Shown: positions 1 to 64,000 of the stretch, piece by piece
How the letters are laid out: every line of letters starts with the position of its first letter
Position numbering within the stretch: the stretch's first letter is position 1
IMG/VR virus record: IMGVR_UViG_3300029998_000013
Span: 62,001 to 126,000 of that record
Reading direction: 5' to 3' (one strand)
DNA: 64,000 bases
Source of the DNA: a virus
Translations under genes and position numbers: made by a program
Notes under the pieces: generated by a model
What the model was told of the DNA's origin: nothing
What the model saw: the letters and a program-made list of their open reading frames with translations, nothing else
Database searches by the model: none

Positions 1-39
1 GATTGTTATCGAGAAATGTATTTACATTGTTTAGATTAA
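1..39 (+). CDS. 3' end of an upstream early gene (partial)
   Basis: The first 13 codons read DCYREMYLHCLD and stop at TAA, one base before the next ATG. That TAA-then-ATG spacing is the pattern of the whole early operon, so this is probably the tail of a gene that starts outside the window. Nothing can be said about its function. Confidence 0.4.
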   Translation, partial: DCYREMYLHCLD

Positions 40-40
40 T

Positions 41-244
41 ATGAAAGAAGTAATTGTTGCCTTAAATGAAGACATCAAAATCAATTTGCAAAAAATAAAA
101 TTATTGCAGAAAGAAATTGATGATAATAAAGTTGCTATTGCAGCTTTACAAAGAGTATGTAAACATGCTTACGGATGTACAGGTCATGATAGTCATAAAG
201 ACCATTTTACTTGTTTAATCTGTGGCGATACTTATAGTGCCTAG
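41..244 (+). CDS. Small coiled-coil protein with a C-terminal zinc-ribbon-like cluster
   Basis: This 67-aa protein has a charged helical N-terminal half (about residues 8-37, Leu/Ile-rich with Lys/Glu, coiled-coil-like). The C-terminal half is rich in possible metal ligands: Cys40, His42, Cys46, His49, His52, His55 and a CLIC pair at Cys58/Cys61. A small metal-stabilised protein, perhaps nucleic-acid or protein binding, is a reasonable inference, but the family is not recognised. It ends in TAG, whereas most early genes end in TAA. A short non-coding gap of 47 bases follows, one of the few gaps in this operon. Confidence 0.7.
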   Translation: MKEVIVALNEDIKINLQKIKLLQKEIDDNKVAIAALQRVCKHAYGCTGHDSHKDHFTCLICGDTYSA

Positions 245-291
245 ATATCATACTTATAGATACAGTTGTTAAACGAATTTAATATACCTTA

Positions 292-1050
292 ATGGATATT
301 ACTGTATCAGAATTGTTGAAAGGAAAACCGACAATTATCAAAAATAAAGAGTTTTTCCAAACTAAATCATATGTAGAACCATTCTTAAATAAGATGGCAG
401 CTCTTACAAGTGATTTTAGGATTCAAGTTAAAATGCCAGATCAAATAACTTTTGGTCCAGATGCACAAGACTTGACTTATAATAGAGTGTTGATTCAGGC
501 AGTGATGCCTCAACAACAGATGGTAGATGGTCATGAAGAAGTAATTGGCTTTCTATATGGAATTGATGTCAAACGTCCTGTTGTAAAAATTTACAGAGGA
601 TATTTAAATCAAGCCTGCACTAATCTAACTGTATTTAATCCTCAATGGATTCAGATACAAGAGTTAGTTCCAGGTGATCCTATTAATTATTCTGCTATTA
701 AGAATCTTATGGAGCAGACTAGTGACTTTCAAACTAGACTTCAGAAAATGAAAGAAACCACAATTGAGCGCGATAAACGTAAACAATATCTAGGGGAATG
801 GGTTGATTACTCTTTGAGAGAGGCCCAAGATTATGGATTTGGTAAAGTCAAGATCGCTGTAAGTACTCCTATTGATGCCTATAAACAGTTGTTTATTGAT
901 CAAGATAGTGAATACTATATTCCTGAAGGAATTGATCCAACTTTGTTCGATGTTTATAATAGCTTTACTCAAATTGTTACTGACGATAAGAAAGATATTA
1001 TGAATAAATTTGAGAAAACTATGATTATTAATCGTTTACTTAACGTCTAA
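292..1050 (+). CDS. Conserved-looking early phage protein of unknown function
   Basis: A 252-aa soluble protein with no signal peptide or membrane segment. The N-terminal two thirds look globular and beta-rich. Residues about 145-180 are strongly charged and probably helical, and the C-terminal part is mixed. No catalytic motif is recognised. It is the first sizeable gene after the small gap at 245-291 and its TAA overlaps the next ATG (TAATG), so it is translated as part of the operon. All Trp codons are TGG. A Crassvirales-conserved early protein is possible, but I cannot name the family. Confidence 0.75.
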   Translation: MDITVSELLKGKPTIIKNKEFFQTKSYVEPFLNKMAALTSDFRIQVKMPDQITFGPDAQDLTYNRVLIQAVMPQQQMVDGHEEVIGFLYGIDVKRPVVKIYRGYLNQACTNLTVFNPQWIQIQELVPGDPINYSAIKNLMEQTSDFQTRLQKMKETTIERDKRKQYLGEWVDYSLREAQDYGFGKVKIAVSTPIDAYKQLFIDQDSEYYIPEGIDPTLFDVYNSFTQIVTDDKKDIMNKFEKTMIINRLLNV

Positions 1051-1265
1051 TGAAATTTGCGGTAGGATATATTAATTTCTTTGATAATGATCTTATTATT
1101 GAAGTCATTGAAGCTAATAACTGGAAATTAGCATTGTCTAAGCACAGTCATTTAATTAACTCTGGAATTGATTTATTTTTCGGAGATACATTAGAAAATG
1201 TAAAAGTGCAGGCTTTTAATTGTGATATGATGATTGATGTTGTTTTATTAGATGAAGATTGTTAA
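1050..1265 (+). CDS. Hypothetical protein, 71 aa
   Basis: An acidic 71-aa protein that starts at the ATG overlapping the upstream TAA and overlaps the next gene by 14 bases. It has alternating hydrophobic and acidic stretches and no recognisable motif. The tight overlaps on both sides are the main support for its being real. Confidence 0.65.
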   Translation: MKFAVGYINFFDNDLIIEVIEANNWKLALSKHSHLINSGIDLFFGDTLENVKVQAFNCDMMIDVVLLDEDC

Positions 1266-1521
1266 AGTTATCTATGATGATAAAACGAGCTTTATTCTAG
1301 ACATTGTTAATAATCTAGACGTAAAAGTATTGATTGATAGTTTTAACATTGATGATTATCGACAAAAGAAAAAAGCTCTCCCAATTATGACAAGAAATGG
1401 AACTACTCAAGTTCCTCTTGTCGTATTTGCGGATGAAAACTTAGATGAATATGCTGCTATTTGGAGCGAAACAAAGCCAGATTGGGAATTAGAAATAAAG
1501 AAAATTTTAGAAAATGAATAA
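1252..1521 (+). CDS. Possible thioredoxin-fold small protein without a CxxC
   Basis: An 89-aa protein. The N-terminal KIVKVIYDD strand, the central segment PIMTRNGTTQVPLVVFADE and the C-terminal helix are arranged like a minimal thioredoxin/glutaredoxin fold, with VPL in the position of the cis-proline loop. There is no CxxC, so a redox role is unlikely. Binding or a structural role is more plausible. This fold call is an inference from pattern only. The start at 1252 lies inside the preceding gene, and the stop overlaps the next small gene. Confidence 0.65.
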   Translation: MKIVKVIYDDKTSFILDIVNNLDVKVLIDSFNIDDYRQKKKALPIMTRNGTTQVPLVVFADENLDEYAAIWSETKPDWELEIKKILENE

Positions 1522-1684
1522 ATATCGAATTTATTTAAACAATAATGATCTCACAGATAGTGTTGATATATCAGCAGATTATCCTCAGGTTATGGGAAAC
1601 ATAATCATCTTTTATATAGGAGATGAAGTTGTAGCAAGTATACCACCAGCCTTAGTTTTTATTAGATTACCTAAAGAAGACTAA
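1514..1684 (+). CDS. Very small early protein, 56 aa
   Basis: ATG at 1514-1516 overlaps the end of the preceding gene and opens a frame of 56 codons that ends in TAA at 1682-1684, one base before the next ATG. The product begins MNKYRIYLNNNDLTDS and contains the hydrophobic strands MGNIIIFYIG and ALVFIRL. It fills what would otherwise be a 160-base gap in a gapless operon, which is the best evidence that it is expressed. Function is unknown. Confidence 0.65.
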   Translation: MNKYRIYLNNNDLTDSVDISADYPQVMGNIIIFYIGDEVVASIPPALVFIRLPKED

Positions 1685-1685
1685 T

Positions 1686-1907
1686 ATGATGATGTTTTTT
1701 ACAGAAGATGATATTGTTTCCTTTGGAAATTATATGATGTCTTCATTAAGAGAAAGAAAAATCAGAGAGGCTGTAGAGCTTTCTGAAGACGAAGATCAAA
1801 TCCAAGCTAGATTGAGATCAGTGAGTGATGCCGATCTAGGTAATTGGGCTTATCTAATGAATCAAGCTGTTGCCCAAGGTACAGCAAATAATCGTTCTGA
1901 AGAATAA
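1686..1907 (+). CDS. Hypothetical protein, 73 aa
   Basis: A 73-aa acidic, probably helical protein. The start could be any of three near-consecutive ATGs at 1686, 1689 or 1695; the first is chosen because it sits directly behind the upstream TAA. Its TAA overlaps the ATG of the dUTPase gene (TAATG), suggesting translational coupling. The family is not recognised. Confidence 0.65.
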   Translation: MMMFFTEDDIVSFGNYMMSSLRERKIREAVELSEDEDQIQARLRSVSDADLGNWAYLMNQAVAQGTANNRSEE

Positions 1908-2401
1908 TGAAAGTAGATGTTGTAAATCAAGGAATTAATGAACTTCCAAAATATGCTAAAGCTGGTGATTCTGGAATGGATTTAAGAGCTAATTTTTCAA
2001 ATGGTTTGAATGAAGATTTAATGTATGGCTGTGCTTTTGATACTGAAAGAGAAGTTTTGATTATGTTTAGTGGCGGTCGATGTGTAGTTTCAACTGGATT
2101 ATACACAGCATTTCCACCTGGATATGAAATTCAAGTTAGGGGAAGAAGTGGATTAGCTATCAAGTATGGTATTCAAGTGTTAAATGCTCCTGGCACAATT
2201 GATTCTTCTTATAGAGGAGAATTGGGAGTAATCTTAATGAACTCGGGTAGTGAACCTTTTGAAATTGTACATGGAGATAGAATTGCCCAAGCTATACTTG
2301 CGAAAGTATGCTTAGTAGAATGGAATCAACTGGCAAGTCTAGAAGATCTTTCTGCTTCAGATAGAGGAAAGACTGGATTTGGTGATAGTGGTATTAAGTA
2401 A
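1907..2401 (+). CDS. dut: dUTP diphosphatase (dUTPase)
   Basis: A trimeric-type dUTPase of 164 aa, hydrolysing dUTP to dUMP and pyrophosphate. All five family motifs are present in order: AGDSGMDLRA (19-28), RGRSGLA (78-84), GTIDSSYRGEL (96-106), GDRIAQAIL (123-131) and the flexible C-terminal RGKTGFGDSG (153-162). A segment of about 20 residues between motifs I and II is slightly longer than in minimal enzymes. Together with the downstream ThyX it would supply dUMP for dTMP synthesis and keep uracil out of the phage genome. Start and stop overlap both neighbours by TAATG. Confidence 0.95.
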   Translation: MKVDVVNQGINELPKYAKAGDSGMDLRANFSNGLNEDLMYGCAFDTEREVLIMFSGGRCVVSTGLYTAFPPGYEIQVRGRSGLAIKYGIQVLNAPGTIDSSYRGELGVILMNSGSEPFEIVHGDRIAQAILAKVCLVEWNQLASLEDLSASDRGKTGFGDSGIK

Positions 2402-3573
2402 TGATAATTGAAACAATATATCTAGTTACAAGAAATGCTCGAGACAAAGTTCAAGTAGTTATTGCTGAATTAGAACAAATTGGAAACAACTTTGTGATTC
2501 ACAGAACTACTGGACAATATGAAGGAAAAATGACTGATCAACCTGAACTTGTTATTGAGAAAGGTAAAGCTAAACGATCAGTCATACAACAAGCAGAACT
2601 TGAATTTAATAGTATTGTTAGTAAGTATCAAGACAAAGGTTACAAAAGATTAGCCTCTCTTACTAATAAGAAGTTTGAAGATATTTTAGCAAGTGAGATG
2701 GACGCTTTAGTTCCTACTATAAAATCTGACTCATCAGGAAATCTAAAACCAATGTTAGCTAAGGATTACAATAAATGTCAGAATTCAGTTCTAGACAAAA
2801 GAATGTATTGTAGTCGTAAGTTAAATGGTGTAAGATGTATGATGAAATGGGGTGGCAATAATGTTGTAACCGTTTCCAGAGGTGGAAAGAATTACGACAA
2901 TGCTTGTCAACAACTAACTCCACAATTAAGCGAGTATTTACGTTCACATCCAGATGTAATTCTAGATGGCGAGCTTTATCATCATGGTCATTATCTACAA
3001 GAATTATCTGGTATAGCCCGAAAGGAAACTTGGGACGAAAGATGTGAAATTCTTGAGTATTGGATTTATGATATAGCTGATGATAAAATGGAATTCGTAG
3101 ATAGACTTGGCATTCTTAATGAATTGAGAGTTGAAACTTTTAAAGATCTCCAAAAAATTAAAGTTTTAGAACATTATCCAACTGAATGTTGGGATGATGT
3201 CAAACGGCTCCACGATAAGTGGGTAGGAGAAGGTTATGAGGGCGCAGTAGCTCGAAAACCGAACAAACCATATGAGTTTGGAAAGAGAAGTTCTACAATG
3301 ATTAAGATTAAAGCTTATCAAGATGCTGAGTTTACAATTATTGATTATCGAGATGGTTTAAGAGATGAAGATTTTTGCTTCATTTGTGAAACTGAAGATG
3401 GCAAAGCATTTGCTGCTAAGCCTATAGGTGATCGAGAATTAAAGGCTGAGTATATGAACAACATAGATAACATAATTGGAAAGAAAGGGACCATAAAATA
3501 CTTCGAGATTTCTCGAGAGGGTATTCCAATGCAACCAATCTTTCAATCAGTACGTTACGAGGAGGATCTATAA
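2401..3573 (+). CDS. ATP-dependent DNA ligase with N-terminal WGR-like domain
   Basis: A 390-aa ligase that seals nicks during phage replication. Nucleotidyltransferase motifs are visible: the adenylated-Lys motif KLNGVR (Lys140), LDGELY (188-193), EGAVARK (280-286) and IKIK (301-304), followed by an OB-fold-like C-terminus. Motif I has Asn where most ligases have Asp (KxDG), a tolerable variation. The first ~90 residues, with GKAKRSVIQQAELEF and KYQDKGYK, resemble the WGR domain found at the N-terminus of some phage ligases. It overlaps dut and thioredoxin by TAATG-type junctions. Confidence 0.92.
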   Translation: MIIETIYLVTRNARDKVQVVIAELEQIGNNFVIHRTTGQYEGKMTDQPELVIEKGKAKRSVIQQAELEFNSIVSKYQDKGYKRLASLTNKKFEDILASEMDALVPTIKSDSSGNLKPMLAKDYNKCQNSVLDKRMYCSRKLNGVRCMMKWGGNNVVTVSRGGKNYDNACQQLTPQLSEYLRSHPDVILDGELYHHGHYLQELSGIARKETWDERCEILEYWIYDIADDKMEFVDRLGILNELRVETFKDLQKIKVLEHYPTECWDDVKRLHDKWVGEGYEGAVARKPNKPYEFGKRSSTMIKIKAYQDAEFTIIDYRDGLRDEDFCFICETEDGKAFAAKPIGDRELKAEYMNNIDNIIGKKGTIKYFEISREGIPMQPIFQSVRYEEDL

Positions 3574-3866
3574 TGAGCGAAAATTTAAAAATAATGGTTG
3601 AATCCAATGAACATGTTATCATTGATTTTTCAGCCGAATGGTGTGCTCCATGTAAGATAGTGGGGCCAATTCTTGATCAAATTGATGAAGAAAATCCAGA
3701 TATATCTGTATTTAAAGTAGATATTGATGATGATCCTACAGGATTAACATCTGAATTTGCTGTTCGAAATATTCCTACCCTTTTATATTTTAAGGGTGGA
3801 CAAGTGATTGATAGAACAGCAGGTTCTCTACCAAAAACAATGATTTTAAGTAAGTTTAATAAGTAA
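3573..3866 (+). CDS. Thioredoxin
   Basis: A 97-aa thioredoxin with the classical active site WCAPCK (Cys24, Cys27) and the cis-Pro loop NIPTL (Pro68), slightly short for the family (about 105 aa). It could serve as electron donor for ribonucleotide reductase or other reductases. Some phages use thioredoxin as a polymerase processivity factor, but nothing here tests that. The start overlaps the ligase stop. Confidence 0.93.
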   Translation: MSENLKIMVESNEHVIIDFSAEWCAPCKIVGPILDQIDEENPDISVFKVDIDDDPTGLTSEFAVRNIPTLLYFKGGQVIDRTAGSLPKTMILSKFNK

Positions 3867-3870
3867 AGCT

Positions 3871-4008
3871 ATGACAATAATTAAGCCATGCACATGTGAA
3901 CATAAATTTCAAGACGCAATTTATGGAAAAGGTAAGAGAGTTCATAACGAAAGTTTTGACGGTAAGCGTTCTAAGTGTACTGTTTGCAAATCTGTAAAGA
4001 ATAAGTAA
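3871..4008 (+). CDS. Mini zinc-ribbon protein, 45 aa
   Basis: ATG at 3871 opens a 45-codon frame ending in TAA at 4006-4008, one base before the next start. It has four cysteines arranged as CTC (Cys7/Cys9) and CTVC (Cys36/Cys39), plus many Lys/Arg, typical of a one-finger zinc ribbon. It fills the gap between thioredoxin and the next gene exactly. The role is unknown, and nucleic-acid binding is an inference. Confidence 0.65.
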   Translation: MTIIKPCTCEHKFQDAIYGKGKRVHNESFDGKRSKCTVCKSVKNK

Positions 4009-4009
4009 T

Positions 4010-4516
4010 ATGTATTTTAAAGGAACAATAATTATAACAGATCCTTGTTATTTAGACATTGAAAATGTTGAAGATAAATTAGAAGGTTTGTTTGAAGAAA
4101 CTGGATATGGTGATTGGAGTTGCACAACTTTTAAAGATACTCCTGAAGCCACTGCACTTTATAATGATTATAGTAGAGAATATCTTACGTTCTTTACTGC
4201 TTATAATTTTGGGCCACAAAGTCCAGAAGAAAAAGAAGTAATGCTTAACGAGTATATGGAAAAACATCAAGCCTTTATTCATTCGGAAGCTGTTCTTGGA
4301 CAATTCTGTGCTGATGGAGGTATGGTTTGCGTTGCTCTTTTAGACGATGTCATGAAATTAAATCCTGAGTTTTCTTATGATGAAGAAAGCCATTGGATAA
4401 CGGTTATTCCTAACTTTGAGGGAGATGTTGTTATTGATTGGGATGATTCTACAGATTCAAGCAAAGTTATTGGCAAAGGAAATATTAATTTTTATACTGC
4501 TCAGACAGGTTTATAA
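4010..4516 (+). CDS. Phage protein of the 'ITDPCY' type, unknown function
   Basis: A 168-aa protein beginning with the strand FKGTIIITDPCYLD, a motif seen at the start of a family of small phage and bacterial proteins of unknown function. Later features are GDWSCTTF, ADGGMVCVALLDDV and a C-terminal GNINFYTAQTGL. It has no membrane segment. An enzymatic role is not evident. The stop overlaps the next ATG. Confidence 0.7.
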   Translation: MYFKGTIIITDPCYLDIENVEDKLEGLFEETGYGDWSCTTFKDTPEATALYNDYSREYLTFFTAYNFGPQSPEEKEVMLNEYMEKHQAFIHSEAVLGQFCADGGMVCVALLDDVMKLNPEFSYDEESHWITVIPNFEGDVVIDWDDSTDSSKVIGKGNINFYTAQTGL

Positions 4517-4773
4517 TGGAAGACACAGAAATTATAGTAGCTGAAGAAACTCCAGTTACTGAAACACATGATTTGGAGTATCCCGAGATTAGTCTCGAGA
4601 TGCTTCAATCTCGTGCGGCTCGGAAAGCATTTGGTATTAGATTTAAACCATATGTTCGTGAGACGCCAAAGATACAAAGAAATGACTTATGTTACTGTGG
4701 CAGCGGCAAAAAGTATAAACATTGCCACATGGAGCTTGATAAATTAGAAGAAAATGCCGAATATTTGCATTAA
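4516..4773 (+). CDS. SEC-C motif protein
   Basis: An 85-aa protein whose C-terminus carries a textbook SEC-C zinc-binding motif, RNDLCYCGSGKKYKHCH (Cys59, Cys61, Cys70, His71). In SecA this motif binds zinc and contacts SecB and the ribosome. As a stand-alone module it usually acts as a protein-interaction tag. The first 50 residues are acidic, then basic, with no other domain. In this phage it may recruit a host protein, which is an inference. It overlaps the next gene by 20 bases. Confidence 0.8.
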   Translation: MEDTEIIVAEETPVTETHDLEYPEISLEMLQSRAARKAFGIRFKPYVRETPKIQRNDLCYCGSGKKYKHCHMELDKLEENAEYLH

Positions 4774-5215
4774 CACTATCAACATCACATATTACGAAGT
4801 TGAGGAGAAAGAACTAAAAAAGATTTCCAGAGCTATTCGTGATAAGATTGATGAAAGATTTCTTATTTATAAAATGTGGGGCAAAGACGATACTCCTTAT
4901 CATCTTGATGAACCTGTAATTATTACTAATTATGAGTTTGGAAGTGATTGGGTAGCTCCTTTAGAATTCTTAGATCAGCTTTGTATAGATCACAATGTAG
5001 ACATTTGTGGTGTTGCATATGAATTTGAGGATGGATACGTCGAATCATTTGAACTACAAAATCGAATGGAAGACGGAACACTAGAAACCCATTGGGTAAG
5101 TATGGAAGCAGAAGACAGAGAAAATACAACTACATTACCACTTAGTGGTGATGAGTCTGTATTGGATGAAGATATTAACTTTGAATTACCACCAGATGAA
5201 CAGATTTTGGAATAA
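4754..5215 (+). CDS. Small early protein, possibly DUF1281-like ferredoxin fold
   Basis: A 153-aa acidic protein starting MPNICINTINITYYE. An N-terminal MPNxCxN followed by a beta strand resembles the DUF1281/YubB-type ferredoxin-like proteins common on plasmids and phages, and a later Phe/Trp-rich segment (about residues 55-70) fits, but the match is loose. The start lies inside the SEC-C gene. The C-terminal ~40 residues are acidic and low in complexity. Confidence 0.65.
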   Translation: MPNICINTINITYYEVEEKELKKISRAIRDKIDERFLIYKMWGKDDTPYHLDEPVIITNYEFGSDWVAPLEFLDQLCIDHNVDICGVAYEFEDGYVESFELQNRMEDGTLETHWVSMEAEDRENTTTLPLSGDESVLDEDINFELPPDEQILE

Positions 5216-5705
5216 ATTTTCGGAACTTATTTATAACATACGTACTTATATTAAAAATATAATCAAATGGTCACCCATTCTTTGGAAAGACCAAGACTGG
5301 GATCATGATTATATTTTTAATACTTTAAGCTTTAAGATTGAAAATACCTCAAAGTATATTGCAGAGCATAAAAGGTACGTAGGTTATGAAAGAGATGTGG
5401 AAATCATGAATACTTGCGTTAGATTACTAAAGCTTGTTAAAGAAGAGGGTTATATGGTAGAGTATCATGACTACTATATAACAGAACTTTCTATAAAAGA
5501 TCATAAATTAGAATCTAAAGTATTACAAAATAATTTAGATTTATATTTTGATAAATATCGTCACGAAGTTAGAATGTTTAAGAAAGTTGAACATCGTGAA
5601 GATGAATCCTATATAGCCCTAATGATAGGCTACCGCGTTCATGAAAAAGCTAGAAGAATTTTATTTAAATTACTTGAAAGAAATATTGAACGATGGTGGG
5701 ATTAA
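5196..5705 (+). CDS. Conserved phage protein with aromatic amphipathic N-terminus
   Basis: A 169-aa protein. The frame is open from 5145, but the internal ATG at 5196 is preferred because it gives the short overlap usual here and begins MNRFWNKFSELIYNIRTYIK. That is a basic aromatic helix followed by IIKWSPILWKDQDWDHDYI, a pattern seen in many phage hypothetical proteins. The helix could be membrane-associated. The rest is helical and charged, ending ERWWD. Both tryptophans are TGG. The function is not known. Confidence 0.7.
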   Translation: MNRFWNKFSELIYNIRTYIKNIIKWSPILWKDQDWDHDYIFNTLSFKIENTSKYIAEHKRYVGYERDVEIMNTCVRLLKLVKEEGYMVEYHDYYITELSIKDHKLESKVLQNNLDLYFDKYRHEVRMFKKVEHREDESYIALMIGYRVHEKARRILFKLLERNIERWWD

Positions 5706-6766
5706 AGAAAACAATAAGTGCAGAAATTGTAGCTGATTCTATTAACTCTATGGGAGATAGAATCACTTCATTTCTGTTAACTTATCCACGAATTATACAT
5801 GCAGAACTAATGACTCATAGAGTTTTTAGTAGAAATTCTGCATCATCAAGGGCTATACCATTTGAGAAAATGGTTGAATCTGTCAGAACAGATCCTTTTA
5901 TTCCTATTGCTTGGCAAGTTGCTCACAAAGGAATGCAAGGAACAAAATATTTAACTAAATCAGCACATGTTGATTTTCGACGTAGTCAATGGTTAGTAGC
6001 TAGGGATTCTGCAATTAAACATGCTGAAGAATTAAACTCAACTATGGGAGTTAGATATTCTATGGATGAAGATCCGCATCAATTAGCTGATACTTCAGTT
6101 ACAAAACAACTTTGTAATCGTCTTTTAGAACCTTTCATGTGGCATACTGTTCTTATAACAGCTACTGAATTTGAAGGATTCTTTGAACTTCGTTGTCCTA
6201 AATATTTTGGGCAATATAAAAGTTGGAAAGATGCAGTATCTTCAGGAGCTACACTTGAAACTCCCTTTGAGTTTCGAATGAACGATTCACAAGCAGAAAT
6301 TCATATTCAAGCTCTTGCAGAAGCAATGTGGGATGCGAGAAATGAATCTATTCCTATTAAGCTAAAAGATGGAGATTGGCATATTCCTTTTGGGGATAGA
6401 ATTACTCTACCTCCGACCATTCCAATTGATGCAGGATATACTCTAGAGCAGGGTGTTGCAATTCGAAAAGTTAAAATAGCAACAGCACGATGTGCTAGAT
6501 TATCCTATATGACATTTGATGGAGAAATTAATTATGTCAAAGACATTGGTTTACATGATACTTTGCTAGCTAGTCATCACATGAGTCCGTTTGAACACTG
6601 TGCTCGTGCAATGAATTCTGATGAGTATATTCAATTTGATAGAGCCTCTCCACGCATAATCAATGGAAAAATGAATAAGTTTTTTGTTGATATTGAACAG
6701 GCTTGGTGTAATAATTTTAGGGGATTTATTCCTTATAGATGGTTTATTGAAAATGGAACCAGTTAA
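5693..6766 (+). CDS. thyX: Flavin-dependent thymidylate synthase
   Basis: A 357-aa ThyX, longer than the ~220-250 aa of most bacterial enzymes. The family signature region is recognisable as THRVFSRNSASSRA (41-54), in place of the usual RHRxxSxxxxSxR. The C-terminal half has RCARLSYMTFDG and SPFEHCARAM as in the dUMP-binding part. It would methylate dUMP to dTMP using FAD, NADPH and methylenetetrahydrofolate, taking dUMP from the dUTPase in the same operon. The extra length comes from insertions in the middle. The start overlaps the preceding gene by 13 bases. Confidence 0.9.
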   Translation: MVGLKKTISAEIVADSINSMGDRITSFLLTYPRIIHAELMTHRVFSRNSASSRAIPFEKMVESVRTDPFIPIAWQVAHKGMQGTKYLTKSAHVDFRRSQWLVARDSAIKHAEELNSTMGVRYSMDEDPHQLADTSVTKQLCNRLLEPFMWHTVLITATEFEGFFELRCPKYFGQYKSWKDAVSSGATLETPFEFRMNDSQAEIHIQALAEAMWDARNESIPIKLKDGDWHIPFGDRITLPPTIPIDAGYTLEQGVAIRKVKIATARCARLSYMTFDGEINYVKDIGLHDTLLASHHMSPFEHCARAMNSDEYIQFDRASPRIINGKMNKFFVDIEQAWCNNFRGFIPYRWFIENGTS

Positions 6767-7280
6767 TTTACAAGAGTTGAAATCAATTAACGAGTTATTT
6801 GATTTCTTTGTCCACCATCACTATAAATGTAGTAAATGTAGTTCAGCAGTCTTTTACTCTATGGGAGAAGTGCAAAGTGAATTTGATGTTGATTATATAG
6901 ATTGCCCATTCTGTGGACAATCTCAAGCAATTGATATTGATGAGTTTTTAATTAAAGGGCGAAAGCAATCTTTAATTACTAAGAAGAAACTTTTGCTTGC
7001 AGAAGATTGGGTCAGGGTTGTTCATGGAGGACGAGGTGATTATATTGAACTTGATAGAGAACAAATACTCTCTAATCTTGAGAATAAGTTTACTAAAAAA
7101 TCCGACCAGGAGCTTTTAAATGGAGAGCATTTTTATGAATGGTTATATCCATCTGGAGATCCTGATTTAAAAATCTATAGACAGCTCAAAACAGTGACCT
7201 ATGCTGATTATAAGATAGGAAAATACTATATCAGTGTTGACGAATTTCCAGATTTTAAAGATCCTGAAAAATTATTTTAA
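6753..7280 (+). CDS. Zinc-ribbon protein of unknown function
   Basis: A 175-aa protein. The frame is open from 6684, but the ATG at 6753 overlaps the thyX stop by only 14 bases and is preferred. A four-Cys zinc ribbon lies near the N-terminus (CSKC at 26-29 and CPFC at 51-54), preceded by HHHYK. The remainder is a mixed alpha/beta region with no recognised motif. It may be a nucleic-acid-associated early protein. Confidence 0.68.
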   Translation: MEPVNLQELKSINELFDFFVHHHYKCSKCSSAVFYSMGEVQSEFDVDYIDCPFCGQSQAIDIDEFLIKGRKQSLITKKKLLLAEDWVRVVHGGRGDYIELDREQILSNLENKFTKKSDQELLNGEHFYEWLYPSGDPDLKIYRQLKTVTYADYKIGKYYISVDEFPDFKDPEKLF

Positions 7281-7281
7281 A

Positions 7282-7584
7282 ATGAATAAAGAAGAATTTG
7301 TTAAGTTATTAGCAACCTACGAGAAATGTTTAACTAACATTCATGAGTTGTATAATGTCGGTGTTGATGTTACTGAGTCTAAATATGCCCTCCCAATTGA
7401 ACCTATAGTGGACATTATTCTAGGTTCGATCTATGACGAAAATGGTGTAGATTGGATTAATTGGTTTATTTATGAAACCAATTTTGGTAAACGAGCTGAA
7501 ATGGAAGCTCATGACGAATATGGTGCTCGTATTTGTCAAACAGTTGAAGCTTTGTATGATTTTGTAGAGCAATATAAAAAGTAA
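7282..7584 (+). CDS. Hypothetical protein, 100 aa
   Basis: The ATG at 7282 directly follows the upstream TAA and is chosen over an in-frame ATG at 7234 inside the preceding gene. The product is an acidic, helical protein with a Trp-containing centre (VDWINWFIYETNFGKR). The same kind of short acidic proteins is common next to nucleotide-metabolism genes in phages. The family is not identified. It overlaps the next gene by TAATG. Confidence 0.65.
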   Translation: MNKEEFVKLLATYEKCLTNIHELYNVGVDVTESKYALPIEPIVDIILGSIYDENGVDWINWFIYETNFGKRAEMEAHDEYGARICQTVEALYDFVEQYKK

Positions 7585-8000
7585 TGAAGAAACTTATTTG
7601 TACAAATGATGGTCGCAATTACACTTGTGACCACGACACATTAAATCCTTTAGTTTCTTGTGGGGCTTGCTCATATCTTAAACAATATGAGGAACAAGCT
7701 CCACAGATAGATGGGGGAGCATTAAGATATAACGCTGGTAAGCGTAAATGGGATTTAGTACACTATAAATCTCTTGAGCCGATGATTGAAGTTTTGGAGT
7801 TTGGTGCTCTAAAGTATGCTCCAAGAAATTGGCAAAAGTCAATGAATACAAGAGAGATTTTGAATTCAATGCAAAGACATCTTGCAGCTTTAATGGATGG
7901 TGAAGAAGTAGATGCTGATTCTGAAATTTCCCATATGGGACATATTCAGGCAAACGCTATGTTTTATAATTATCACCATGAAAGGAAAGGCGAAGTTTAA
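7584..8000 (+). CDS. dATP/dGTP pyrophosphohydrolase-like protein (DUF5664 family)
   Basis: A 138-aa protein whose core matches the DUF5664 family (dATP/dGTP diphosphohydrolase N-terminal domain, an all-alpha MazG-like fold): RYNAGKRKWDL (48-58), FGALKYAPRNW (73-83), then RHLAALMDGEEVDADS and ISHMGH. The conserved Glu/Asp residues would bind Mg and the purine dNTP. The first 30 residues add a Cys/His cluster (Cys6, Cys15, His17, Cys26, Cys29) not needed for the fold, perhaps a zinc site. It probably adjusts the dNTP pool with dut and thyX. It overlaps the next gene. Confidence 0.85.
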   Translation: MKKLICTNDGRNYTCDHDTLNPLVSCGACSYLKQYEEQAPQIDGGALRYNAGKRKWDLVHYKSLEPMIEVLEFGALKYAPRNWQKSMNTREILNSMQRHLAALMDGEEVDADSEISHMGHIQANAMFYNYHHERKGEV

Positions 8001-8163
8001 GCTTGTTGCAGGCGATCCTGTTTTATTATGTTCTAAATGTAGTAAAATTATAAAGTACGCAAAGTACTTTTCAGAAGAAGACTGGCAAGCGTATAAAGGA
8101 GAGATTAAGCTCTCTCCACAGATTTGTGATGAATGTTTAGAAAAAGAACTAGATTATGAGTGA
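7978..8163 (+). CDS. Small two-CxxC zinc protein
   Basis: A 61-aa basic protein from the ATG at 7978 (an open frame upstream to 7912 lies within the previous gene). The pairs CSKC (18-21) and CDEC (50-53) suggest one zinc site. It ends with TGA at 8161-8163, directly followed in frame by TAA. If TGA is read as Trp the protein gains one residue and still stops. This is the only early gene whose stop is TGA. Confidence 0.68.
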   Translation: MKGKAKFKLVAGDPVLLCSKCSKIIKYAKYFSEEDWQAYKGEIKLSPQICDECLEKELDYE

Positions 8164-8401
8164 TAAGCACAAAGAATCAATATTACCAATCGACTGGTTT
8201 GGTTGGGGTGGAAGATTTCCGCAATTTTATTTTTACTCAGTAACTTTTACTGAAGACTTTGGTGTTTTCAAGAAAGGTGATGAGTGTACAGATTTAAAAG
8301 TGAATTATGAAGAAGGAGTCGTTGAAGAAATGCTAGATGGTGTTTTAGGGCGAACTCAAAAATTCAGATGTTTTCCAATTCCGGATGATAAAATTGACTA
8401 A
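8156..8401 (+). CDS. Last gene of the early operon, 81 aa, unknown
   Basis: An 81-aa protein with an aromatic N-terminal half (IDWFGWGGRFPQFYFY) and an acidic C-terminal half. It starts inside the preceding gene and is the last early coding region before a 338-base non-coding stretch. No motif was recognised. All Trp codons are TGG. Confidence 0.65.
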   Translation: MSDKHKESILPIDWFGWGGRFPQFYFYSVTFTEDFGVFKKGDECTDLKVNYEEGVVEEMLDGVLGRTQKFRCFPIPDDKID

Positions 8402-8672
8402 AAATTTTAATGTAGATACGCTTTAGAATCCCTGAGTGGCATTTTCTATGCTGTAGTGGAGACTTATATATTTCTTATCTTGAAAGTCCAAGGTTGGTCT
8501 TAAAATGAGTCAAGTGTATTTTACATTAAAGTAACAGTTTGGTCATGGCAAATTCTTATTGCGAAGGAATTTCAATAAGGATTTCGTAGTCATTGGGACT
8601 GCCGTTTATAGAAATGTCTGTAAACAATTTAGGGGAACTACGATGTGAATCGTGGTTCCCCTTATTTTTTTC
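8402..8672 (+). ncRNA. Hairpin-rich non-coding stretch, candidate small RNA or structured 3' UTR
   Basis: No credible open frame fills this stretch, unusual in so compact a genome. Several local hairpins are visible: CTTATTG (8555-8561) pairs perfectly with CAATAAG (8573-8579), TTTG (8538-8541) with CAAA (8549-8552), and GTTTA (8604-8608) with TAAAC (8621-8625). Smaller stems occur near 8435-8450 and 8480-8495. It ends in a strong intrinsic terminator. No T-arm consensus or UCA anticodon loop was found, so it is not an evident tRNA. It could be a processed small RNA of the early operon or its structured 3' UTR. No clear promoter was seen at its 5' side. Confidence 0.45.
8631..8671 (+). terminator. 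Strong intrinsic terminator of the early operon
   Basis: A 14-bp stem with one G-U pair: AGGGGAAC-T-ACGAT (8631-8644), loop GTGA, ATCGT-G-GTTCCCCT (8649-8662), followed by a U-rich tract at 8663-8671. It separates the early genes from the independently transcribed lysis gene. Confidence 0.9.
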
Positions 8673-8705
8673 ATTCATTATATAAGTTATTTCCAATAAT
8701 ACTAT

Positions 8706-8713
8706 TACTTTTG
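8706..8713 (+). promoter_or_regulatory. Bacteroidetes-type -7 box (TAnnTTTG) of the lysis gene
   Basis: TACTTTTG fits the -7 consensus TAnnTTTG of the Bacteroidetes primary sigma factor. It lies 27 bases before the lysozyme ATG and just after the early terminator. The -33 TTTG element is not clear. If functional, transcription would start near 8720 and the lysozyme would be made from its own host-type promoter, with a short A-rich leader. Confidence 0.55.
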
Positions 8714-8739
8714 TAAGTAACTGTAAAATCACTATAACT

Positions 8740-9426
8740 ATGGATGACTCAAAATTCGCTACTTTTAAACCTATAATAAATCAAGTATCTCAAGATAGAA
8801 ATGAAATGGCTGCATATTATGCAGCTAATAATCTAACTCCTGATAATGATTATTTATCTAGATATCTTTCTGGAATTACGCCTACTATACCTGCGGTTCA
8901 GACAGCACAGAAAATATCTCCTGTGCCTCAAGTTCAAAGTATTAGAGACTTGCTTAATCAAGCAATAGCAAAACGAGTTGCTGTAAATCCACCAATTGCA
9001 GCTAATGTAGAAAATGTTGCTTTAGATGATAGACCTAAAGAAGCTATGAATTTCTTTATAAGAAAAGGTCTTAAAAAAGAATGAGCTGCTGGAATTGCTG
9101 GAAATTTATATCATGAATCTGGATTTGATACTACTGTTCCTGGAGATCATGGATCTGCTTATGGGTTAGCTCAATGAAGAGGTGCTCGTAGAGAAGGTTT
9201 AAATCAATTTGCTAAAGTACATAATACTGATCCCGCTGCTTTTGGAACTCAATTAGAATATATCTATCATGAATTACAGAATGGTGAAAAAGATGCATTT
9301 GCTGCACTTCAAAGTACAAATAATGTAAGAGATGCTGCAAGAGCCTTTGCCTTAAAATTTGAACGGCCTAAAGTTTATAATACTGAAAGAGCTGATACAG
9401 CCGAACTTTATTATAAAAATTGATAA
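8740..9426 (+). CDS. Phage lysozyme (endolysin / tail-lysozyme-type muramidase) with in-frame TGA codons
   Basis: A 228-aa protein when TGA is read as Trp. TGA codons occur at residues 115 (9082), 146 (9175) and 228 (9421), and TAA follows at 9424. Residues ~100-228 match the phage tail lysozyme family: WAAGIAGNLYHESGFD with the likely catalytic Glu, GDHGSAYGLAQW, then a helical C-terminus. The Trp after GLAQ is a family-conserved position, which supports the reading. The first ~95 residues are a Pro/Gln-rich linker without signal peptide. In the standard code the product would stop after residue 114, before the catalytic domain. It stands alone between two terminators behind its own promoter. 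It could be the cell-lysis enzyme or a virion enzyme for DNA entry. Confidence 0.88.
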
Positions 9427-9472
9427 AAATAAAATAGCCCGACCACTTAATTGTGATCGGGCTATTTTTTTT
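9427..9472. terminator. Bidirectional terminator between lysis gene and late operon
   Basis: The perfect stem AAAATAGCCCGA / TCGGGCTATTTT, extended by CAC/GTG pairing around a TTAATT loop, has A and T tracts on both sides and can terminate both strands. It lies exactly between the lysozyme stop (9426) and the stop of the leftward late operon (9471-9473). Confidence 0.9.
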
Positions 9473-12400
9473 AAGATTGTTGATCTGTATCAATGAATTC
9501 AAAAGCTTTTACGTCTGTTAATAATCGTTTGATTGTCTTATCTCCATCCATAGTATCTTTAACATCACCCATAACTTTTAAACCATAAGTTCAGAATGCA
9601 GGCTCACTTCGAAGATTACCAAAAGTATTATTCCAAAGCATAGCTTCATTAATCATTTTTTTATTTACAGCCATTGAGAATGCTTTTGTTTCAGCAGTCA
9701 TACCCTCAGGATTATCTCCAAAAGCAGCTTCTAATAATAATTTAAATAAACAAAAAACTAAATACATAAGAGCTCCATCAGCTAATCCATATTTTACACG
9801 ATTAAGTCTAAGTTCATCTTGTGTATTAATATCTTCTGCAATTTCGGTAAATGATTTATGATCACATAATCCTTTATAAGTGTCTCGAATAGTTTTAGCC
9901 ATTGAGAATACAACACCTTCATGAGGTAGTCCTGTTCACTCAATTAAAGGATCGCCTGTATTTTCTCTTACATGGTCAAACCCAACAATTTCTCCAGTAT
10001 TTTCATCATGGATTGCTTTTCTCCATAATTTAATTTTCTTTCCATCAACTAACTCAGTAGCTTGTCTATGTACTCCAGTAATTTTAGTAGATTCGTCTAC
10101 GGGTTTACCAAATCACATATCCATTTTACCTGGTCAGAATTGCATAAATTGAAGATATAATAATCCAAATACAGTGTAATGTCAAGAAGGAGATTGTTCT
10201 TTATCATAATATCCATATACTGTATCAGTATAAGATTTATAACTAGATCGTTCTTTTTCAGAATAAGCTTGATCAATTAAATCCTCTTCTCCAAATTCTT
10301 TCATCTTGGCAATACGTCTTTGATCATTAATTTCTTCTCTAATAACATCATACATTTGTTTTTGTTCATTATATTTTGTATCAGTTGCAGAAGGTAAAAA
10401 GATATACTTACCACTAGGAGCTCTATATTGTTCTCTTACACTTAAGTAATGAGAGAATCGTTTATCCTTTCTAGGATCATATGTAATAAAACCATTCTTA
10501 TCTAAAGTGTGGGCATCCATACTTTCATCATGAATCATTTTAGCAACAAATAAAGACATACGATTGTAATAATCTGGAATTGTATTACAAGCATACATAT
10601 AAGGATGTAATCCCATAAATATTCCTCGACGATTTGTTTGAATCTTTCTTGCGTATGAATTTAAATCCATATTAGCAAAGGCATAGAATTTATTTAATGC
10701 TTCTATTTTATTAAATTCTAATGACATTTGCTTATCAATGGTTAACATCATTCCTAATGCTTTTCCATAATCTGCAAATGTAAATTGATCTTTTCCAAAG
10801 AATTGAGTAGCAGCTAATGCAGCCCCTTTATACATTCCAATAGCTAACTCTTTAACTAAAATGGCAGGTCTAAAAGCAAGCATTTGTGCAGTTGTAATTT
10901 TCTTAGCAACACCGGCAGCACTAATAATATCTGAGAATTCTTTATCAATAATTGGTCTATCATAAAAGGCCATATCAATTCTTTCTTGTATGTATGTAAG
11001 TGCCTTAGAAACATCTTTATTTTGTTTAGCTCCAGTAAGTTGAATTCATCATGCATAATCATTTAAAACTGGCAGAATATTATCAACATATTTTTTTCTA
11101 ACTTTTTCTTGAATTACTCTATGTGCAATAGCATCTAAATCAATTTCAAAACTCCAATCACCACGATCTTCAATTTGTTGAGCAATATATGAAGCAGACT
11201 GCTTTCCATATATTTCATACATTTCATAATAACCTTTTGAGACTTTTTCAGCTTCATTTCGATCTTTAGGATCCAATTCTCTGCCATCAACAAAATCTCT
11301 AACATTAGCTCCAAAAGTTCTTGCTGCGCGTTTTAGACCTTTGCCTCCTTCAGCTACAACTCCTTTATATTGACTTATAGTATTAGTTCAAATTAATGGC
11401 ATTCTGAAGTACTCTCCATTTTCAATATTAAACATAATTTTATCGACTCATTTCTTTGGAGCTGTTTTTTGAATAGTTTCAATTGAAGTTGGGTCGATTT
11501 TTTCTGCTATATCATTAGGAATATGCATTAATTGTCTTTGAATTTTAAAAAGGATGTTAGTTAAATACTTTCTTTGTGCAGGAAGCATTACATTATCTTT
11601 TTCAAAATTATATGGATTTTTAACCTGTCATTTATTTGATAGTTTATTTCCTTCATGTAATCATAGTGGATTAAAGTGCTTACGATAATCACCTATCATT
11701 TGTTGTTCTAATTGAGTATAATGAATATCTGCATAATACTCAGTAGTGTCTCCATGTACTTGAGAACCTAATTTATCAATTTCATGCCGCATTAAACTGA
11801 TACTACCTGTAATAATTCCATTGATTGTAAACAAATCTTTTGAAGCAATTTTATCAGGTGTTGTTGTTTTCAAACCACCAATAATACCAAGAATCTTTTC
11901 TTGTTCTTTATTGTATTCATCTAAATTATCAGAATAGAATGCTTTTAAAACACCAAAAAAATCTTGATATTTAATAGCATAATCACGCAATCCAGTGACA
12001 TCTCCTTCAGGAACAATTCCATAACGAGTTAATATTAAGCTTTTAACTAATGCATATAAATATTCAGCCGGTCTTTTAAAGTCTACTGCCGAATTAAATG
12101 TTTTTTCACCTAAACCAAAGAGTTCTCTTAACCCTTTTTCTGCAGCTCTTAAATCTTCAAGAGGAGCGTCAAGCATATTACCTCTAATATTGGCAAAAAG
12201 ATTATAAACAGATTCTTTTTCTTCAGAATCATAAGTACGTAGTACTCCATTAATAGCTTTGAAAACAACATCTTTAAATTCAGGAAGATCAGAATCTTTA
12301 TTAATTCTAATTTGATAATTTTGTTTAGCAGCCACCTCTTGAAAATCACTAAATGCTTCTCGAATATTTCGTTGCTTACTTACACCTTGATCTACGTCTA

Positions 12401-14150
12401 AGATTACAATATCTTGAATCTTATTAAGATTTAGTTTTAAATCATCATACATTTCATTGAGTACAGCAAACACTTTAAAATATTCTGCATCTAAATATGT
12501 ATATTTATTATCATATTTACTTAAGAAATTATTAGCAGTAATAGCTATAGGAATGATTTGTCCAGAAGAAGTATTACGTAATAGAATAATTCCTAAACTA
12601 TCTAACTCTGAAACTGATTCAATAACTGCATATTGTCCATTAAGGTATGGTTGCAGTGCATGTCTTGCTTGTTTTTGTTGATTTTCACTTGATAATTCTA
12701 ATTTATTAGCGTTTCCAGCATTAATAGCTACTGTAATTGCACTCTTTAATTGAATGACATTTCTATTATCCTTATTATCAAGAAAGGATAAGAATTGGTC
12801 TGCAATGTCTCCAGCTTTTTTAACTTTTTCTGCTTCAGTAAAGCTCGTAAAATTCTTAATTGCAATACGATTTGATTTAGCTGTAATTGGACTGTCTTCA
12901 TCCAATGGATTTTCAGTAACAAATTGATCTAAATCAGCTTTGTTAACAGTAAAGTAAGCTTGCTTTAGGATATCCTCAACTAATTTTTCTCTATGATATT
13001 CTCTACGAGTTGTTCTAATTTTATACTTTGGTAATAAAGAGACTAATGTATTAATTAATCGAAGTTCTCTATCTGGATTAGTTTCTAATTTAATAGAGTC
13101 TGGAATAAATTTATTTGCAATCTTAAACAACATACCATCATTAAAAATTAATCCAGCTTTTGGATCACCATTTCTAACTTGTTCATTACCTTTAGTCAAT
13201 GCTTTAGGATCTAATTTTCCTCCTACTAAGCTTCCAGTTTCAATTGGAATAATAGTTAAATCAGAGTGTGAAACATCAGTATATTGTCCTAATAAAGCCC
13301 TTTCAAAAGCTAATTGGTAATCAGATTGTAATTTCTTAGCGCTGTCTCACTTTTCAAAACCTCTTTTAGAGCTTTTAATTGAATAAATATGAGGAACTCC
13401 TTCGGAAGTTACTGTAACAAAATCAATATGTCCTGAGATATGAAAAGGAGGCTCTCCTTCAGTTGTTAATAAAATATCAAACATTGGAGTTCCTCTAGTA
13501 AATATTACTTTAGAAATTTCGTCAACAATACTATTTAATTTTGTATTTAAGTCTGTTGCTTGTTCAGCTTCAATTAAGTTCTCTGCAACAGCTTCTTTCA
13601 CTGCAGTAGCTATTGTAAGTTTTGATTGAGCTCGTGGGTCATTACTTTCAAAGTCATCAGCAATATTTCCAACTGCATTCTTAATTGCAATAATTAGTTT
13701 ATTAGTTTTTTCTTCAGCTTCCATTACTTCAAGAATATCTTTTTCATATTCTATAGATTCAGACAAAGTTGGATCTGCCTTAATTTCTGCTAAAGTCATA
13801 TCTTTTAAACTATCTTCTGTATGTCCTGATTCAACCAATTTATTTACAACTGATTGATACACACGTTTTGGTGCATCATATTCAGGACTTAATCTAGAAG
13901 CTGATATACCCATAGGTTTGAGGGTTTCCTCATTTTGTTGACTAATAAATTTAGTCAATGGAATTCTTTCAAGCTTACCTATCTCATCTCTACGAACTAT
14001 TTGCTTATGTATTGATTCTAAAGTAGAATCTTCAGCATTAGAACTATAGATATTAGAGTTTGCTAATGGAGTTTTTGATTTATAAAACTCCATTAGCACT
14101 CTTGCTAAAGATAGTGAATCCTGGTCGTTTACACTATATGTACATGCCAT
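9471..14150 (-). CDS. Giant virion protein, 1559 aa, with PD-(D/E)XK-like domain
   Basis: This is the last gene of the late operon, continuous only if TGA is Trp (TGA at 13347, 11661, 11049, 10182 and 9591 among others); it stops at TAA 9471-9473. Around residues 225-290 is a PD-(D/E)XK-like fold: Glu233, GHID with Asp243, HIYSIKSSK with Lys259, a Trp encoded by TGA, and a later QSDYQLAFERALLG helix (Gln/Tyr as in Cas4/RecB-like nucleases). The acidic residue before xK is replaced by Ser257, so activity is uncertain. The remaining ~1250 residues are helical and unrecognised; near the C-terminus LADGALMYLVFCLFKLLLEA could insert in a membrane. By position it belongs to the ejected giant proteins of crAss-like phages. 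Confidence 0.85.
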
Positions 14151-14157
14151 ATTATTA

Positions 14158-17100
14158 CTATTTACAATTAATTTTTATTTTCTTTTCTTTAATAGATTTT
14201 TGTAGCCAATCTCTAAAGTTAGCGTCAAAAAATATTAAATTAGCATTCTTAACATCTTTGCTAATATCTCTTTTATTAAAACCTGTAATGTCTTTTACAG
14301 ATGCAGAAAGTAATCCTTCTAAATCTTCAATGTTTAAATCATTAAATGATTCAGCACTTAAATCTTCAGACACTTCTGCTAAACCAGCCACAATACCATC
14401 AAATAATTGATTTTTAAAATCATCTTCAATATCAGCCAATCCATTGTCTAATAACTTTTGAGATAAATATGTTACTAAGTCTTCTTCAATAGTAAAGGCA
14501 TCTAAGGCCTTTTCTTTAAGTTTTCCAACTCGATGCCCTTCAATAATTTTATCATATAAAGTAGGTTTGGTATATCTTAAAGACGTTAAAAATAGATGTA
14601 AGAATTCATGAACAACATCATCTTCATTTGCTTTACTATTATACATATTAATTACAATAGTAGGTTTTCCATCTACATCGGGCTCAATTCAAGCCTTTTT
14701 ATTTTTATATTTCCTATATTGTTCATCATTTGTTGTATCTCAATTTACTCTTGAGACTTCAATATCAAATAAATTTGCAAACTTATAACCTACATAGGCA
14801 GCTAATTCATCACGATCAGTTAGTGTTTTTCTGCTTGGTTTAATATCAAGATTAGCATCCAAATCTTTTTGATTTTCAGAAGTAAATGGAAGATACATTG
14901 CTTTAAATACTTTATCATTAAATGCTTTATCAATATTTAAAGATCGGCGAATTGTAATAATTTTTCCATCGTTATTAATTCCATTATATTCTAAAGTCAT
15001 TATACCATTGTCTGTATTTACTACTTTAAACATTTTATTACTAAAGTCAATATTAGCACTTCCTGCAAAAGATTTAGCAAAACAAAAATAAGTATTTGTC
15101 TTAATATAATCTCTAAATTTATTATAATTTGGTCTAAGAATTCCACCTTTATCCTGCAAGATATACTCTTTTAAAGATTTGTTATATCTTTTAATATAAC
15201 CATTATCCTTTTGTAAAAGAAATAATTGTTTACCACGAACATTTTGAAGTTTATTTAAGTCCTTAATTAGCTCTTCAGTTACATCACTAAATTGATCTGC
15301 AATCGCATCCATACGAGGCCCTCATCTAACACTGCCAACATCATAATTGCCAGATTTTAATAGAGTGGGACTTATATTATCATTTACAAGTTTTGGTATA
15401 ACATAACGAGCAGGTACTAATTTAAAGCCATTAGCTTTATCAAGCATAAATCTATTTGTATCAATTTCATCAGCACTATTAGCTGATACTAATGTAAAAT
15501 TATTAAAATCAGCCATTGTTCTTCCATCTTCTGGAGCAATATCTCTTTTAGTAATAAATAAATTAGCTTTAGAAAAATCAGCAAATTCATAACTATGTCC
15601 AACGTCTACTCCATTTTTAATTTGAAGACGAACTGCATAGTTATCCTTTTTACTAATGATTTTATATAGAGTCCCTGAATTTTCTTCTTCTCCTGGAATT
15701 ACAAAGTAATCTCCGTCTTGAGCTGCTTCTGCAGTTAAGAAATAGGAAAAATTAGCATCACGAACTGATTGTTCTTTTAGATAGATATTGTCATATTCTT
15801 TAGCTACATCTTGTAACTCTTTAATTGTTAACTCCGGTAACTTAGGAGTAAACATTTCTACAATACTTTCTCTTGGTTGTGCAATAATTTTCTTAAGTGT
15901 ACGAGTTTTATCTGCATCTCTTGTTTTAACAATAATATAAACTTTATCATCAGATACAGCAGCAACTTGATTATAGAAAACGGAATCAGGATGGCCTTTG
16001 ACTCTAGTTACGATTTTAACAAAATCTTTGGGTTTAATTGGTAGATAATTCTTTCCTACTTTTTGAACGCGATCTAATGTTTCTAATAAATCACGTTTTT
16101 TACTTCATTCTTTATCTGTAAAGCTATCACTCAGTTCACTATTCAAAATAGTAAATGATTTAATATTTCTAAAGTCTACAGGAAAAGAACGACGTTTTTC
16201 AGTCTTAGAATTTAATCTAATTTCTCCAGGGAATATATCTCGAACAACACCTCAAGAATTTTCAATTGTTTTATTTTTCTTTTTATCGTAATAATCATAG
16301 CTAACAGTTGACCCACGTTTTACTAAAGTTTTAACAATATCCTCAGGTAATTTCTCCTGATCTTTAACTGTTACAATGAATTCTCCAGGAAATTGTTGCT
16401 CTAATGTTAAGGCATCTTGATGACTATCTATATCCTCAATTGGATTTAAATTATTTAATTTTTTAAAATAGAATAAACTATCAGGAGTTAATATAATAGA
16501 TTGATCTTTAGCTAATTCAGTTATGATACCATTAGCAGACCAAAATCCAGAATCTATTCTAATTCCACCCTTTTCTCTAACAATACTTGTGGGAATCAAA
16601 TTCATAGTTCAATTTGAATCTGACCTTTTTCCTTTTTTAACTGGGCGACCATCATTCAAAGGAATGCTAATAATATCTTGATATAGTTTTACATTAGATA
16701 ATGCTCAATCTTGTAGACTATTAATATCATCTTTAGTTATTTCTTCAGCTTTATCAAAATGATAATTAATTACATTCTTATGTATAAAATTTTGAATGGA
16801 TTCTTTACGTTGTTTCTTAAGAAATTCCCTATTTTCTTGATCCTCTTTATTAAACTCTTCTAGAACTTGAGCCATTCGACTTTTAGTCCCACTTCCATAC
16901 TTATCAGGACTGATATGTTTAAATAAAGTTTGTAGTACTTTTATATGTTGATTTTTACGCTTCTGTAATTTAGTAACAAATGTTTCTTCGTCAGTTTCTT
17001 CGGGTTCATAATTAACTAATAAATCATCAGCAACTAAGTTAATAATTTTATCAATTGCAGATTTAGTCCCAGTTTTATGAGATAACATCTTAAAGAACTC

Positions 17101-18057
17101 TGGATCCATATATTCACCCTCTTCATTAATATAACCTAAGAAGAATTTTTTAACATCAAAATTTGTTAAATTAATTTTATTTGTATAACCTTCATTATAT
17201 TCTTTAACAATACTAGATACATCTGATGCATTTAATTTTGATGAAAGATAAGTAAATATTCCTAAGAATAAAGAAAGTTCATTAGAATTATTATAAAAGA
17301 AAATTGGGGTTTTAGTAGCTTCATCTTCAACAACAATAGTAGTATTTAAAGAACCCTTATTAAAGGTTGCATTATAAAATGATTTAGTAGATCGAACTCC
17401 ATTTTTATTTGGAAATGCATAACCAATTAAATCTTTTAAAGCAGTTAAAGCATCAGAACTTTGATTAGCACCTTGCAACTTACTTATTTCAGAATTAAAA
17501 GAAGTAATCTGCTCATTAACAGATTTAACCCCAATTAAAGAATCAACTTCAACTTTTTGAAAGTACTTTTGACTTAATGTTTTATTTAATTCAAATAATA
17601 AATCAGATATAGAAATCTTACTTTCTGTTCCCCTAGTATTTCTTTTAATAATAGTAGCATCACTACGTAATATTTTAAATAAAGCATCATTAATATTTGT
17701 AATAGTTAATTCTTCATCTATTTTAGAGTTTATTCTATTAATGAATTGTTCTGTAATAGAAGTTTCTAATTCAGGATTAATTGCACTTATAGCTGCAGAA
17801 ACTTTAGGGCCTGATAAGCCTGAATTAATATGTTCAGAGATTTGATCTTTAATTGCTTTAAGTTCTTTGTCTCTAGATTCTTCAGCAGTTGTAACAGCTT
17901 CTTCGCTTAAGTCATCTGCCGAGAGAGCCTCGTTTTTTAATGCCACATAATCCCTTAATAATCTATCTAATAGGGGAGTTTGGGCGGCTCTAGTAAGGTT
18001 AGCGGAGAATTTTACTTCTCCGCCACCTGGTAATTTTATAATATAAAAACAATTCAT
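14158..18057 (-). CDS. Giant virion protein, 1299 aa, with HExxH zincin motif
   Basis: Continuous from ATG at 18057 to TAG at 14158-14160 (TAA follows in frame) when TGA is Trp; TGA codons at 16705, 16252, 15322 and 14740. The N-terminal ~450 residues are helical and charged, followed by beta-rich segments with repeated KIISKKDNY- and FVIPGEE-type strands. Near the C-terminus, DVVHEFLHLFLTSL contains HEFLH (His1150-His1154), the zinc-peptidase motif, in a helix as expected for a zincin. A protease acting during virion maturation or on entry is an inference. It starts one base past the stop of the polymerase gene and is in a different frame, so it is a separate polypeptide. Confidence 0.85.
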
Positions 18058-18058
18058 A

Positions 18059-21000
18059 CTACTCGCACTTATAATTTATGAGTAAATTTTGACTTCTTAA
18101 TAATGATCTTATTGTTGCAACAGTTTGGTAATAAACACTTTCTTGGAAATTATTCTTAGCGGCTGTGGTATTAATAACGAAGTCACTATTTTTAATTTGA
18201 ATCATATCTCCATCAAGAAGCATTTTCCCTCTTACTTGATTAATTAGATAAAGAATATTATTAATCTGTTGTTCTTTTAAAATCTTCTTCTTTTTTTCAG
18301 TTTCATTTGTAATTTCAAAAATATCTTTGATACCTCTATCAACTCTTGAACTAAACATTAAATAATCATTGGCAATAGATGATCCATCTTTTACATAATC
18401 TTGAAATAATGGAGTAAGACGATTATCACCGTATGTTTCATTATTTACAATTAAATTATATAGATAAAATAAATCTTTTCATTTAACAATTTGACCATTT
18501 AATGCTGTAACTTTATTTGATGGCTCAATTGAGCTATCAATTTTATTAAATTCATTTAATAATTTAAGAAAGTTTTCAATACTAATAGGATTATTTAATG
18601 TACTAATTCCATATGTAGGGGCTATTTGTGTACCAAATAAACTAAATGGATTTCTCATACTTCTTAATGTTAATGTATCACTTAGATCAGATGTTTCTGA
18701 TTTTTCTAATACACTAAATAGAACTTGTTCCATCATTATTTTAAAATTTGCTATTCCATAATCAGATGTTAAATCAATAATAACATCATTGTCTGAACTA
18801 GGTTCAATTTTTAAAACCATATCTCCAACATGAGGAATTTTATTTTTAGTTGCTCCTCTTAAATCAAGTGCTGAATGCATTTTGGCTCCGTCTGAAGTAT
18901 ATAAATGAACATTTGGAACGCCAGCTAATTTTAATAAATCTTTTGCACTAAATTTAAAATTTGCAATTTTAGACTCTTTATCAGCTGTTTTTAATCAAGA
19001 AGAAATCATATAATTATCAAATGCCGAAAATGCACGACTTAACATTTTATCGTCCATAGGAATTGGTAATGCTGAATTTCCTCTTTGATGTTTTAATACT
19101 TGATCTTTCTTAACATCAGTTGTTAAAGCTTTTTCATTTGTTCTAAGTAAATCTCTATAATATGAGAATACAAAGTTAAACTTTTTTGATGTTAATAAAG
19201 CTATATTAAAGGTAGTTCCTACACTATGAATCATTTCTCTAAAGTGAGGCACATTTTCTAATACATCAAATACATTAACTGTATTTTTAATTAAATTATA
19301 GTAATTTGCTGCAGCCTTTCTATATTTATCATTTTTAGGATGAATAAAATGACGACAGTTAAACTCTCCACCAATAATTGATTTTGTATGAATTTCTTCT
19401 TTATTATAATAATTAATTGATGATACTTCAATTTCTGAAGCATTACGAAGTGTGTCAAAAATATAATCAAAAACTTGAGTCTTTGAGTCATTAGACATAC
19501 TATATAATTTACTTAGATGTGTATTATTATTTAAAATAGCTAATACAATATCCTTATAAGTTTTATTAGTATCTGATAGAGTGGTAGTTTTTGTTCCATC
19601 TGCATCAGTTTGACTAATACTATTTACTACTACATTAGTTTCAAATTCAGCTCTTACAGCTGCAACAACTTGATTATAATCATCAGTTCCTTTTAGTAAA
19701 CTATTAGCTGTTATATTCTTTAAACTCTTAAGTTTAAAGCCAAAAACTTTATGTTCAGAATTAAACATTGCACTTTCAATAACATTTAGAAAATTGTTTA
19801 GAGCATCAACGTTTGCATCAATAGAACCATTAACTCCAAAAATCTTAGCCATTGCTCCAAATTCAGCACCTCCATTAAAGATGTCTAAGAAAGTTTTACA
19901 AATAGCATCCATATCAGTTCTTGAATTATTATATAATGCAAGTTTACCTTCAATTTGTTGATATTGTTCAACTAATGCTTCAGCATAAACTGGTTTAGTT
20001 GTCAGAAAAGTATTTGATTGAATATTATGAGCTACATATTGTGCTAAGTCAGAATTCATATAAATAGAAACATCTTTAGCAGAGAAACCTACAGCTAACA
20101 TATATAAATGCATAGCGGCTAAGTCAACCACAGCATTAATTTTAGCCATAATTAATTCTTTAGCATTATCAGTTGCTCCAGAAATAAATCCAGAAATTGC
20201 TAATGCAGCTTGAATTCTATTAATTTCACTTAATTCTTTTTGTAAGTCTTCATATCCATATAATCCTAAAATAGATTGAAATGTAGATTTAGAAACTCTA
20301 GTGTCAGCAATACTTACTCTTGTATGTTTTTTTAATACTCCAGTAGCAGGATCTTGCATATAAAATTCCTTTAAGAAGACTTTATTATCAGATATTCCTT
20401 TAATGCTAACTAAACCTTCATCTAATTTTTCATACCAACTATTATAGTAATTGCTAAGTGCAAAGAAAACTTTTAATCCATTAGCTCCAATACCTACGTC
20501 TTGTTTACCCACAGCTGCTTGATATTGTTGTTTAAACATGCCAACAGCATTAGTAGACGAGAAACGATCTTTTCTCCTAATTAGATTTTTTGTAAAATCG
20601 GTTAAAGTTTTAATCTTAAGATCTGCTTTAGCTCTACTATTGATTGTTTTAGTTAAATCTGCAATTTCTGAATCAGTAATTGAGGCAGGATTAACATCAG
20701 CTAAAGTAGAGATTATAGTAAGTAAAGGAGCTTTTTCTCCAGAATTACTAAGTCACTCAGTTAAGATTTTATCAATTTGTTGAAGTCTTACTTTACCAGC
20801 CTCTGCCGCCCCAGAGTGCCACATATTAATACTAATAGGCACAGTAGCTAATAATTGATTACTTGGAGCACTAATTGTACTGTTAATCTTAGACACAATT
20901 GAATTTTGCAAAGTATGTCTAGAAGAAATATAATCAGTGTATTCATTATAAAAGTTTAAGAATGTTACTAATTTTGATACAGATGGATCAGTTAATATTA

Positions 21001-24000
21001 CTTGATTTGATAAAAGTTTAATATCTTGTGGCGCTAATTCTGAATCAGTTAATAGATCCTTAATAGTTTTTGCCCCTTTATTAATTTTTCTTAAAACTTT
21101 ACCTAATCTATTTATATCTTCTGGTGCCATTAACTTAGCAATTTCAAATGAATTAGATAAGTTACCTGCAATATTATTAAATCATGCAGCATCTTCATTT
21201 AAATTAATAGCTCTTTTAAGAATATATTGAGGAGAACTTTCATTCGTAACACTTACTAAAGTATTAGATGGTATAGGTAATGTACTTAATGCATCCAACT
21301 CTTCTTTAGTATTGTAGTCAAACATATTAGTCCATAAATCAAATTGAGAACCTTTATTAAATCCATAACCCATAATGTAGGCCTTATCAATATCAAAGTC
21401 AGATCCCTGTAATCAAATTTGTCATACTGATACATAAGCATTATTACTTGGTGTATTAAAGTATGCAATATTTTTCATAGGCATAAAAGACTGCATTGAT
21501 TGAGCTGGAATACGAGCGGCAATAAATTCATGTGATTTCTCTCATGATGCATATTGTTTCTTTGCTAATTTTTCAATAATTTCTTGTCTATTATTATTAA
21601 ATCAATTAGCGTCAGGAATATCAGATTGTCCAATCTTAACCTTAGTTAAATTATAATAATATCTTAGTAATTCATTACGTAAATTAACTGGCTGTAAAGT
21701 AGATTCATTGATTAAATCTTCTGTTGTATCATTCATTAGAGGAATAATAGCTCTAATCTCTCTAGCTGATTCTATAAACTCTTTAAATCATTTACCAGCA
21801 TTAGGATTAAATACATACTTAGATTTTGTTGTATTGGCTGCTTTAATGTATAAATAATCATCGCCATCTTTAACTAAAATTTTAGAGCCTAGTTTACCAC
21901 CTGGCTTCTTATATAAATACTCGCCAGTTTCCCCTAATCTATAAGTTACTGTTTTACCATCTTCTGAGTCCTGTTTTAAAATATTTCCATTTTGTTGTTC
22001 AGTTGGAAGTTGAGAAACTAATCTAACAAATATACGTTTCCCATTTTGTAAAACAATTTTAAAATCTGCAGGAGTTGAATCTTCTGCATAATCTTCTTCA
22101 AGCAATTCTTTAAAGTAAGAGGAACCCTTAGCTTTAACAGTAGAGATAGTATCATTACCATTACTGAAAGTAGATTTATAAATATTAGGAAGAACTAATT
22201 CAGCAGCACTAAATTTATAATTATAAACTTGTTGTGAGTTATTTGTTAAATAATGTTCTTTAACATCATCAAAAATATCAGCTACTAAGGAATCATTCCC
22301 AAAATAACCTGTAAAATTAATAATGCCATTTGCATCAGTAAATTTATTTAATTCTTGTAAAGTAATACCTTGGTCAAGTAAGTCTAGATTTCTTTGGGTT
22401 CAGAATCTAAAGTAATTATCCAATTTATTAATATCAAGTTTGCCTTCTGCAGTTAAAGTATTAAATCTAGCTGCAAATTGCATTAAAGTATTTAATTCTT
22501 GAGGAGTAATATCAGTATCATTTTTATTAGCTAAGAAGTCCTGATGCTGAGTTAATGAGTAACGTAATCTTACTGAATCTAAATCAAATAAGGTTTTTGT
22601 TGTCATAGTAGGCAAATATCTCTCATTTTCATTCATTTGGGTAGTAAATGATTGACCTGATGCCGCAGCTTTTTTAGACATTAATAACAATTCAATAACA
22701 CCTTCTCATCCCATTGGTTTATTTAATCCAAATACTTTTGCAAGTAATAATTGAAGTCTACCAATTGTTTTTTGAATTCATGATAAGCTAGGATTTTGTT
22801 CAGCTTGGCGTGCTAATAATTCTTCTATGATTTCTAATTGACCTTCTTCTGAGTTAAGATTAACACCATATTGAGTGGCCATATCTTCAACTGATGCCAT
22901 ATTAGAGCCATCTAATAATTTAGAAGCATTCTTATATAAATAGTCTCTGGCAGATAATAATATATTTTTATATGTATTAGCATCTTCTCCATTAAATAAT
23001 ATACTTAGTCCATGATGACCTACTGCTTCATGAATAATCAATTGATTTCCTTTAGCGGTTCCTTTATAAGCCCCATTTAAAGTAATCTCTTGTGTACTAG
23101 GATTATAGAACGAATTAACGATTGCATCAATTCCAGCAGCCTTAGCAATTCCTCGCATAGAACCCTCATCAACATATTGTACTTTTAATTTATTTAAACC
23201 AGCTAAAGAAAGACTTGTATATAATTTAGTATTTCTTTCTTTTTCTAACTTAGTGTCAAGGGTGGTGGCCACTTGAAAAGTTAATTCTGCAGGTTTTAAA
23301 TCACGTGTAACTCGAACTACTTTCTTAATAGCTTTATTTGGGCCATATGCTTTAAGTTTATAATATTCAGCAGGATTAGAAATTTCTCATAATTCTCCAG
23401 TTTCTGGATTAATTACAGTATCTGCTAAATTAATTTTATCAACTGTAGTATCAACATCTGGAAGTAATTGTTCAATATAACGATCAATTATTTCATTATT
23501 TGTTAAAGTTTCCTCTCCAGGGATATAATTATCAAGAGCTTCGCGAATCATGTCTTCTTGAGAATAGATAATCATTTTTTCAACACCATCAACAATCTTT
23601 GGAACTTCATAAATTTTATACATTTTATGTGAGGGGTTTAAGATAGCTCCTAAACCACTATAATAACGAGTTAAGAATTTATTATTAAGTTTAACAATTA
23701 AATCTCTCATAAAATGTTGAAAGAAGTTTTTATTGCTAAATGGTAATAACTCCCCATCTTTAAATGATTCGGCAATTGAAGTTGCTAAATCGACAGAAGG
23801 AGAATTTGCTAAGTGTCTCGCAAATTCCTTAGATAATGATTCATATAATTTATTTAATTCTGCTTCTCCTAATTTAGAAATAGAATTTACTCATGGTTTT
23901 GCAGCTTGTTGAATTAAACGAGCTATATCTTCATAAGCTTCATTAGCTATTCCAGCTGTTCTTTCATTCTGTGATAAGGCTGAAATTACTTGTGTTATTT

Positions 24001-27000
24001 CTTTAATCTTAGCAGCATCTGGACTATGACCAGCATCAAGCTGTGGTCCAATATGAACACTATCAAAACTAAAACTTCTTAATTCTGTGTCTCCAGTAAA
24101 TCAATCAGATGATGGATTTAAGTTAATTGCTCCAGATTTAAAGGCACCACTAGTAGATACAACATGAATCATTTTATCTTTTAATGGATATGCGCCATGT
24201 TCATCTTGATAATTAGTAATAATATGATAAAGAATATTTTGAGAATCTTCATTATAAACAAAAGACCCATCTTCTAAAACCCCAGAGAACTGCTCTCCAA
24301 TAGATTTTCATATATCAAATAAATTCTTTACCTCACGTGGTTCTTCAATAATATTTTCTTCAATATTTAAACCATTCTTATCAATTTGTTGTAAAGTTCT
24401 AACTAATTGATTATCATTAATTTGTAATCCTAGCAATTTAAAAATTTTACCATTTTCTACGAAATGATAATTAAAAGAACTTCCTAAATTAAATTTCTTA
24501 ACAGTAATAGGAAATGCAGATAGCATTTGTTTATTCTTCGAGTAATAATTTACAGGAGATCTTGACGAGGCTTGCATTGAAGCATTTGTAATAACAAATT
24601 CGGCATCTTTTTTAACAGAGCTTCCATAATCAGTAATACCTACCCCAAAACGTTTTAAAGTGCCATCATATTCTTTACCTGGATATGAAGCCGCAATCAT
24701 TTTACTATAAACAGCTGTAATTAAACTAGATCCATCTTGATAGTTAACTCCATCAGTATCCCCACCAATATTATAAACGTCATCTTTAGGGTCCTCAATA
24801 ATAGAGATATTAATTTTATCAGGAACACCAGTTCTAGAACCAAGAATAGCTCGCTCATAAGTAGCTGTAAATAATGAATTACGTTTAGCCATACCAGAAT
24901 ATCTAGCAGATGATTCTTCAGCAAATGCTTCTAAGTTACCAATTTGTGATACATTTCTTTCAGCTAACTTTTTAGCTGTATGCATATATTCGTGCTTAAC
25001 TGTAATATTTAAATATTCATTTCTGAATAGCATATTTGTTAACATCCATCTTTCTAATAATGGATTAATTTCTCCTTTATCATTTTTAATCAGTAATGCT
25101 GGTACTTCTTTAACTGTAGCTACATCTAAATCATCCTCATTATCTTCATATTGTTCTTCATGAGTAATAAATGATTCTAATACAGCTGGATCAATTCCAA
25201 AGAATTTGGCCAGATGAGTTAAATCTCCATCTTCTCCAATAAGCTTACCAAGTTCATTACTGTTAAGTAATAATTTAGCACTTTCTCCATTTCTAAAATT
25301 TAATAAATCAAATACTAAATTATTTAATTCAAAATCAATATATTTATTAAATTTTTGAAGATTTGCAGAGGAGTCTTTTGATGGATCAATTGTATCAGAA
25401 TAGAAATAAAAATTATCAAAAAGGTTTTGATTAACCATTACCTTCTTGCCATAGACAGCATAATCTTGTTCTTCAACAATATCAATACCTGTTTGCTTAA
25501 CAAAAACTAAAAAATCGTCTTTAGTAAATTTTGATAATTTATCATTAATTGCTACAAAAGCATCATTTGATTTAGCCATATCAGTAGATAATGTTAATCC
25601 AAAAATAGTATTAAACTTACTAATAATAGTTCTATATAAATCTGAATAATAAGCAGCTTGTTGATCATGAGCTAATGCTCTTAATTGTGGCACATTAATA
25701 ACTTTATTTTTTTCTGTAACTAATCCGCCAATAATGAAATCTTGATTTAATTTAGCATTTAATGCAATTTGTTTAGCTAAAATAGTATTTTTATCAGAAT
25801 AGTTACCAATAACTACATTATAATATTCAGATTTCCTTTTGCTTAATCCTAAATAGTCAAAAATAAAATTAGCTGTAAAGTTTTCAATAGGTAATCACTT
25901 TGCAGCATCTTTGCTTGATTTTTCATTAACAATTTCTAACTTCGTTGTAGTTCCCAATAGTATTGGTTCTGAACCTAAAAATAGATTTTTATATGAAGTA
26001 TTATTTGCATTATGTGGATCCTGTTCAAAGTTTAATCTACGAAGCATAACTTCACAATCAGAATATGCTAGATTTGCAACTTTGAAGGTTGGGATTTTAT
26101 TTCCCGAAGCAGTTGTAATTGTAGTAACAGGTCTTAACATGTAAGACTGTAAACTTATTTCTAAAGGATCTTGAATGACTTTTAATAAGTCAGCTAATGG
26201 CCCACCTTGTGTTGTGGCTTCATCAAACTTTCCTTGTAAAAGAGATTCTTCTCTAGCAATAATTAAATCAAATACAGTTTGACCATCTTCTCTTCCTGAT
26301 CCATTAACAGTGTTAATCATTAATCTAAGTTGAGAACGTAAAGCTTCAGTCTTTATCTTATCAATATCGTCACTAGATGTTATAGATTGTCCTGATATAA
26401 TCTTATTCTTTAAATCAATTATGTGCTCTTCTGGAATAAGGATTTGAAATCTCTTATTTAAGTATTTAGAAAAGTCTAAATCTGTAGACAAATCGTCCAT
26501 CTCATCAACATTATATAAATGTCGACGATTAGAGTTAGCTAAGAGTTTAGCATAGACACGTCCTTGTGCTTGAATTTGTGATAAATTCTGAGAATATAAT
26601 TCTTTATAAATAACCGATCCAGTACTTGGATTATAAATTGCATACACAGCTCCATTTGAGTTATTTAATGGTTGTGAAATAACATCATATAATGATAAAG
26701 CTGGATTATTCTCTTCTTTTGTTTTTACAGAGTCAAGATATGATGATACGGAGTGTACTACATCAATTACAGCTTTAAAAGGCAAATACATTTGATATAC
26801 TCCAGCATAATTAACAGCATCCGCTTCTTTAATTTTTTGAAAATAATATTGTAATGCTTTCTTTGGATTTTTAGATAAAAGTGTTCATTCAGTATCCTTA
26901 CTTAAAGTAATTAAATTTCGTGTTTGAAAATCTCTAAAAGTCGCGGACAATCCATAGAAGTGAGTCATTGATAAGTATTCGTGAGTTGAATCTCCTTGAC

Positions 27001-27997
27001 GATCTAAGTGTGGAATTGTATTTAAGATTTTTTGAGTAAATTCATCATTAAGTCTATCAACTGATTCAGATTCATGTGTATCAGTATGGGATAATACTTT
27101 TTCTCCCGAAGTTTTAATTTTATACTTTGGAGATCCTAAAGAATCAACAAAAGTATTAAATGATTTAAAATCAACATCTAATATATAATTAAATTCTTGA
27201 CTAATTACACTATCAAAATTAGTTAGAAACACAGCTGCATTATAAGCATCATGTTTAGCTCTAACACCGATACGTTGAATATCTCCCGATAATGAAGGAA
27301 TTACACGTTGTTCTTCAGCAAATCTAATTTTTGGATCAATAGAAGTTAAGTGCTTAAATAAATCTATTAAAACCTTTTTATATGTTTCATAATTTTCTAC
27401 TTGGAATGTATTTCCTACATAGAGATTAGCTGTGAATTTTCTATCAGTATAATAATCATCTTTATGTAAAACGTCTTGAGCAATTAAATAATCTACAACC
27501 GTTTGAAATAATGAATTCTTTAGATCTTGAATTCCTTGACTAATTTCAACGTTGCCTCTAACATAGGTATCACGATTGAGAGGGCCTCTATAGATCGCAT
27601 TTATTACAAGTTCATTAATCCTATTATGAAAATAAGATTTGGCAACTTGTAAATTAGTAAACATATCATCTACAATTGGAGATGTAAACTCATTAATTGC
27701 ATCAGTTCTAAACGCCGCAGTGGGTCTAGCAGCTAGATTTCTAAGTTTACGATTAGATGTTCTAGCTGTAACAATTTCTGGAGCTAATGCACTAAGCCGT
27801 TCCAAAATAGTTGTACTATTGATGTCTTTATATTTTTGTCTTAATTCTTCTATTGTCTCAGTCTCGGTAGTCTCAGGCCCGTAGAAAGCCTGAGCTGCTT
27901 GAAATAGCAGCCCAGGAATATCTGCGGGAGACTTTGCCATTAAGATCTGTCGCCCAAATTTCATGAGTACAGGTCTAGGACATTGTTGTTTACCCAT
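18059..27997 (-). CDS. Giant virion RNA polymerase polyprotein, 3312 aa
   Basis: One frame from ATG at 27997 to TAG at 18059-18061 when TGA is Trp, with more than ten TGA codons. The key motif is SDFDIDKAY: Asp2200, Asp2202 and Asp2204 (21386-21400), the Mg-binding triad of the double-psi beta-barrel RNA polymerases (YonO/crAss type; the phi14:2 virion enzyme is the studied relative). Upstream, MQSFMPMKN and VWQIWLQG lead into it. An earlier DG-rich segment, DTDGVNYQDGSSLITA (about 1080-1095), may be the second barrel (inference). Two zincin-like motifs lie in the same chain, HEYMH (1002-1006) and HEAVGHH (1656-1662). The polymerase is expected to be packaged and to transcribe early genes after entry. 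Confidence 0.9.
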
Positions 27998-28008
27998 ATT
28001 TTATATTT

Positions 28009-31000
28009 TTAACAGGTTCATAGTTTTTCTATATTATCTCAAGCTTCATTATTTGGATCTATAGCCATAACTTTATCCCTAAAATTAGCGAAGTTTTCTG
28101 GTATATCTCCCGTAGTAAAGAGGGTATTTATATCTATCTTATTTTGAGTTAAAATTTCAAGAATAGCAGTAATTTCTTCTTGAACTTTTGGATCAAAACT
28201 ATCACCCTCATCCATTTTTCCATCTAACATTAGTGTTATTCTATTTCTAACTAGATCTTGAATAGAACCTGGAGTAAAATCTAATTGTTTTAATTTTCCA
28301 GTTCAAACTGATTCGGGTTTTGAATTTCCAAGAATTACATTTAGTTCGGCAACTGATTTAGTTTTTAATAAATCTATCTTACCTTTTCATTCTGCGAGTT
28401 TTAATGCAGATTTGACTAATTGAGCTCTAACTACTTTTACTTTTAATTGATCTATATTATCACTAGCTTCTGCAGTAAAAATAGGTTTTTTATTAAATAC
28501 TATTTGATTTAATTCAAATGTAGTGGCTATTTTTTCTTGTTGTTCTGGACTTTTACTCCTTAATATCTTAATTGCTTTCTTAATTTCATCAATAGATACT
28601 CCAGAATTAGCAATCAGATTTCTAACTGTAATAGGCAAAGCTGTAGTTGATGGCTGTAAATTTAATGCTTTTGCAACTTCTAAGTATTCTCCTTCGGAAA
28701 TATTACTTGGATTATTTAAGAAATCTAATTTATCTATAGAAGATTCTGCCCCTAACTTAACTTTATCTCTTAAATCTACTAAAATTCGTGGACCTTCTGG
28801 AGATAAAGTTGTATAAAGATTATCTAAAATACTCGGATGAAAAGTATCACCGACTAATTCAGTTCCTTCGTTTTTTGTTAAAATTGGAATATTATAATAA
28901 ATTGAATCTTTAAGACCCTTTCAATAATTCACCACATCATTTATAACAGAAAAATATTGTTTATCTAAATCAACCCCAATACCATTCTCTTGAATTTTAG
29001 CTTCTAATGCATTTTGTAATTTAAAAATATTTCAGAATGCTTTAAATCAATAACGTCCTTCTTTTTGACGGGCGACAGTATTAATTACATAACTTTTAAA
29101 TTCTGTACGATATTTTGCAGATTCTTCTGGACTAACATTCGTTGGTTTAGGATGAGTTTTAACATAATCTCTAACAGATTCATAGACTTTTTGAGCACCT
29201 TTATTACTATAAGTAATAGCATCTAAAATAGTCTTACTAGCATCTTTATGAGCGTTTGCAAATAAAGCTTTTAAGATTTTTTGTGCTGAATCATCACGAT
29301 TCCCCATTACATCAGTTAATCAAGAATTTCCATCATTTAATAGTTTATCAAATAATTCTACTTTTTCTGTTGCTAAAGAAATTAACAAATCTAATACATC
29401 ATTTCCACTAAATAAACTACCAGATAAAGCATAGACTTCATCTAATGCTTTTTTACCCTGAACAGTTTCAGAAGTTTTTCTTGCATCAAAAATTCTCTTT
29501 GTTAAACTTGGAGTATCAGATGTTCCATTAACAATTTTATCAATTTCTTTTCAAGTACGAGTAGTGCTATGCATTGTGATAAATCTAATAGTTCTATCAT
29601 TAGGTCCAACACCAGTATCATCCATATAAGAAGCTGTAATATAAGGTCGTCCAGCTCTTTGTTCATATGATTTTTTAAGTCTATCTTCAAAGTCTACTTT
29701 ATCAGCATCATTTCAACCTTCAAAAGATTTTCCAAATAAAGTACTTTTAAATAAAGTTTTATATTTTTCAAAATCTTTAGGAAAGAAATTAATAACTGGA
29801 TCATTAACAACTTTAAAGTTAGAGTCATAAAATAATAAACCAGGTGTTTCAGTTAATTCTTTTAAACTCGTTTGTAATTTTTTGCCATTAACTGGTGGTC
29901 ACATACGAGTAGACGTAATATTAACTACTGTTTTTGGATTATTAATTTCAACATACTTACCAATTTCTAAATCATTCATTAGAGTTTCATAAGTTTCTAA
30001 AACTCGCTGATTGGTAGGAGAATTAGCAAATACAGAACCAATAACATTTTTTAAATTTTCTAAATCTGGAAATGTTCCAAGATGCACAAAGAAATCTTCT
30101 CCAGTTGTTGGATTAATAAGTCTATACATTAAATTTAAATATTTCGATTTATCAGGCAAATGTTTACTTGCATCATCATATTTAAGAGCTACAGGTTTAT
30201 TTGAAGCTTCGTGATATAAATCAGCTGTAATAACAAAACCAGAAGTAGTTTTACCATCTTGACCTTTTGGTAAAACATCACTTAAAGTTAATAATGGATT
30301 AGCAAATATTTCTTGAACAGTTTTAATGTCAATAACTTTATTCTTTAAGATTTGATATTTAGCTTTAATTAATAAATTAACTGCTTTATCATAATCTGCT
30401 TTTGGCATCGTTACTTTACTAGCTCTTTGATTTTTAAGTAGATAATCCAATCCATAAGAGAACTTAGAAGCACCTCTTGCAATAGTTGCTTTATCACCAT
30501 TTAAAGAACTGATAACACTCATATCATTGTAAAAGGTATGAACCATTACATTTTGAGAGCCTTTATGTGATTCACTAAAACGAGTTAAAGAGAATTTTAA
30601 TACAGTATCTTGAATATCATTATTTAATGAGTCAGTGACATCAATTCTATCATCAGTTGACATTAACATATCTTCTGGACTTACTGAACCAACATCAGCT
30701 TTTCTATTAAATAAATAATCATTATCAAGAGTAGTTGTAGTTCCTAAGAGTTTTTCAAGTTCTTTAATTCTTGCGGCCTTTAATTCAGTAACCATTGTAG
30801 CATCTAGAGGATTTAACTCGTCTGTATATGAATCAGTTTTTTGATGTAATTCTAAACGTTGTCCAAAATCAATATCAGCATCTCTTACAATAATAGAACC
30901 ATATTTAGCTCTAGATAAATAAGTATAGAAAGCTTTTAGACTATCAAAGATACTCTTTTCTTTTGCTGCGGATAAATTAAAAACAAAATAATCGAACTCT

Positions 31001-34000
31001 CTACCTTGAACCTTTTTAGGAGTTACTGCAATGTAACTAGGTTCAAATATTCCAGCTTTATCTAATTTAATTTTTAAATCATCAGAGATAACTCCAGAAC
31101 TATCTGTTAGAATACCAATAGTTCTTTGCGGGTTTTCTTTAATTGCTTTAGCAATTGAAAGTAAAGCATCCATTGGAACAGCTCCTTCTACTACTTTATC
31201 GCCATTAAAGACATTTGCACTTTGAAAATATTTTAAAGTAATTCCATCTTTTAAGAAGTTCTCAAAGACAGATTGAGTTGATTTTTGAGAATCTAATCAA
31301 ATTCTACTAATATTTCTAATTGTGGTAGAAACAATATCATTATTGTCTCTTTTTTGATTATTCTGTGCTCTAATAGTTAAGAATAAACTCGGAGCAAAAA
31401 TTCCTGAAACACGACCAACATTATAGTTAATCCCATTAAAATCAACACCTTTTTGTAAGGTGTCACCGGCTGCAAATATTTTAACGACTTTTCCATCATT
31501 AGCCATTGCTCTTTTAGATACTTCATTAATTAATGATTGCTCTAAAGCTGTATAATGACTAATTTCATCAATAAAGATAATTTCAGGCAAATCAGTAGGA
31601 ATATCAAATTCAGGCGTACTCTTGAAGAACAGATGATCTTCATAATTAGACTTTAAAGTAGCCCCTTCGGTATTTCGTTCAATGTCAGTATTTTCATCCT
31701 TCTTGATATTATCAATTACATCTTTTAAACCAAGTCTGGCAAATAACTGATCTTTCGATAAAGTATTTGTAGTATATTTAGTTTTATCTAATCCACTTAG
31801 TACATCATTTTCAAGCTTTGTAGCCTGTTCAATTTCAGGACCAGAGAATCAAACATCAAGATGAGAGTTAGATTGAGACATCATTGCTAAGTACAATTTA
31901 TACATTACTGTAGTCTTCCCTGTACCAGCATTACCTAGAATATAAGTTATTAAAGTAGTATCATATGCTCAAACGCCATCTATTTCATCAGTTTTTTGAA
32001 TAGGAGATAACTCTTGAAGAATTTCTGAAAATAATTCAGGATTAATAGTTGAGGCATACATAATTTTAATTCCTAATTCTTGTGTAAAGAATGGAGCTTT
32101 ATCAAATGTAGTCTTTAGTGCATTTAACATTTTAATATTAAAGTCACTTGATTTTACAGACATTGTTCCTAATAAATATAATAACATGTCATTGTTACTA
32201 ACTGCCTTAATGTCTTTTGTAATTTCATCTTGACCATTAGAAGAATAAATACTTTCAATCCTATTATCAAAAGAAAATAGATTACTTAATATTTTTCCAA
32301 TTGCAACTTTATCTTGTATACTATATTCTTTTACATTTTCATAGAATGAATTCTCTATTGTTAATAATTTTTCTTCATCAGATAGATCTGAACTTAAAGT
32401 ATCAGTAATATTAGGAATAATTGCTTTATCCTTATATGTTAAATTCTTTTTAATTAGTTCACTTCAATTATTAATTAAAAGCTTATTAAATTTGGTCTTA
32501 ATTAATATTTGTTCCTTAGCTAGAAGACCTGAGTTATATTTAGATAGATCTTTTAAAAATTGTAATTTTATTCTAACTCTTTCTAACTCTTTAATAATTA
32601 ATGCTGCTTGATCAGAGGTAATTGAAACCAAGTCTTTCACATCCGATTCAATTTTATTTCGCGCAGCAAAACTTTGACGAGCTGCAATAAATCCTATAGG
32701 ATCAGCATAAGTAAGTTGAGTACTACTTGCACCCCTTACAATGCTTTCAAGCATTTTAATTGTATTAATTGAAGTAGTTAGATCAGAAGTTTTATAACCA
32801 CTGGAGAAATAAGAATCTAGGGTTGAACTTTCAGCTAATTTAGCTTCTTCACTCTCTAAAATATCTCAGATTTTTCCAACAGTTAGTTTTGAATCTCGGT
32901 CCAAAAATACATCAAATTTTCTAATAAAATTATATACTGAGTTTTGTTTAAACATCTTATCATTAGCAGTTAATTGATTTAACTCTAAGACAGGTTTAAG
33001 TGCGTTTCCATTATTTAAGATCTTTGATACAACTTGTCGGAGTCCAGTAATATTTGAAAGTAAATATTCTTGTTGACTTGGATTTGCAGATGCAATTGAG
33101 TCAATTGCTCTTTTTATTCCTTCTGGTAAATTTTCTCCTATAGCTCCAGCATATTGTCAAAACCCATCAATAAAATCTGGATTTTCGCTTTGTGATTCTG
33201 ACACCATTTGACGCAAGCCAGATAAGATAGATTGCAGTTCTGAATTAGATAATGAAGCTAATTTTAAGATATCTGCATCAGATAGACTAAATGTAGAGGA
33301 AAGTGCTTTAATAGGTTTTAAATAACCTGAGACAACTTTCTTAGCTAATATTAATAATTCTCCATCCAGATTTTTATTATTTTTTAATTCTCCAATTAAA
33401 GCAGGTAATAAAGCATCTGTTGTTCCAAAAATTGAAGGCTGATTTGCTAACAATTCTTGTTTTAATTCATTTGTTGCGCTTTGAAAATTATTATATGTAT
33501 TAGCATCTTGATTATAGCGTTTGATTTCTCCATTAAGTAGATTTACCACATTATCTAAGGATGTGTTAAATGTTTCTAAAGCATTAATAATATCAGGATT
33601 TGTTCCAGTATATTCATCTCCAGCTAGAATAGCTTTCTTTTCTTCATCAGAAATATTAGCATTATTAACAACATTAGTAAGATCTTCTGTAATTTTAGGT
33701 AAATCAGCATTTACTCCAAGAGTTGAAGCATATCGTACTAATTCATCAATTGGTGTTTGTTCAGTAACTGAAGGTAGAGCTGTGACCTTTCCAGGCATAC
33801 TAATAAATCTATCTAAAATGTCAGTAGATAATCCTTCGGTAGCTATATGAGATTCTTGTAATTGTTGAACTGAGTCATTAAAATTCTTCTTGAATTCTTC
33901 TAATTCTTCATAAGGTACTAACTTAGCAACTAGCTGTCTTTTATTAATTTCTTTGAATAATTCTTCTTTACGTGCGTATTTATTAGGATCAGACTCAGCA

Positions 34001-37000
34001 CCATCAATTGTAATTGAATTAAATTCAGTTACTAATGGATTAAAAGCTGCATCATTTTGTTCTCTAATTTCACCATTTTCACGTTCAATTTGATCACTAA
34101 AGAGTTTACTAATTGTATCATAGTTAAGTTGTTCAGGAGGCAAAGAATCAATAATTGATTCTAAAACTTTAGCTACAAGTTCTTTCTTTTTAATTACTTG
34201 ATCACCAAATTGAATAACTCCATCTTCATCTTCCATAGTAAAAGCTTTTGTTCCCATTAATGTTTGTGACATTTGAGAATTAATAGCCTCTCATGGAAGG
34301 ACTCTATTACCAGTCTTTTCTTCAATTTGTTTAGCTTGTTGTAAGAATCTTTGAACCTTTGGAACAGAACTTTCTCCGTCTTTAGTATCAAATAAATCTT
34401 GAGTAATAGCTAGATTTAATAAATTTTTTCAAGTTTTTGCAGATTCGTCTATATAACCTGATGCTACATGTTCTCCTAATATAGGATTAAATTTTTGTTC
34501 AAGATTTAAATAAGCTTTATATCCTAAGTCTAAATATTGTCTTAAATCTTTATTTGCAACATAATCTGCAAATTCTTTATCAACTCGTTCCTTACTTAAT
34601 GACATTGTGCCTTTGTCTGGCAAATTATTATACGGAGTATTATATTTAGCTTCAACAAACGATTCTTTATCAATTGCAACAAAATCACTACTAATTGGTT
34701 TAGATAAGTATCATGCAGCTTCTCCAAAATAACGTTCAGCTTGATTACCCTCAAGAATATCTTGAACAATTAATTTATAACTATCGCGTTCTTGAGATAA
34801 TCTTTGTACTTCTTCTGAGTTTTCATCAACCTTTTCGCCAGCTTTTCCATTTAAGCTATTAATTTTAGAACTTAAATCTAAGATTTTTCCTCTATAAGAT
34901 TTATACTCTTCTAATATTAAGCCCTCTAAACCAGTTCCTGATGCTTTTTTATCAGCTCTTAATTGCTGAATTAATATATCATCACGAAGAGCTTTTCTTA
35001 CAACTTCTTCATCACTAGATCCTAAATCTTGAGAATTTAATAATCCATCAATAGATTCTACCATATTAATTGCTCTTCCAGCAATAATATCAGCAGAAGA
35101 TAAAGTGCCACTATCAGCTATATCAAATGTTCCATCGTCCTTGATTGGGCTAATGTAAGTATTACCCCATGAACTTTTATGTTCATTGATAATCTTAATA
35201 ATATCATCTTTTTTACCATTTGCAATTAAATCATAAATATCCTCTTTAGTATCAGTAGGCAATTGATGATGAATTCAAGGATCAATTCTTGATTGTTGAA
35301 ATTCAAACATAGATCCACCAATAAGACCACCAACAAAGTTAGCTAAATAATTTTCTAATCCAGCTTGACTAAAGACAGTACTAAAACCACCCATAGATCC
35401 TTGATTTTTAGTTAATCCAAGGTAAGATAAAATATCTACAACTCCTTTAGTAGCATCTAATACAGCTTGTTCTGTAACTTCTTCAACACCTTCTACTACT
35501 GAATTCTTTCACATAGCTTCGCCTAAAACGGCTGGTGTCATAAAAGTATTATGTAAAGCATCTTTGATTTTTCCGAATGTTCCAGCTAAGCTAGCTTTTC
35601 CAACAGAAGCGTCTTTAGCCACTTCTGTTAATCCATCTTTAACATCATCAAGAAATGGCAATATACTTTTTCTCATAAGAGCTTGGTTTGTACCAAGACT
35701 ATATCCTGTAGTTTTATCTAAGAATCAGTCACCCATTCTGTTATTGGCCATGATACCATACTGTCCTGCAGCTGCACTTAAGGCAGCAAAACCAGCAGTA
35801 CGACGATCATATCCTCCAGCTAGTGCTTGAGAATATACATCTGCTGACTGTAACATTGACATATAACCTAATGATAATGCTTTAGATAATTTAGATTGTG
35901 AATCCATTTCAGCAGCTAACTCAGGAATTTTATTAATCGCGTTTTGACGAATTTTTAGAAAATCGTCCACAGATAATTTATTATCAATTAAATCGCCAGT
36001 TAATTCATCATCAATAGTTTTTAAGAGTTCTTCACCTTTTGCTGAAATCTTATTCATTGCAGGCTTCTTAATAAGCATTGATAAACTAGCAGCTGCTCTT
36101 TGTTCATAAATCTGACTAAAGACTGAGCCAACCATTTGACTTAATTGCTCGTAATTAAAGAAAGAATTCGAACCTTGATCTGATACTGATTGTTGGTTAA
36201 ACTTAGACATATAACTTTCAGCTGCTGTTGCAGCATCATTTAAAGGCGTTTTTGTATCCCCCAATAACATTCCTTCAAATGCTTTATAAAATGTTGGAAG
36301 TATAGAACCTAATGAAACAGCAGCTTTTAATCCTCCATAAACTTCAGCAACACCTGCCACAGGAATAAAGAATGGAGCAATTTCAAAGATCATTTTCGCT
36401 GTTGTTCCCATAATAGATTTATCTCTACTATCCGAGTCTAAAAAGTCAAATTGATTTGCTAATGAGCCGTCTGTAGTTAATAAATCCATCGGACTTACAA
36501 CTTGGCGGCCATAAATTTCTCTATTACCTAATTTTTCTAAAAATAGATTTCCATTATCATCATATTTTCATTCACCTTTTTTATGATTGACCATGCGATT
36601 TGTCTCTGGATCTTTATGCATTCCATCCTCATCCCATTGACCATAAACTAATGTATCCCCAAAGAATTTAGTTAATATTCCTAAATCATTAGCAGATTCA
36701 TTACTCCATGTCTTAGTATCTGGATCATAAACCTTATTTTGTTGCGCAAGTTCTCTAACACTTAAAGGGTTCTCGTCAACACTATTAATACCACTCCTAC
36801 TATATAAGTATTTAAATGGATTAAAGTCTAACTTAAACTCTACTTCAGGTGTAAACGTTTTTGATTCTAACGGGCGAGTTATATCAAATGGACTATAAAC
36901 AGCTTTTCCTAGATTATCTAGGAAATTTTCATCTGTCATCTCTTTATAATGTGATGCTGCTTTATTAAAAGCCAAATCAAATCCTGATGAGTCAAACTGA

Positions 37001-37170
37001 CCATCAGGTGTTTTAAACTTATCCTGCACGAATTTACTTTGCAAATAATCCTCTTTCTTATAAAAAGAGGTATTATCTGGCGTAAGATCTGCAGACATAA
37101 GATCATAAGTTGTTGATTCTGGGTTATTTAATGAGGCAACAAATATATCATTAGGTTTTGTTATTTCCAT
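28009..37170 (-). CDS. Giant virion protein, 3053 aa, with embedded SF1 helicase
   Basis: One frame from ATG at 37170 to TAA at 28009-28011 when TGA is Trp. Residues ~150-600 have Gly/Ala-rich hydrophobic stretches (IAPFFIPVAGVAEVYGGLKA, FVGGLIGGSMF) typical of ejected internal virion proteins. In the middle is a superfamily-1 helicase: Walker A GNAGTGKTT (1746-1754), Walker B FIDEIS (Asp1868-Glu1869), motif III GDTLQ (1902-1906), LTIRAQN with Arg1934, VQGREFD (2054-2060) and YLSRAK (2084-2089). The UvrD/RecD-like order and spacing are kept. The N- and C-terminal thirds have no recognised domains. An ejected helicase could help genome entry or early transcription (inference). Confidence 0.88.
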
Positions 37171-37173
37171 ATA

Positions 37174-39024
37174 TTATTTATTTAAAAATGCTCCGCTAGT
37201 TGAATTAACAACTTTCTGATTAGAGTATAGATTATTTGTCTGAACTGTTCCCATAGTAGGGATCTGTTCCCTAGGCCCTTGTCCTACCATAGCATCTACG
37301 ATAGCAGCATAACCTTGTCTATATGGAATTGTGATCATTCCTTTATAATAATCTTCAACATGTCAAGATTTATCGGGAGTATGATTAATTGTTTTCTTTC
37401 CAACTGTTTCTACTCACACCTTTTTAAGCTGTGGCATAATACGTGTTTCTTCATCTCGTGATAATTTTGTAATAAATGAATTATTATCTGTTAATGTTGT
37501 GCCATCATTTGTATAGCCTCCCATTACTCAGAATGGCTTAACTTTAGAGTTGTCTCTAATAATTTTTACCTTATCTCCATCTTCATACTTTTCATCTATC
37601 TGCAAATTGTAATTATTACGTTTGAAGAAATCCATGGATTGTTGCGCAGACCAATGATCTTTATTTGACTCATATACTGCATAGATTTCTTTAAACTTGG
37701 CAAACTCCTTATAATCTGGGGCACCACTACTGTCCACAGGCATATATACTTTCGCACCATCTTGGCCATTATAAATTAAGTTATTAAATTCGGTTGGATC
37801 CACTAATTTATCACCAAAGTAAACTTTACTTGGTTCTAAGAATTGATTATATCCTGCATTTAGGACATTTTGTAAAGTTGTCATTCCAACACTTTGCCCA
37901 TCTGGAGTAATTACTGGAGATACTCCAGCAATAGATCCATTAAATAGAACTCCAAGTTTTGGATCATTAAAAGTAAAGTGACTTTGAGGAGACATTAATT
38001 TGTCCTTATGTAAAAGTTGAAATTGAGTTAATGATCTCATTCCAGATCCTCCAGAACCATCGCTCGATGCACCAGTAGATGTAACTGGAGTAACAGATGA
38101 TGATTGAGAAATATTTGTTTGAGTCATAATCATATCATAAATAAATTTACTTGGATTTGATTCTCCATTAAGTGCTGCTATTGCGGCTAATTTTTGTTGT
38201 TTATGTGGATCTAGAGTTCTTCAAATATAATTTAAAGCTACATCCGCATGAGCTCGTTCAGTCTTAACTCCAGAAGTTATTTTATTTAATTCCTGAATTC
38301 CGGCCATTTCAGCATAACTAGGTTTAACACCTGTAGCTCCTGCCATCTTTTGTGCTAACTGAGCTTTTGAAACAAATTTAGTATCTTCAGAAGATTCTTC
38401 TCCTAATGATGCTATAATAGCTCTAATATCATTATTAATCTTTTCTACTCCAGTAGAGTTTTGAGCGACGTCAAAAACATCTTCTCTACCAGTTAAATTT
38501 GGATTATAACGACGTTCACTTAATAACTCACTAACAGTTAAGGCTTGATATTTTCCTTTGCCTTTTGCAAAATCTTTAGTTGAGATGGTTTGAACTTGTC
38601 CACCATCATTTTTGACATACATCAATCCACTACTATTTACAGCCACTTCTCCTATTCCACCTGAACTTTCAGCAACAGAATTTGCTTTATCTCAAGCAAG
38701 TTTACTATTTCGAAGTTCATTAACCTTTCCAATCATTCTTAAAGCTAATGTTCGATTAGCTGAACTAGTATAAGGAGTATTTCCTTGAGATTTTTCCAAA
38801 TCAATTAATTCTGAAACAAGTGCATTAACATCATTAGTTAGTCCACCCTTTGTTAAGAGTTCTTTAAAAGTATCATCATCTAATATTGAAGCTGGTTCTT
38901 TTGAAGTAGTACTAGAATTCGTTTGAGAATTTGTAGATCCAAAAGAACTGGCAGGAGAGTGTATAATAGGGGTGAATGTTGCAAATCCACCCCCATTTTG
39001 AAATTTTTCTATATTTACTTTCAT
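37174..39024 (-). CDS. Virion protein, 616 aa, probable ejected cargo protein
   Basis: Continuous from ATG at 39024 to TAA at 37174-37176 with TGA as Trp (TGA at 38692, 38221, 37528 and others). It begins MKVNIEKFQNGG, one of several late proteins with a K-F-Q-x-GG motif near the start. A Ser/Thr/Asn-rich linker follows, then a helical core with KYQALTVSELLSERRYNP and ALNYIW. I remember this core as conserved in crAss-like phages, where a gene at this place encodes a cargo protein packed in the capsid or tail; that match cannot be verified here. It lies four bases upstream of the 3053-aa gene. Confidence 0.8.
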
Positions 39025-39025
39025 A

Positions 39026-42000
39026 TTATTTAAAGACCTTTATTAAAGATTTTTCTAGCATTTCATTATTATGTAAAATAGCTTTAAAGACTAAATCCAA
39101 GTCTTTCTCATTACTTCTTTTTGCATCCCTCATGTTATCGTAATCAATTTTATCTTGTAGTGTCATAGTTCCTCCAGATTTTCTAAAATACATTTGACTT
39201 TGTAAATTATATAATTTTAATTTATTAGCTTCAAGTTTTTTAGTTTGAGGTTCTAATTTTGCTGCAGTTCCCTTTTTGAGAGCATCTCAATTTTTAAAAT
39301 AATCCGATTCTTCTCATGGTGTAGCATAGTTTCCTCCAGCTAATTTAGCAGCTCCAACTGCATCAGTATATTGTTTATAATATGCTTGTTGTGTTTCAGG
39401 TGATGCTGCATCTGAGGCTTCCTTTATTAACTTTTGATAATTTTCATCATTATATAATGAGGAACTTTCTTCCATAGTGTTTCTCATTTTTTTAGGTAAA
39501 ATATTTCTTTCTAGTCCTGTTAATAAATTCGTTACTGCTGTATTTTGAGCTAATGCTTCATTAGAACTAACTAGTTGAATTTGCTTATTTACATTGGCAT
39601 CTATAGCTCTATTTTGTCCAGTAATTTGAGCATTTTGAGCATCTACTCGAGCATCTGCAGCAACTTGTTGATTTGTTAATTGATCTAAACGCTCTCTATC
39701 AGAATATTGACCTTTTGCAATCATTTCTGCACTTTTATTTGCTCCTTCTGATTGAATAGCAATAGAACGGTCTAAATCGCCTTGGGCTCCTGCCATATTT
39801 TGATATTTCCTCTGAAGCTGTGTAGCTTGTCCCTGAGCCATTGTTGTAAATGGAGTAGATTTTCTTGTATATGATTTAGATAATGTTGGAATTGTATAAC
39901 GACTTTCATTTGCGGCAGCTCTTTGTCTATTACCTACAATTTTATTAGTAGCAATTGTTGAGGCTGCCATTCCAAGATTTGATAAATCGGTTAAATCAAA
40001 TCCTTTAGCGGCTCCACTAATTGCTCCAAGAGCTTGATTAAGAAAACCTGGTTTTTGATTAACTTGCTTGGATCCTGTAATAGTAGTCATCATGCCCATT
40101 AAAGCTTTTTCTTGTGCTGTTAATTGACGTGCATATCCACCAGCTTGAAATTTTATAATTCCACCTCTAGCTTTTTTAGGAGCTCTTGTTCTAGTTTTTT
40201 TAACTTTTGAAGCAACTGGTACTTCAGGAACAGCAGGTGTTTCTGCTAATTTCAAGGCTGCTAATTCATCAGCTTTTGCTTTAGCAATTTTTGCTTCTTC
40301 GGTAGCTTTAGCTGTAGCAACTTGTTCAGTGACTTGTTTAGTTTTATTTCGAGCATCTCATCCAGATTGGATTCTGGCACGTCTAGCCTCAGTAATAGAT
40401 TCTACAATTTCGGGTTGATATTTCTTAATATGAGCTTTTGCTAATTCATAATCTCTAACATTAATAGAACGATCTTTATTAATTGGTTGAACATTCTTAG
40501 CTAATTTATAAGCCCCAGAAGTTTCACTAGGAATAAATTGAGATTTTAGAGTACTTGGGTCTAATAATTCATTAATTTGAGTTTCAGTTAATGTTTTATC
40601 TTTGCCAACTAATTTAATTACAGATTCTTTAAATTTCTTTGCAGTTTCTGAATTTGCTGCATCTACAGTTTCTTGTTTTCCAAATAATGATTTTTTAGCA
40701 AATTTTGGTATTTCAAGTTTTCCATTAATTGTAATTGGTTCTTCATCAAGAGTTAAAATAGTTTTATCAGACGTTGAAGCGGTTGGTACAGTTTGACGTT
40801 TAATTGCTCTAATACCCATGGCATCTTTTGCTCAAACATTCCCCATAGCACCTGTCATAAGTATATTTTTTAGATCAGATGGTTTTGTATATTCAATACC
40901 ATTTTCATGCCAATCCTTTGCAAAATTAACTCCAGAAATTACTCCTGGTGCCACTGTTCCAACTCTTAATAAGGTTTGAGCTGTTTTTGATTGAGTTAAG
41001 AATTTTAACTCACCTTTTGCAGCATCTCCCATTCCTTTAGCATAATGTCCTAAAGCTGCACTTCCTAAAATTGGTTTTGAAGAGTCCTTTAAAGTATTTA
41101 ATACTTTTAATCCTTCTTCAAACGCTGCTTTTTCTTCTTTTCCTTTTAATCCTCTTGATAGGGAAACATGTTCTGCTAATTCACCAGTAGTTTTAGCCCC
41201 ATATTTTTCTCCGAGACTTATTACTTTTTGTAGTGATTCTAATTCTGGTTCTGCAAGAGCTATTTTACTAGTTCTACTTGCTATTTTAGCTAAATCCAAT
41301 CCAGTTTCAGCTACTTTTCCAGCTTTTAGTAAAGCTTTTACTCCACCCAATCCAATTGCAGAAAGACCTAAAAATCCTAAATTTAATAGATGATTTCCTC
41401 AATTATCAATTTTACCATCTCTAGCATCCTTAACAAAATCAGCACCAAGTGTAACACCAGCTCCAAGTGCTCCATAAACAGGAATAAAAGAACCTACTGA
41501 TCCAGCAATTGATGCCACATCTAAAGCTTTATCGATTCCATCCTCTTCTTTTCAAGTTCCAGTAATATTTTTTACTTTTGAAGTAGGTGATGATGTATTT
41601 GAACTTGTCTGTGATTCTAATTGTTTTTTATACTCTGCAAAAGACATACCTTTCTGAGCCATAATTATACCACCTTCTTTATGTAACTGTGTTCCATTAA
41701 TTAAGGCATAATATTTAATTAGAGAATCATATACTTGTTCTTTAAGACCAGGGTTACTTAATAAAGCTGGATCATGAGTCAATGCTCATTTTAATGAGCC
41801 AGCTGCTTTAGTTCGATCATCACTAATTTCATTATCATGAATCGCCTGAGCAATTTCATTATAGTCTACTTTATAGTCATAAGAATTAGAATTATGTGTT
41901 CCTTGTTGTAAGGCTGGAAAAATGTTATTATAGTCACGAATTTTAGTGGCAGTATTTCCATATCCTAAAATATTTAGTTTAACAGGTCTCAAATGTTGAT

Positions 42001-43294
42001 CTAAATACATTCCTGTATTATTATCTCAATTTAACTTAAATTTATTTCCACCCTGTTCAACAACTAAACTTTTAGTAAAATCTCTACGTCCTAATTTATC
42101 CGTATTATATTTACTTCCATCATCTTCAGATCAACCATATACTTTAGCATCTGGAAGGTCAGTTTTGAGGTCCATTCCAATGTTATCCTTTTCATGTGGA
42201 TCTAAACCTCATTGCATATCTGCATTATTCTTATGATTTTGTGGATTATAAAAATGAAAACCTTCTAAATCATTATTTCATGAATATCCATATCCAGGAT
42301 GAAACCTGTCTTGAATACCATAATTAAAGAAATTATTGTTGGCTATCATTACATGTTTGCCTGCATCATTTTTAAGAATTTTAACCTGATGTGCTTTTAA
42401 AATATCGTCTAATCAAGGTGTTTTTTCATATCCCTGAGGTCTTCAATTTGCATCTTCAGTTGTATAACCCGCGTTGGTTAAAACATCCTTAGCAGGTCCA
42501 GTAATGCCTATATTATGGAAAAAATCACCAGATTGTTTAGTCTTTGTTGCAAGATTTTTTTCTTCATAAATTTTAGCCTGATCTTCATCAATTAGATAAT
42601 CATTTAAAACTCAACCTAATTTTGAAGAAGCTTGTTTAACTGATTCTCAGTCAGGAGTTCCAGAATTTAAAAGTTGATCTAAGTGTTTAACATCTTCTAG
42701 ATCACTATAATCAAATTTTCCTTTACTTTCAGCATAACTATTTAAATACTTTTTAACATTGCCTTTTGCAAGATCATATATCTTGGTTTTTCTTGCATCA
42801 TCAGTATTAAGTTTTAGTCACTCTGTTTCAAAATTATCTGGAGTAACATAAGCATCTTTACTAAATGTATAATCTCTTAGATTTTGAATTGAAATTTTTG
42901 GTAAGGACGAAACGATAGGAGTTGTGGGTGAGGAAGGCCCTTTCATATTTTTTAAGGCTTTACTATAAATAGCGGCAGCAACAGACATAGCATCATCATC
43001 TCCAGCAATTTTTAAATTTCCTGTAAGTCAATTACTATGAATTTCATCCGCACTACCTTTAAATTGACTATTGTTTGGTCCTGTGACTGTATATGTTTGC
43101 GCAACATCATCTGTATTAAAGGCTTTACCTCCATCAGATGTTGCAAAGTAATCACGAAACTTAGTTAAAGCATCGCGAACTTTTCTTTCGTCTTTACTTC
43201 TTAGCTGAAATGAACCTAGTTGCTTATTTAGTTCCTCGTCTAAAGCATTGCGGTCTATTGTGTCACCAGCTTTTAATTTTTTTATTAACGCCAT
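39026..43294 (-). CDS. Large virion protein, 1422 aa, helix-rich with hydrophobic segments
   Basis: ATG at 43294 to TAA at 39026-39028; the region 42011-43028 was read codon by codon and holds only TGA (about ten), no TAA or TAG. The N-terminal half is polar and rich in Trp encoded by TGA. A middle zone has hydrophobic Gly-rich stretches (SVGSFIPVYGALGAGVTLGA, LGFLGLSAIGLGG) that may insert in membranes. The last third is Gln/Ala-rich and helical, and contains GGIIKFQAGG, the shared K-F-Q-x-GG motif. A related GGIIMAQKG occurs earlier. No enzyme motif is seen; an ejected internal protein forming a channel is an inference. A terminator precedes it. Confidence 0.83.
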
Positions 43295-43318
43295 ATGTTT
43301 ATATTATTGTATGTTTAT

Positions 43319-43356
43319 TCAAAAAAGGGGAAACAGGTCATACTGCTTCCCCTTTA
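43319..43356 (-). terminator. Intrinsic terminator (leftward) upstream of the giant genes
   Basis: Read on the - strand, AAAGGGGAAGCAG pairs with CTGTTTCCCCTTT around a short loop and is followed by a run of T. It lies between the 92-aa gene (stop 43377) and the ATG of the 1422-aa gene at 43294. No promoter was recognised after it, so it probably acts as an attenuator lowering expression of the giant genes. Confidence 0.8.
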
Positions 43357-43376
43357 AGGTAGGCCTCATTATCTGC

Positions 43377-43655
43377 CTAGTTTGTTCTTACCAATTTACC
43401 ACCTTTTCTTTGATAAGTTGGTTGTTGAGGTTGTTCTTGGGCACCTTGTAACAATTGCATAATCATCTGTGCTAACATTGCTGCTGCCTCTGGACCAACT
43501 TGTTGAATGATTTGTTGTGCCATTTGAGCTACTTGTTCTTCAGGTCCTCCTGCTGCAGGTGCTCCACCTTGTTCTCCACCTTGTTGTTCTGGTGCTGGTG
43601 CACCTTGTTCGGGGGCTGGGGCAGCTCCACCTTCTTGAAATCTTTTAATTTTCAT
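43377..43655 (-). CDS. Small Gln/Gly/Pro-rich virion protein, 92 aa
   Basis: It begins MKIKRFQEGG, the K-[FY]-Q-x-GG motif shared with neighbouring virion proteins, followed by a low-complexity stretch of Ala, Pro, Gln, Glu and Gly. An amphipathic helix (about residues 38-72, VAQMAQQIIQQVGPEAAAML and on) and a second RKGGK near the C-terminus follow. It ends in TAG. A conserved small internal or scaffold-like protein is possible. No TGA is present. Confidence 0.75.
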   Translation of the reverse strand: MKIKRFQEGGAAPAPEQGAPAPEQQGGEQGGAPAAGGPEEQVAQMAQQIIQQVGPEAAAMLAQMIMQLLQGAQEQPQQPTYQRKGGKLVRTN

Positions 43656-43662
43656 TTTTTAA

Positions 43663-44589
43663 TTAATTTTTGGATTTTACAAATTCAGGCTCATTTGTTT
43701 CTTGAGTCTGTAGAAATTTAAATACTCGTTTGCCTAAAGCTTTATAATCATTATCATTCTGTGTCGAATATGCTTTCTTAGCAAACCTAATTAAGGTTCT
43801 AGTATTTGCTCTACTAAATATTCTTTCTCCTCCATCAAGTTCCATTTGGGATTCTCCGTTAGAGTCTAACACAAGCATTTTGTCTTTATTTATCTGACTT
43901 TCAGGAGAGAGATCTAACTCATCTCCTGGCTTTATTCCGGAGTTTACATTTACTTCTAATACAAAAGAGACATTCATTTCTGACATTGGTTCTTCTGAAT
44001 TTGGAACTCCTTGATGAACTGATATAACTTCTAATTCATCATTTATAAAAATTATATCTAAAGGAATAAGAGTATCTTTCATTCAAAAAGAAACTTCATC
44101 TGGTTCATCAAACACAAATAACATTCCTTTATTATTATCTAAGGATTCTCTATTTGATAATCCAATTTCTTTTTCTTCTTCTGTTTTAGCAATTTCTACA
44201 GTAAAAGTTTTATCGCCAATAGCAATCTTAACAAGTTTACTATCAACTTCTATTTCATGTTGTTTAGCAACTTGGTTGTCCTCTTCTTTCTGTATATTAG
44301 TTAATTCATTATTAAACGAATTAATTTTTGTTTGAAGATCTTGAACTGTTTTACTATACTTAGCTTTAATATCTATTAAACTTTCTATAGTTTTAATAGG
44401 AGATTGTGATAAATTAGATGCTTTTCTTAATGCATTAATTTGCTTTTGTAATTGTTTATATTTATCAAGAACTAAAGTAATTCCAATTTCTTGTTGTTGT
44501 TCTTCTGTAGTGACATCTTTAGTTAAATCATTAAACTTAGTTTTTAATTCTTCTAATGACGTATTATTGAAACAAGTTATTTGTGTCAT
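43663..44589 (-). CDS. DUF192-family protein fused to a coiled coil, 308 aa
   Basis: Read through TGA at 44083-44085 the frame runs from ATG at 44589 to TAA. Residues ~1-110 are a coiled coil. Residues ~115-235 match the DUF192 family: KGMLFVFDEPDEVSFWMKDT, then PLDIIFINDELEVISVHQG and VLEVN. The conserved Trp of FWMxxT is residue 169 and is encoded by TGA, one of the clearest pieces of evidence for recoding. The C-terminal ~70 residues are charged (RTLIRFAKKAYSTQ). DUF192 has no firm biochemical function. Its presence among virion genes suggests a structural or accessory role. Confidence 0.82.
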
Positions 44590-44610
44590 ATAAATAGTTT
44601 AAATTGTAAG

Positions 44611-44871
44611 TTAATTTTGACATTGTAAAAACATCTTTAAAATATTAAGAATTTCATCATCTTCATTATAAATTCTTCTTTGTCTATGAAGATATTCAGC
44701 AATTGGTTTTTGATGTTCAATCACATTTCTTCCTGCATGTCCACTATCTCCACCACGACCTTTAATAGGTGTTGGTAAGGCTAAATAATCTAAATATCCA
44801 TTACTAGCTATTGCTAATGTCTTTTTTTGTTTGGATAAATATCCGTCTGATGTTATTCCTAATGTAAACAT
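44611..44871 (-). CDS. Small virion-operon protein, 86 aa
   Basis: MFTLGITSDGYL at the start and IKGRGGDSGHAGRN in the middle give a Gly/Asp/His-rich loop. The C-terminus is basic and helical. The start codon overlaps the stop of the fibre gene upstream (TAATG). The sequence resembles short repeats at the start of some phage tail-associated proteins, but the family is not identified. Confidence 0.65.
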   Translation of the reverse strand: MFTLGITSDGYLSKQKKTLAIASNGYLDYLALPTPIKGRGGDSGHAGRNVIEHQKPIAEYLHRQRRIYNEDDEILNILKMFLQCQN

Positions 44872-46094
44872 TATTGACGACTAACTATAGATAATGTTTC
44901 ACCATTACCTTCGATTTTTAACTCAATATCTCCAGCAGTTCTAACTGATGGTGTAATAGTCATAGGATTATCCTTATCAAGACCTTGTATTTTATATAAC
45001 TCAGTTAATTTTTCTTGTAAAATACTGAGGATTCCTCCCATAGTATTTGGATCTGTATAAGTTCCACTTATAGATTCTCAGATTGTATCCGCTAAAGCAA
45101 CATAATCTACACCTCCACTAGAGGCTAAATTTAGTTTACTTCCCATTGTCCCAGTTTTATTAAAATCAGTAGCTATACTGTTTCATACATTAGCTGCTAA
45201 ACTTTCTGGGGATAATTCTGTAAAAGGAGTAATATCAGCAGAAATATTAGCTGATGCTTTTATGTTAGATTCTAAGGATCCAATTGCATTAATAGCAATA
45301 ACTAAATTTGCAATAGCTTTAATATTAGCAGTTAATGCTCCAATTCCTTGTATATTAGAAGTAATATTTCCAGCAATAGAAGCTCTTCCTATTAAGGAAG
45401 ACAATCCATGCATTGTTACAGAAATATTTTCTGTATAAATGCCAGTTCATAAATTTGCACTAAATATTTGTCCATATCCGCTAAGATTAGCAGCAGCCTC
45501 AATAATACCTGAAAGAACAGGATCAGTAAAAAATTCTCCTAATCCACTTATAGTAGATTCGAGTTTAGCTATTGCAGTAATGTCAGAACTTAGTAATCCT
45601 TGTCCATCAATAGTAGAAATAACATTAGCAATTGCTTTTATGTTAATATTAGTAAATCGACCTAAACCATTAAGATGGGATGAACTAATTCCAGCTTTTG
45701 CAAGTATATTAATATTATTGAATAATCCTATTCCACTAATTTTATCTGTAGAAACAACATCTGCAGGAGCTTGAATTGCTGTATTTGAATCAAATTGTCC
45801 TATTCCATTTATTAATGTAGTTTCAATTCTTCTACCAGCAGCTGCATAAGCATTAATGAAATTACCAGTCGCTAAGATTGATGACGTTGCTGCCATCCCT
45901 CCTTCGCGAATTGGTAAATTTCATGATGTTGGAGTTAAATTTCCAATTGGAACCCCATAATAAATACTCATGCCTCCTTCACCAACATATCTATTTAACA
46001 TGCGAGATAGTTGAGAAGTTCTCATCTCACTTGTATATCCAACTGAATTATATGGTTCAGCGAAACGTAATGATATATTTTGAAGAAGTCCCAT
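44871..46094 (-). CDS. Tail fibre or tail appendage protein with repeats, 407 aa
   Basis: ATG at 46094 to TAA at 44871-44873; TGA is Trp at 45447, 45183 and elsewhere. Residues ~60-300 are imperfect repeats of about 25-35 residues with a Gly-x-Gly turn followed by Ile/Ala-rich strands (for example GIGLFNNINILAKAG, GLGRFTNINIKAIAN, GIGALTANIKAIAN), suggesting a beta-helical fibre shaft. The end, NSIATDFNKTGTMGSKLN and WESISGTY, resembles the C-terminal modules of phage fibre or hub proteins. It lies directly downstream of two other fibre genes. Confidence 0.75.
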
Positions 46095-46097
46095 GTT

Positions 46098-48194
46098 TTA
46101 TGATCAAGCAAAATCTACATAACCCATAAATGCTGTTCCTGAAGCAGTAACTGCACCTGAATGATGTAAGAACATTAAACATGCACCATCTCTAACACGT
46201 GGTAATGATGGTAATTGATTCATTAAATCTCTTTCAGCAGCTACAAACGCTGTAGTTAGAGGAATCGAAGCTAGTTGTTTACAGACAATTAAATCTACAG
46301 CAGCATCAGCAGTTGCTTGAGCTGCAGAAAATTGAAATAAATCAGCTTTTTGTATACCATAATCTCCTGCAGCCAAAGGAATAAAAGGACCATATTTACC
46401 AGCACCAACTCCTGAATGAGGAATATGTGATACGACGTCTGAAGCAGTCATATTAATAGTAGCACCATTTCATTTATTATCAACATTTGATTGATTGGTA
46501 TAACTAATTACTGATGTTGCAGCATTAGCTCCATTACTTAAAGCATTATCCATTACGTAATACATTCTTACTCCACCACCATAATTTGCAGTAGTTTCAG
46601 CATCACATCTTGGTATTAAAGGAGTACAAATAACATGACTTATACGACCATTAAATGATGCATCGGGCGTAAAAGCTAAAGTATAATTACTTGTTCCACA
46701 AACAATAATTTCTTCATATGTTCCATCAGTACTTCTAGAAGCACTTGCAGTTCCTCCACCTAATGATACAGCAACTGTGCCAGCACTTCTATTAGCAATA
46801 GTAAAAGTTACTCGATATGGACATTTTGCAACTACTGGTAATAGAGCCTGTTCTAAAGTAGTTGATGCACTTGCTGTACGTTCAACATCATTTGTTCTAT
46901 ATGCCCATCCTGAATTAGCAGTCCATCCTGTAGCATTACCAGCAAAGTTTCCATTATATAGAACTCCATCATAATTTGCCCATCTTATATCGTCCCAATA
47001 AACACTAAATCCTTGTGCTTTATTATTAACTACTTTCATCCCAATAGAAATAACAGTATCTTTATCTGTTGCTGTTACACCTGATACATCAAGACGAACT
47101 CTTGTTCAAGTGTTAGCTGTAAGAGCAGGAAGAGCAACATCTTGAGATGATGCTAAAGAAGCACTTTCGTCTGTACAAAAAGCTATATCTCCTGCATTTA
47201 AATTAATAGTAGGTCTTACTCAAGCATATATATATTTAGCTTGTACATAATTATAACTTGTAGACGCTAAAGCAACTACTCTACTTCCAACAATACCTGT
47301 TGTAAAAGTTGCATTATTTACTGTTAGTTTAACACAATAAAGATTACTTGTATTAGCGCCAGTAACTCCTTCAGTTGTTTTAAGAACTAAAGAGTTGGCT
47401 GTATTTGCTGGAGTTTGTTCATTTCATCCAACTTGACAATTATGTACTATGTTTCCTGTATCTGAATCAGATCCATGTAAGCATTGAATTGCTGCAGAAT
47501 CAGTTTTTATTCTTGGATATACTCCTAAGACATCTACTATTGATAATACAGATGGTACACCTGTTGCAGCATTAGTTCATGCCCCAAAATTTATCATATG
47601 TTTTGTATCTCCATTTGGAGTATCTCCTCCGTGTCACATTGCACCTTCAGTTAAATCATTATACGGAATAAATGATCCATATGCTGGTTGAACAGAAACT
47701 AAATCAACTGTTCCTGCAAAAGTTGCATCTGGTGTAAATGTTATATTTTTATCAGTTGATCCACACACTAAAATTTCTCTAAATGTTCCTGCAGCTGATC
47801 TTGCTGTTCCAGCTGTTCCACCTAGTGAAACTGTAATTGATCCAGCAGTTCGAGTAAGAACATAAGTAACCATATAAGACTGCCCTCTTGTCATTCTTAT
47901 AGTTTGATAAAGAGTGGATAGATCAGCATTAGCTGTTCTAGTCATTATATGTGATGCAGCAGTGTATGCTCAGTTTGATGTCGTAACTATTCATGGTTGT
48001 TGTGATGTAACAAAATCATAATTTGTTACTAAATTCCCATGTAAATATTGTGCAGGATTTCCATTTCCCTGTTGCAAGTCATATCAATTACCAGCTACAG
48101 CAGTACCTCCTGCATATAATTTTATAAAATCTTGTCTCCAAGTTTTTCCTGCGGATACTTCACTTATGAAGTTATCTATACTTGTAAATCCCAT
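46098..48194 (-). CDS. Tail fibre / receptor-binding protein with carbohydrate-binding-like modules, 698 aa
   Basis: ATG at 48194 to TAA at 46098-46100 with TGA as Trp. After an N-terminal attachment region there are at least two related beta-sandwich modules of the CBM4/9 type. One has SYMVTYVLTRTAG, VSLGGTAGTARSA and FTPDATFAGTVD; the other FAGNATGWTANSGW, VSLGGGTASASR and FTPDASFNGRI. A possible third module lies between them, ending SVYWDDIRW. The C-terminal ~110 residues (LPRVRDGACLMFLH to FAW) resemble the C-terminus of the next fibre gene upstream. A cell-surface glycan-binding role is inferred. Confidence 0.8.
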
Positions 48195-48206
48195 TGTTTA
48201 TTTTTA

Positions 48207-49058
48207 TTAATTTCATATAAATGTAAATTCTCCCAGAACTGGCACAGCCGCGATTCCTCCTGATGGCATTACTAATAAATTAAGATATGCACCATCATAA
48301 ATTCTTGGAAGTGATGCTTTATCTTTGATAAAGTCATATTCTGCCCATGCAGTAGCTTCTCTTGTCATTAGAGTAGCTATAGGTCTTACTAATACTAAAG
48401 TAGCTAGACCACCATTTGGAGAAAGAAATGTAATTGATTGTATACTTTTTATTCCTAAATCTCCAGCAACTAATGGAATGAAAGCTTGATAATTATTTAA
48501 GCCTGCAGTATTTGAATTAACAATAGTTCCAATAAATGTAGAATTATTAGTAATTAAAATCTGACTAGTTCTTGCCTCATCCTCTGTGTTTGTATATTTT
48601 ATCTGAAATCTTGCTCCTCCTACATAAGGGTTAGTTGCTACAAGAAAGGCTTGCACACCAACGCCATCTGTATATCTTGGAAGAGAGGTTGTACTATTAT
48701 CAAGTAGTTGTTCGTCTGTGTTATCCATATCTATAAGTGGATAATACATTAAATAATCACAAAGAAGAAATGGGGCGGGAGCCATTACAGCATTGCTAGA
48801 ATATAACATTGCTTTATGTAAATATTTTGTTTTAGGACTAACCGCTCCCCCATGATATATTCCTTTTTTGTATCAATTACTTGGAATAGTAGCTTCTTTT
48901 TCTCCTCCTACATAATAGTTAGGAGCGGGATTACCAGTGGTCATAGATAAATCTACTCAGAATCCTGCTCCTGAGCTAATAGCAGGAACTTTTCTAATAT
49001 AGGATAATATATTTTGTCCACTCTCGTATCCAGATACTACTAAATCTTTAATACTCAT
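48207..49058 (-). CDS. Tail fibre-like protein, 283 aa
   Basis: ATG at 49058 to TAA at 48207-48209; TGA is Trp at 48213, 48873 and 48957. The N-terminus, MSIKDLVVSGYESGQNILSY, and a GNPAPNYYVGG segment parallel the start of the larger fibre gene (GNGNPAQYLHG). The C-terminus, SLPRIYDGAYLNLLVMPSGG to FTFIW, parallels its C-terminal domain. Both end in TGA-x-TAA. It therefore looks like a short paralogue without the carbohydrate-binding modules, perhaps the adaptor to which the longer fibre attaches. Confidence 0.76.
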
Positions 49059-49198
49059 TATTTTATATTTATGCCTCCATTAGACGTTACTTTGCTACTT
49101 ATTTCAGCGATAATAGGCGCATTACAAGTGCAAGCTTTAATCATTGTTTTATCAGGTAATATAATTACTGATAATTTACATTTTGAACACTTATACAT
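49058..49198 (-). CDS. Mini zinc-ribbon protein in the fibre cluster, 46 aa
   Basis: Read on the - strand, ATG at 49196-49198 overlaps the TAA of the upstream fibre-like gene and the frame ends in TAA overlapping the next ATG. The product starts MYKCSKCKLSVI and contains ACTC, giving a CxxC/CxC zinc-ribbon pattern. Perfect TAATG overlaps on both sides argue that it is real, although it is too short for most gene callers. An open frame on the opposite strand here looks like a shadow. Confidence 0.68.
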   Translation of the reverse strand: MYKCSKCKLSVIILPDKTMIKACTCNAPIIAEISSKVTSNGGINIK

Positions 49199-49608
49199 TA
49201 GTCTTCAGTTATTACAAGTGAACCTATTGCAAATTGTGGCTGAACAAGTTGGGCAATAGCTAATTGATCATTTAATGCTCCAGAATAGAGAATTTGTCCA
49301 GGACCGCTGGCTGTAGTTACAATAGCTACATGTGTTATTGGACTTCCAGGTGTTGCTCCACAAATATCAAATTGAATCTGTGCAGCATTTGAAAATGAAG
49401 ATCCTCCATCCGTCCAACCTGTAGCTTTAACAATTTGTTTGCGAACATAGTTAGTGTATGTAGTTTCATTTGTAATAGCAGTTCCTGCTTCATCTGGGTT
49501 TGCTGTATAGAGCGCGACATATAAATTTGCACTCGCTCTCCAAGAAGGATCTGTTCCTTGTAAAATTGCTTTGAGAACATCATTCTCAGTTAGATTACTT
49601 TTACTCAT
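49198..49608 (-). CDS. Phage tail fibre-like protein, 136 aa
   Basis: A 136-aa protein typical of a small tail-fibre family: WRASANLYVALYTANPDEAG, then NETTYTNYVRKQ, GGSSFSNAAQIQFD, THVAIVTTASGPGQILYSGA and a C-terminal FAIGSLVITED. The order of these segments is characteristic of phage proteins annotated as tail fibre. It has no internal TGA. It precedes the fibre cluster in transcription order. Confidence 0.82.
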   Translation of the reverse strand: MSKSNLTENDVLKAILQGTDPSWRASANLYVALYTANPDEAGTAITNETTYTNYVRKQIVKATGWTDGGSSFSNAAQIQFDICGATPGSPITHVAIVTTASGPGQILYSGALNDQLAIAQLVQPQFAIGSLVITED

Positions 49609-49617
49609 TTTAATATT

Positions 49618-50031
49618 TTATTTATTTATTTTATTTGCATCTACTTTAGTTATAAAGCCTTTACTATCTCTATGAACTATAAATTCTCAATTAGTTTTTT
49701 CCTCTTTATTAAGAGTTTTTAATTCATCTAATTTATTTTCTATTAATTTACCAAGATTCACAATAGAACTTGGTAATGCACTTTTTACAGTTGCTATTTC
49801 TCTTATAATTTCTGATGCATCAAATTGTGTTTCTGAATCAGTTTTTGATAAAGAGATTAAAATCTCTTTTAAGACATTAATGATTTCTTTATGTCTTTTG
49901 TCCTCTAAGAGCTTTTGAAAATCATCTTCCGAATCAGAAGAATCCTTTAAAGCATCTAAAAGTTCTTTGTGTCTTTTATCCTCTAAAAGTTTATTAAAAT
50001 CTTCTTCTTCGGAATGATTTTCTAATTCCAT
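49618..50031 (-). CDS. Helical protein with an internal duplication, 137 aa
   Basis: ATG at 50031 to TAA at 49618-49620, reading TGA at 49687 as Trp (C-terminus WEFIVHRDSKGFITKVD). Two near copies of a 20-residue helix, DFNKLLEDKRHKELLDALKD and DFQKLLEDKRHKEIINVLKE, lie in tandem in the first half, followed by an amphipathic coiled coil. It may be an oligomeric linker or chaperone for the tail. The function is unknown. Confidence 0.7.
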
Positions 50032-50255
50032 AATTCTTTAATTAAATTATTTAATTCTTTTAATTCCTTTTTAATTTTATCCTGTGTTGCTTTTGCTGTA
50101 ACAGGATCATTACTATCAACTAATTCCTTGGTTGTTAAGAAGTCAAGTTTTAAGGTAGGTTTACTTTTTTGAATCTCATTACTTAATTGTTCCTTTGTAT
50201 CCTCGATTTGAAGCTTAGTCGCAGTAATTTGATTTTGAATTTCTAATTTTTCCAT
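50022..50255 (-). CDS. Coiled-coil protein, 77 aa
   Basis: An entirely helical, Lys/Glu/Gln-rich protein from ATG at 50255 to TAG at 50022-50024. It overlaps its neighbours at both ends by about 10 bases. Small coiled-coil proteins of this kind often assist tail or head assembly, but no family is recognised. Confidence 0.68.
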   Translation of the reverse strand: MEKLEIQNQITATKLQIEDTKEQLSNEIQKSKPTLKLDFLTTKELVDSNDPVTAKATQDKIKKELKELNNLIKELWN

Positions 50256-50776
50256 ACTTTTAATATATTTGAAATATTATAATTAATGGATCCTCCTTTA
50301 TGAAAGGTGGGATAAAATTTCTTATAATTTTCTGTAAATTGCTTTGCTAATTTAGGTTTTTCCATAATAGTGTCACCATGAGCAATAGCATTCTTTAAGC
50401 CATCTCATTTTTTAAATGCAGGATTGGTAAAATCAACTAAATTTCCATTAACTTCTTGAACTTGTGGATAAACGACAGCTTGTCCATTATATCCAGCTCA
50501 AGCTATTTTATGTGTTGAGTATCCATTAGGATCCGCTCAATTTGGCATAGTTAATCTATTTGGATCTTTAAGTCTATTAATAAAATTAACGTCTTTTTTA
50601 TTAATTCTATCAATAAGTATTTTAAGTTCTCCTCCTTTTTGATGCTTACTGAATCCTTTAGATTTAAATCTTTTAGCCAAAGCTTTTCTACTTGGTGTAC
50701 AAGTAGCTTTAGTCATTGGAGTACAATATCCTTTATGTTTAGGATTTACAGCTGTTTTGATTCAATCTTTTGCCAT
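50243..50776 (-). CDS. TGA-rich virion-operon protein, 177 aa
   Basis: Invisible in the standard code: four TGA codons (MAKDW, MPNW, KIAW, FKKW) split it into pieces. Read with TGA as Trp it runs from ATG at 50776 to TAG at 50243-50245, with TAATG and overlap junctions at its ends. The N-terminus, NPKHKGYCTPMTKATCTPS, followed by ALAKRFKSKGF, looks conserved among crAss-like phages (from memory). It also holds KHQKGGEL and FHKGGSI, variants of the shared Q-x-GG motif. Function is unknown. Confidence 0.75.
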
Positions 50777-51768
50777 TATTCAATTTCTTCTAAAAGTCCA
50801 GTTCTATCATCAGTATTTTCAAGAATTTCCTCAGTTAAGAATTTTCCACATTTAATAGCTAATTCATCAGAAGGATTTTCTTGATATTGTTTGAAATATT
50901 CTTCAAGTTGATTCGTAGTATCCTTTGCAAAAATAATTTCATTTGCTTCAATTTCTGCATGTTGAGTAATATCCCCACCTTCATTATATGTAATGACAGG
51001 AATACCTTTATCAGTCACTTGCTCAGCTATTTCTTCTGGAAGATTATTTTTTCTTGCATGTAAGGCTCCTTCTGGAATTACATTAAGTTTACCACCATCT
51101 TGAAACTTTTTAACATCAAGTGATTTATTTCTACTACTTATTAATTTTCGAATATCATCAAGTTTAGCCCCATCTTTTGCACTTAACATTTTAGTTTTAT
51201 AATTTCCCATTAATCCACTCATAAGTTGATTTTGGTTATTACTTGCTATATCCTGTGCATAAATAGCTCCAGCTTGAGCTCGATCATTTGCAGCACTTTC
51301 AAGTGCGCCAGCATTAGAATTAAATTCATCAGCTGCTTGGGTTTGTTTATTAACTAATTTATTTTTACCAAATCAAGTTGATATTAAAGAACCCTTTTTT
51401 CCAGCATTTGTACTTGTTTGCTTCTGATATGCATTTAATGTTAATCCTGAAGTTTGTTGTTTTGCAGTTGTTTTACCAAAAGATCTATTTGCAAAGTCTA
51501 ATGCTTTAATTCCTAATCCAACTGCTGGATTAAACATCGTGGCTGCATCTCCTGCAGCAGATAATACATCATCCGCTCCAGTAGTTAATTCAGCTTGTGG
51601 AATAAAGGCTTTTCCAAGATCCATTGCCATAGAACCAATGATGCCAGCTGGAGAAATTCCTTTCCCCAGGGCACCAGCAGCTTTATTTTGAAATCCCATG
51701 AATGTTTGTAAACCTATTGCAGTTAATCCACCAGCAGGAGTTTGATATTTTTTTATTAATTTAGGCAT
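50776..51768 (-). CDS. Virion protein, 330 aa, with Q-x-GG motifs
   Basis: ATG at 51768 to TAA at 50776-50778 with a TGA-encoded Trp at 51373. It begins MPKLIKKYQTPAGG and contains a second motif VKKFQDGG near residue 215. The N-terminal part is Gly/Ala-rich (GISPAGIIGSMAMDLGKA). The C-terminal third has HARKNNLP, KGIPVITYNEGG and QHAEIEANEIIF, a pattern I recall from conserved crAss-like virion proteins. It overlaps the large tail gene upstream. A structural or internal virion role is likely. Confidence 0.76.
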
Positions 51769-54700
51769 AGCTTAATGTAAATAATGTTTTAATTACGCTA
51801 ATTAGAGCTAACTCAGTTCCTGAATAATTAATTCTAATTTTAACATATTTGTCTCTTGTCTTCATTTCTTTTAATGGAGTATATTTTAAAACTCCTCCAC
51901 TTAAATAAGCATACTTAAATGAAAGTGGTTTAATTTGTACATCTCATGAATCTTCTACATAATGCATATTTCCTCTAATTCGACCATACTTTGGATTACC
52001 TATATTTAATCCCCTTTGTTTATATTTAACTAAGTATTCATTTGTTCTATAGTCTTTAACCAATTGAACCATATAATCACTTAATACCATATCACTGGGT
52101 AGATCTTCATCAAAATTTCGACTTAGGTCAATATAAGGTAGTTTTTTAATCTCTGGATGAAGTATCAAATATGTTAAATATTTATCTTCAAGTGTTCGAA
52201 TCTCAGGATGAGTATTCATATAATCAATATATGCTGTACCAAGTACAGGACTTGTATTTGTAACATCATTTAATGCATATACTAAGGCTTTATTATCAAC
52301 TCACTCATAACCTTCACCAACAATACTATAAGAAAAACTTTCAGGCGATACCTTATTAGATATAATTTTTATATTATCAAAAATTTTCTGAATACCTGGA
52401 ACACCAATAACTACAAATTCAAAACTGAATTTCTCTTGTTCTCCGTACCATTTGGTTGGATATATTAATTGTTGACCATCAATAATTCCAGCAAAGCCAT
52501 GCTTTCAAACGCGACTTTTCTTATCAGGTTTAAGAAATGCTAATCCATCTAATAATATGATATCTGTTTTATTGGAAAAACCATAAGCAGCTAAACTAAC
52601 CCCTAAAATATAGGAACAGTTTTTTATCATATTATTGTCAAAGGTATAAAAAATATTGTTAATATTTTCTGAAAATCCTGGAATTCATGAATATCTCGTT
52701 ACAAACTTTTCTAAGATCTCGTTAAAACAAATACTCCATTCTGTAAGTCCATTAATAAATGTAAAAATAACATCTTGCTTATTTGCATTATAATGTGTTT
52801 TAATATTTCTAAATCCAATAATTGGATACTTAGCAGATTCCGTTAAATCAATATTCTCATTTAGAAACTTCTGCAATTTTAAATCTGAAATTACTTCAAA
52901 TTTTTGTCCATTGGTTCTCCATAATTTCTTAGCATTGGTATCAAAGCCATAGATATAATTAGGAGTTTTAATTATAGAATCTTTTCAAGTAGAGCCAAAA
53001 GTTTCGGACAAGACTTTTGGATTCTTTGGAAGAACATTTTCAGTATTAATGTAGACATTTTCTCCGTTTGCGTTAGTCATTAGTGCTCGTTCATTAATAG
53101 GAATTATAACAACCCCATTTTCCATTACGCAGACTAATGATCCAAATCAATCTACTAATTTAACAATAGCGCCGTAATTCATTGTATAATCTTGATAATG
53201 TCCACTTCTAAATACTTGATATCCATTACGATATAAGTCTGTAATATGAACATCGGAGTATGCAATTCTATTATAGAATTTTGTTTTTAAGTATTGTGAT
53301 TCAGGTAATTCAAAATTATATTTATCAGAAGTAGTTTTACTAATTCCTGAATTTATTACATTTGATTCTGGTAATGAATTATATCTATTACCTTTATCAA
53401 GAGGAAAGAAACTTCTTTTTCTTCTATGCAAAGCTTCCTCTTCAGCTCTTGAAAAGTCAACATCTCTTAAAGATAGATTTACATTACTAAAGATTTTAAA
53501 AGTAACTCAATGTCCTAATGGGACAGCATTAACATCAGGAGAACTAATTTTACTGCATCCAAAAGTTCCAACCTTATCAGAATATTTAGCATAATTACTA
53601 TCTCCAGGTTCTAATATTTTAGTACCTTTTAATGTATATAAAGGAATAAGTCTTTTATAATTAATCAAACCTGTACCAGCAGTATCTTCAGCTGTTGTAG
53701 CCTCTAAATGACCTGTTGGAACTATTGCATTTGAGGCAGATTCGCCTGTTATTCCAGCATTAGTATCAGTAATCCCAGGAGTAGAAGTTAAGTCCTTATA
53801 GTACTTAGTAACAACATGGTAATTTTTATGTCAGCCTAACTTATCTAATATTTTAGTATTAGTAGGCATTTGAGGATCAATAAAATTCCAGTTCATTCTA
53901 TGTGTATAAGTACAAATATAACAATCTCCTCTATATAAACTTGAAGTTATATAATTTTCAGAAGCTGTTATATTTTTTCAAGCAAAACGATCTGAGATTG
54001 CATTGAAAGGAGTTGCATCATCATAACGAATTTTAAAATAATCATTTCAGTACTTATTAAAGTCATAATTACTTTGATAAATATTATAATAATGACAATC
54101 TAATAATGATTGAGAAACTCCTAAATAAGTATTAAACTCTCCTCTAATTAAGTATGGAGATTTAGATAATAAATTTGCATCTGCTTGCGAGTCAGTTGTA
54201 GTATAATCATCGACACTTCCATACTTAATATCCTCAGCTTTATATGCTACATAGGGATCTCCAGCTTTTGAAGAGAAGTAATCAATACCATTTGTTGTTA
54301 AGTCAATACCAGGTTCTACTAAAGTTACTCTAGTAAGAATATCTGGAGTTGATTCTACTTCAGGACTTTTGACTATATCTTTTAAAGTAAAGCGATAATA
54401 TTTTGTATTGGTTTTATCAGTACTTAATTGATCAAAAACTTTACTTCCTTGATACTTAGACAAACGTAATTTATAATTAGATGAGTTAAAGAAATTATTT
54501 AATATTGAAGTTCGAACACTTGCCTCAGGACAAAGTGCGGCTTTAGTTTCTACATATGTTGGAGAATTTAATAAAAAAGCATAACTGCCAATTGATAAAG
54601 TATTTTTATCAGATAGAGGAGTTAAAAAAGATTGGGCAAAATACTGTCCATTACTATTTTTAAGAACTGGAATATTTCCATTTTTAGTTTTAGCAATTGC

Positions 54701-56161
54701 AATTGTTTGGGCAATAATATCTGGAATCCTTGGTTGTCTTACAACAAAGAATCCTTTAGTTAAAGATTGCAAACCTGATCGTATAATTTGTCCTGACTCA
54801 TCTTTACAATCTGCCATAATATTAGATGGGATTGTAATTCCTAATCCAATAGGTTTAATTGGATCTGATTTATTTATAATTTTTACAGTATTAGAATTAA
54901 TTTTAAAGACTCCTTTTGCATTTTCTAATGGATTGACCTCAAGACTATAATTATCATTTACTTTTATTTTATAAATTCCTTGTGTGTTAGTGTCAATAAT
55001 AGGAATTGAATTAAAGGTTGTAGAATCTGTTAATTCTTTAACACCTCTAATATTAAATACAGGAGATAATGAATAGTCATTCATAATATAAACAATACCT
55101 AGTCTATAAATCTCTTCATCCCAATATCCAAGTCTGTAATAAATATTATTTGGATTATAATACTCATATTTATTTCCAGTATTACTATTTGCAATTTCTT
55201 GATAATTAGGATCTAAATTTCCAATAGTTTCAGTATGAGTTAATCTTGGTGTAATTCGAAGACTTAGGTCTTTTAATTCTTCATAAGTACTGTAACTATT
55301 AGTTATATTTCCAAGAAATAGCATATTTTGAACTTGTGCTTGAGTCTTTACGGTATCAATTGTTTGAAATCCAGAATTAATATCAGTTATTGATACTTCT
55401 TCTATATCCTCATAACCATTAATAATGAGTTTAGTTGAAGTGCCCTTAACTTTATACGGTTCCTTAATTACAAAAGCCTTTAAGATTGATTGAATTGAGT
55501 CATTTCCAGTATTAATTGTATAGTAAACCTTAATATAGGGAAATGATAAATCAATATTATTAAGAGTAAAAGAGATAAGTTTTTGACTATTTTCAAAATC
55601 TAATCCACCTCTAATTGATTCAGGTTCATTAACTGTTCCAATATAACAAACAACTTTTCCAGACTCTGATACAAAATCAGTCTCATTTCCATCCGCATCC
55701 GCATATTTAAAATAAAACGTATAATTTCCAATTGATAATTTTCCGCCCGATTCAACTCCATTAAAAGTTAAAGTTGGAATCTCTTGAGCTACTTTTAATA
55801 AGCCTGCTTCTACTTCGAAATAATTTTCATTATAGATGTTTGTATCAATATCTCCATTTCTGTCAGCTACATCAAATGTATTATCTTCACCTACAATAAA
55901 TCTTGAATTTATTAATTTTGGTTTATTCTTATCATCATTCAGAATTAAATTTACAGAACCATCATAGGATGGCTGTACTTCAATATCAATGGGATTTGTT
56001 AATGATGCTCCAAATAATTTATTATCTATTTTTAATTCTTTTAGTTGTCCATCACTTCCTAATAAATTATAGAAGTTAGCATAATTATACACAAGATTTC
56101 CAGATTTCTGTAAACCTTGTGTATAAGTAGTTAGGATAAATGATAATTTTGGTATCTTCAT
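51761..56161 (-). CDS. Large tail protein of the crAss 'stabilization/muzzle' type, 1466 aa
   Basis: ATG at 56161 to TAA at 51761-51763 when TGA is Trp. The N-terminal segments SGNLVYNYANFYNLLGSDGQ, SYDGSVNLILNDD, NSRFIVG and FYFKYADADGNETDFVSESG are, as I recall them, characteristic of the large protein annotated as stabilization or muzzle protein in crAss-like phages. The chain is beta-rich throughout with many Tyr/Asn strands, as expected for a distal tail component. The first 700 residues contain no TGA, while the C-terminal half is interrupted by several. It overlaps the next gene by 8 bases. Confidence 0.85.
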
Positions 56162-56162
56162 A

Positions 56163-58955
56163 TTATATATTTACAATAGTGCTAAAAACTAATCCTATAT
56201 TTGAGCCAGTATTTTTTATATAGAATTCTACTCCAGCTAATAAGGTTGGCTCATCAATTTGATAAGCTTCTGCTTCTGAAATAAAATTCGATGCAAAAAG
56301 TTTATACTTATCATATCAGAGATAACGATCTAATGCTACAGGTTTTAATCTTAATAGTTCAACATCACTCATAAACCCAAGGTCTGTATTGTCAATCATT
56401 TTAAGATCTAAGAATAATGGTGCAGAATTAGGTGAATTCTCATCTCAAATTTTAACTACAGCTCCAGAAGTATAATTTATTGGGATCTCATTAATAGTTC
56501 CAATTAAATGTCCAGTTGGAAGTTCAGTGGTTAACTCTCCAATATTTTTTAAAGAAAATGTTTGTAAAGAAGTTATATAATCAATTCCTCCATATTTAAA
56601 ATTTAATAAGAGTTCTGAATTTGTTTCTAGTGGTTGTTTCATATATAGATAAACTTTCTTTAAAACATTTCCCACTTTAACTTTTACTAGATCAAATAAA
56701 TTGCTTGATAAAATAAATTTATCAGATTGTCCTGATAGATTAAATAAATTATAATCAAATAAATCTTCAGCTTGTTGTATTCCATTCAGAGTACGTTCGA
56801 CAGCATATAAACCTGGAACTATATCTTGGGAATAATTAGTTTCTTCAGTAAAAGAATAAGTTAATGCTTCATTTACATTACAAATTCTTGGATCATAATC
56901 ATAACCAAAACTAATGCCATTATGTAAAATAACGTCTGTTTTAGTCGAAGAATTAGGATTAATATCAAGATTATTAAATAATATTTTTGTAAAATTATAT
57001 AAATGGAATGGATAGTTACCACTATCAGGATCAACAACTCTTAATGCAGTTGAACTTTCAAATTCTAATTGTAATCCTAAATTTTGAAAACTATTATTAT
57101 CCACATTTTCAGATGTAACTAAACTTGCCAATGATCCTATATATTTAAAATACGATAATAGTACATATCCATTAGGATATAAAGTTTCTAATGTTTGACT
57201 AGAAATTCCTAACTGTACAAAAATATTTGGTTTAGTAGCTTGAGAATATGTAATATCTATTAGATCTCCTCCGGAATTTCTTAATTCAACAATCGTAGCT
57301 TCTTTTATAGATAATTCTGGATGTGTAATATTTGGAACTCTAGTTGTAGCTTTTGTAATAAATTGAAGTTTAGTTGTAGTAGATGTAGTAACTAGACTAC
57401 CAGTTAATGTATATTTTTCAATATATTTTTGAGGTATATTCTCATAATTAAATATAGGAATGATTTTATATGTAAAAGTTTTTCCGCTATCATTTTTTGA
57501 TCGTTGAAATTGAATTACTTTTTGACCATTAATTAATTCAAATTCAGATACATTATTTTTATCTATATACAAAATATCATCAATATATAATGAACATTTT
57601 GTAATAGATATTAGAGAAGACGTTGTTGTATTTACTCCTATTGTAACATCTCAAACTGGAGATGCCCCACTATAATTTGCAGTAATAGTAGGATCTGTTA
57701 CTTCAAATAGATCAATATCTTCTAATTCTAATTTAGCTACTAATTTACCTTTAAAGCGATTTTGTATATAACTAGAATAAGAACTACCATCAGTTGCTGA
57801 ACCATCAGAACCTGTATTAAATCAATAGTATAAATTCCCTAATTGATAAGTTCTTTTAAAATTATTAGTAATATCAATAGATCCATTTGATAGAACTTGA
57901 TATATTTTTAATTTAAATAGTTTTCTAACAATTGTATTATCTGTATCAGTTGAATAACTTGATAAATAATCATACAGTGTTGGATAATTTGGGTAGACTC
58001 CTTCAATTTTTTCTACTTCTCCAAGATAAGTTCCATGAATTAAAATCAAGTCCTCTAATTCGGTTAAACTATTATAATTAGCGATAAAACCATAATTAAC
58101 TAAATAGAATTTTTTAATTGATCCAAAATCAATACTTGCCATAGAGTGACCGCTGACATATTGTCCCGAACTTATAATAGGATTTTCAGTATATTCTCCT
58201 GGCAAATTAATTACAAACTCTAAATTATCACCACCTGAAATAGTTAGATTTCCAAATTGTTGTTGTAATTCTAAACTACCAAAAGTTGTAGTATTATCAA
58301 TTGTTTGATCTAATAAATCTCAAGTATTAAATTGAACACTTGCTGTTTTTCCTAATGAATTTGCTTGCTCTGGTGCAGGGTAACTTCCAACCTGTGTTTC
58401 AATTAAAGTAAATTCAGTTGGAATATCTTTTGCAAATAATTTTCAATTAACTTGGATATCAGTAGTTAATAAGGGAGCATTATCACCACTTGAAATATTA
58501 GTCTTTGCTTTATAATATCAAACTACATCAAGATTTGTAATTAATCCTGTATTAATATCGGTGCTTTTAGTAATCTCCGTAATTTTAACGTAATCACCAG
58601 TAACATAAGATTTTAAAGATGAGTATTCTTCAGGAATAGGAATAGTAATGCCTTGAGCTGTAATTGTTTGCACTCCTTTAGCTGATACTATATATAAAAC
58701 TCCTCCATATTCTTTAACTCCCAAAGGAAAAAATCCTTCTCCTAAATTTACATCTTGCCAATTAGGATTATCTTCTGTGCCAGCATTATATTGAATAGGA
58801 ATATTTCCCATATCATTTTGTAGCATCATTTCATCCCCATTAAAAGTTATAAAAGAGCCATTAAGAACATCTGTTAATACATTATCTGGAGTTACCAAAG
58901 GATTGAGGTCTTTTACCATCCCTCCATTAAATCGATTTACACTCTCCTTTTTCAT
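56163..58955 (-). CDS. Conserved crAss-like tail structural protein, 930 aa
   Basis: ATG at 58955 to TAA at 56163-56165 with TGA as Trp. The N-terminus, FNGGMVKDLNPLVTPDNVLT, followed by LNGSFITFNGDE, LQNDMGN and VKEYGGVLYIVS, matches my memory of a conserved crAss-like tail protein in which such a segment forms the first blade of a beta-propeller-like fold. The rest is beta-rich with TGA-encoded Trp scattered through it. With its downstream neighbour it probably forms the body of the short tail. Confidence 0.83.
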
Positions 58956-59967
58956 ATTCTTTTATTAATTGTTTTCATGTTTTATCAGATGGGATAAAAT
59001 TATGTTCATATGCCTCACCTAAATATTCTAAATCTCTAACTTTTAATGAATCTGCTCAATAAGCATAACCTTTAAATGTTTTTCTTTTAAATCTAAAAAT
59101 ATGTAAATGTTTAGCTTTATAATATAATTCAGGTTTTAATTTTCTCGGAATTATATTAGTAAATCTTACAATACGTCTTGAAGATTCATTTTCTTGTACT
59201 CATCGTTCAAACCCTGTTGGATTTAAACCAATATAATAATAACCATCGAATGGTTCTTTTTTTCACCCTGCGATTTTTCTTAATTTTCGATCACGGCGAA
59301 TACTGTATTCCTTAATTTGTTGCTCTGGAGTTAAAGTTAATTTACCAATATATGTATAACAATTTATATTCTTATTTGAGGCAATTGTAATAGCACAGCC
59401 AAATTTAATAGCCGAATGCATACGTCGAAAGCCATGTAATAAAAGACGTTTTAATTCTCCTTTAGGAATATCCATAAACCTTAAATGAACTTCGTCTAAA
59501 ATATCATCTAATACTATATCTTTAGTTGTATAAAATTTAGTACCAGTATTAATTTTATTTAAAAATTTCTTTTTAAGATCTCCACCTAAGTAAATAGGAA
59601 TTTCTTTTTGATAAGCTTTTGCTTTAAAGTAGTAATTAATTGCATAGCCAGTAAAATCTGATTCAATAAAGTCAATTTTGGAAAATCTTCCATTTTGACG
59701 TTGTTTTATAAATTTATCTCCAGATACAATTTCAAAATCAATATATGCTTCTGAATTAACTGGAATTTTAAACCTAATTTTATCATCAATTATTTTATTA
59801 ATCACTAAACCTATGCAGTATTTAAACGGAACAGAAATAGCATCTTCATATGAATTAGTACTTCCATAATTTCTAATTCATCATCTTCATGGTCTATTTG
59901 TGATTGACTTAGGAGTATTAGTATATAATTCTCCTGGAGTCAATCCATGATTAAATAAGATTCTCAC
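58927..59967 (-). CDS. Tail/connector protein with GTG start, 346 aa
   Basis: The frame has no ATG near its start. GTG at 59965-59967 overlaps the TAG of the upstream gene and is the best start. The first 60 residues then read VRILFNHGLTPGELYTN, NRPWRWWIRNYGS with three Trp all encoded by TGA, and EDAISVPFKYCIGLVIN. More TGA codons follow (AGW, ERW, AYW, KTW). RIVRFTNIIPRKLKPELYY and a basic C-terminus end the protein 29 bases inside the next gene. A pattern like nYgS-yeDaisiPFK is remembered from conserved crAss-like tail/connector proteins. Confidence 0.8.
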
Positions 59968-60671
59968 TATCTTACTGGCTTAAATGATTTGCCAAATCGT
60001 TTTCTATCTCAAGAAGTTGCAACATTTAAGATTTCGTCCATTTCATTTTGATTAATGTAAATAGGAACTCTAGCTTGTGTACACTTAATCTTCCATTGTT
60101 GTTCTAACATTTGAGCCATTTGCATAGCAACTTGGTCTTTAGTCATTAATGCTTTTTTAAACATATTTGAATACATACAAAATGATGCAATTGCATCAAC
60201 TTCTTTTTCATTTATATATGGAAGTCCTTCTTCATCAGCAATAAATCCTTTATATAGTACATTTAGTACATCAAATTTATCTGAAATATAAATACGATTT
60301 AATTCTTGTCTATATTTAACATATTTTCCACTAACATATAGTGTTCCAGTATTAAATTTTCTGGATTCAACATAACCTTCAATTCATCCATTTTGGTTAT
60401 TTCCAGCTAAGTTTGTTGGGGTTGTTTTTTGATAATCTTCATAGTTAGTTGTAATTGCCTCAATTACATCACAATTACAAGGAAGATCAATGTAATATTG
60501 TCCTAATCCATCTAATAATGGAGTAGTTTGATATTTATATAATCTATAAGATTTATTTCCAATTTTATCTCAAGCAATTAGACCAATAGTTTCAAATTCA
60601 TCTGGATTAAGTTCTAATCCATATAATTCTCGAGCTTGAGTATATGCAGTTTTAAAGGAGTATTGAGCCAT
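59967..60671 (-). CDS. Connector (ring) protein candidate, 234 aa
   Basis: It runs from ATG at 60671 to TAG at 59967-59969 with three TGA codons as Trp (LIAW, QNGW, ATSW), so standard gene calling misses it. It begins MAQYSFKTAYTQARELYG, then has DLPCNCDVIEAITTNYEDYQ, a beta-rich centre and a helical C-terminus (QMAQMLEQQWKIKCTQARVP). Its place between the coat-type gene and the tail genes corresponds to the ring/connector genes of crAss-like phages. The assignment is by position. Confidence 0.78.
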
Positions 60672-61336
60672 TATTTAGGAGCTTGAGTATTAGGTGTAGG
60701 CTGAGTAGCTAATTGTCTATAATATCTTAATTTCTTTTCAGTTAGACGTTTTTTAATCTCAGCACTTAAAAAAGAATAATTTTCTAAATCATCGTCAGCA
60801 CAGCAACTATAACTTTCTAATTGTCTTGGATCTTTAAAGATTGCAATTACTGAAACTTTTTTTATGAATGGGGCATTAAAAATTCATACATCATAGAAAT
60901 TATTTTCATTGGGTGTAGGCTCAATATAAACAAAAGGAATTTGAGCTCCACGACGCATAAATTTATGAAATTGAAATGCTGTACTTGTGTAAATTTTAAA
61001 TTGAACTTCTCTATTTACTGAACCTATAAATTCGATAGCTTCATCAGCGAAGTCGTTAACTAGTTGTGGGATCTCAAAATGTAATTCTGGTTTAGTATAG
61101 GTTGTACCACAAGGGCATCTATCTAATGATTTACAATCAACATCTACACAATTTATAGCCATTAACAAATCATTTCTTGGAATTAAGTTTTTTAAGGAGT
61201 ATTCTTTAATAATCTGAAGTCTTTCATCAACTACATCATCTTCTAATTGTTCTAGAGACATTTTTGGTGTAGAAGTAATTCCAGCTAATCCGGTAACTAC
61301 GTCATTATATATTGCAGATGCTAATTTATGTACCAT
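60671..61336 (-). CDS. Connector (ring) protein candidate, 221 aa
   Basis: ATG at 61336 to TAA at 60671-60673, reading TGA at 60884 as Trp. Helical N-terminus; CVDVDCKSLDRCPCG in the middle is a four-Cys cluster that may bind metal. Beta-rich segments follow (FEIPQL, REVQFKIYTSTAFQFHKFMR, QIPFVYIEP). TAATG overlaps the next gene. A head-tail connector role is suggested by gene order only. Confidence 0.77.
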
Positions 61337-61344
61337 ATGGTTTA

Positions 61345-61380
61345 AAATAAGAAAAGGCAGGCAAGTGCTGCCCGCCTTTT
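61345..61380 (-). terminator. Intrinsic terminator after the coat-type gene
   Basis: Read on the - strand, AAAAGGCGGGCAG pairs with TTGCCTGCCTTTT (13 bp with two G-U pairs, loop CACT), followed by a T-rich stretch. It lies just after the 355-aa gene stop and before the next ATG. No promoter box was recognised behind it, so it probably makes the coat-type transcript more abundant than downstream genes. Confidence 0.82.
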
Positions 61381-61404
61381 CAATTATTAAATAAGTAAGA
61401 AAGG

Positions 61405-62472
61405 TTATGCTTGAACAGTAATAGTAACAGTTCCAGTATTTCCTACTGCATCTGTTGCTGTAATTACAGAAGTTCCGACTCCAACTAATGTTACTGCTCC
61501 AGTTGTAGCATTTACTGTAACAACTGTTGGAGTTGCTGATACGAAAGCAAGGGCTCCTACTGCATTAGTAGCAGTAATTGTTGTACCTGTATCACCATCA
61601 CTAACATCTAAAGTAGATTTAGCAGCAGTTAAAGCAACTTTAAAAGTTAAACTAGCATCAGTTAATTCTTGTTCAAATCCAGAAACTAAGTCAGATTTAA
61701 CATAGAATACATGAGTTGTAATTGCAGTTCCTCCAGATACGATTCCATCATCAATGTGTTTTTCAACTTGATAACGAAGTGTATATTGTGAATAGTTTCC
61801 GCCAATAATTGGTCTTTCTTCTTTGTTAGTTCCAAAATATCTTGAATTTTCGTATGTAGGAAGCATGATTGATTTAATCATGTATTCGTCATCTCCGAAT
61901 CCAACTTTACCAGCTGTAGCAATATGGAAAGTTCCACCTGTTACATCTTCATATTTAGGTTCAACTAATGAGTTATTTGTATAACCAGCTTCTTTAAGAA
62001 CTTTTACAGAGAAAAATGCTTGATTAGAAGTAATAGCGGTTAAGATAATATCTGCTCCATTTGTAGAAGCTGTAATATAGGAGAATCCCCATCTGTCTTT
62101 CATACCATTGATTTGTGCTGCTAAAGCAGTTGCATCAGTTGCAGGAGTTCCTGTAGCAAGAACTTCTACTACTACTGGTTTCTTGAAAAATTGAGAGAAG
62201 TTAGCGTATTCAGAATCAGTTTGGTTTTGAACTAGTCTTACTTCAACTTCTAATCTAGCAACTAGGCCAGAAGTAATTGCTGGAACAGTTACATGAGCAA
62301 TTTCTAAAACACCAGCTTGATAAGCTCTTTTATAAACACTAACAATGTTAGCTTTTTTGAAGGTCCCTACACGAGTTACTGTTAGACCTGCGGCACTTCC
62401 TGTATATCTGTCGGTTGTACCATTTGAATCTTTGTTTGAATTTAGAATTGTTGTAGTCGTAAATTGATACAT
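61405..62472 (-). CDS. Probable abundant capsid-associated protein with C-terminal Ig-like domain, 355 aa
   Basis: A 355-aa protein with no internal TGA, free-standing between a short leader and a terminator, as expected for a highly expressed coat component. Residues ~1-270 are beta-rich with Thr/Gly/Ala-rich strands (VTVPAITSGLVARLEVEVRL). Residues ~275-355 are a bacterial Ig-like (Big_2) domain: TGTTITATNAVGALAFVSA, VVTVNATTGAVTLVGVG and VTITVQA. It is too short for a typical crAss-like major capsid protein (about 500 aa), so an auxiliary capsid or head-decoration protein is more likely. This assignment is inferred. Confidence 0.75.
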   Translation of the reverse strand: MYQFTTTTILNSNKDSNGTTDRYTGSAAGLTVTRVGTFKKANIVSVYKRAYQAGVLEIAHVTVPAITSGLVARLEVEVRLVQNQTDSEYANFSQFFKKPVVVEVLATGTPATDATALAAQINGMKDRWGFSYITASTNGADIILTAITSNQAFFSVKVLKEAGYTNNSLVEPKYEDVTGGTFHIATAGKVGFGDDEYMIKSIMLPTYENSRYFGTNKEERPIIGGNYSQYTLRYQVEKHIDDGIVSGGTAITTHVFYVKSDLVSGFEQELTDASLTFKVALTAAKSTLDVSDGDTGTTITATNAVGALAFVSATPTVVTVNATTGAVTLVGVGTSVITATDAVGNTGTVTITVQA

Positions 62473-62505
62473 CTTGTATTAATTTTATGATTTAAAAATT
62501 TATAT

Positions 62506-63612
62506 CTATTTTTTGGGTTGTTGTTGTTCTGCTGGATTGGCAATAGTTGTATTAATTGGAATATGTGATTGTAATCTAGGATCACTAGCATTTTCCATTA
62601 ATAATTTAATTAACTCATTGACAATCTCCTGACAAACGTAATCTGGAAATTCTAATATTTGTGTATTATCTTCAACTTCATCTATCTGATCTTGCGAAAG
62701 TCTGATAAATTGTGGTGCTTTAAGATAATCAATAAAGATCTTTTGTAATTGAAATACGGAATCGTCTTTACCATAACGAACTTCCATTCTTACTTTTGAC
62801 TTATTTCCATATCTTGTAGAGGCTTCTTTTTCAATAAAACTATGAGAACTTGTAGTTTTTAGTAATCCTGCAGTTACAGTTACATCATAAACTCCTGTAA
62901 TATAAATACATGTTGGAGTTACAGCATTATCCAAATAAACTTCTTCTGAAGTTAGTCCAATTTCTCGTTTAATAGCTACAACTAATGTTGCAAGCGTTGT
63001 TCAATCACCTGGATTAGCTACAGTAATTCCATCAGCTTCAACTGTTCTTCTAACTGTTAAAGTAGTAGAATTAGTTGGAGTATTAAATGTAATTTTATAA
63101 GTTGGATTAATTACTGCTTGATTTGTAGTAGTGGGAAAGGTACTACTTGTATTAACATTATTAATATAATAATAAGGTCTTTTATAACAAGGTCTTAAGT
63201 AATAGTTGTTAATAATTTGAGAGAACATGTCGGCTGTAAGTCTTACAGCTCCTTGATGCCATGTTGAATTCGCATCATAACATTTAAAAGTCTTTAAAAG
63301 TCTATATTCTACAACACAATTTAGAACATGCAAATAGTCGTCTGGTAATTCAACTTCATACACTTTATCAAACAATGATGTAGTTCCATAGTCTGTGTTT
63401 CCAATAGCGCTAGGAGTAAGAACAGCTGAGCTCTTTAAAACACGTAGATCATCTGTCTTTTGTTGGTTGATATCATATACGTTGTATACGCGATTAATAT
63501 ATTGATTAACTGCCTTATTAATAAAATAATTATAATCTTCAAGTATTAGACTTGGAGCCTCTCTTTTATTTAGTTCAATAAGTGCATATTCAAACATTTG
63601 TTTTGCAGTCAT
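62506..63612 (-). CDS. Conserved head/connector gene candidate, 368 aa
   Basis: ATG at 63612 to TAG at 62506-62508, reading TGA at 63001 as Trp (NPGDWTTLATLVVAIKREIG). The helical N-terminus TAKQMFEYALIELNKREAPS and LEDYNYFINKAVNQYINRVY resembles the adaptor-like proteins next to phage portal or capsid genes. The middle is beta-rich. The C-terminus is charged and helical (CQEIVNELIKLLMEN) and ends in a Gln/Lys tail. Function is inferred from position. Confidence 0.76.
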
Positions 63613-63620
63613 TTATATTG

Positions 63621-64000
63621 CTATTTTTTAGGTTGTACTTTTTTTGGATTTTCAGTAACCACTGAGTCCTCAAAGTACGGAATATCTTTTGTAATTTCAC
63701 TTTCCATTTCTGCAATAACTTGTTTAGGTTGCAATTCTGGATAAGTTTCACGTTTTATGGAATCTAATAGAGCCTTATATCTAAGATCTCTTAAGAATGT
63801 AATAGTAGCTTCCATAGAACCACCAAGCATTTTATCGTCATATTTATAAATTCCATCAACTCTTCTAACAACATGTCTATCGACAGCATCCATTAGGAAT
63901 AATTGCATCTTCCAATCTTCTCCTTCATAAAGATCCATGATCTTTTTAGGATTTTTTTCTGCAATTTCAATCAAGAAATCAAGAACATCAGCAGGAATAG
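63621..64000 (-). CDS. 3' part of a virion-operon gene (cut by window edge)
   Basis: Open from the window edge to TAG at 63621-63623. The visible 125 residues are helical and charged: VLDFLIEIAEKNPKKIMDLY, a DAVDRHVVRRVDGIYKYDD segment, and RDLRYKALLDSIKRETYPEL, ending in a Lys-rich tail KKVQPKK. The true start is outside. A head-completion or portal-associated protein is possible but unproven. Confidence 0.65.
   Translation of the reverse strand, partial: IPADVLDFLIEIAEKNPKKIMDLYEGEDWKMQLFLMDAVDRHVVRRVDGIYKYDDKMLGGSMEATITFLRDLRYKALLDSIKRETYPELQPKQVIAEMESEITKDIPYFEDSVVTENPKKVQPKK

Follow-up and report, generated by a model that had tools for sequence, protein, structure and literature searches.

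The stretch of DNA analysed here, referred to as the window, comprises 64,000 nucleotides (positions 62001-126000) of a virus record of 178320 bases; a record coordinate minus 62000 gives the window coordinate. The window holds early genes and a phage tail lysozyme gene on the plus strand and a long series of late genes on the minus strand (Table 1), the labels early and late referring to gene content and orientation. No tRNA genes were found in the window. The record belongs to the Crassvirales by its capsid (Crass_capsid, Pfam E 8e-12), muzzle (Table 1), portal (phrog_6547, E 3e-50) and terminase large subunit gene, terL (phrog_6681, E 3e-63). Its size, tRNA number and introns fit published accounts of the Zeta group, a comparison made by description.

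Table 1. Positions of the features discussed. Positions are those of the window unless marked as record positions.
Feature	Position	Strand	Evidence and remarks
Early genes, standard code, TGG only	292..8000	+	No internal TGA, normal TGG Trp rate; Pfam
DNA ligase (early)	2401-3573	+	Pfam
Weak Thy1 match (early)	5693-6766	+	Pfam
TAnnTTTG box, Bacteroidota-type -7 element	8706..8713	+	34 nt upstream of lysozyme gene; pattern scan, consensus match only
Phage tail lysozyme, PF18013	8740..9426	+	Pfam E 2e-33; TGA at 9082-9084, 9175-9177, 9421-9423
Late gene, 1559 aa, 12 TGA, 3 TGG	9471..14150	-	Aligned to MT835470, E 5e-59
Late gene, 1299 aa, 7 TGA, TAG stop	14158..18057	-	ORF call; MT835470 alignment
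Late gene, 3312 aa, 18 TGA, TAG stop	18059..27997	-	ORF call; MT835470 alignment
Late gene, 3053 aa, 24 TGA, 3 TGG	28009..37170	-	Aligned to MT835470, E 5e-96
Late gene, 616 aa, 5 TGA	37174..39024	-	ORF call; MT835470 alignment
Late gene, 1422 aa, 17 TGA, 1 TGG	39026..43294	-	ORF call
DUF192 protein; TGA 44083-44085 at W of FWMKDT	43663..44589	-	Pfam E 9e-27; MT835470 has FWMQDT
Late gene, 407 aa, 4 TGA	44871..46094	-	ORF call
Late gene, 698 aa, 10 TGA	46098..48194	-	ORF call
crAss-like muzzle protein, crAss_MUZ (PF25731), 10 TGA, 5 TGG	51761..56161	-	Pfam E 2e-32
Late gene, 930 aa, 7 TGA	56163..58955	-	ORF call
Late gene, 368 aa, 1 TGA	62506..63612	-	ORF call; MT835470 alignment
HNH homing-endonuclease ORF, 1 TGA	record 27986-28465 (L003:7986-8465)		Early region
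GIY-YIG homing-endonuclease ORF, 4 TGA	record 31912-32526 (L003:11912-12526)		Early region
GIY-YIG/NUMOD1 homing-endonuclease ORF, 3 TGA	record 46607-47257 (L004:6607-7257)		Early region
UCA tRNA, lone decoder candidate	record 161242-161337 (L007:15242-15337)	-	Outside window
603-aa gene, 2 TGA	record 161817-163628 (L007:15817-17628)	+	Adjoins UCA tRNA, outside late block

The record was compared with the standard-code relative MT835470, whose aligned late regions are all free of TGA, with 54 terL relatives, with opal (TGA-recoded) relatives, and with an amber (TAG-recoded) group that was found by searching with the terL of MT835470. All records compared are metagenomic.

Distribution and meaning of TGA

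In-frame TGA codons occur in the lysozyme gene and in the late genes, as a preliminary description of this DNA had stated. Of the 29 late genes of the window, which together hold 139 TGA and 35 TGG in 18204 codons, 22 carry TGA. The two sites that the description singled out, in the lysozyme (9175-9177) and in the DUF192 protein (44083-44085, minus strand), are both TGA. In the 17 early genes of the window the Trp codon is always TGG (37 times). With TGA held open, the late block (record 70.7-154.6 kb) comprises 47 called genes with 227 in-frame TGA and 63 TGG, and early block 1 comprises 128 called genes with 237 TGG and no internal TGA. The early genes have 11.7 Trp codons per 1000 (TGG alone) and the late genes 10.4 when TGA and TGG are counted together (2.3 for TGG alone), so that the Trp share is equal in both. 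The complete absence of internal TGA from the early genes is partly a product of the gene-calling procedure, and the independent evidence is therefore their TGG rate together with the 26 early genes that stop at TGA, nine of them in four-base overlaps with the downstream gene. In late genes longer than 200 aa, frame 0 contains 208 TGA and, as the way of calling genes dictates, neither TAA nor TAG; the other two frames have 1121 and 1946 TAA.

The restriction of TGA to the late genes and the lysozyme is right within the window but does not extend to the whole record, where three homing-endonuclease ORFs and a 603-aa gene also carry TGA (Table 1). These may be mobile genes from recoded relatives, or genes that are expressed late. 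The 603-aa gene encodes an HExxH motif (HEIEH) and has no Pfam match; we take its product to resemble polyvalent phage proteins. The gene ends had been described as TAA or TAG, usually in TAATG overlaps. TAG does end 12 late genes and is not recoded in this record, but 'usually' was too strong a word, since one-base overlaps occur at only 7 of 44 late gene junctions; the spacing is within 12 nt at 34 of the 44.

Opposite 69 TGA codons in the aligned late regions, MT835470 has TGG 24 times, L 13, F 10 and Y 6 times, and Ser or Cys never, against a background of 69 TGG opposite 11246 codons other than TGA and TGG (0.6%; Fisher p 6e-34). Across the 54 terL relatives, the TGA columns hold TGA 348 times, TGG 204, F 87, Y 35 and L 16 times, and other residues 5 times or fewer. 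The enrichment for Trp that had been expected at such columns is thus seen in both alignments, and the excess of TGG in MT835470 over background indicates that TGA is very probably read as tryptophan in the late genes. The DUF192 motif is a single example, with TGA in the present phage at the position where the standard-code genome has Trp.

The decoder tRNA and its position in relatives

The record carries 25 tRNA genes on the plus strand, which form an early array that includes one CUA tRNA, and a single UCA tRNA on the minus strand. The latter belongs to the late strand, where it precedes terL by 6.6 kb, and lies apart from the array. The gene order on the late strand is a small gene of 70 aa, the UCA tRNA, PhoH, a PDDEXK nuclease, a peptidoglycan-binding protein, terL, portal and the virion genes, with a helix-turn-helix gene farther upstream. 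This UCA tRNA supports the proposal that suppressor tRNAs serve late expression, 'late' being a label that rests on gene content and orientation. The 70-aa protein matched no Pfam family and no PDB entry below E 0.7 (its fold was predicted well, pLDDT 85), and the PhoH search returned distant PhoH relatives only. A Cys(aca) tRNA reported by ARAGORN (L008:6209-6306) was treated as spurious because it is absent from the Rfam results.

In every opal relative that has the small gene in reach, a UCA tRNA sits behind it, in what is called the slot below. Two of these relatives, G004 and G018, have 32 and 25 tRNAs, respectively, of which this one alone is on the late strand; all others are on the opposite strand, and no UCA was found among the typed tRNAs of either array. 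The slot anticodon is UCA in 12 terL clusters (95% terL identity) of TGA-recoded relatives, with no mismatch. Long-arm tRNA bodies are found in three branches of the terL tree that lie apart from one another, which suggests that bodies were replaced in place. All 12 distinct loci have a TAnnTTTG box ahead of the small gene, at a distance of 12-89 nt, with 0.1-0.3 expected per 200 nt. Such boxes are only slightly in excess in the intergenic DNA of the record itself (26 vs 19 expected), and it is therefore their conservation across loci, not any single site, that is the evidence.

No decoder was found within reach in the recoded loci L035/L036 and L042. PhoH is inverted relative to terL in the opal relative L036 (2417-3031), and L042 carries a ribonucleotide-reductase-like gene (525-2780) upstream of PhoH, where other relatives carry the slot, as well as Gln and Met tRNAs at the contig end.

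The terL genes of the amber group contain mostly 6-13 TAG, a few of them 1-3, and no TGA except for one in the partial locus L166. The residue most often found opposite TAG in this group is Gln (54 of 215). Seven amber loci have CUA tRNAs on the strand of terL, at 6-9 kb upstream of it, and the slot anticodon is CUA in 8 clusters (95% terL identity) of the TAG-recoded sister group, again with no mismatch. In G019, G020 and G025 the lone late-strand tRNA was predicted to be CUA before the anticodons were read, and it is so in all three. The small gene was not found in the amber group, and the 11.7 kb available upstream in the standard-code MT835470 contain no decoder. In the terL tree the opal relatives form a single clade and the amber relatives two groups, with MT835470 nested, and the 20 slot-matching clusters are for this reason not 20 independent events.

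Four relatives have a slot tRNA that is interrupted within the anticodon, and scanners will therefore miss some decoders. In two opal loci a UCA tRNA is split between U34 and C35, by 620 nt in L052 (3056-3747) and by 605 nt in L076 (minus strand, about 2932-3609), in both cases with a PDDEXK-like ORF (for L052, Pfam PDDEXK_5 E 7e-11). In two amber genomes the break in the CUA tRNA separates U35 from A36, the insert measuring 984 nt and including an HNH-like ORF in G024 (L204:8976-10032) and measuring 222 nt without an ORF in G022 (L203:6310-6605, minus strand); their near relative G019 has an unsplit slot tRNA at that spot. When the exons are joined, all four give a UCA or CUA tRNA again. The intron of L076 scores 47.8 bits (E 5e-11) against the group I intron model RF00028, where the cut-off is 50, and those of L052, L203 and L204 match no model, their core motifs having been recognised by eye only. 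G024 and G022 had been considered as exceptions to the slot rule, which was rejected, both having a split CUA tRNA. With split tRNAs counted, recoding and decoder agree completely wherever the slot is covered.

Interpretation and alternatives

We favour, with a probability of roughly 85%, a reading in which the phage uses two codes in sequence, a standard code early and a code with TGA as Trp late, the latter through the lone late-strand UCA tRNA. Early genes would be read with TGA as stop. The late strand opens with the 70-aa gene and the UCA tRNA directly behind it, and the TAnnTTTG box that precedes the small gene is the putative promoter of the slot tRNA. Charged with Trp, presumably by the host enzyme, the tRNA would be made late and would read the 227 TGA codons found in the late genes and the lysozyme, and its appearance would switch the code. 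A Pfam scan of about 20 long early genes found neither a phage release factor nor a TrpRS.

A wider generalisation, for which we see an even chance, is that recoded crAss-like phages reserve a slot for their decoder where the late strand begins, in which the tRNA body and the codon may change while the anticodon continues to match the re-used stop codon. A suppressor outside the slot, such as the CUA tRNA of the array, would not recode, and in some lineages a self-splicing intron would cut the anticodon, so that splicing would be needed before late proteins are made.

The most serious alternative, to which we give somewhat less than even odds, is a passive one: a suppressor was acquired and TGA drifted into the later-expressed genes, with no function in control. 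The share of TGA does climb gradually along the pre-terL genes of the relatives, and tRNA bodies have been swapped freely, both of which fit such a drift. The conserved slot and its upstream box, however, suggest constraint, as does the near absence of TGA from the PDDEXK gene, the 157104 gene and the small gene. A TGA-free buffer between the tRNA and terL was also considered and dropped, as two short genes there have TGA and the share is graded in relatives.

The body of the UCA tRNA raises the question of whether Ser or Sec is placed at TGA instead. It has a long variable arm, G73, a short-looped D arm and an extended D stem, and its best Rfam match is tRNA-Sec (RF01852) at 38.0 bits, which is below the cut-off of 47, so that it is named tRNA-Sec-like only. 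A long variable arm and G73 are features that SerRS recognises. The decoder thus appears to have a tRNA-Sec-like body although the codons read are Trp. Insertion of Ser or Sec is nevertheless very improbable: the residues of MT835470 opposite TGA speak for Trp, slot tRNAs with class I bodies decode the same Trp columns, and late proteins would be almost Trp-free if TGA were not Trp.

An equally slender prospect is that TGA is read by a near-cognate Trp-CCA tRNA and that the UCA tRNA is incidental. The array does have a CCA tRNA, and near-cognate reading of UGA by altered CCA tRNAs has been described (PMC13092985); yet the slot anticodon follows the recoded codon, UCA or CUA, with zero mismatches, and the amber sister group is beyond the reach of this explanation. 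Least probable of all is a host that itself uses code 4 and reads TGA as Trp throughout infection without any switch, which would give TGA in late genes with no phage tRNA at all, but leaves the TGA stops and overlaps of the early genes, their exclusive use of TGG, the relatives of the same gene order that recode TAG or nothing, and the phage's own UCA tRNA unaccounted for.

Relation to known systems

The principal account of recoding in late phage genes is Borges et al. 2022. Late recoding in crAss-like phages, with TGA as Trp and suppressor tRNAs, has already been published (PMC7886860, PMC12386605), and the present phage adds one more member. According to passages of a crAss-like survey (PMC7886860), it is mainly the late genes in which TGA becomes Trp or TAG becomes Gln, suppressor tRNAs are present, the code can change over short distances, and recoding and detectable suppressors agree imperfectly; the complete agreement found here, split tRNAs included, differs from this last point, and a fixed decoder slot is not described in those passages. 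In the Zeta crAss-like phages Lera and ct1yV3, TGA is read as Trp mostly in structural and lysis genes, TAG is not recoded, and 26 tRNA genes include TCA and CTA suppressors (PMC12386605). As in Lera, TerL of the present phage is interrupted by TGA and an unused CUA tRNA stands beside a used UCA tRNA. In Lera, TAG stops are closely backed by TAA; such backing was not seen in the present record, where the distances after TAG resemble those after TAA; the two were compared by description (PMC12386605).

The introns in the slot tRNAs of relatives share with the group I introns of bacterial tRNA genes their insertion in the anticodon loop and, in some cases, an endonuclease ORF, but differ in that the anticodon is cut in stop-reading tRNAs that the phage late genes appear to need. 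A conserved decoder slot, an intron-split suppressor tRNA, a lone late-strand UCA decoder and a tRNA-Sec-like decoder body were not found in the literature searched, whose coverage was partial and is no proof of novelty.

With a fixed slot as the rule, one tRNA would suffice to predict the code. It would explain decoders that are missed (split or odd-bodied tRNAs) and suppressors that are idle (outside the slot), the persistence of unused suppressors being a question asked in the Lera paper (PMC12386605). It would also single out a small locus without which late proteins, and no others, should fail to be made, so that the proposed code switch is directly testable in cultured relatives.

Several further RNA features were observed. 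Theta (HDV-like) ribozymes occur beside phage tRNAs (PMC10879173); a candidate in one relative (L025:1653-1709) begins right at the UCA tRNA's 3' end and scores 21 bits, far under the cut-off of 44, and none was reported beside the UCA tRNA of the record itself. The anticodon stem of the array's CUA tRNA (record 24197-24271, L003:4197-4271, plus strand) contains a C-C mismatch; TAG is not recoded in this record. The Trp-CCA tRNA of the array (L003:5326-5409, 84 nt) has a long variable arm, as does that at L161:7043-7124 (82 nt), and the Trp-CCA tRNA of the relative L159 measures 76 nt. The record from which the window comes has a group I intron (98.5 bits) in its early region (L002:15115-15344).

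What the first reader, a model, noticed from the sequence alone, without database searches (positions are those of the whole stretch)
18059..27997. 3312-aa RNA polymerase polyprotein with DFDID and two zincin motifs
The catalytic triad DFDID (21386-21400) identifies a crAss-type virion RNA polymerase. The chain is much longer than the ~2200 aa I recall for the phi14:2 enzyme and carries HEYMH (residues 1002-1006) and HEAVGHH (1656-1662) upstream of the triad. Metallopeptidase-like domains within or beside the polymerase suggest self-processing after packaging, or attack on host proteins on entry.
Basis: partly seen in the sequence, partly recalled or inferred. Interest (0 to 1): 0.7.

Follow-up and report, generated by a model that had tools for sequence, protein, structure and literature searches.

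The report
Phage RNA polymerase with inserted protease
A crAss-like gut-type phage carries a giant virion RNA polymerase gene into which, between the two halves of the polymerase's active site, a protease-like domain from a different class of injected phage proteins was inserted; its close relatives lack it, so the polymerase may also deliver a protease into the host.

Summary
The 3312-aa chain is real, but it lies on the minus strand and is open only if TGA is read as tryptophan. That reading is well supported. It is a crAss-type two-barrel RNA polymerase: DFDID (2200-2204) is conserved, the best solved match to the modelled core is the phi14:2 virion polymerase, and the genome's terminase and portal are crAss-like. 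Its length is ordinary for this clade (about 2930-3690 aa).

Of the two claimed zincin motifs, HEYMH (1002-1006) is a false lead. Seven relatives read KGEYMH or KPDYMH at that place.

HEAVGHH (1656-1662) is real but of the HExxxH type. It marks a ~210-residue zincin metallopeptidase domain (about 1585-1798) of the kind found in phage 'polyvalent' proteins. Evidence: profile match E=1e-14, confident zincin-like model (pLDDT 87), and H1656, E1657, H1661 and E1726 as the only invariant columns in 46 sequences. The domain sits between the two barrels in this phage and one sister, and is cleanly absent from other relatives examined, so one gain is most likely.

Another relative recently gained RNase H and SLOG domains in the same polymerase. 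I favour an accessory, co-injected protease over obligatory self-processing. A clade-wide HExxH...E motif lies in the neighbouring gene.

The parts
18059..27997 (-). 3312-aa crAss-type virion RNA polymerase (P0001), TGA read as Trp
   Evidence: Open frame under table 4 only, 18 TGA; relatives in 12+ viral contigs and two gut phage records
23963..24859 (-). Residues 1047-1345: region assigned to the beta-type double-psi barrel; K1287 and G1289 invariant, K1273 nearly so
   Evidence: Invariant columns of 16 RNAPs; barrel assignment itself inferred, because model confidence is low over much of this region
21260..21580 (-). Residues 2140-2246: beta'-type double-psi barrel with catalytic loop
   Evidence: Core model matches 6vr4 (phi14:2 vRNAP) best, then mainly beta'/RPB1 chains over their DFDGD-bearing barrels
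21386..21400 (-). DFDID catalytic triad, residues 2200-2204
   Evidence: D2200, D2202, D2204 invariant in 16 RNAPs; coordinates
22604..23245 (-). Residues about 1585-1798: inserted HExxxH zincin metallopeptidase domain (polyvalent-protein type)
   Evidence: hmmsearch E 1e-14, hhalign 98.5%; AF2 pLDDT 87.3, pTM 0.84; fold matches to zincins and polyvalent proteins; clean gap in 7 relatives
23012..23032 (-). HEAVGHH, residues 1656-1662: H1656 and H1661 predicted Zn ligands, E1657 general base
   Evidence: Invariant in 46 sequences; in helix 59-78 of the domain model
22820..22822 (-). E1726, predicted third Zn ligand
   Evidence: Invariant in 46 sequences, in helix 128-144 of the domain model
24980..24994 (-). 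HEYMH, residues 1002-1006: NOT a zinc site; variant of a conserved K-x-[ED]-Y-M-H polymerase motif
   Evidence: KGEYMH in L110, L111, L113, L114, L116, L117; KPDYMH in L115
14158..18057 (-). Next gene downstream, 1299 aa (P0003), putative cargo protein with C-terminal HExxH...E motif
   Evidence: Homologues directly downstream of RNAP in all relatives examined; motif conserved in all that reach it
14596..14610 (-). HEFLH of P0003 (residues 1150-1154); downstream EE 1191-1192 at 14482-14487
   Evidence: H61, E62, H65, E102, E103 invariant in A7; coordinates
28009..37170 (-). Gene upstream in the same block, 3053 aa (P0002), with an SF1-helicase-like P-loop about residue 1746
   Evidence: Weak Pfam AAA_30/AAA_19/UvrD_C_2 matches; Walker A GNAGTGKT

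Best explanation
[quoted passage not shown] It is expected, as in phi14:2 and crAss001, to be packaged and injected to transcribe early genes. In the lineage of this phage and one sister, a ~210-residue zincin metallopeptidase domain of the HExxxH type known from injected phage 'polyvalent' proteins was inserted in frame into the linker between the beta-type and beta'-type barrels. All predicted zinc ligands (H1656, H1661, E1726) and the general base (E1657) are intact. The domain probably rides on the polymerase into the host cell as an accessory protease acting on a host or defence protein; relatives do without it. HEYMH (1002-1006) is an unrelated polymerase motif. Shown: frame, code, homology, insertion, intact active-site residues, predicted fold. 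Inferred: packaging, zinc binding, proteolysis, target.
For: RNAP: DxDxD and K1287 invariant in 16 relatives; best solved match of the core model is 6vr4, the phi14:2 vRNAP (Foldseek rank 1, prob 0.85; VIA-align Z 8.3, 172 aa, 4.0 A), followed mainly by beta'/RPB1 chains. TerL matches named uncultured crAss-like phages (27-30% id); portal and TerL PHROGs. Insertion: query residues 688->900 fall within 22 nt in G009/G010, and 684->895 within 3 nt in G011; 207-220-aa gap in L110, L111, L113-L117; absent from the aligned inter-barrel stretch of L001 and L002 and from 22 further loci by HMM; carriers form one clade, support 100/100. Zincin: HMM built only from viral polyvalent homologues hits P0001 (43 bits, E 1e-14) and L020 (2e-16) but not L017-L019; only invariant columns in 46 sequences are H67, E68, H72, E137; AF2 pLDDT 87.3; best structural rows are zincins, led by the lethal factor catalytic domain, Z 7.5; best viral rows are 'large polyvalent protein'. 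Polyvalent source: BF1-TP2 gp68 carries LPD38, ART-PolyVal, PBECR5 and InPase domains. Iyer 2017 (PMC5512222) describes the HEXXXH MPTase class and the fusion of MPTases to N4-like vRNAPs. Accessory character: near-identical L117/L114 differ by a 442-aa insertion with RNase H (5.9e-9) and cpYpsA SLOG (2.1e-6).
Against: No packaging, zinc or activity data. The core model is only moderate (pLDDT 65, pTM 0.54) and the beta-type barrel region is poorly resolved. No significant Foldseek E-value to any solved structure for either model; Z 7.5 is in a range where common arrangements also score. No curated library names the domain in P0001. A position in the inter-barrel linker would also suit self-cleavage into beta- and beta'-like parts. 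No host target is indicated by the sequence.
Confidence: 0.6

Rival explanations
1. Self-processing: the inserted zincin cleaves its own chain (or the neighbouring giant cargo proteins) during head maturation or after injection, for example separating the beta-type and beta'-type halves.
For: Iyer 2017 proposes autoprocessing for polyvalent MPTases and cites cleavage of P1 DdrB before packaging. The domain sits in a linker where a cut could leave two associating halves.
Against: At least seven relatives with collinear 2930-3490-aa polymerases lack the domain, so the polymerase does not need it. The N4 vRNAP with its MPTase is packaged uncleaved (Iyer 2017; about 3500-residue ejected protein, PMC12633501).
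Confidence: 0.25
2. Structural or packaging module: the domain is kept for encapsidation, ejection order or docking to other cargo and is not used as a protease.
For: In N4 the region with the MPTase is required for encapsidation though the protein is unprocessed (Iyer 2017).
Against: Relatives without the domain keep the same gene block. All four active-site residues are retained in both carriers, which are only about 53% identical over the domain.
Confidence: 0.13
3. Both HExxH-like motifs are zincin sites, as first read.
For: HEYMH occurs in P0001 and L109.
Against: First His replaced by Gly or Pro and Glu by Asp in relatives while the rest of the motif is kept. In L001 only the final His is kept.
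Confidence: 0.01
4. The inserted block is an intron or intein removed before function.
For: crAss-like Zeta phages are rich in introns and inteins (PMC7886860); related locus L121 has a group I intron ending just before its DxDxD exon.
Against: The block is in frame, codes for a full zincin domain with intact active site, uses TGA as Trp like its host gene, and no intron family matches in 9400-44600.
Confidence: 0.02

Closest known systems
Virion RNA polymerase gp66 of crAss-like phage phi14:2 (PDB 6vr4)
   Same: Single-chain two-barrel RNAP; top solved match of the modelled core; similar transcription-block context
   Different: Shorter (2166 aa in the PDB chain); no detectable sequence similarity. 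A zincin insert in gp66 itself was not looked for
N4-like (Schitoviridae) vRNAP with MPTase / HExxH C1 domain (Iyer 2017, PMC5512222; PMC12633501)
   Same: Giant packaged RNAP with a zincin-type domain on one chain; works-like analogue
   Different: T7-type polymerase, HExxH rather than HExxxH, domain C-terminal to the polymerase rather than inside its core
Thermus phage P23-45 gp96 tape-measure-fused vRNAP (PMC10770324)
   Same: Two-barrel RNAP (DFDGD) and a metallopeptidase domain on one giant virion protein
   Different: Peptidase belongs to the tape-measure part, not between the barrels; 5002 aa, virus with an extremely long tail
HExxxH-type MPTase domains of phage polyvalent proteins, e.g. 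Bacteroides phage BF1-TP2 gp68
   Same: Same domain family by profile, invariant residues and fold
   Different: There fused to LPD, ART, PBECR and InPase domains, not to an RNA polymerase; no RNAP in 80 such loci within the 2 kb flanks
Zeta crAss-like phages (PMC7886860, PMC12386605)
   Same: TGA=Trp in late genes, many tRNAs, large genome, giant RNAP genes
   Different: Zeta membership not tested by phylogeny here; none of the passages found there describes a peptidase in the RNAP

Membership tests
crAss-type two-barrel virion RNA polymerase | DxDxD catalytic loop in a beta'-type double-psi barrel | tested here: met
   D2200/D2202/D2204 invariant; modelled region matches 6vr4 and beta'/RPB1 barrels
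crAss-type two-barrel virion RNA polymerase | Second (beta-type) barrel with catalytic lysine on the same chain | tested here: inconclusive
   Conserved K1273 and K1287 and shared homologous region, but model confidence is low there
crAss-type two-barrel virion RNA polymerase | Encoded in the transcription block of a crAss-like genome | tested here: met
   TerL and portal of the same record match crAss-like phages; giant neighbouring genes
crAss-type two-barrel virion RNA polymerase | Packaged in the virion and injected | not testable with these tools
   Inferred from phi14:2 and crAss001 (PMC7886860, PMC10172136)
HExxxH zincin MPTase of polyvalent proteins | Zn ligands H, H, downstream E and catalytic E | tested here: met
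   H1656, E1657, H1661, E1726 invariant in 46 sequences
HExxxH zincin MPTase of polyvalent proteins | Profile similarity to the family | tested here: met
   E 1e-14, hhalign 98.5%
HExxxH zincin MPTase of polyvalent proteins | Zincin core: three-stranded sheet, motif helix, helix with the Glu | tested here: met
   E16-20, E40-43, E48-52, H59-78, H128-144, pLDDT 87; zincin rows, polyvalent rows; ligand geometry was not measured
HExxxH zincin MPTase of polyvalent proteins | Metal binding and peptidase activity | not testable with these tools
   Needs a purified protein
Polyvalent protein (whole chain) | Several unrelated effector/enzymatic domains on one injected chain | tested here: inconclusive
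   RNAP plus MPTase are present, but no LPD or other polyvalent domain reaches Pfam thresholds in P0001; injection not tested
N4-like vRNAP | T7-type single-subunit polymerase fold | tested here: not met
   Core is two-barrel DxDxD type, matched to 6vr4/beta'
Zincin at HEYMH (1002-1006) | Conserved HExxH ligands | tested here: not met
   KGEYMH / KPDYMH in seven relatives

The most novel reading that the evidence does not exclude
In this crAss-like clade the injected RNA polymerase serves as a chassis that repeatedly captures effector domains at preferred loops: an HExxxH protease between the barrels here, a P-loop domain beside it in L109, and RNase H plus SLOG downstream of the catalytic barrel in L117. 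The polymerase thus doubles as a polyvalent effector that disables host or defence proteins while it starts transcription.
Probability: 0.35. Interest if true: 0.8.

Novelty: new variant of a known kind. Interest (0 to 1): 0.6.

Why it matters
Virion RNA polymerases fused to zincins were known for N4-like phages (T7-type polymerase) and P23-45 (tape-measure fusion). This case puts a polyvalent-type zincin inside the catalytic core of the unrelated crAss-type polymerase, gained once and absent from relatives. It links two classes of injected phage machinery and suggests that the protease travels with the polymerase for a reason. Natural with- and without-domain pairs make the role testable. It also points to a clade-wide HExxH...E motif in the neighbouring cargo gene as a better candidate for general cargo processing.

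Tried and rejected
HEYMH as a second zincin: rejected on conservation. The polymerase being unusually long because of the peptidase: rejected; relatives without it are 2930-3490 aa and TAG-coded ones up to 3692 aa. TAG recoding for the window: rejected; only TGA=W opens the frame. Pfam, PHROGs and NCBIfam on whole chains and on the domain gave no significant match. PDB by sequence: no convincing match. Foldseek of the domain against the PDB: no E <= 0.001. A search of bacterial/archaeal genome contigs with the domain found nothing. Intron or intein origin of the insert: no support. Homology between the P0003 HEFLH region and the inserted MPTase: weak only (hhalign 19%), and no Pfam match, so its fold is unproven. 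Polyvalent loci checked for a hidden RNAP: none. The original phi14:2 paper and the 2018 crAss family paper are not held in the library, so earlier mention of a peptidase there cannot be excluded; paper searches for crAss-like plus zincin or metalloprotease returned nothing.

Full report
CHECKING THE OBSERVATION. The stated interval 18059-27997 is not an open frame on the + strand nor on the minus strand under the standard code. With TGA read as Trp (table 4) the minus strand gives one frame of 3312 aa. The stated residues are right: HEYMH 1002-1006, HEAVGHH 1656-1662, DFDID 2200-2204 at 21386-21400. TGA=W is well supported. At TGA-coded Trp positions, TAG-coded relatives (in which TGA is not a sense codon) carry W, F or Y at many sites. 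The chain uses TGA 18 times and TGG 4 times, while early + strand genes use mostly TGG, many with no TGA at all. The record carries a UCA-anticodon tRNA. The window is 62001-126000 of a 178,320-base virus record whose terminase and portal are crAss-like.

THE POLYMERASE. Relatives were found in two unannotated gut phage records and in viral contigs. TGA-coded relatives are 50-58% (L109/L020) or 37-41% identical; TAG-coded ones 22-27%. DxDxD, K1287 and further residues are invariant across 16 chains. A model of residues 1047-2246 is of moderate quality (pLDDT 65, pTM 0.54), but its catalytic part is better (most blocks 70-90). Foldseek ranks the phi14:2 virion polymerase 6vr4 first (E 0.23, prob 0.85), and VIA-align gives it Z 8.3 over 172 residues, followed mainly by beta'/RPB1 subunits over the barrel that bears DFDGD. 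Sequence profiles do not reach 6vr4. Lengths of 2930-3490 aa (TGA group) and up to 3692 aa (TAG group) show that a ~3300-aa chain is ordinary here.

HEYMH IS NOT A ZINC SITE. In the alignment the motif is K-[HGP]-[ED]-Y-M-H: six relatives have G in place of the first His, and L115 has KPDYMH. The first ligand and even the catalytic Glu are dispensable while YMH and the preceding Lys stay. In the standard-code relative L001 only the His followed by Pro-x-Lys remains.

HEAVGHH MARKS A REAL DOMAIN. Residues about 1585-1798 are absent as one block from L110, L111 and L113-L117, whose polymerases run straight through the junction; in genome coordinates the two flanking matches are 22 and 3 nt apart. 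The aligned inter-barrel stretches of L001 and L002 show no such domain, and an HMM finds none in 22 further loci. It is present in P0001 and L109/L020, which form a clade with full support on a tree built with the P0001 insert removed. One gain in their common ancestor is the simplest account. Weak similarity to a 3633-aa protein of Bacteroides phage BF1-TP2 led to the source family: that protein holds LPD38, ART-PolyVal, PBECR5 and InPase domains, so it is a polyvalent protein. An HMM built from 57 viral homologues of its HExxxH region, without any polymerase, hits P0001 at 1628-1786 (43 bits, E 1e-14) and L020 (2e-16), and none of the three insert-free polymerases; profile-profile comparison gives 98.5%. 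Across 46 aligned members the only fully invariant columns are H1656, E1657, H1661 and E1726. The predicted structure (pLDDT 87, pTM 0.84) has the zincin order of strands and helices with the motif in one helix and the Glu in a later one. Structural rows are led by the lethal factor catalytic domain, then ArdC, YbeY and jannalysin, and the viral library is led by 'large polyvalent protein' entries. Iyer et al. 2017 (PMC5512222) describe exactly such an HEXXXH class, name lethal factor as a fold relative of the related HEXXH domain in the N4 vRNAP, and note that N4-like vRNAPs are always fused to MPTases.

HOW IT PROBABLY WORKS. Shown: frame, code, insertion site, homology, intact catalytic residues, predicted fold. 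Inferred from crAss-like biology: the polymerase is packaged and injected (PMC7886860, PMC10172136). Inferred here: the domain is an accessory activity, because the polymerase exists without it in close relatives; a protease that arrives with the polymerase most plausibly cuts a host or defence protein. Self-processing is the main rival, but N4's MPTase-bearing vRNAP is packaged unprocessed. A packaging-only role is possible, since in N4 that region is needed for encapsidation.

WIDER PATTERN. The inter-barrel linker of L109 also contains a ~170-aa segment with a Walker A motif (weak Pfam ATPase matches). L117 and L114, 88-91% identical in their flanks, differ by a 442-aa block in L117 that carries RNase H (PF00075, 5.9e-9) and a circularly permuted YpsA/SLOG domain (PF12694, 2.1e-6), both over their curated cut-offs when the segment is scanned alone. 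Polymerases of this clade thus gain whole domains at loops, much as polyvalent proteins do.

A BETTER CANDIDATE FOR GENERAL PROCESSING. The next gene (14158-18057) ends in HEFLH...EE. All seven downstream homologues that reach this part keep HE[FYN]LH and the EE pair. Its fold could not be modelled for lack of jobs, and profile comparison with the inserted MPTase is weak, so it is a conserved HExxH...E motif rather than a proven zincin.

VERDICT. The finding is half right: a crAss-type virion polymerase with one genuine, laterally gained, polyvalent-type metallopeptidase domain placed between its barrels, and one chance motif. It is a new variant of a known kind.

Noticed in passing
window 14158-18057 (-), HEFLH at 14596-14610: Downstream giant gene carries a C-terminal HExxH...EE motif conserved in all relatives that reach it; possible clade-wide cargo protease, fold not modelled.
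   Followed up: partly
L117 8249-18727, residues 2160-2601: 442-aa insertion with RNase H and cpYpsA SLOG domains in the polymerase, absent from the 88-91% identical L114.
   Followed up: partly
L109 8213-18598, residues about 1479-1652: A ~170-aa segment with a Walker A motif (GHPGIGKT) inserted in the inter-barrel linker just upstream of the zincin domain.
   Followed up: partly
G000:161242-161337 (L007 15242-15337, -): tRNA with anticodon UCA and a long variable arm, a possible opal suppressor; a type II shape is odd for a Trp tRNA although TGA clearly stands for Trp.
   Followed up: partly
G000:20579-33585 (L004): Array of 24 tRNA genes, including one with a CUA (amber) anticodon labelled Pyl at L004 4197-4271.
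   Followed up: no
whole record, early + strand versus late - strand: TGA as Trp is concentrated in the minus-strand late block; most + strand genes use TGG.
   Followed up: partly
L121 9121-9354; L001 between 11393 and 12433: Group I intron ends shortly before the DxDxD-bearing exon in L121; L001's polymerase frame is also broken at GSDY/DIDK, but without an Rfam intron match.
   Followed up: partly
window 28009-37170 (-): 3053-aa gene upstream with an SF1-helicase-like P-loop (GNAGTGKT about residue 1746).
   Followed up: no
G000:129497-142402 (L006 3497-16402, -): 4301-aa open frame with 39 TGA codons, function unknown.
   Followed up: no
window 51761-56161 (-): 1466-aa late gene matching PHROG 15100, virion structural protein (E 5.6e-13).
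   Followed up: no

Follow-up and report, generated by a model that had tools for sequence, protein, structure and literature searches.

Introduction

crAss-like phages are among the most abundant human gut viruses, and how they bring in a genome of 100–190 kb and begin transcription is the question behind this analysis. Described counterparts by position of the gene studied below, which we call gene D, are crAss001 gp47 and phi14:2 gp78, each listed as a 'putative RNA-polymerase subunit'. Both are virion proteins by mass spectrometry: in the crAss001 particle the position-equivalent proteins gp45–47, 49 and 50 were found (PMC10172136), and gp76–83 of phi14:2, at positions equivalent to the D block, are annotated as virion proteins on the same kind of data. 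Neither gp47 nor gp78 has a Walker A motif or a helicase; crAss001 gp47 bears a PD-(D/E)XK-like and an HExxH stretch in its place. Steigviridae, most sampled Suoliviridae and phi17:2 lack a helicase in this block, so that a crAss-type polymerase needs none in general. Cohcovirus cr50_1 (Suoliviridae) encodes a 4774-aa RNA-polymerase polypeptide annotated as 'DNA helicase', in which the polymerase ends in a Dda-like helicase (AAA_30, 3.6e-22). In phage Lera, which reads TGA as Trp, a TGA-interrupted 'helicase' ORF was named beside the RNA polymerase (PMC12386605); we liken it to gene D by this description only. Finally, phage P1 DarB and the polyvalent proteins are giant virion proteins whose helicase-type motor is thought to work on the DNA as it enters (PMC5512222).

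The initial annotation of our DNA took it that no helicase was known in crAss-like ejected proteins. This was mistaken in detail, as the cr50_1 polymerase and the Lera ORF illustrate, and relatives of D itself are named in UniProt/BFVD, the zeta proteins A0A8S5RTY8 ('RecD-like protein') and A0A8S5TKT5 ('Helicase'), which match the N-terminus of D in BFVD with 25–27% identity. These labels are automatic database names only, and we found no literature text that deals with the D helicase domain, with its presence throughout the group or with a part played in the virion.

Results and Discussion

We analysed a window of 64,000 nucleotides, in which gene D and every feature given with coordinates below lie on the minus strand. 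Gene D (28009..37170) encodes a 3053-aa protein and contains 24 in-frame TGA codons ahead of a TAA stop. Translated with table 11 it is broken, and a code with TAG as Gln was rejected since the frame stays broken; reading TGA as Trp gives one open frame. In relatives that use a TAG code or the standard code, the positions of these TGA codons hold Trp or another aromatic residue (for example at W201, W482 and W1774). The DnaB-type helicase, DNA ligase and thymidylate synthase frames of the same phage contain no in-frame TGA, compared with the 24 in gene D, and a tRNA with a TCA anticodon is present in the genome; outside the window we found 27 tRNA genes, with TCA and CTA anticodons among them. 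Recoding is a mark of late genes in crAss-like phages (PMC7886860), and on this pattern, together with the TGA codons and the TCA tRNA, gene D is probably made late.

Directly downstream of D lies gene C (18059..27997), which encodes a 3312-aa crAss-type virion RNA polymerase with homologues in the relatives and a GSDFDIDK motif at residue 2200 (21386–21400). It is followed in the same strand block by gene B (14158–18057) and gene A (9471–14150). Directly upstream of D is gene E (37174..39024, 616 aa), and then gene F (39026..43294, 1422 aa), which occupies the same position in three relatives (L002, L011 and L012) and which we infer from its position to be a cargo-block gene. Gene M (51761..56161) encodes a homologue of the muzzle (tail tip) protein (E 2e-10 to crAss001 gp44) that also matches structural proteins of DAC15, DAC17 and cr126_1; this homology anchors the window to the Crassvirales, whose crAss-type muzzle and DxDxD RNA polymerase were both found here in a conserved block. 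The zeta group is described by genomes of 145–192 kb, stop reassignment in the late block and many tRNAs with suppressor anticodons (PMC7886860, PMC12386605). The source record, at 178,320 bp and with TGA read as Trp, fits this size and recoding, its tRNA genes with TCA and CTA anticodons fit as well, and we assign the phage by its genome features to the zeta-group crAss-like phages (proposed Echekviridae).

The helicase core comprises residues ~1640–2150 of D (30721..32253), as supported by a 55-sequence alignment, AlphaFold, Foldseek/VIA-align and PDB profile matches. All motifs quoted by the initial annotation were located in the order it had given. In its span of 29899–31980, the end at 29899 is only the boundary of a standard-code ORF. 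Motif I (Walker A, GNAGTGKTT, residues 1746–1754, 31909..31935) has its G, G and K invariant in the 55 sequences, and 48 residues before it stands PxxxQE (P1693, Q1697; 32077..32094), a probable Q motif in which P and Q are kept in at least 90% of the sequences. A conserved GPxxxQ-type motif Ia (GPEIEQ, 1777–1782, 31825..31842) is followed by motif II (Walker B, FIDEIS, 1866–1871, 31558..31575) with invariant DE, by motif III (GDTLQ, 1902–1906, 31453..31467) with invariant D and Q, and by the motif IV region (RAQNNQKRDN, 31342..31371) with the invariant R1934. Motif V (VQGREFD, 2054–2060, 30991..31011) keeps QGxE in at least 90%, and motif VI (YLSRAK, 2084–2089, 30904..30921) carries the invariant R2087. 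Motifs I, Ia, II, III, IV, V and VI with the catalytic K, DE, Q, R and R are therefore present in the order that defines SF1. At an identity of about 20%, the positions invariant in 55/55 sequences coincide almost entirely with the catalytic residues of SF1 while the rest drifts, which is the pattern of catalytic constraint.

Profile searches agree with the motifs. A helicase profile of 3 sequences matched RecD (3.1e-4), one of 8 sequences matched Upf1 (4.1e-12), and the 55-sequence profile searched against the PDB matched Upf1/NAM7 at 1.4e-16 and PcrA at 2.8e-4. In Pfam, AAA_30, AAA_19, Viral_helicase1 and UvrD_C_2 match the window protein collinearly, all under their gathering scores; because the PDB profile searches are significant, we read these scores as divergence and not as absence of a helicase. 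AlphaFold predicts two tandem RecA-like domains for the core (pLDDT 86.9, pTM 0.89), the fold whose absence, together with that of a significant helicase hit, the initial annotation had named as grounds for giving up the assignment. Model residues ~31–473 align to Dda, UvrD, Pif1, Upf1 and nsp13 (Foldseek, VIA-align); the best structural matches are T4 Dda and DSH9 (DALI-scale Z 20, VIA-align), and HelD bound to RNA polymerase is also among them (Z 16.5). Gene D thus contains a genuine SF1 helicase core by motifs, profiles and predicted fold, and a chance string of motifs in a long ORF is rejected by the profile searches, the invariant residues and the predicted structure. We read its class tentatively as SF1B-type (Dda/Pif1/RecD/Upf1): the best matches are SF1B (Upf1 over PcrA by profile, Dda by structure), but the structural gap to the UvrD type is small (Z 20.0 for Dda, 18.2 for UvrD). 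With Upf1 as the best sequence match, RNA is a possible substrate.

For the relatives, 74 loci were gathered by a search with the N-terminal domain of D alone, so that the helicase was not in the query; a single-sequence search of viral contigs had given no matches. A helicase follows the N-terminal domain in all 72 loci that are long enough, and in 71 of the 72 it is in the same ORF; a search of other crAss-like genomes for the fusion had been proposed by the initial annotation. One apparently helicase-less member (L081) was rejected as such when a larger profile found the helicase there (2.5e-51), and in a few members motifs are changed, as with GEQSQ in L024. The fusion occurs under three genetic codes, and standard-code relatives carry it without any recoding (L002, 2970 aa; L016, 2726 aa). 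Since the fusion recurs in loci found independently of the helicase and under several codes, an assembly chimera or mis-joined ORF is rejected. The N-terminus and the helicase co-evolve (Mantel rho 0.54, 0/999 permutations as high). D sits between cargo-type genes that are conserved too: the E family lies directly upstream of D in 79/79 testable loci, and a crAss-type RNA polymerase stands next to or a few kb downstream of D in 23 of 24 further records, while in the remaining record the contig stops at that point. These comparisons show the motor conserved in every relative examined and not peculiar to a single genome.

The two flanks, of about 1700 and 970 residues, were described initially as free of known domains, and their alignments indeed gave no match in Pfam, PHROG or PDB; PHROGs gave zero matches to the whole of gene D. 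The N-terminal domain (residues 1–760, 34891..37170) is the best-conserved part, belongs to no known family and is mostly helical after residue ~250 in a structure model (pLDDT 77.5, pTM 0.60). Residues 560–619 (35314..35493) hold an EGxEExxE ... GGxxGG signature that is invariant in 50 sequences (E560, E563, E564, E567, G614, G615, G618 and G619). Among viral structures, Foldseek matched the N-terminal model at E<=0.001 to its own family plus A0A345N460 (1004 aa, 9.8e-9). Homology of the N-terminus to crAss001 gp47 looks plausible by eye from EGxEE and GGxxGG; hhalign gave two weak matches that agree in order and spacing and are both non-significant (E 0.012 and 0.31, probability 3.5% and 0.2%), so D and gp47 are equivalent by position only. 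The C-terminal part (residues 2151–3053, 28012..30720) is weakly conserved, again with no known family. Late recoding, synteny and the mass-spectrometric data on the corresponding block of phi14:2 and crAss001 suggest that the D protein is probably carried in the virion.

We propose, with a probability of roughly one half (0.48), that D is a late-made cargo motor of the SF1B type that is ejected with the polymerase and moves on or opens the incoming DNA for first transcription. D would be made late as an internal virion cargo protein of the zeta-group phage, its middle third forming an active SF1B-type ATPase between an N-terminal virion/membrane module and a C-terminal module. In the particle it would lie close to the portal, together with the virion RNA polymerase from the next gene; it would then be threaded through the tail partly unfolded and refold in the host. 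Using ATP, it would then translocate on or open the phage DNA, which would let the co-ejected polymerase start and sustain early transcription; possibly it also draws DNA in. That D is packaged and ejected, that its substrate is DNA and not RNA and that it partners the polymerase are inferred here.

Pulling could also be the whole task. A motor anchored in the inner membrane by the N-terminal helical module might draw in the ~180-kb genome independently of transcription, and the helical N-terminal domain with its invariant glycine signature and the SF1 motor fold suit such a role. When a genome is large, pressure by itself becomes limiting for the final stretch to enter, which also speaks for it. 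However, D has just one hydrophobic segment, and a marginal one, so that membrane anchoring is weak, and other crAss-like phages enter without such a helicase, though with smaller genomes; we regard this reading as unlikely. Rather improbable is a counter-defence translocase that is ejected with the DNA and, like P1 DarB, strips or outruns host nucleases, restriction or silencing proteins. Giant phage virion proteins of similar style often carry such functions (PMC5512222), but domain searches of D gave neither a methylase, an ADP-ribosyltransferase or an anti-restriction domain nor any other conflict domain, and strict conservation in all relatives suits a core function better than a conflict function.

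Late-type recoding would equally fit a late enzyme that remains inside the cell, where it serves late transcription, recombination or the packaging of DNA, and that enters the particle only incidentally, if at all. We give this little credence: the gene order in the cargo/polymerase block is fixed, the proteins of the equivalent block belong to the virion in two cultured crAss-like phages, and the genome has a separate DnaB-type helicase. That the SF1 domain lacks ATPase activity and persists as a structural relic that aids folding or packing seems highly improbable. The high sequence divergence and the few members with altered motifs would allow it, but G, G, K, D, E, D, Q, R and R stay invariant.

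Conclusion

Because the D motor is conserved and encoded beside a packaged-type polymerase, zeta phages may eject an ATP-driven motor with their DNA. A stronger version, which we consider less likely than not, is that an ATP-driven SF1 motor is obligatory in the zeta particle, leaves it before or along with the genome and drives the opening steps of infection (promoter opening for the co-ejected RNA polymerase and/or genome pulling), and that Cohcovirus evolved the same independently through fusion of a Dda-like helicase to its polymerase. K1752 offers a concrete residue to mutate in order to ask if an ejected phage protein must hydrolyse ATP for the genome to enter or for transcription to start, a question made askable by a motor that is kept in all sampled zeta-type relatives in lockstep with the polymerase gene.

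Compared with the SF1B helicases T4 Dda, Pif1, RecD/RecD2 and Upf1, D shares the SF1 motifs and the two RecA-like domains, yet it is only ~15% identical to them and its compact core sits within a late phage protein of ~3000 aa. Like gp47 and gp78, D is very large and follows the muzzle gene and two smaller ones, with RNA polymerase genes adjacent; unlike them it has a helicase. DarB combines an SF2 SWI2/SNF2 helicase with an adenine methylase, whereas D is SF1 and its helicase is the sole domain recognisable by Pfam, PHROG and PDB; D therefore lacks the several distinct effector domains in one polypeptide that characterise polyvalent proteins. In the crAss-like phage cr50_1, as with D, the polymerase/cargo block encodes an SF1 helicase, the helicase there being part of the polymerase. 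The two are not the same helicase, as phmmer found no match to the Cohcovirus domain among zeta ORFs, and the latter is apparently a separate acquisition. Helicases thus apparently joined the crAss-like cargo block at least twice, and the fusion in Cohcovirus points to a partnership of helicase and polymerase.

Results

The helicase is part of a giant gene, D (28009-37170, (-)), which encodes 3053 aa when its 24 in-frame TGA codons are read as Trp. In the standard code the region of the initial annotation, 29899-31980, gives merely a 424-aa ORF, and reading TAG as Gln did not improve the frame; once TGA is taken as Trp, the minus-strand block resolves into a series of long genes. Several of the TGA sites in D, such as W201, W482 and W1774, are aligned to Trp or other aromatics in TAG-recoded or standard-code relatives, and the source genome, a record of 178,320 bp whose bases 62001-126000 make up the window, encodes a tRNA with a TCA anticodon. 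This tRNA lies apart from one cluster of 24 tRNA genes including a CTA anticodon (segments L004 and L008), a set that matches the description of the zeta phage Lera. Outside the window, a stop-to-stop frame of 4311 aa (genome 129497-142432, (-); L007:4498-17433) contains 41 TGA codons in frame, which places it among the largest TGA-recoded ORFs that we encountered.

All motifs that had been named for a superfamily-1 (SF1) helicase are indeed present in D, in the correct order, at residues 1746-2089. Pfam matched AAA_30, AAA_19, Viral_helicase1 and UvrD_C_2 collinearly, all under the curated cut-offs for this divergent sequence; the strong signal came from adding relatives to the alignment. Profile searches against the PDB gave RecD at 3.1e-4 with 3 sequences, Upf1 at 4.1e-12 with 8 and NAM7/Upf1 at 1.4e-16 with 55, the latter spanning both RecA domains. 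None of the 55 sequences departs from the G, G and K of Walker A, the motif II pair DE, the D and Q in motif III, or R1934, G1990 and R2087; conservation is at least 90% for QGxE in motif V and for a PxxxQ element N-terminal to Walker A (P1693, Q1697). The AlphaFold2 model built from the 55-sequence alignment is confident (pLDDT 86.9, pTM 0.89), and its top Foldseek matches are SF1 helicases, namely nsp13 (2e-10), RecD (6.6e-9), Upf1, Dda and RecD2. The global TM-scores of these matches stay modest at 0.3-0.5, which a different mutual angle of the two RecA domains would explain. VIA-align placed T4 Dda (Z 20.0, 296 residues, rmsd 4.6) and DSH9 on top, followed by UvrD (Z 18.2), Pif1 (17.3) and the RNA polymerase-complexed HelD (16.5). 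The profile search and structure prediction that the initial annotation had proposed thus both returned SF1 helicases; the assignment of the core to SF1 is secure, and the SF1B subgroup is likely.

The fusion, too, is genuine, and universal within its group. MT835470 has an unbroken 2970-aa version of D in the standard code, and scanning with the helicase alignment added members of 3038 aa in the TGA code, of 3298, 2967 and 3996 aa in the TAG code, and of 2726 aa in the standard code. The 3996-aa version (L015:5750-17740) exceeds the usual size by about 1000 residues, located C-terminal to the helicase. To avoid helicase-based selection, a second search used only the N-terminal 500 residues of D and collected 66 viral and 8 bacterial-assembly loci. 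With L046 and L092 left out, which end short of the helicase position or are fragments, the helicase is present in 72/72 loci (in L081 detected by a larger profile) and in the same ORF in 71 of them, at approximately residues 1350-2400. Several loci are copies of one phage; 60 non-identical helicase regions remain after copy removal. In L080 (9986-19245), and in the separately found MT835492 (L011:31429-40706), a break near residue 1540 divides the protein between two genes, of approximately 1540 and 1550 aa, and the second opens with the helicase, so covalent joining of the halves is not obligatory. Helicase and N-terminus diverge together (Mantel rho 0.54; 0/999 permutations as high), a sequence pattern pointing to one ancient fusion instead of repeated capture. 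The IMG/VR and bacterial-bin loci all come from uncultured sources. Members in bins named Erysipelotrichaceae, Tenericutes, Firmicutes, Rickettsiales, Gastranaerophilales and Clostridium (L085-L091) are probably mis-binned phage contigs, and the bin names are no host identification, but a few of them may point to hosts other than Bacteroidota.

D is inseparable from the virion polymerase in gene order. The minus-strand gene order runs from M, a muzzle homologue (51761-56161, (-); 2e-10 to crAss001 gp44, with matches to DAC15, DAC17 and cr126_1), through F, E and D to the RNA polymerase gene C (18059-27997, (-)), which carries the crAss motif GSDFDIDK. E is directly upstream of D in 79/79 testable loci; close relatives have the polymerase next to D, and of 24 further records 23 contain it, the other being a contig that stops at this point. 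In MT835470 a segment carrying a short ORF of its own (L002:31345-32382), probably an intron with a homing endonuclease, breaks the polymerase gene exactly at DxDxD, and matches are broken at the same position in several other records. Farther downstream, gene A (9471-14150, (-)) shows over residues ~90-265 a weak resemblance to the PD-(D/E)XK-like part of crAss001 gp47 (8e-4 when two sequences are compared); the gene A stretch may be inactive, since Ser, or Leu in a relative, replaces the D/E located two residues ahead of the lysine. The late structural/cargo block also holds a DUF192-domain protein (PF02643, 9.2e-27; 43663-44589, (-)).

Discussion

Recoding in crAss-like phages is largely confined to late genes (PMC7886860), and the 24 TGA codons of D compare with none needed by the DnaB-like helicase ORF, DNA ligase and thymidylate synthase of the same phage. 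Virions of crAss001 contain gp45, 46, 47, 49 and 50 from the corresponding block gp45-gp50, and these proteins have been discussed as cargo for ejection (PMC10172136); in phi14:2 the block comprises gp76-gp83, with a structural annotation based on MS/MS. Because of the recoding and these equivalents, D is a late gene within the cargo block, and by analogy we infer on good grounds that it is packaged. The similarity of its N-terminus to crAss001 gp47 is below significance, so D is a gp47 equivalent by position only.

What would an intact, constrained SF1 motor do in a giant late protein? D would be packaged near the portal, ejected in a partly unfolded state, in line with the argument made for the cargo of crAss001, and refolded inside the host, where the helicase would act on incoming DNA. 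We favor a partnership with the co-ejected polymerase, because D adjoins the polymerase gene and a second crAss-like lineage has fused a different SF1 helicase to its polymerase. A genome-entry motor, an anti-defence translocase or a late intracellular role are possible as well. Residues 1-760, the best-conserved part, with invariant EGxEExxE and GGxxGG signatures and a mostly helical model (pLDDT 77.5), would be our candidate region for docking in the virion or contacting the envelope, a role for which we found no supporting family or fold.

The helicase is partly known already. The two best structural relatives of the D N-terminus are named "RecD-like protein" and "Helicase" in UniProt, and in Lera "RNA polymerase and helicase" ORFs are interrupted by TGA codons (PMC12386605), the latter perhaps the counterpart of D. 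A figure legend of Yutin et al. has "SF1 helicase" among its entries, with the gene so marked not evident from it (PMC7886860). In the literature searched we found no text analysing the helicase of D or that of cr50_1, and none proposing a packaged helicase for crAss-like phages. Such a domain is absent from the block of crAss001, phi14:2, DAC15, cr106_1, phi17:2 and 5/6 sampled Suoliviridae. The initial annotation noted no known helicase among crAss-like ejected proteins, which is wrong in detail given these database names and the sixth Suoliviridae member, cr50_1 (MT774375.1, L093:13231-27555). Its 4774-aa RNA-polymerase polypeptide, automatically named "DNA helicase", runs from an HExxH stretch through the polymerase DxDxD motif to a complete C-terminal Dda-like SF1 helicase (AAA_30 3.6e-22). 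It is a direct polymerase-helicase fusion, and its helicase is no close relative of the D domain of these putative zeta phages.

Follow-up and report, generated by a model that had tools for sequence, protein, structure and literature searches.

A short N-terminal peptide shared by unrelated late proteins of zeta-type crAss-like phages: a candidate sorting signal for virion cargo

Introduction

In phage T4, about ten N-terminal residues, the capsid-targeting sequence (CTS), are enough for IPIII or a foreign protein to enter the head (PMC9026906), and new cargo can be added by fusion to this tag (PMC9026906, PMC7411985). Among crAss-like phages, the genes that follow the muzzle gene of crAss001 encode packaged cargo (gp45, gp46 and the RNA polymerase (RNAP) subunits); mass spectrometry has detected gp45 in virions, where parts of it bind the portal and the tail barrel, and both cargo sets and ejection mechanisms may differ among crAss-like groups (PMC10172136). 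One of these groups, zeta, is described as suppressing TGA or TAG (PMC12386605). Polyvalent proteins, large and multidomain, are injected together with phage DNA (PMC5512222).

Here we examine a short motif ending in two glycines, not reported in the literature that we searched, which recurs in the late proteins of a phage of this kind. If a tag allowed cargo to be predicted from sequence alone, the way in which crAss-like phages choose and load their unusually large protein cargo would become directly testable; the tag would also supply a functional hypothesis for many hypothetical proteins and, possibly, a means of putting selected proteins into the particles of gut phages.

Results

The window analysed is the whole 64,000-nucleotide stretch at bases 62001–126000 of the 178,320-base virus record IMGVR_UViG_3300029998_000013. 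Its minus-strand late block reads open only if TGA is translated as Trp (code 4), and its gene order, running from the muzzle through small cargo-type genes to very long RNAP-type proteins (Table 1), matches that of crAss-like phages. On the basis of the muzzle and RNAP block, the recoding and the Crassvirales gene order, the phage fits the zeta crAss-like phages, a clade name that we infer from comparison with the described group (PMC12386605). Thirty related loci were retrieved through the N-terminus of the RNAP-type protein, which is itself without the motif, and relatives were found with three codes (TGA as Trp, TAG as Gln, and standard). The genomes compared are uncultivated, several of them fragmentary, with mechanical gene calls. 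A contig of a Prevotella MAG (L172; JAJQAR010000012.1) is a crAss-like fragment with TAG recoding whose 616-type gene is tagged (MKIIPKFQQGG), a binning that hints at a host.

Table 1. Positions of the late proteins, motif copies and HExxH sequences discussed in the text (window coordinates unless stated otherwise)
Feature	Position	Strand	Remarks
Muzzle protein	51761..56161	-	Pfam crAss_MUZ match
330-aa C1-like protein	50776..51768	-	directly after muzzle; conserved C-terminal domain
N-terminal tag variant IKKYQTPAGG, residues 5-14, of 330-aa protein	51727..51756	-	
Internal copy VKKFQDGG, residues 219-226, of 330-aa protein	51091..51114	-	just ahead of conserved NVIPEGALHARKNN domain
177-aa protein	50243..50776	-	aligned with gp45-type HIKPENKGKFT module
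KHQKGG, residues 44-49, of 177-aa protein	50630..50647	-	module-end GG, not N-terminal tag
FHKGG, residues 158-162, of 177-aa protein	50291..50305	-	second GG, near C-terminus
DUF192 (COG1430) protein	43663..44589	-	between tagged genes
92-aa Ala/Pro/Gln-rich protein	43377..43655	-	motif at both ends; family 17/17 tagged
N-terminal tag IKRFQEGG, residues 3-10, of 92-aa protein	43626..43649	-	strict copy KRFQEGG
C-terminal motif PTYQRKGGKL, residues 79-88, of 92-aa protein	43392..43421	-	
1422-aa late protein	39026..43294	-	code 4
Degenerate N-terminal tag IKKLKAGD, residues 4-11, of 1422-aa protein	43262..43285	-	protein starts MALIKKLKAGD
GGIIMAQKGM, residues 541-550, of 1422-aa protein	41645..41674	-	MAQKGM 545-550; conserved as GG-I-x-K-A-Q-x-G
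Internal copy IIKFQAGG, residues 1046-1053, of 1422-aa protein	40136..40159	-	strict IKFQAGG 1047-1053
C-terminal YFRKSGGTMT, residues 1369-1378, of 1422-aa protein	39161..39190	-	GG invariant, 14 orthologues
616-aa late protein	37174..39024	-	code 4; family 17/17 tagged
N-terminal tag IEKFQNGG, residues 5-12, of 616-aa protein	38989..39012	-	EKFQNGG at residues 6-12
3053-aa first RNAP-type virion protein	28009..37170	-	synteny; context
HExxH (VHEFLH, KHEYMH) inside 1299-aa and 3312-aa RNAP-type proteins	14158-18057 and 18059-27997		
HExxH in 603-aa protein, outside window	genome 161817-163628	+	

The initial annotation had proposed a motif, K-[FYH]-Q-x-GG, in at least six late proteins. Every sequence that it named is present when the block is translated with TGA as Trp, the weaker FHKGG and MAQKGM included; strict copies occur in five proteins, and an additional, degenerate copy at the N-terminus of the 1422-aa protein had been overlooked. 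The recurrence exceeds chance: within the 13-gene block at 37174–51768, [KR][FYH]Q.{1,3}GG is matched six times, in five proteins, with 0.025 matches expected (2000 shuffles, at most 1 match in any), and the whole 178-kb genome contains seven matches, with 0.2 expected (200 shuffles, at most 2). An equal frequency among early proteins, named beforehand as the outcome that would speak against the idea, was tested for and not seen, six of the seven genome matches lying in the late block and the seventh, RHQNPGGG, at genome position 57109 in an early gene. Across 15 genomes the strict pattern is matched 33 times (3.1 expected) and the reversed pattern four times; the shuffles and reversed-pattern controls thus rule out chance or composition as the cause. 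Nor is this a general bacterial motif: in about 257 Gb of bacterial and archaeal genomes, strict M-K-x-I-x-K-[FYLH]-Q-x-G-G gave five matches against about six by chance (a rough hand estimate), the one genuine match being a crAss-like contig inside a Prevotella bin. A DNA scan of viral contigs for strict MKxKFQxGG, with eight matches against seven for a swapped control, is uninformative as a census because the spacing from Met to tag varies.

Comparison among relatives sharpens the motif to an N-terminal tag of about eight residues, [IV]-x-[KR]-[FLY]-Q-x-G-G. Four consecutive gene families, located between the muzzle and the virion RNA polymerase and unrelated elsewhere in sequence, start with this same peptide in about 20 zeta-crAss-like phages. 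Among 55 aligned N-termini, [IV] is present in 51, [KR] in 50, [FLY] in 54, Q in 46 and the second G in 49; the first G was required by the alignment, and the [IV] position lay outside the selection criteria. The initiator Met precedes the tag at a variable distance of up to about 18 residues. When the first 30 residues of 2318 gene calls from 15 genomes were scored with a tag matrix, 44 N-termini reached a score of 14 bits, a level attained by 0.25 shuffled ones; the count of 44 is partly circular because the matrix derives from the same families. Four of the 44 lie outside the four source families, and a distant crass-like contig that had no part in the matrix (G007) has N-termini with RKFQEGG and VQKFQNGG, at 19.1 and 21.5 bits. 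The codons for Lys, Gln, Gly, Phe and Leu in the tag vary freely – Gln is CAA, CAG or, in code-15 phages, the reassigned TAG, and in one tag the x position is a TGA-encoded Trp – which argues that selection acts on the peptide. The second Gly is replaced in some natural copies by Asp, Ser, Thr, Asn or Ala.

In the 616-aa family (tags include MKINIKKLQAGG and MKYKKLQQGG), G11 is invariant in 17 of 17 sequences, one of seven such columns, G12 is nearly so, and a conserved [FY]-x-[FY]-[TQ]-P lies past the GG. The AlphaFold model of the window protein predicts that the first 45 residues are disordered, with pLDDT about 28 over most of them (28 for residues 1–30), followed by a moderately confident folded body; Foldseek with this model found no PDB relative at E 0.001 or better. 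MT835470 rows were left out of the alignments used for structure prediction.

Relatives of the 1422-aa protein have a full tag in place of its degenerate IKKLKAGD (e.g. MSQAIRKYQTGG, MAQIKKLQKGGG), and the family also includes MSQVRKYDGGG and MAQVIRKYQEGG; the 1422-type protein of three lineages (L072, L073, L075) has no tag. Fourteen orthologues, at 14–35% identity to the window protein, leave M1, the tag residue K6 and G1374-G1375 as sole invariants. Conservation after the GG of the tag is poor, and Q547 and G549 of the internal GG-I-x-K-A-Q-x-G junction are nearly invariant. Profile comparison of either the 616-aa or the 1422-aa family with crAss001 gp45 and gp46 gave no significant match.

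The family of the small 92-aa protein starts with tags such as MRIKRFQEGG and MAYIKKFQEGG and has the C-terminal consensus P-[VT]-[YF]-x-[KR]-G-G-[KRV]-[LI]; its only invariants are Q7, G9, G10, P79 and G85, the last two in the C-terminal motif. What we take to be a faint echo of encapsulin cargo-loading peptides is the C-terminal G-G-[KRV]-[LI]-x-R. Each of the 18 cassette-bearing zeta-type records searched has one copy of the neighbouring DUF192 gene, and four other crAss-like phages have none; to name its product as a candidate partner of the tag is speculative.

The C1-like family of the 330-aa protein has the N-terminal tag in about nine of 14 orthologues (e.g. MHNIKKYQWGG, MYKKIKKFQSGG), and an internal copy preceding the conserved NVIPEGALHARKNN domain is frequent. 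The AlphaFold model of the 330-aa protein is poor (pLDDT 43), with folding limited to the C-terminal domain and both motif copies in low-confidence regions; in the comparison with gp45, its HMM search reached the DAC15 homologue at E 0.11. In the 177-aa protein, KHQKGG aligns with KHQQGG at the end of a relative's HIKPENKGKFT...ARKWNH module, and FHKGG with L-K-E-G-G in one relative (GG-x-I-N-Y). Between muzzle and RNAP at another locus, a 72-aa gene (L022:2720-2938, plus strand) is a free-standing gp45 module, 70% identical over 54 residues to crAss001 gp45 371–424. This gene suggests that C1, one fused protein in crAss001, is several genes in zeta phages. The motif copies fall into two classes: the N-terminal tag, and GG junctions, internal or C-terminal, that lie ahead of conserved modules. 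These are related patterns whose roles possibly differ. Some of the copies named in the initial annotation (that of the 177-aa protein and the internal ones) belong to the second class, as GG module boundaries of C1-type cargo.

The tag is confined almost wholly to late virion or cargo-type genes. It is absent from the N-terminus of the 3053-aa RNAP-type protein and of all its relatives compared. Single-domain glucosaminidases, both in these phages and in other crAss-like ones, are untagged too, but the tag is present on a LysM protein and on a glucosaminidase protein of 981 aa. A lysis or export signal for peptidoglycan hydrolases is ruled out by the untagged single-domain enzymes. A weak counterexample from the early side is a protein of genome G000, outside the window (45647-46537, plus strand), which starts MELLYKYQNGN and has a radical-SAM-like CxxxCxxC region near its N-terminus; its G008 relative starts MKDLLYKYQNGN.

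Several further loci deserve mention. Two adjoining proteins of contig G007 (L095:7204-8493 and L095:6876-7202, minus strand) start MSLIY...KFQ[EN]GG; one has a peptidoglycan-binding domain, and the larger ends FYRNGGLLYKKR, resembling the 92-aa family. On the same contig a 401-aa gene that starts MKKKFQGGG (L094:16610-17815, minus strand) lies directly before the presumed major capsid gene; its product, with DETELFD repeated at both ends, is possibly a tagged scaffold. Genome G016 has three large, nearly adjacent proteins distant from the RNAP block (L130:11082-16953, plus strand), with the starts MKKLIKKYQWG, MMKLIPRFKTG and MTKLIPRYQHG; these are possible tagged effectors. An ART-PolyVal protein of G007 (Pfam E 1.7e-16) has a weak N-terminal AKYQTG; because this scores 6 bits and other ART-PolyVal matches fall in untagged proteins, the link to polyvalent proteins is weak, and we set it aside as support for injected effectors.

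Discussion

We suggest that the tag is a short linear sorting or docking signal for virion cargo that works like the T4 CTS, and we put the probability of this reading at about 0.52. The position of the genes, their late block, the predicted disorder, the sharing of the peptide by unrelated chains and the gp45 module together lead us to it. The initial annotation had offered a tag recognised by a common partner as one of two explanations, and this is the reading best supported by the late cargo-type genes, protein-level conservation, predicted disorder and otherwise unrelated chains, with the partner itself, like sorting to the particle and ejection of the tagged proteins, still putative. An extended, predicted disordered N-terminal peptide would be recognised by a single virion or procapsid component, with the portal or inner capsid or the tail-barrel lumen as candidate receptor sites; unrelated late proteins would thereby be collected into the particle as cargo and ejected later, and the [FY]-x-[KR]-G-G-x-L copies at C-termini or between modules could be extra docking points for the same or a similar surface. 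Our search found no published virion proteomics of any zeta-crAss phage, so that packaging of these exact proteins is deduced from synteny together with a single shared module. Although they are cargo in crAss001, the RNAP proteins are untagged, and thus the tag is not required for all cargo; crAss-like phages other than zeta package cargo without it.

A bolder form, which we put forward tentatively, is a modular cargo code. A single receptor inside the particle would read one peptide, wherever it stands (N-terminus, C-terminus or between domains), which would allow any late protein to be recruited; the code would cover the peptidoglycan-acting proteins and the tiny double-ended adaptor tagged at each end. 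If true, it would amount to a transferable address label for loading proteins into abundant gut viruses.

A doubtful alternative is that the tag serves ejection or positioning, holding cargo N-termini in the lumen of the tail barrel or muzzle for exit N-terminus first, as proposed for crAss001 gp45. Residues 214–245 of gp45 line the barrel, and six copies of an unassigned 14-residue cargo segment are found at the muzzle ring-joining domain of crAss001 (PMC10172136); an N-terminal tag that is predicted to be disordered would suit such a place, but the motif also occurs internally, C-terminally and at each end of the 92-aa protein, the different tagged proteins are probably too numerous for all of them to fit along a single tube, and the start of gp45 itself, MAKKKIKRRGK, has no tag.

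The other explanation in the initial annotation, a GG-type cleavage site, found no support. Proteolytic maturation, in which a protease cuts after GG and removes a leader, as with adenovirus-type or double-glycine leader proteases, strikes us as decidedly unlikely, even though GG is the most conserved pair of the tag, the sequence after it is poorly conserved in the 1422-aa family and the prohead protease of T4 takes off the tags of that phage (PMC7411985). The second Gly can be dispensed with (D, S, N, T or A in natural tags), the 616-aa family has conserved residues past the GG, and cutting at internal and C-terminal copies would split proteins, which argues against GG cleavage. Neither Peptidase_C39 (PF03412), the mark of double-glycine leader processing, nor Peptidase_S78 was found in 13 records, while the positive controls matched; searches of 13 records for Peptidase_C48 (PF02902), the kind of cysteine protease (C5/C48) that adenain/Ulp1-type GG-X sites would call for, and for Peptidase_S77 gave no match either, but in both of these the controls were silent as well. 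As for the nearby zincins proposed as candidate proteases, HExxH sequences are present (Table 1), though nothing links them to the motif; phage N4 packages its virion RNAP, which includes a metallopeptidase domain too, in unprocessed form (PMC5512222).

We consider it very unlikely that the tag docks an assembly chaperone, a non-virion factor such as the DUF192 protein that would keep cargo soluble until packaging. DUF192 lies in the same cassette and follows its distribution (18 of 18 cassette-bearing records, none of four other crAss-like phages), but this presence is confounded with a single clade, and tagged contig G007 is without DUF192, albeit as just a 43-kb fragment. Finally, a nucleic-acid signal near the start codon (for late translation or recoding), or mere A-rich composition at gene starts, which in these phages are indeed A-rich and Lys/Ile-rich, can be dismissed, as the K, Q, G, F and L codons vary, TAG-encoded Gln included, copies lie far inside proteins, and composition-preserving shuffles give 0.25 against 44.

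Comparison with known systems

A sorting signal of this kind has partial counterparts elsewhere. Encapsulin cargo-loading peptides are likewise short and disordered and load cargo into capsid-like shells (PMC8049743), a resemblance only. Another is crAss001 C1 (gp45), which occupies the same position after the muzzle, shares a module with zeta phages (70% identity, gp45 371–424) and also has [FY]-x-x-G-G-x junctions such as NAFAEGGGLS and SAYGGPL; unlike the zeta proteins, it is without the N-terminal [IV]xK[FLY]QxGG tag, and in zeta phages the functions of C1 seem to be divided among several proteins with the tag. The CTS of T4 IPI, IPII, IPIII and Alt is, like the zeta tag, a short N-terminal peptide common to unrelated proteins that are internal to the head or ejected (PMC9026906, PMC7411985), the zeta proteins being presumptively head-internal. 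The T4 CTS is cut by the gp21 prohead protease, with L-I-E in its cleavage logo (PMC9026906), whereas the zeta tag has the core K-[FLY]-Q-x-G-G, no related sequence with a gp21 site and no conserved Glu before a cut, and differs also in its C-terminal and internal copies and in that no S78 prohead protease was found in 13 records. Because the sequence differs, membership of the T4 CTS family fails; as a working analogue, the T4 CTS is nonetheless the closest.
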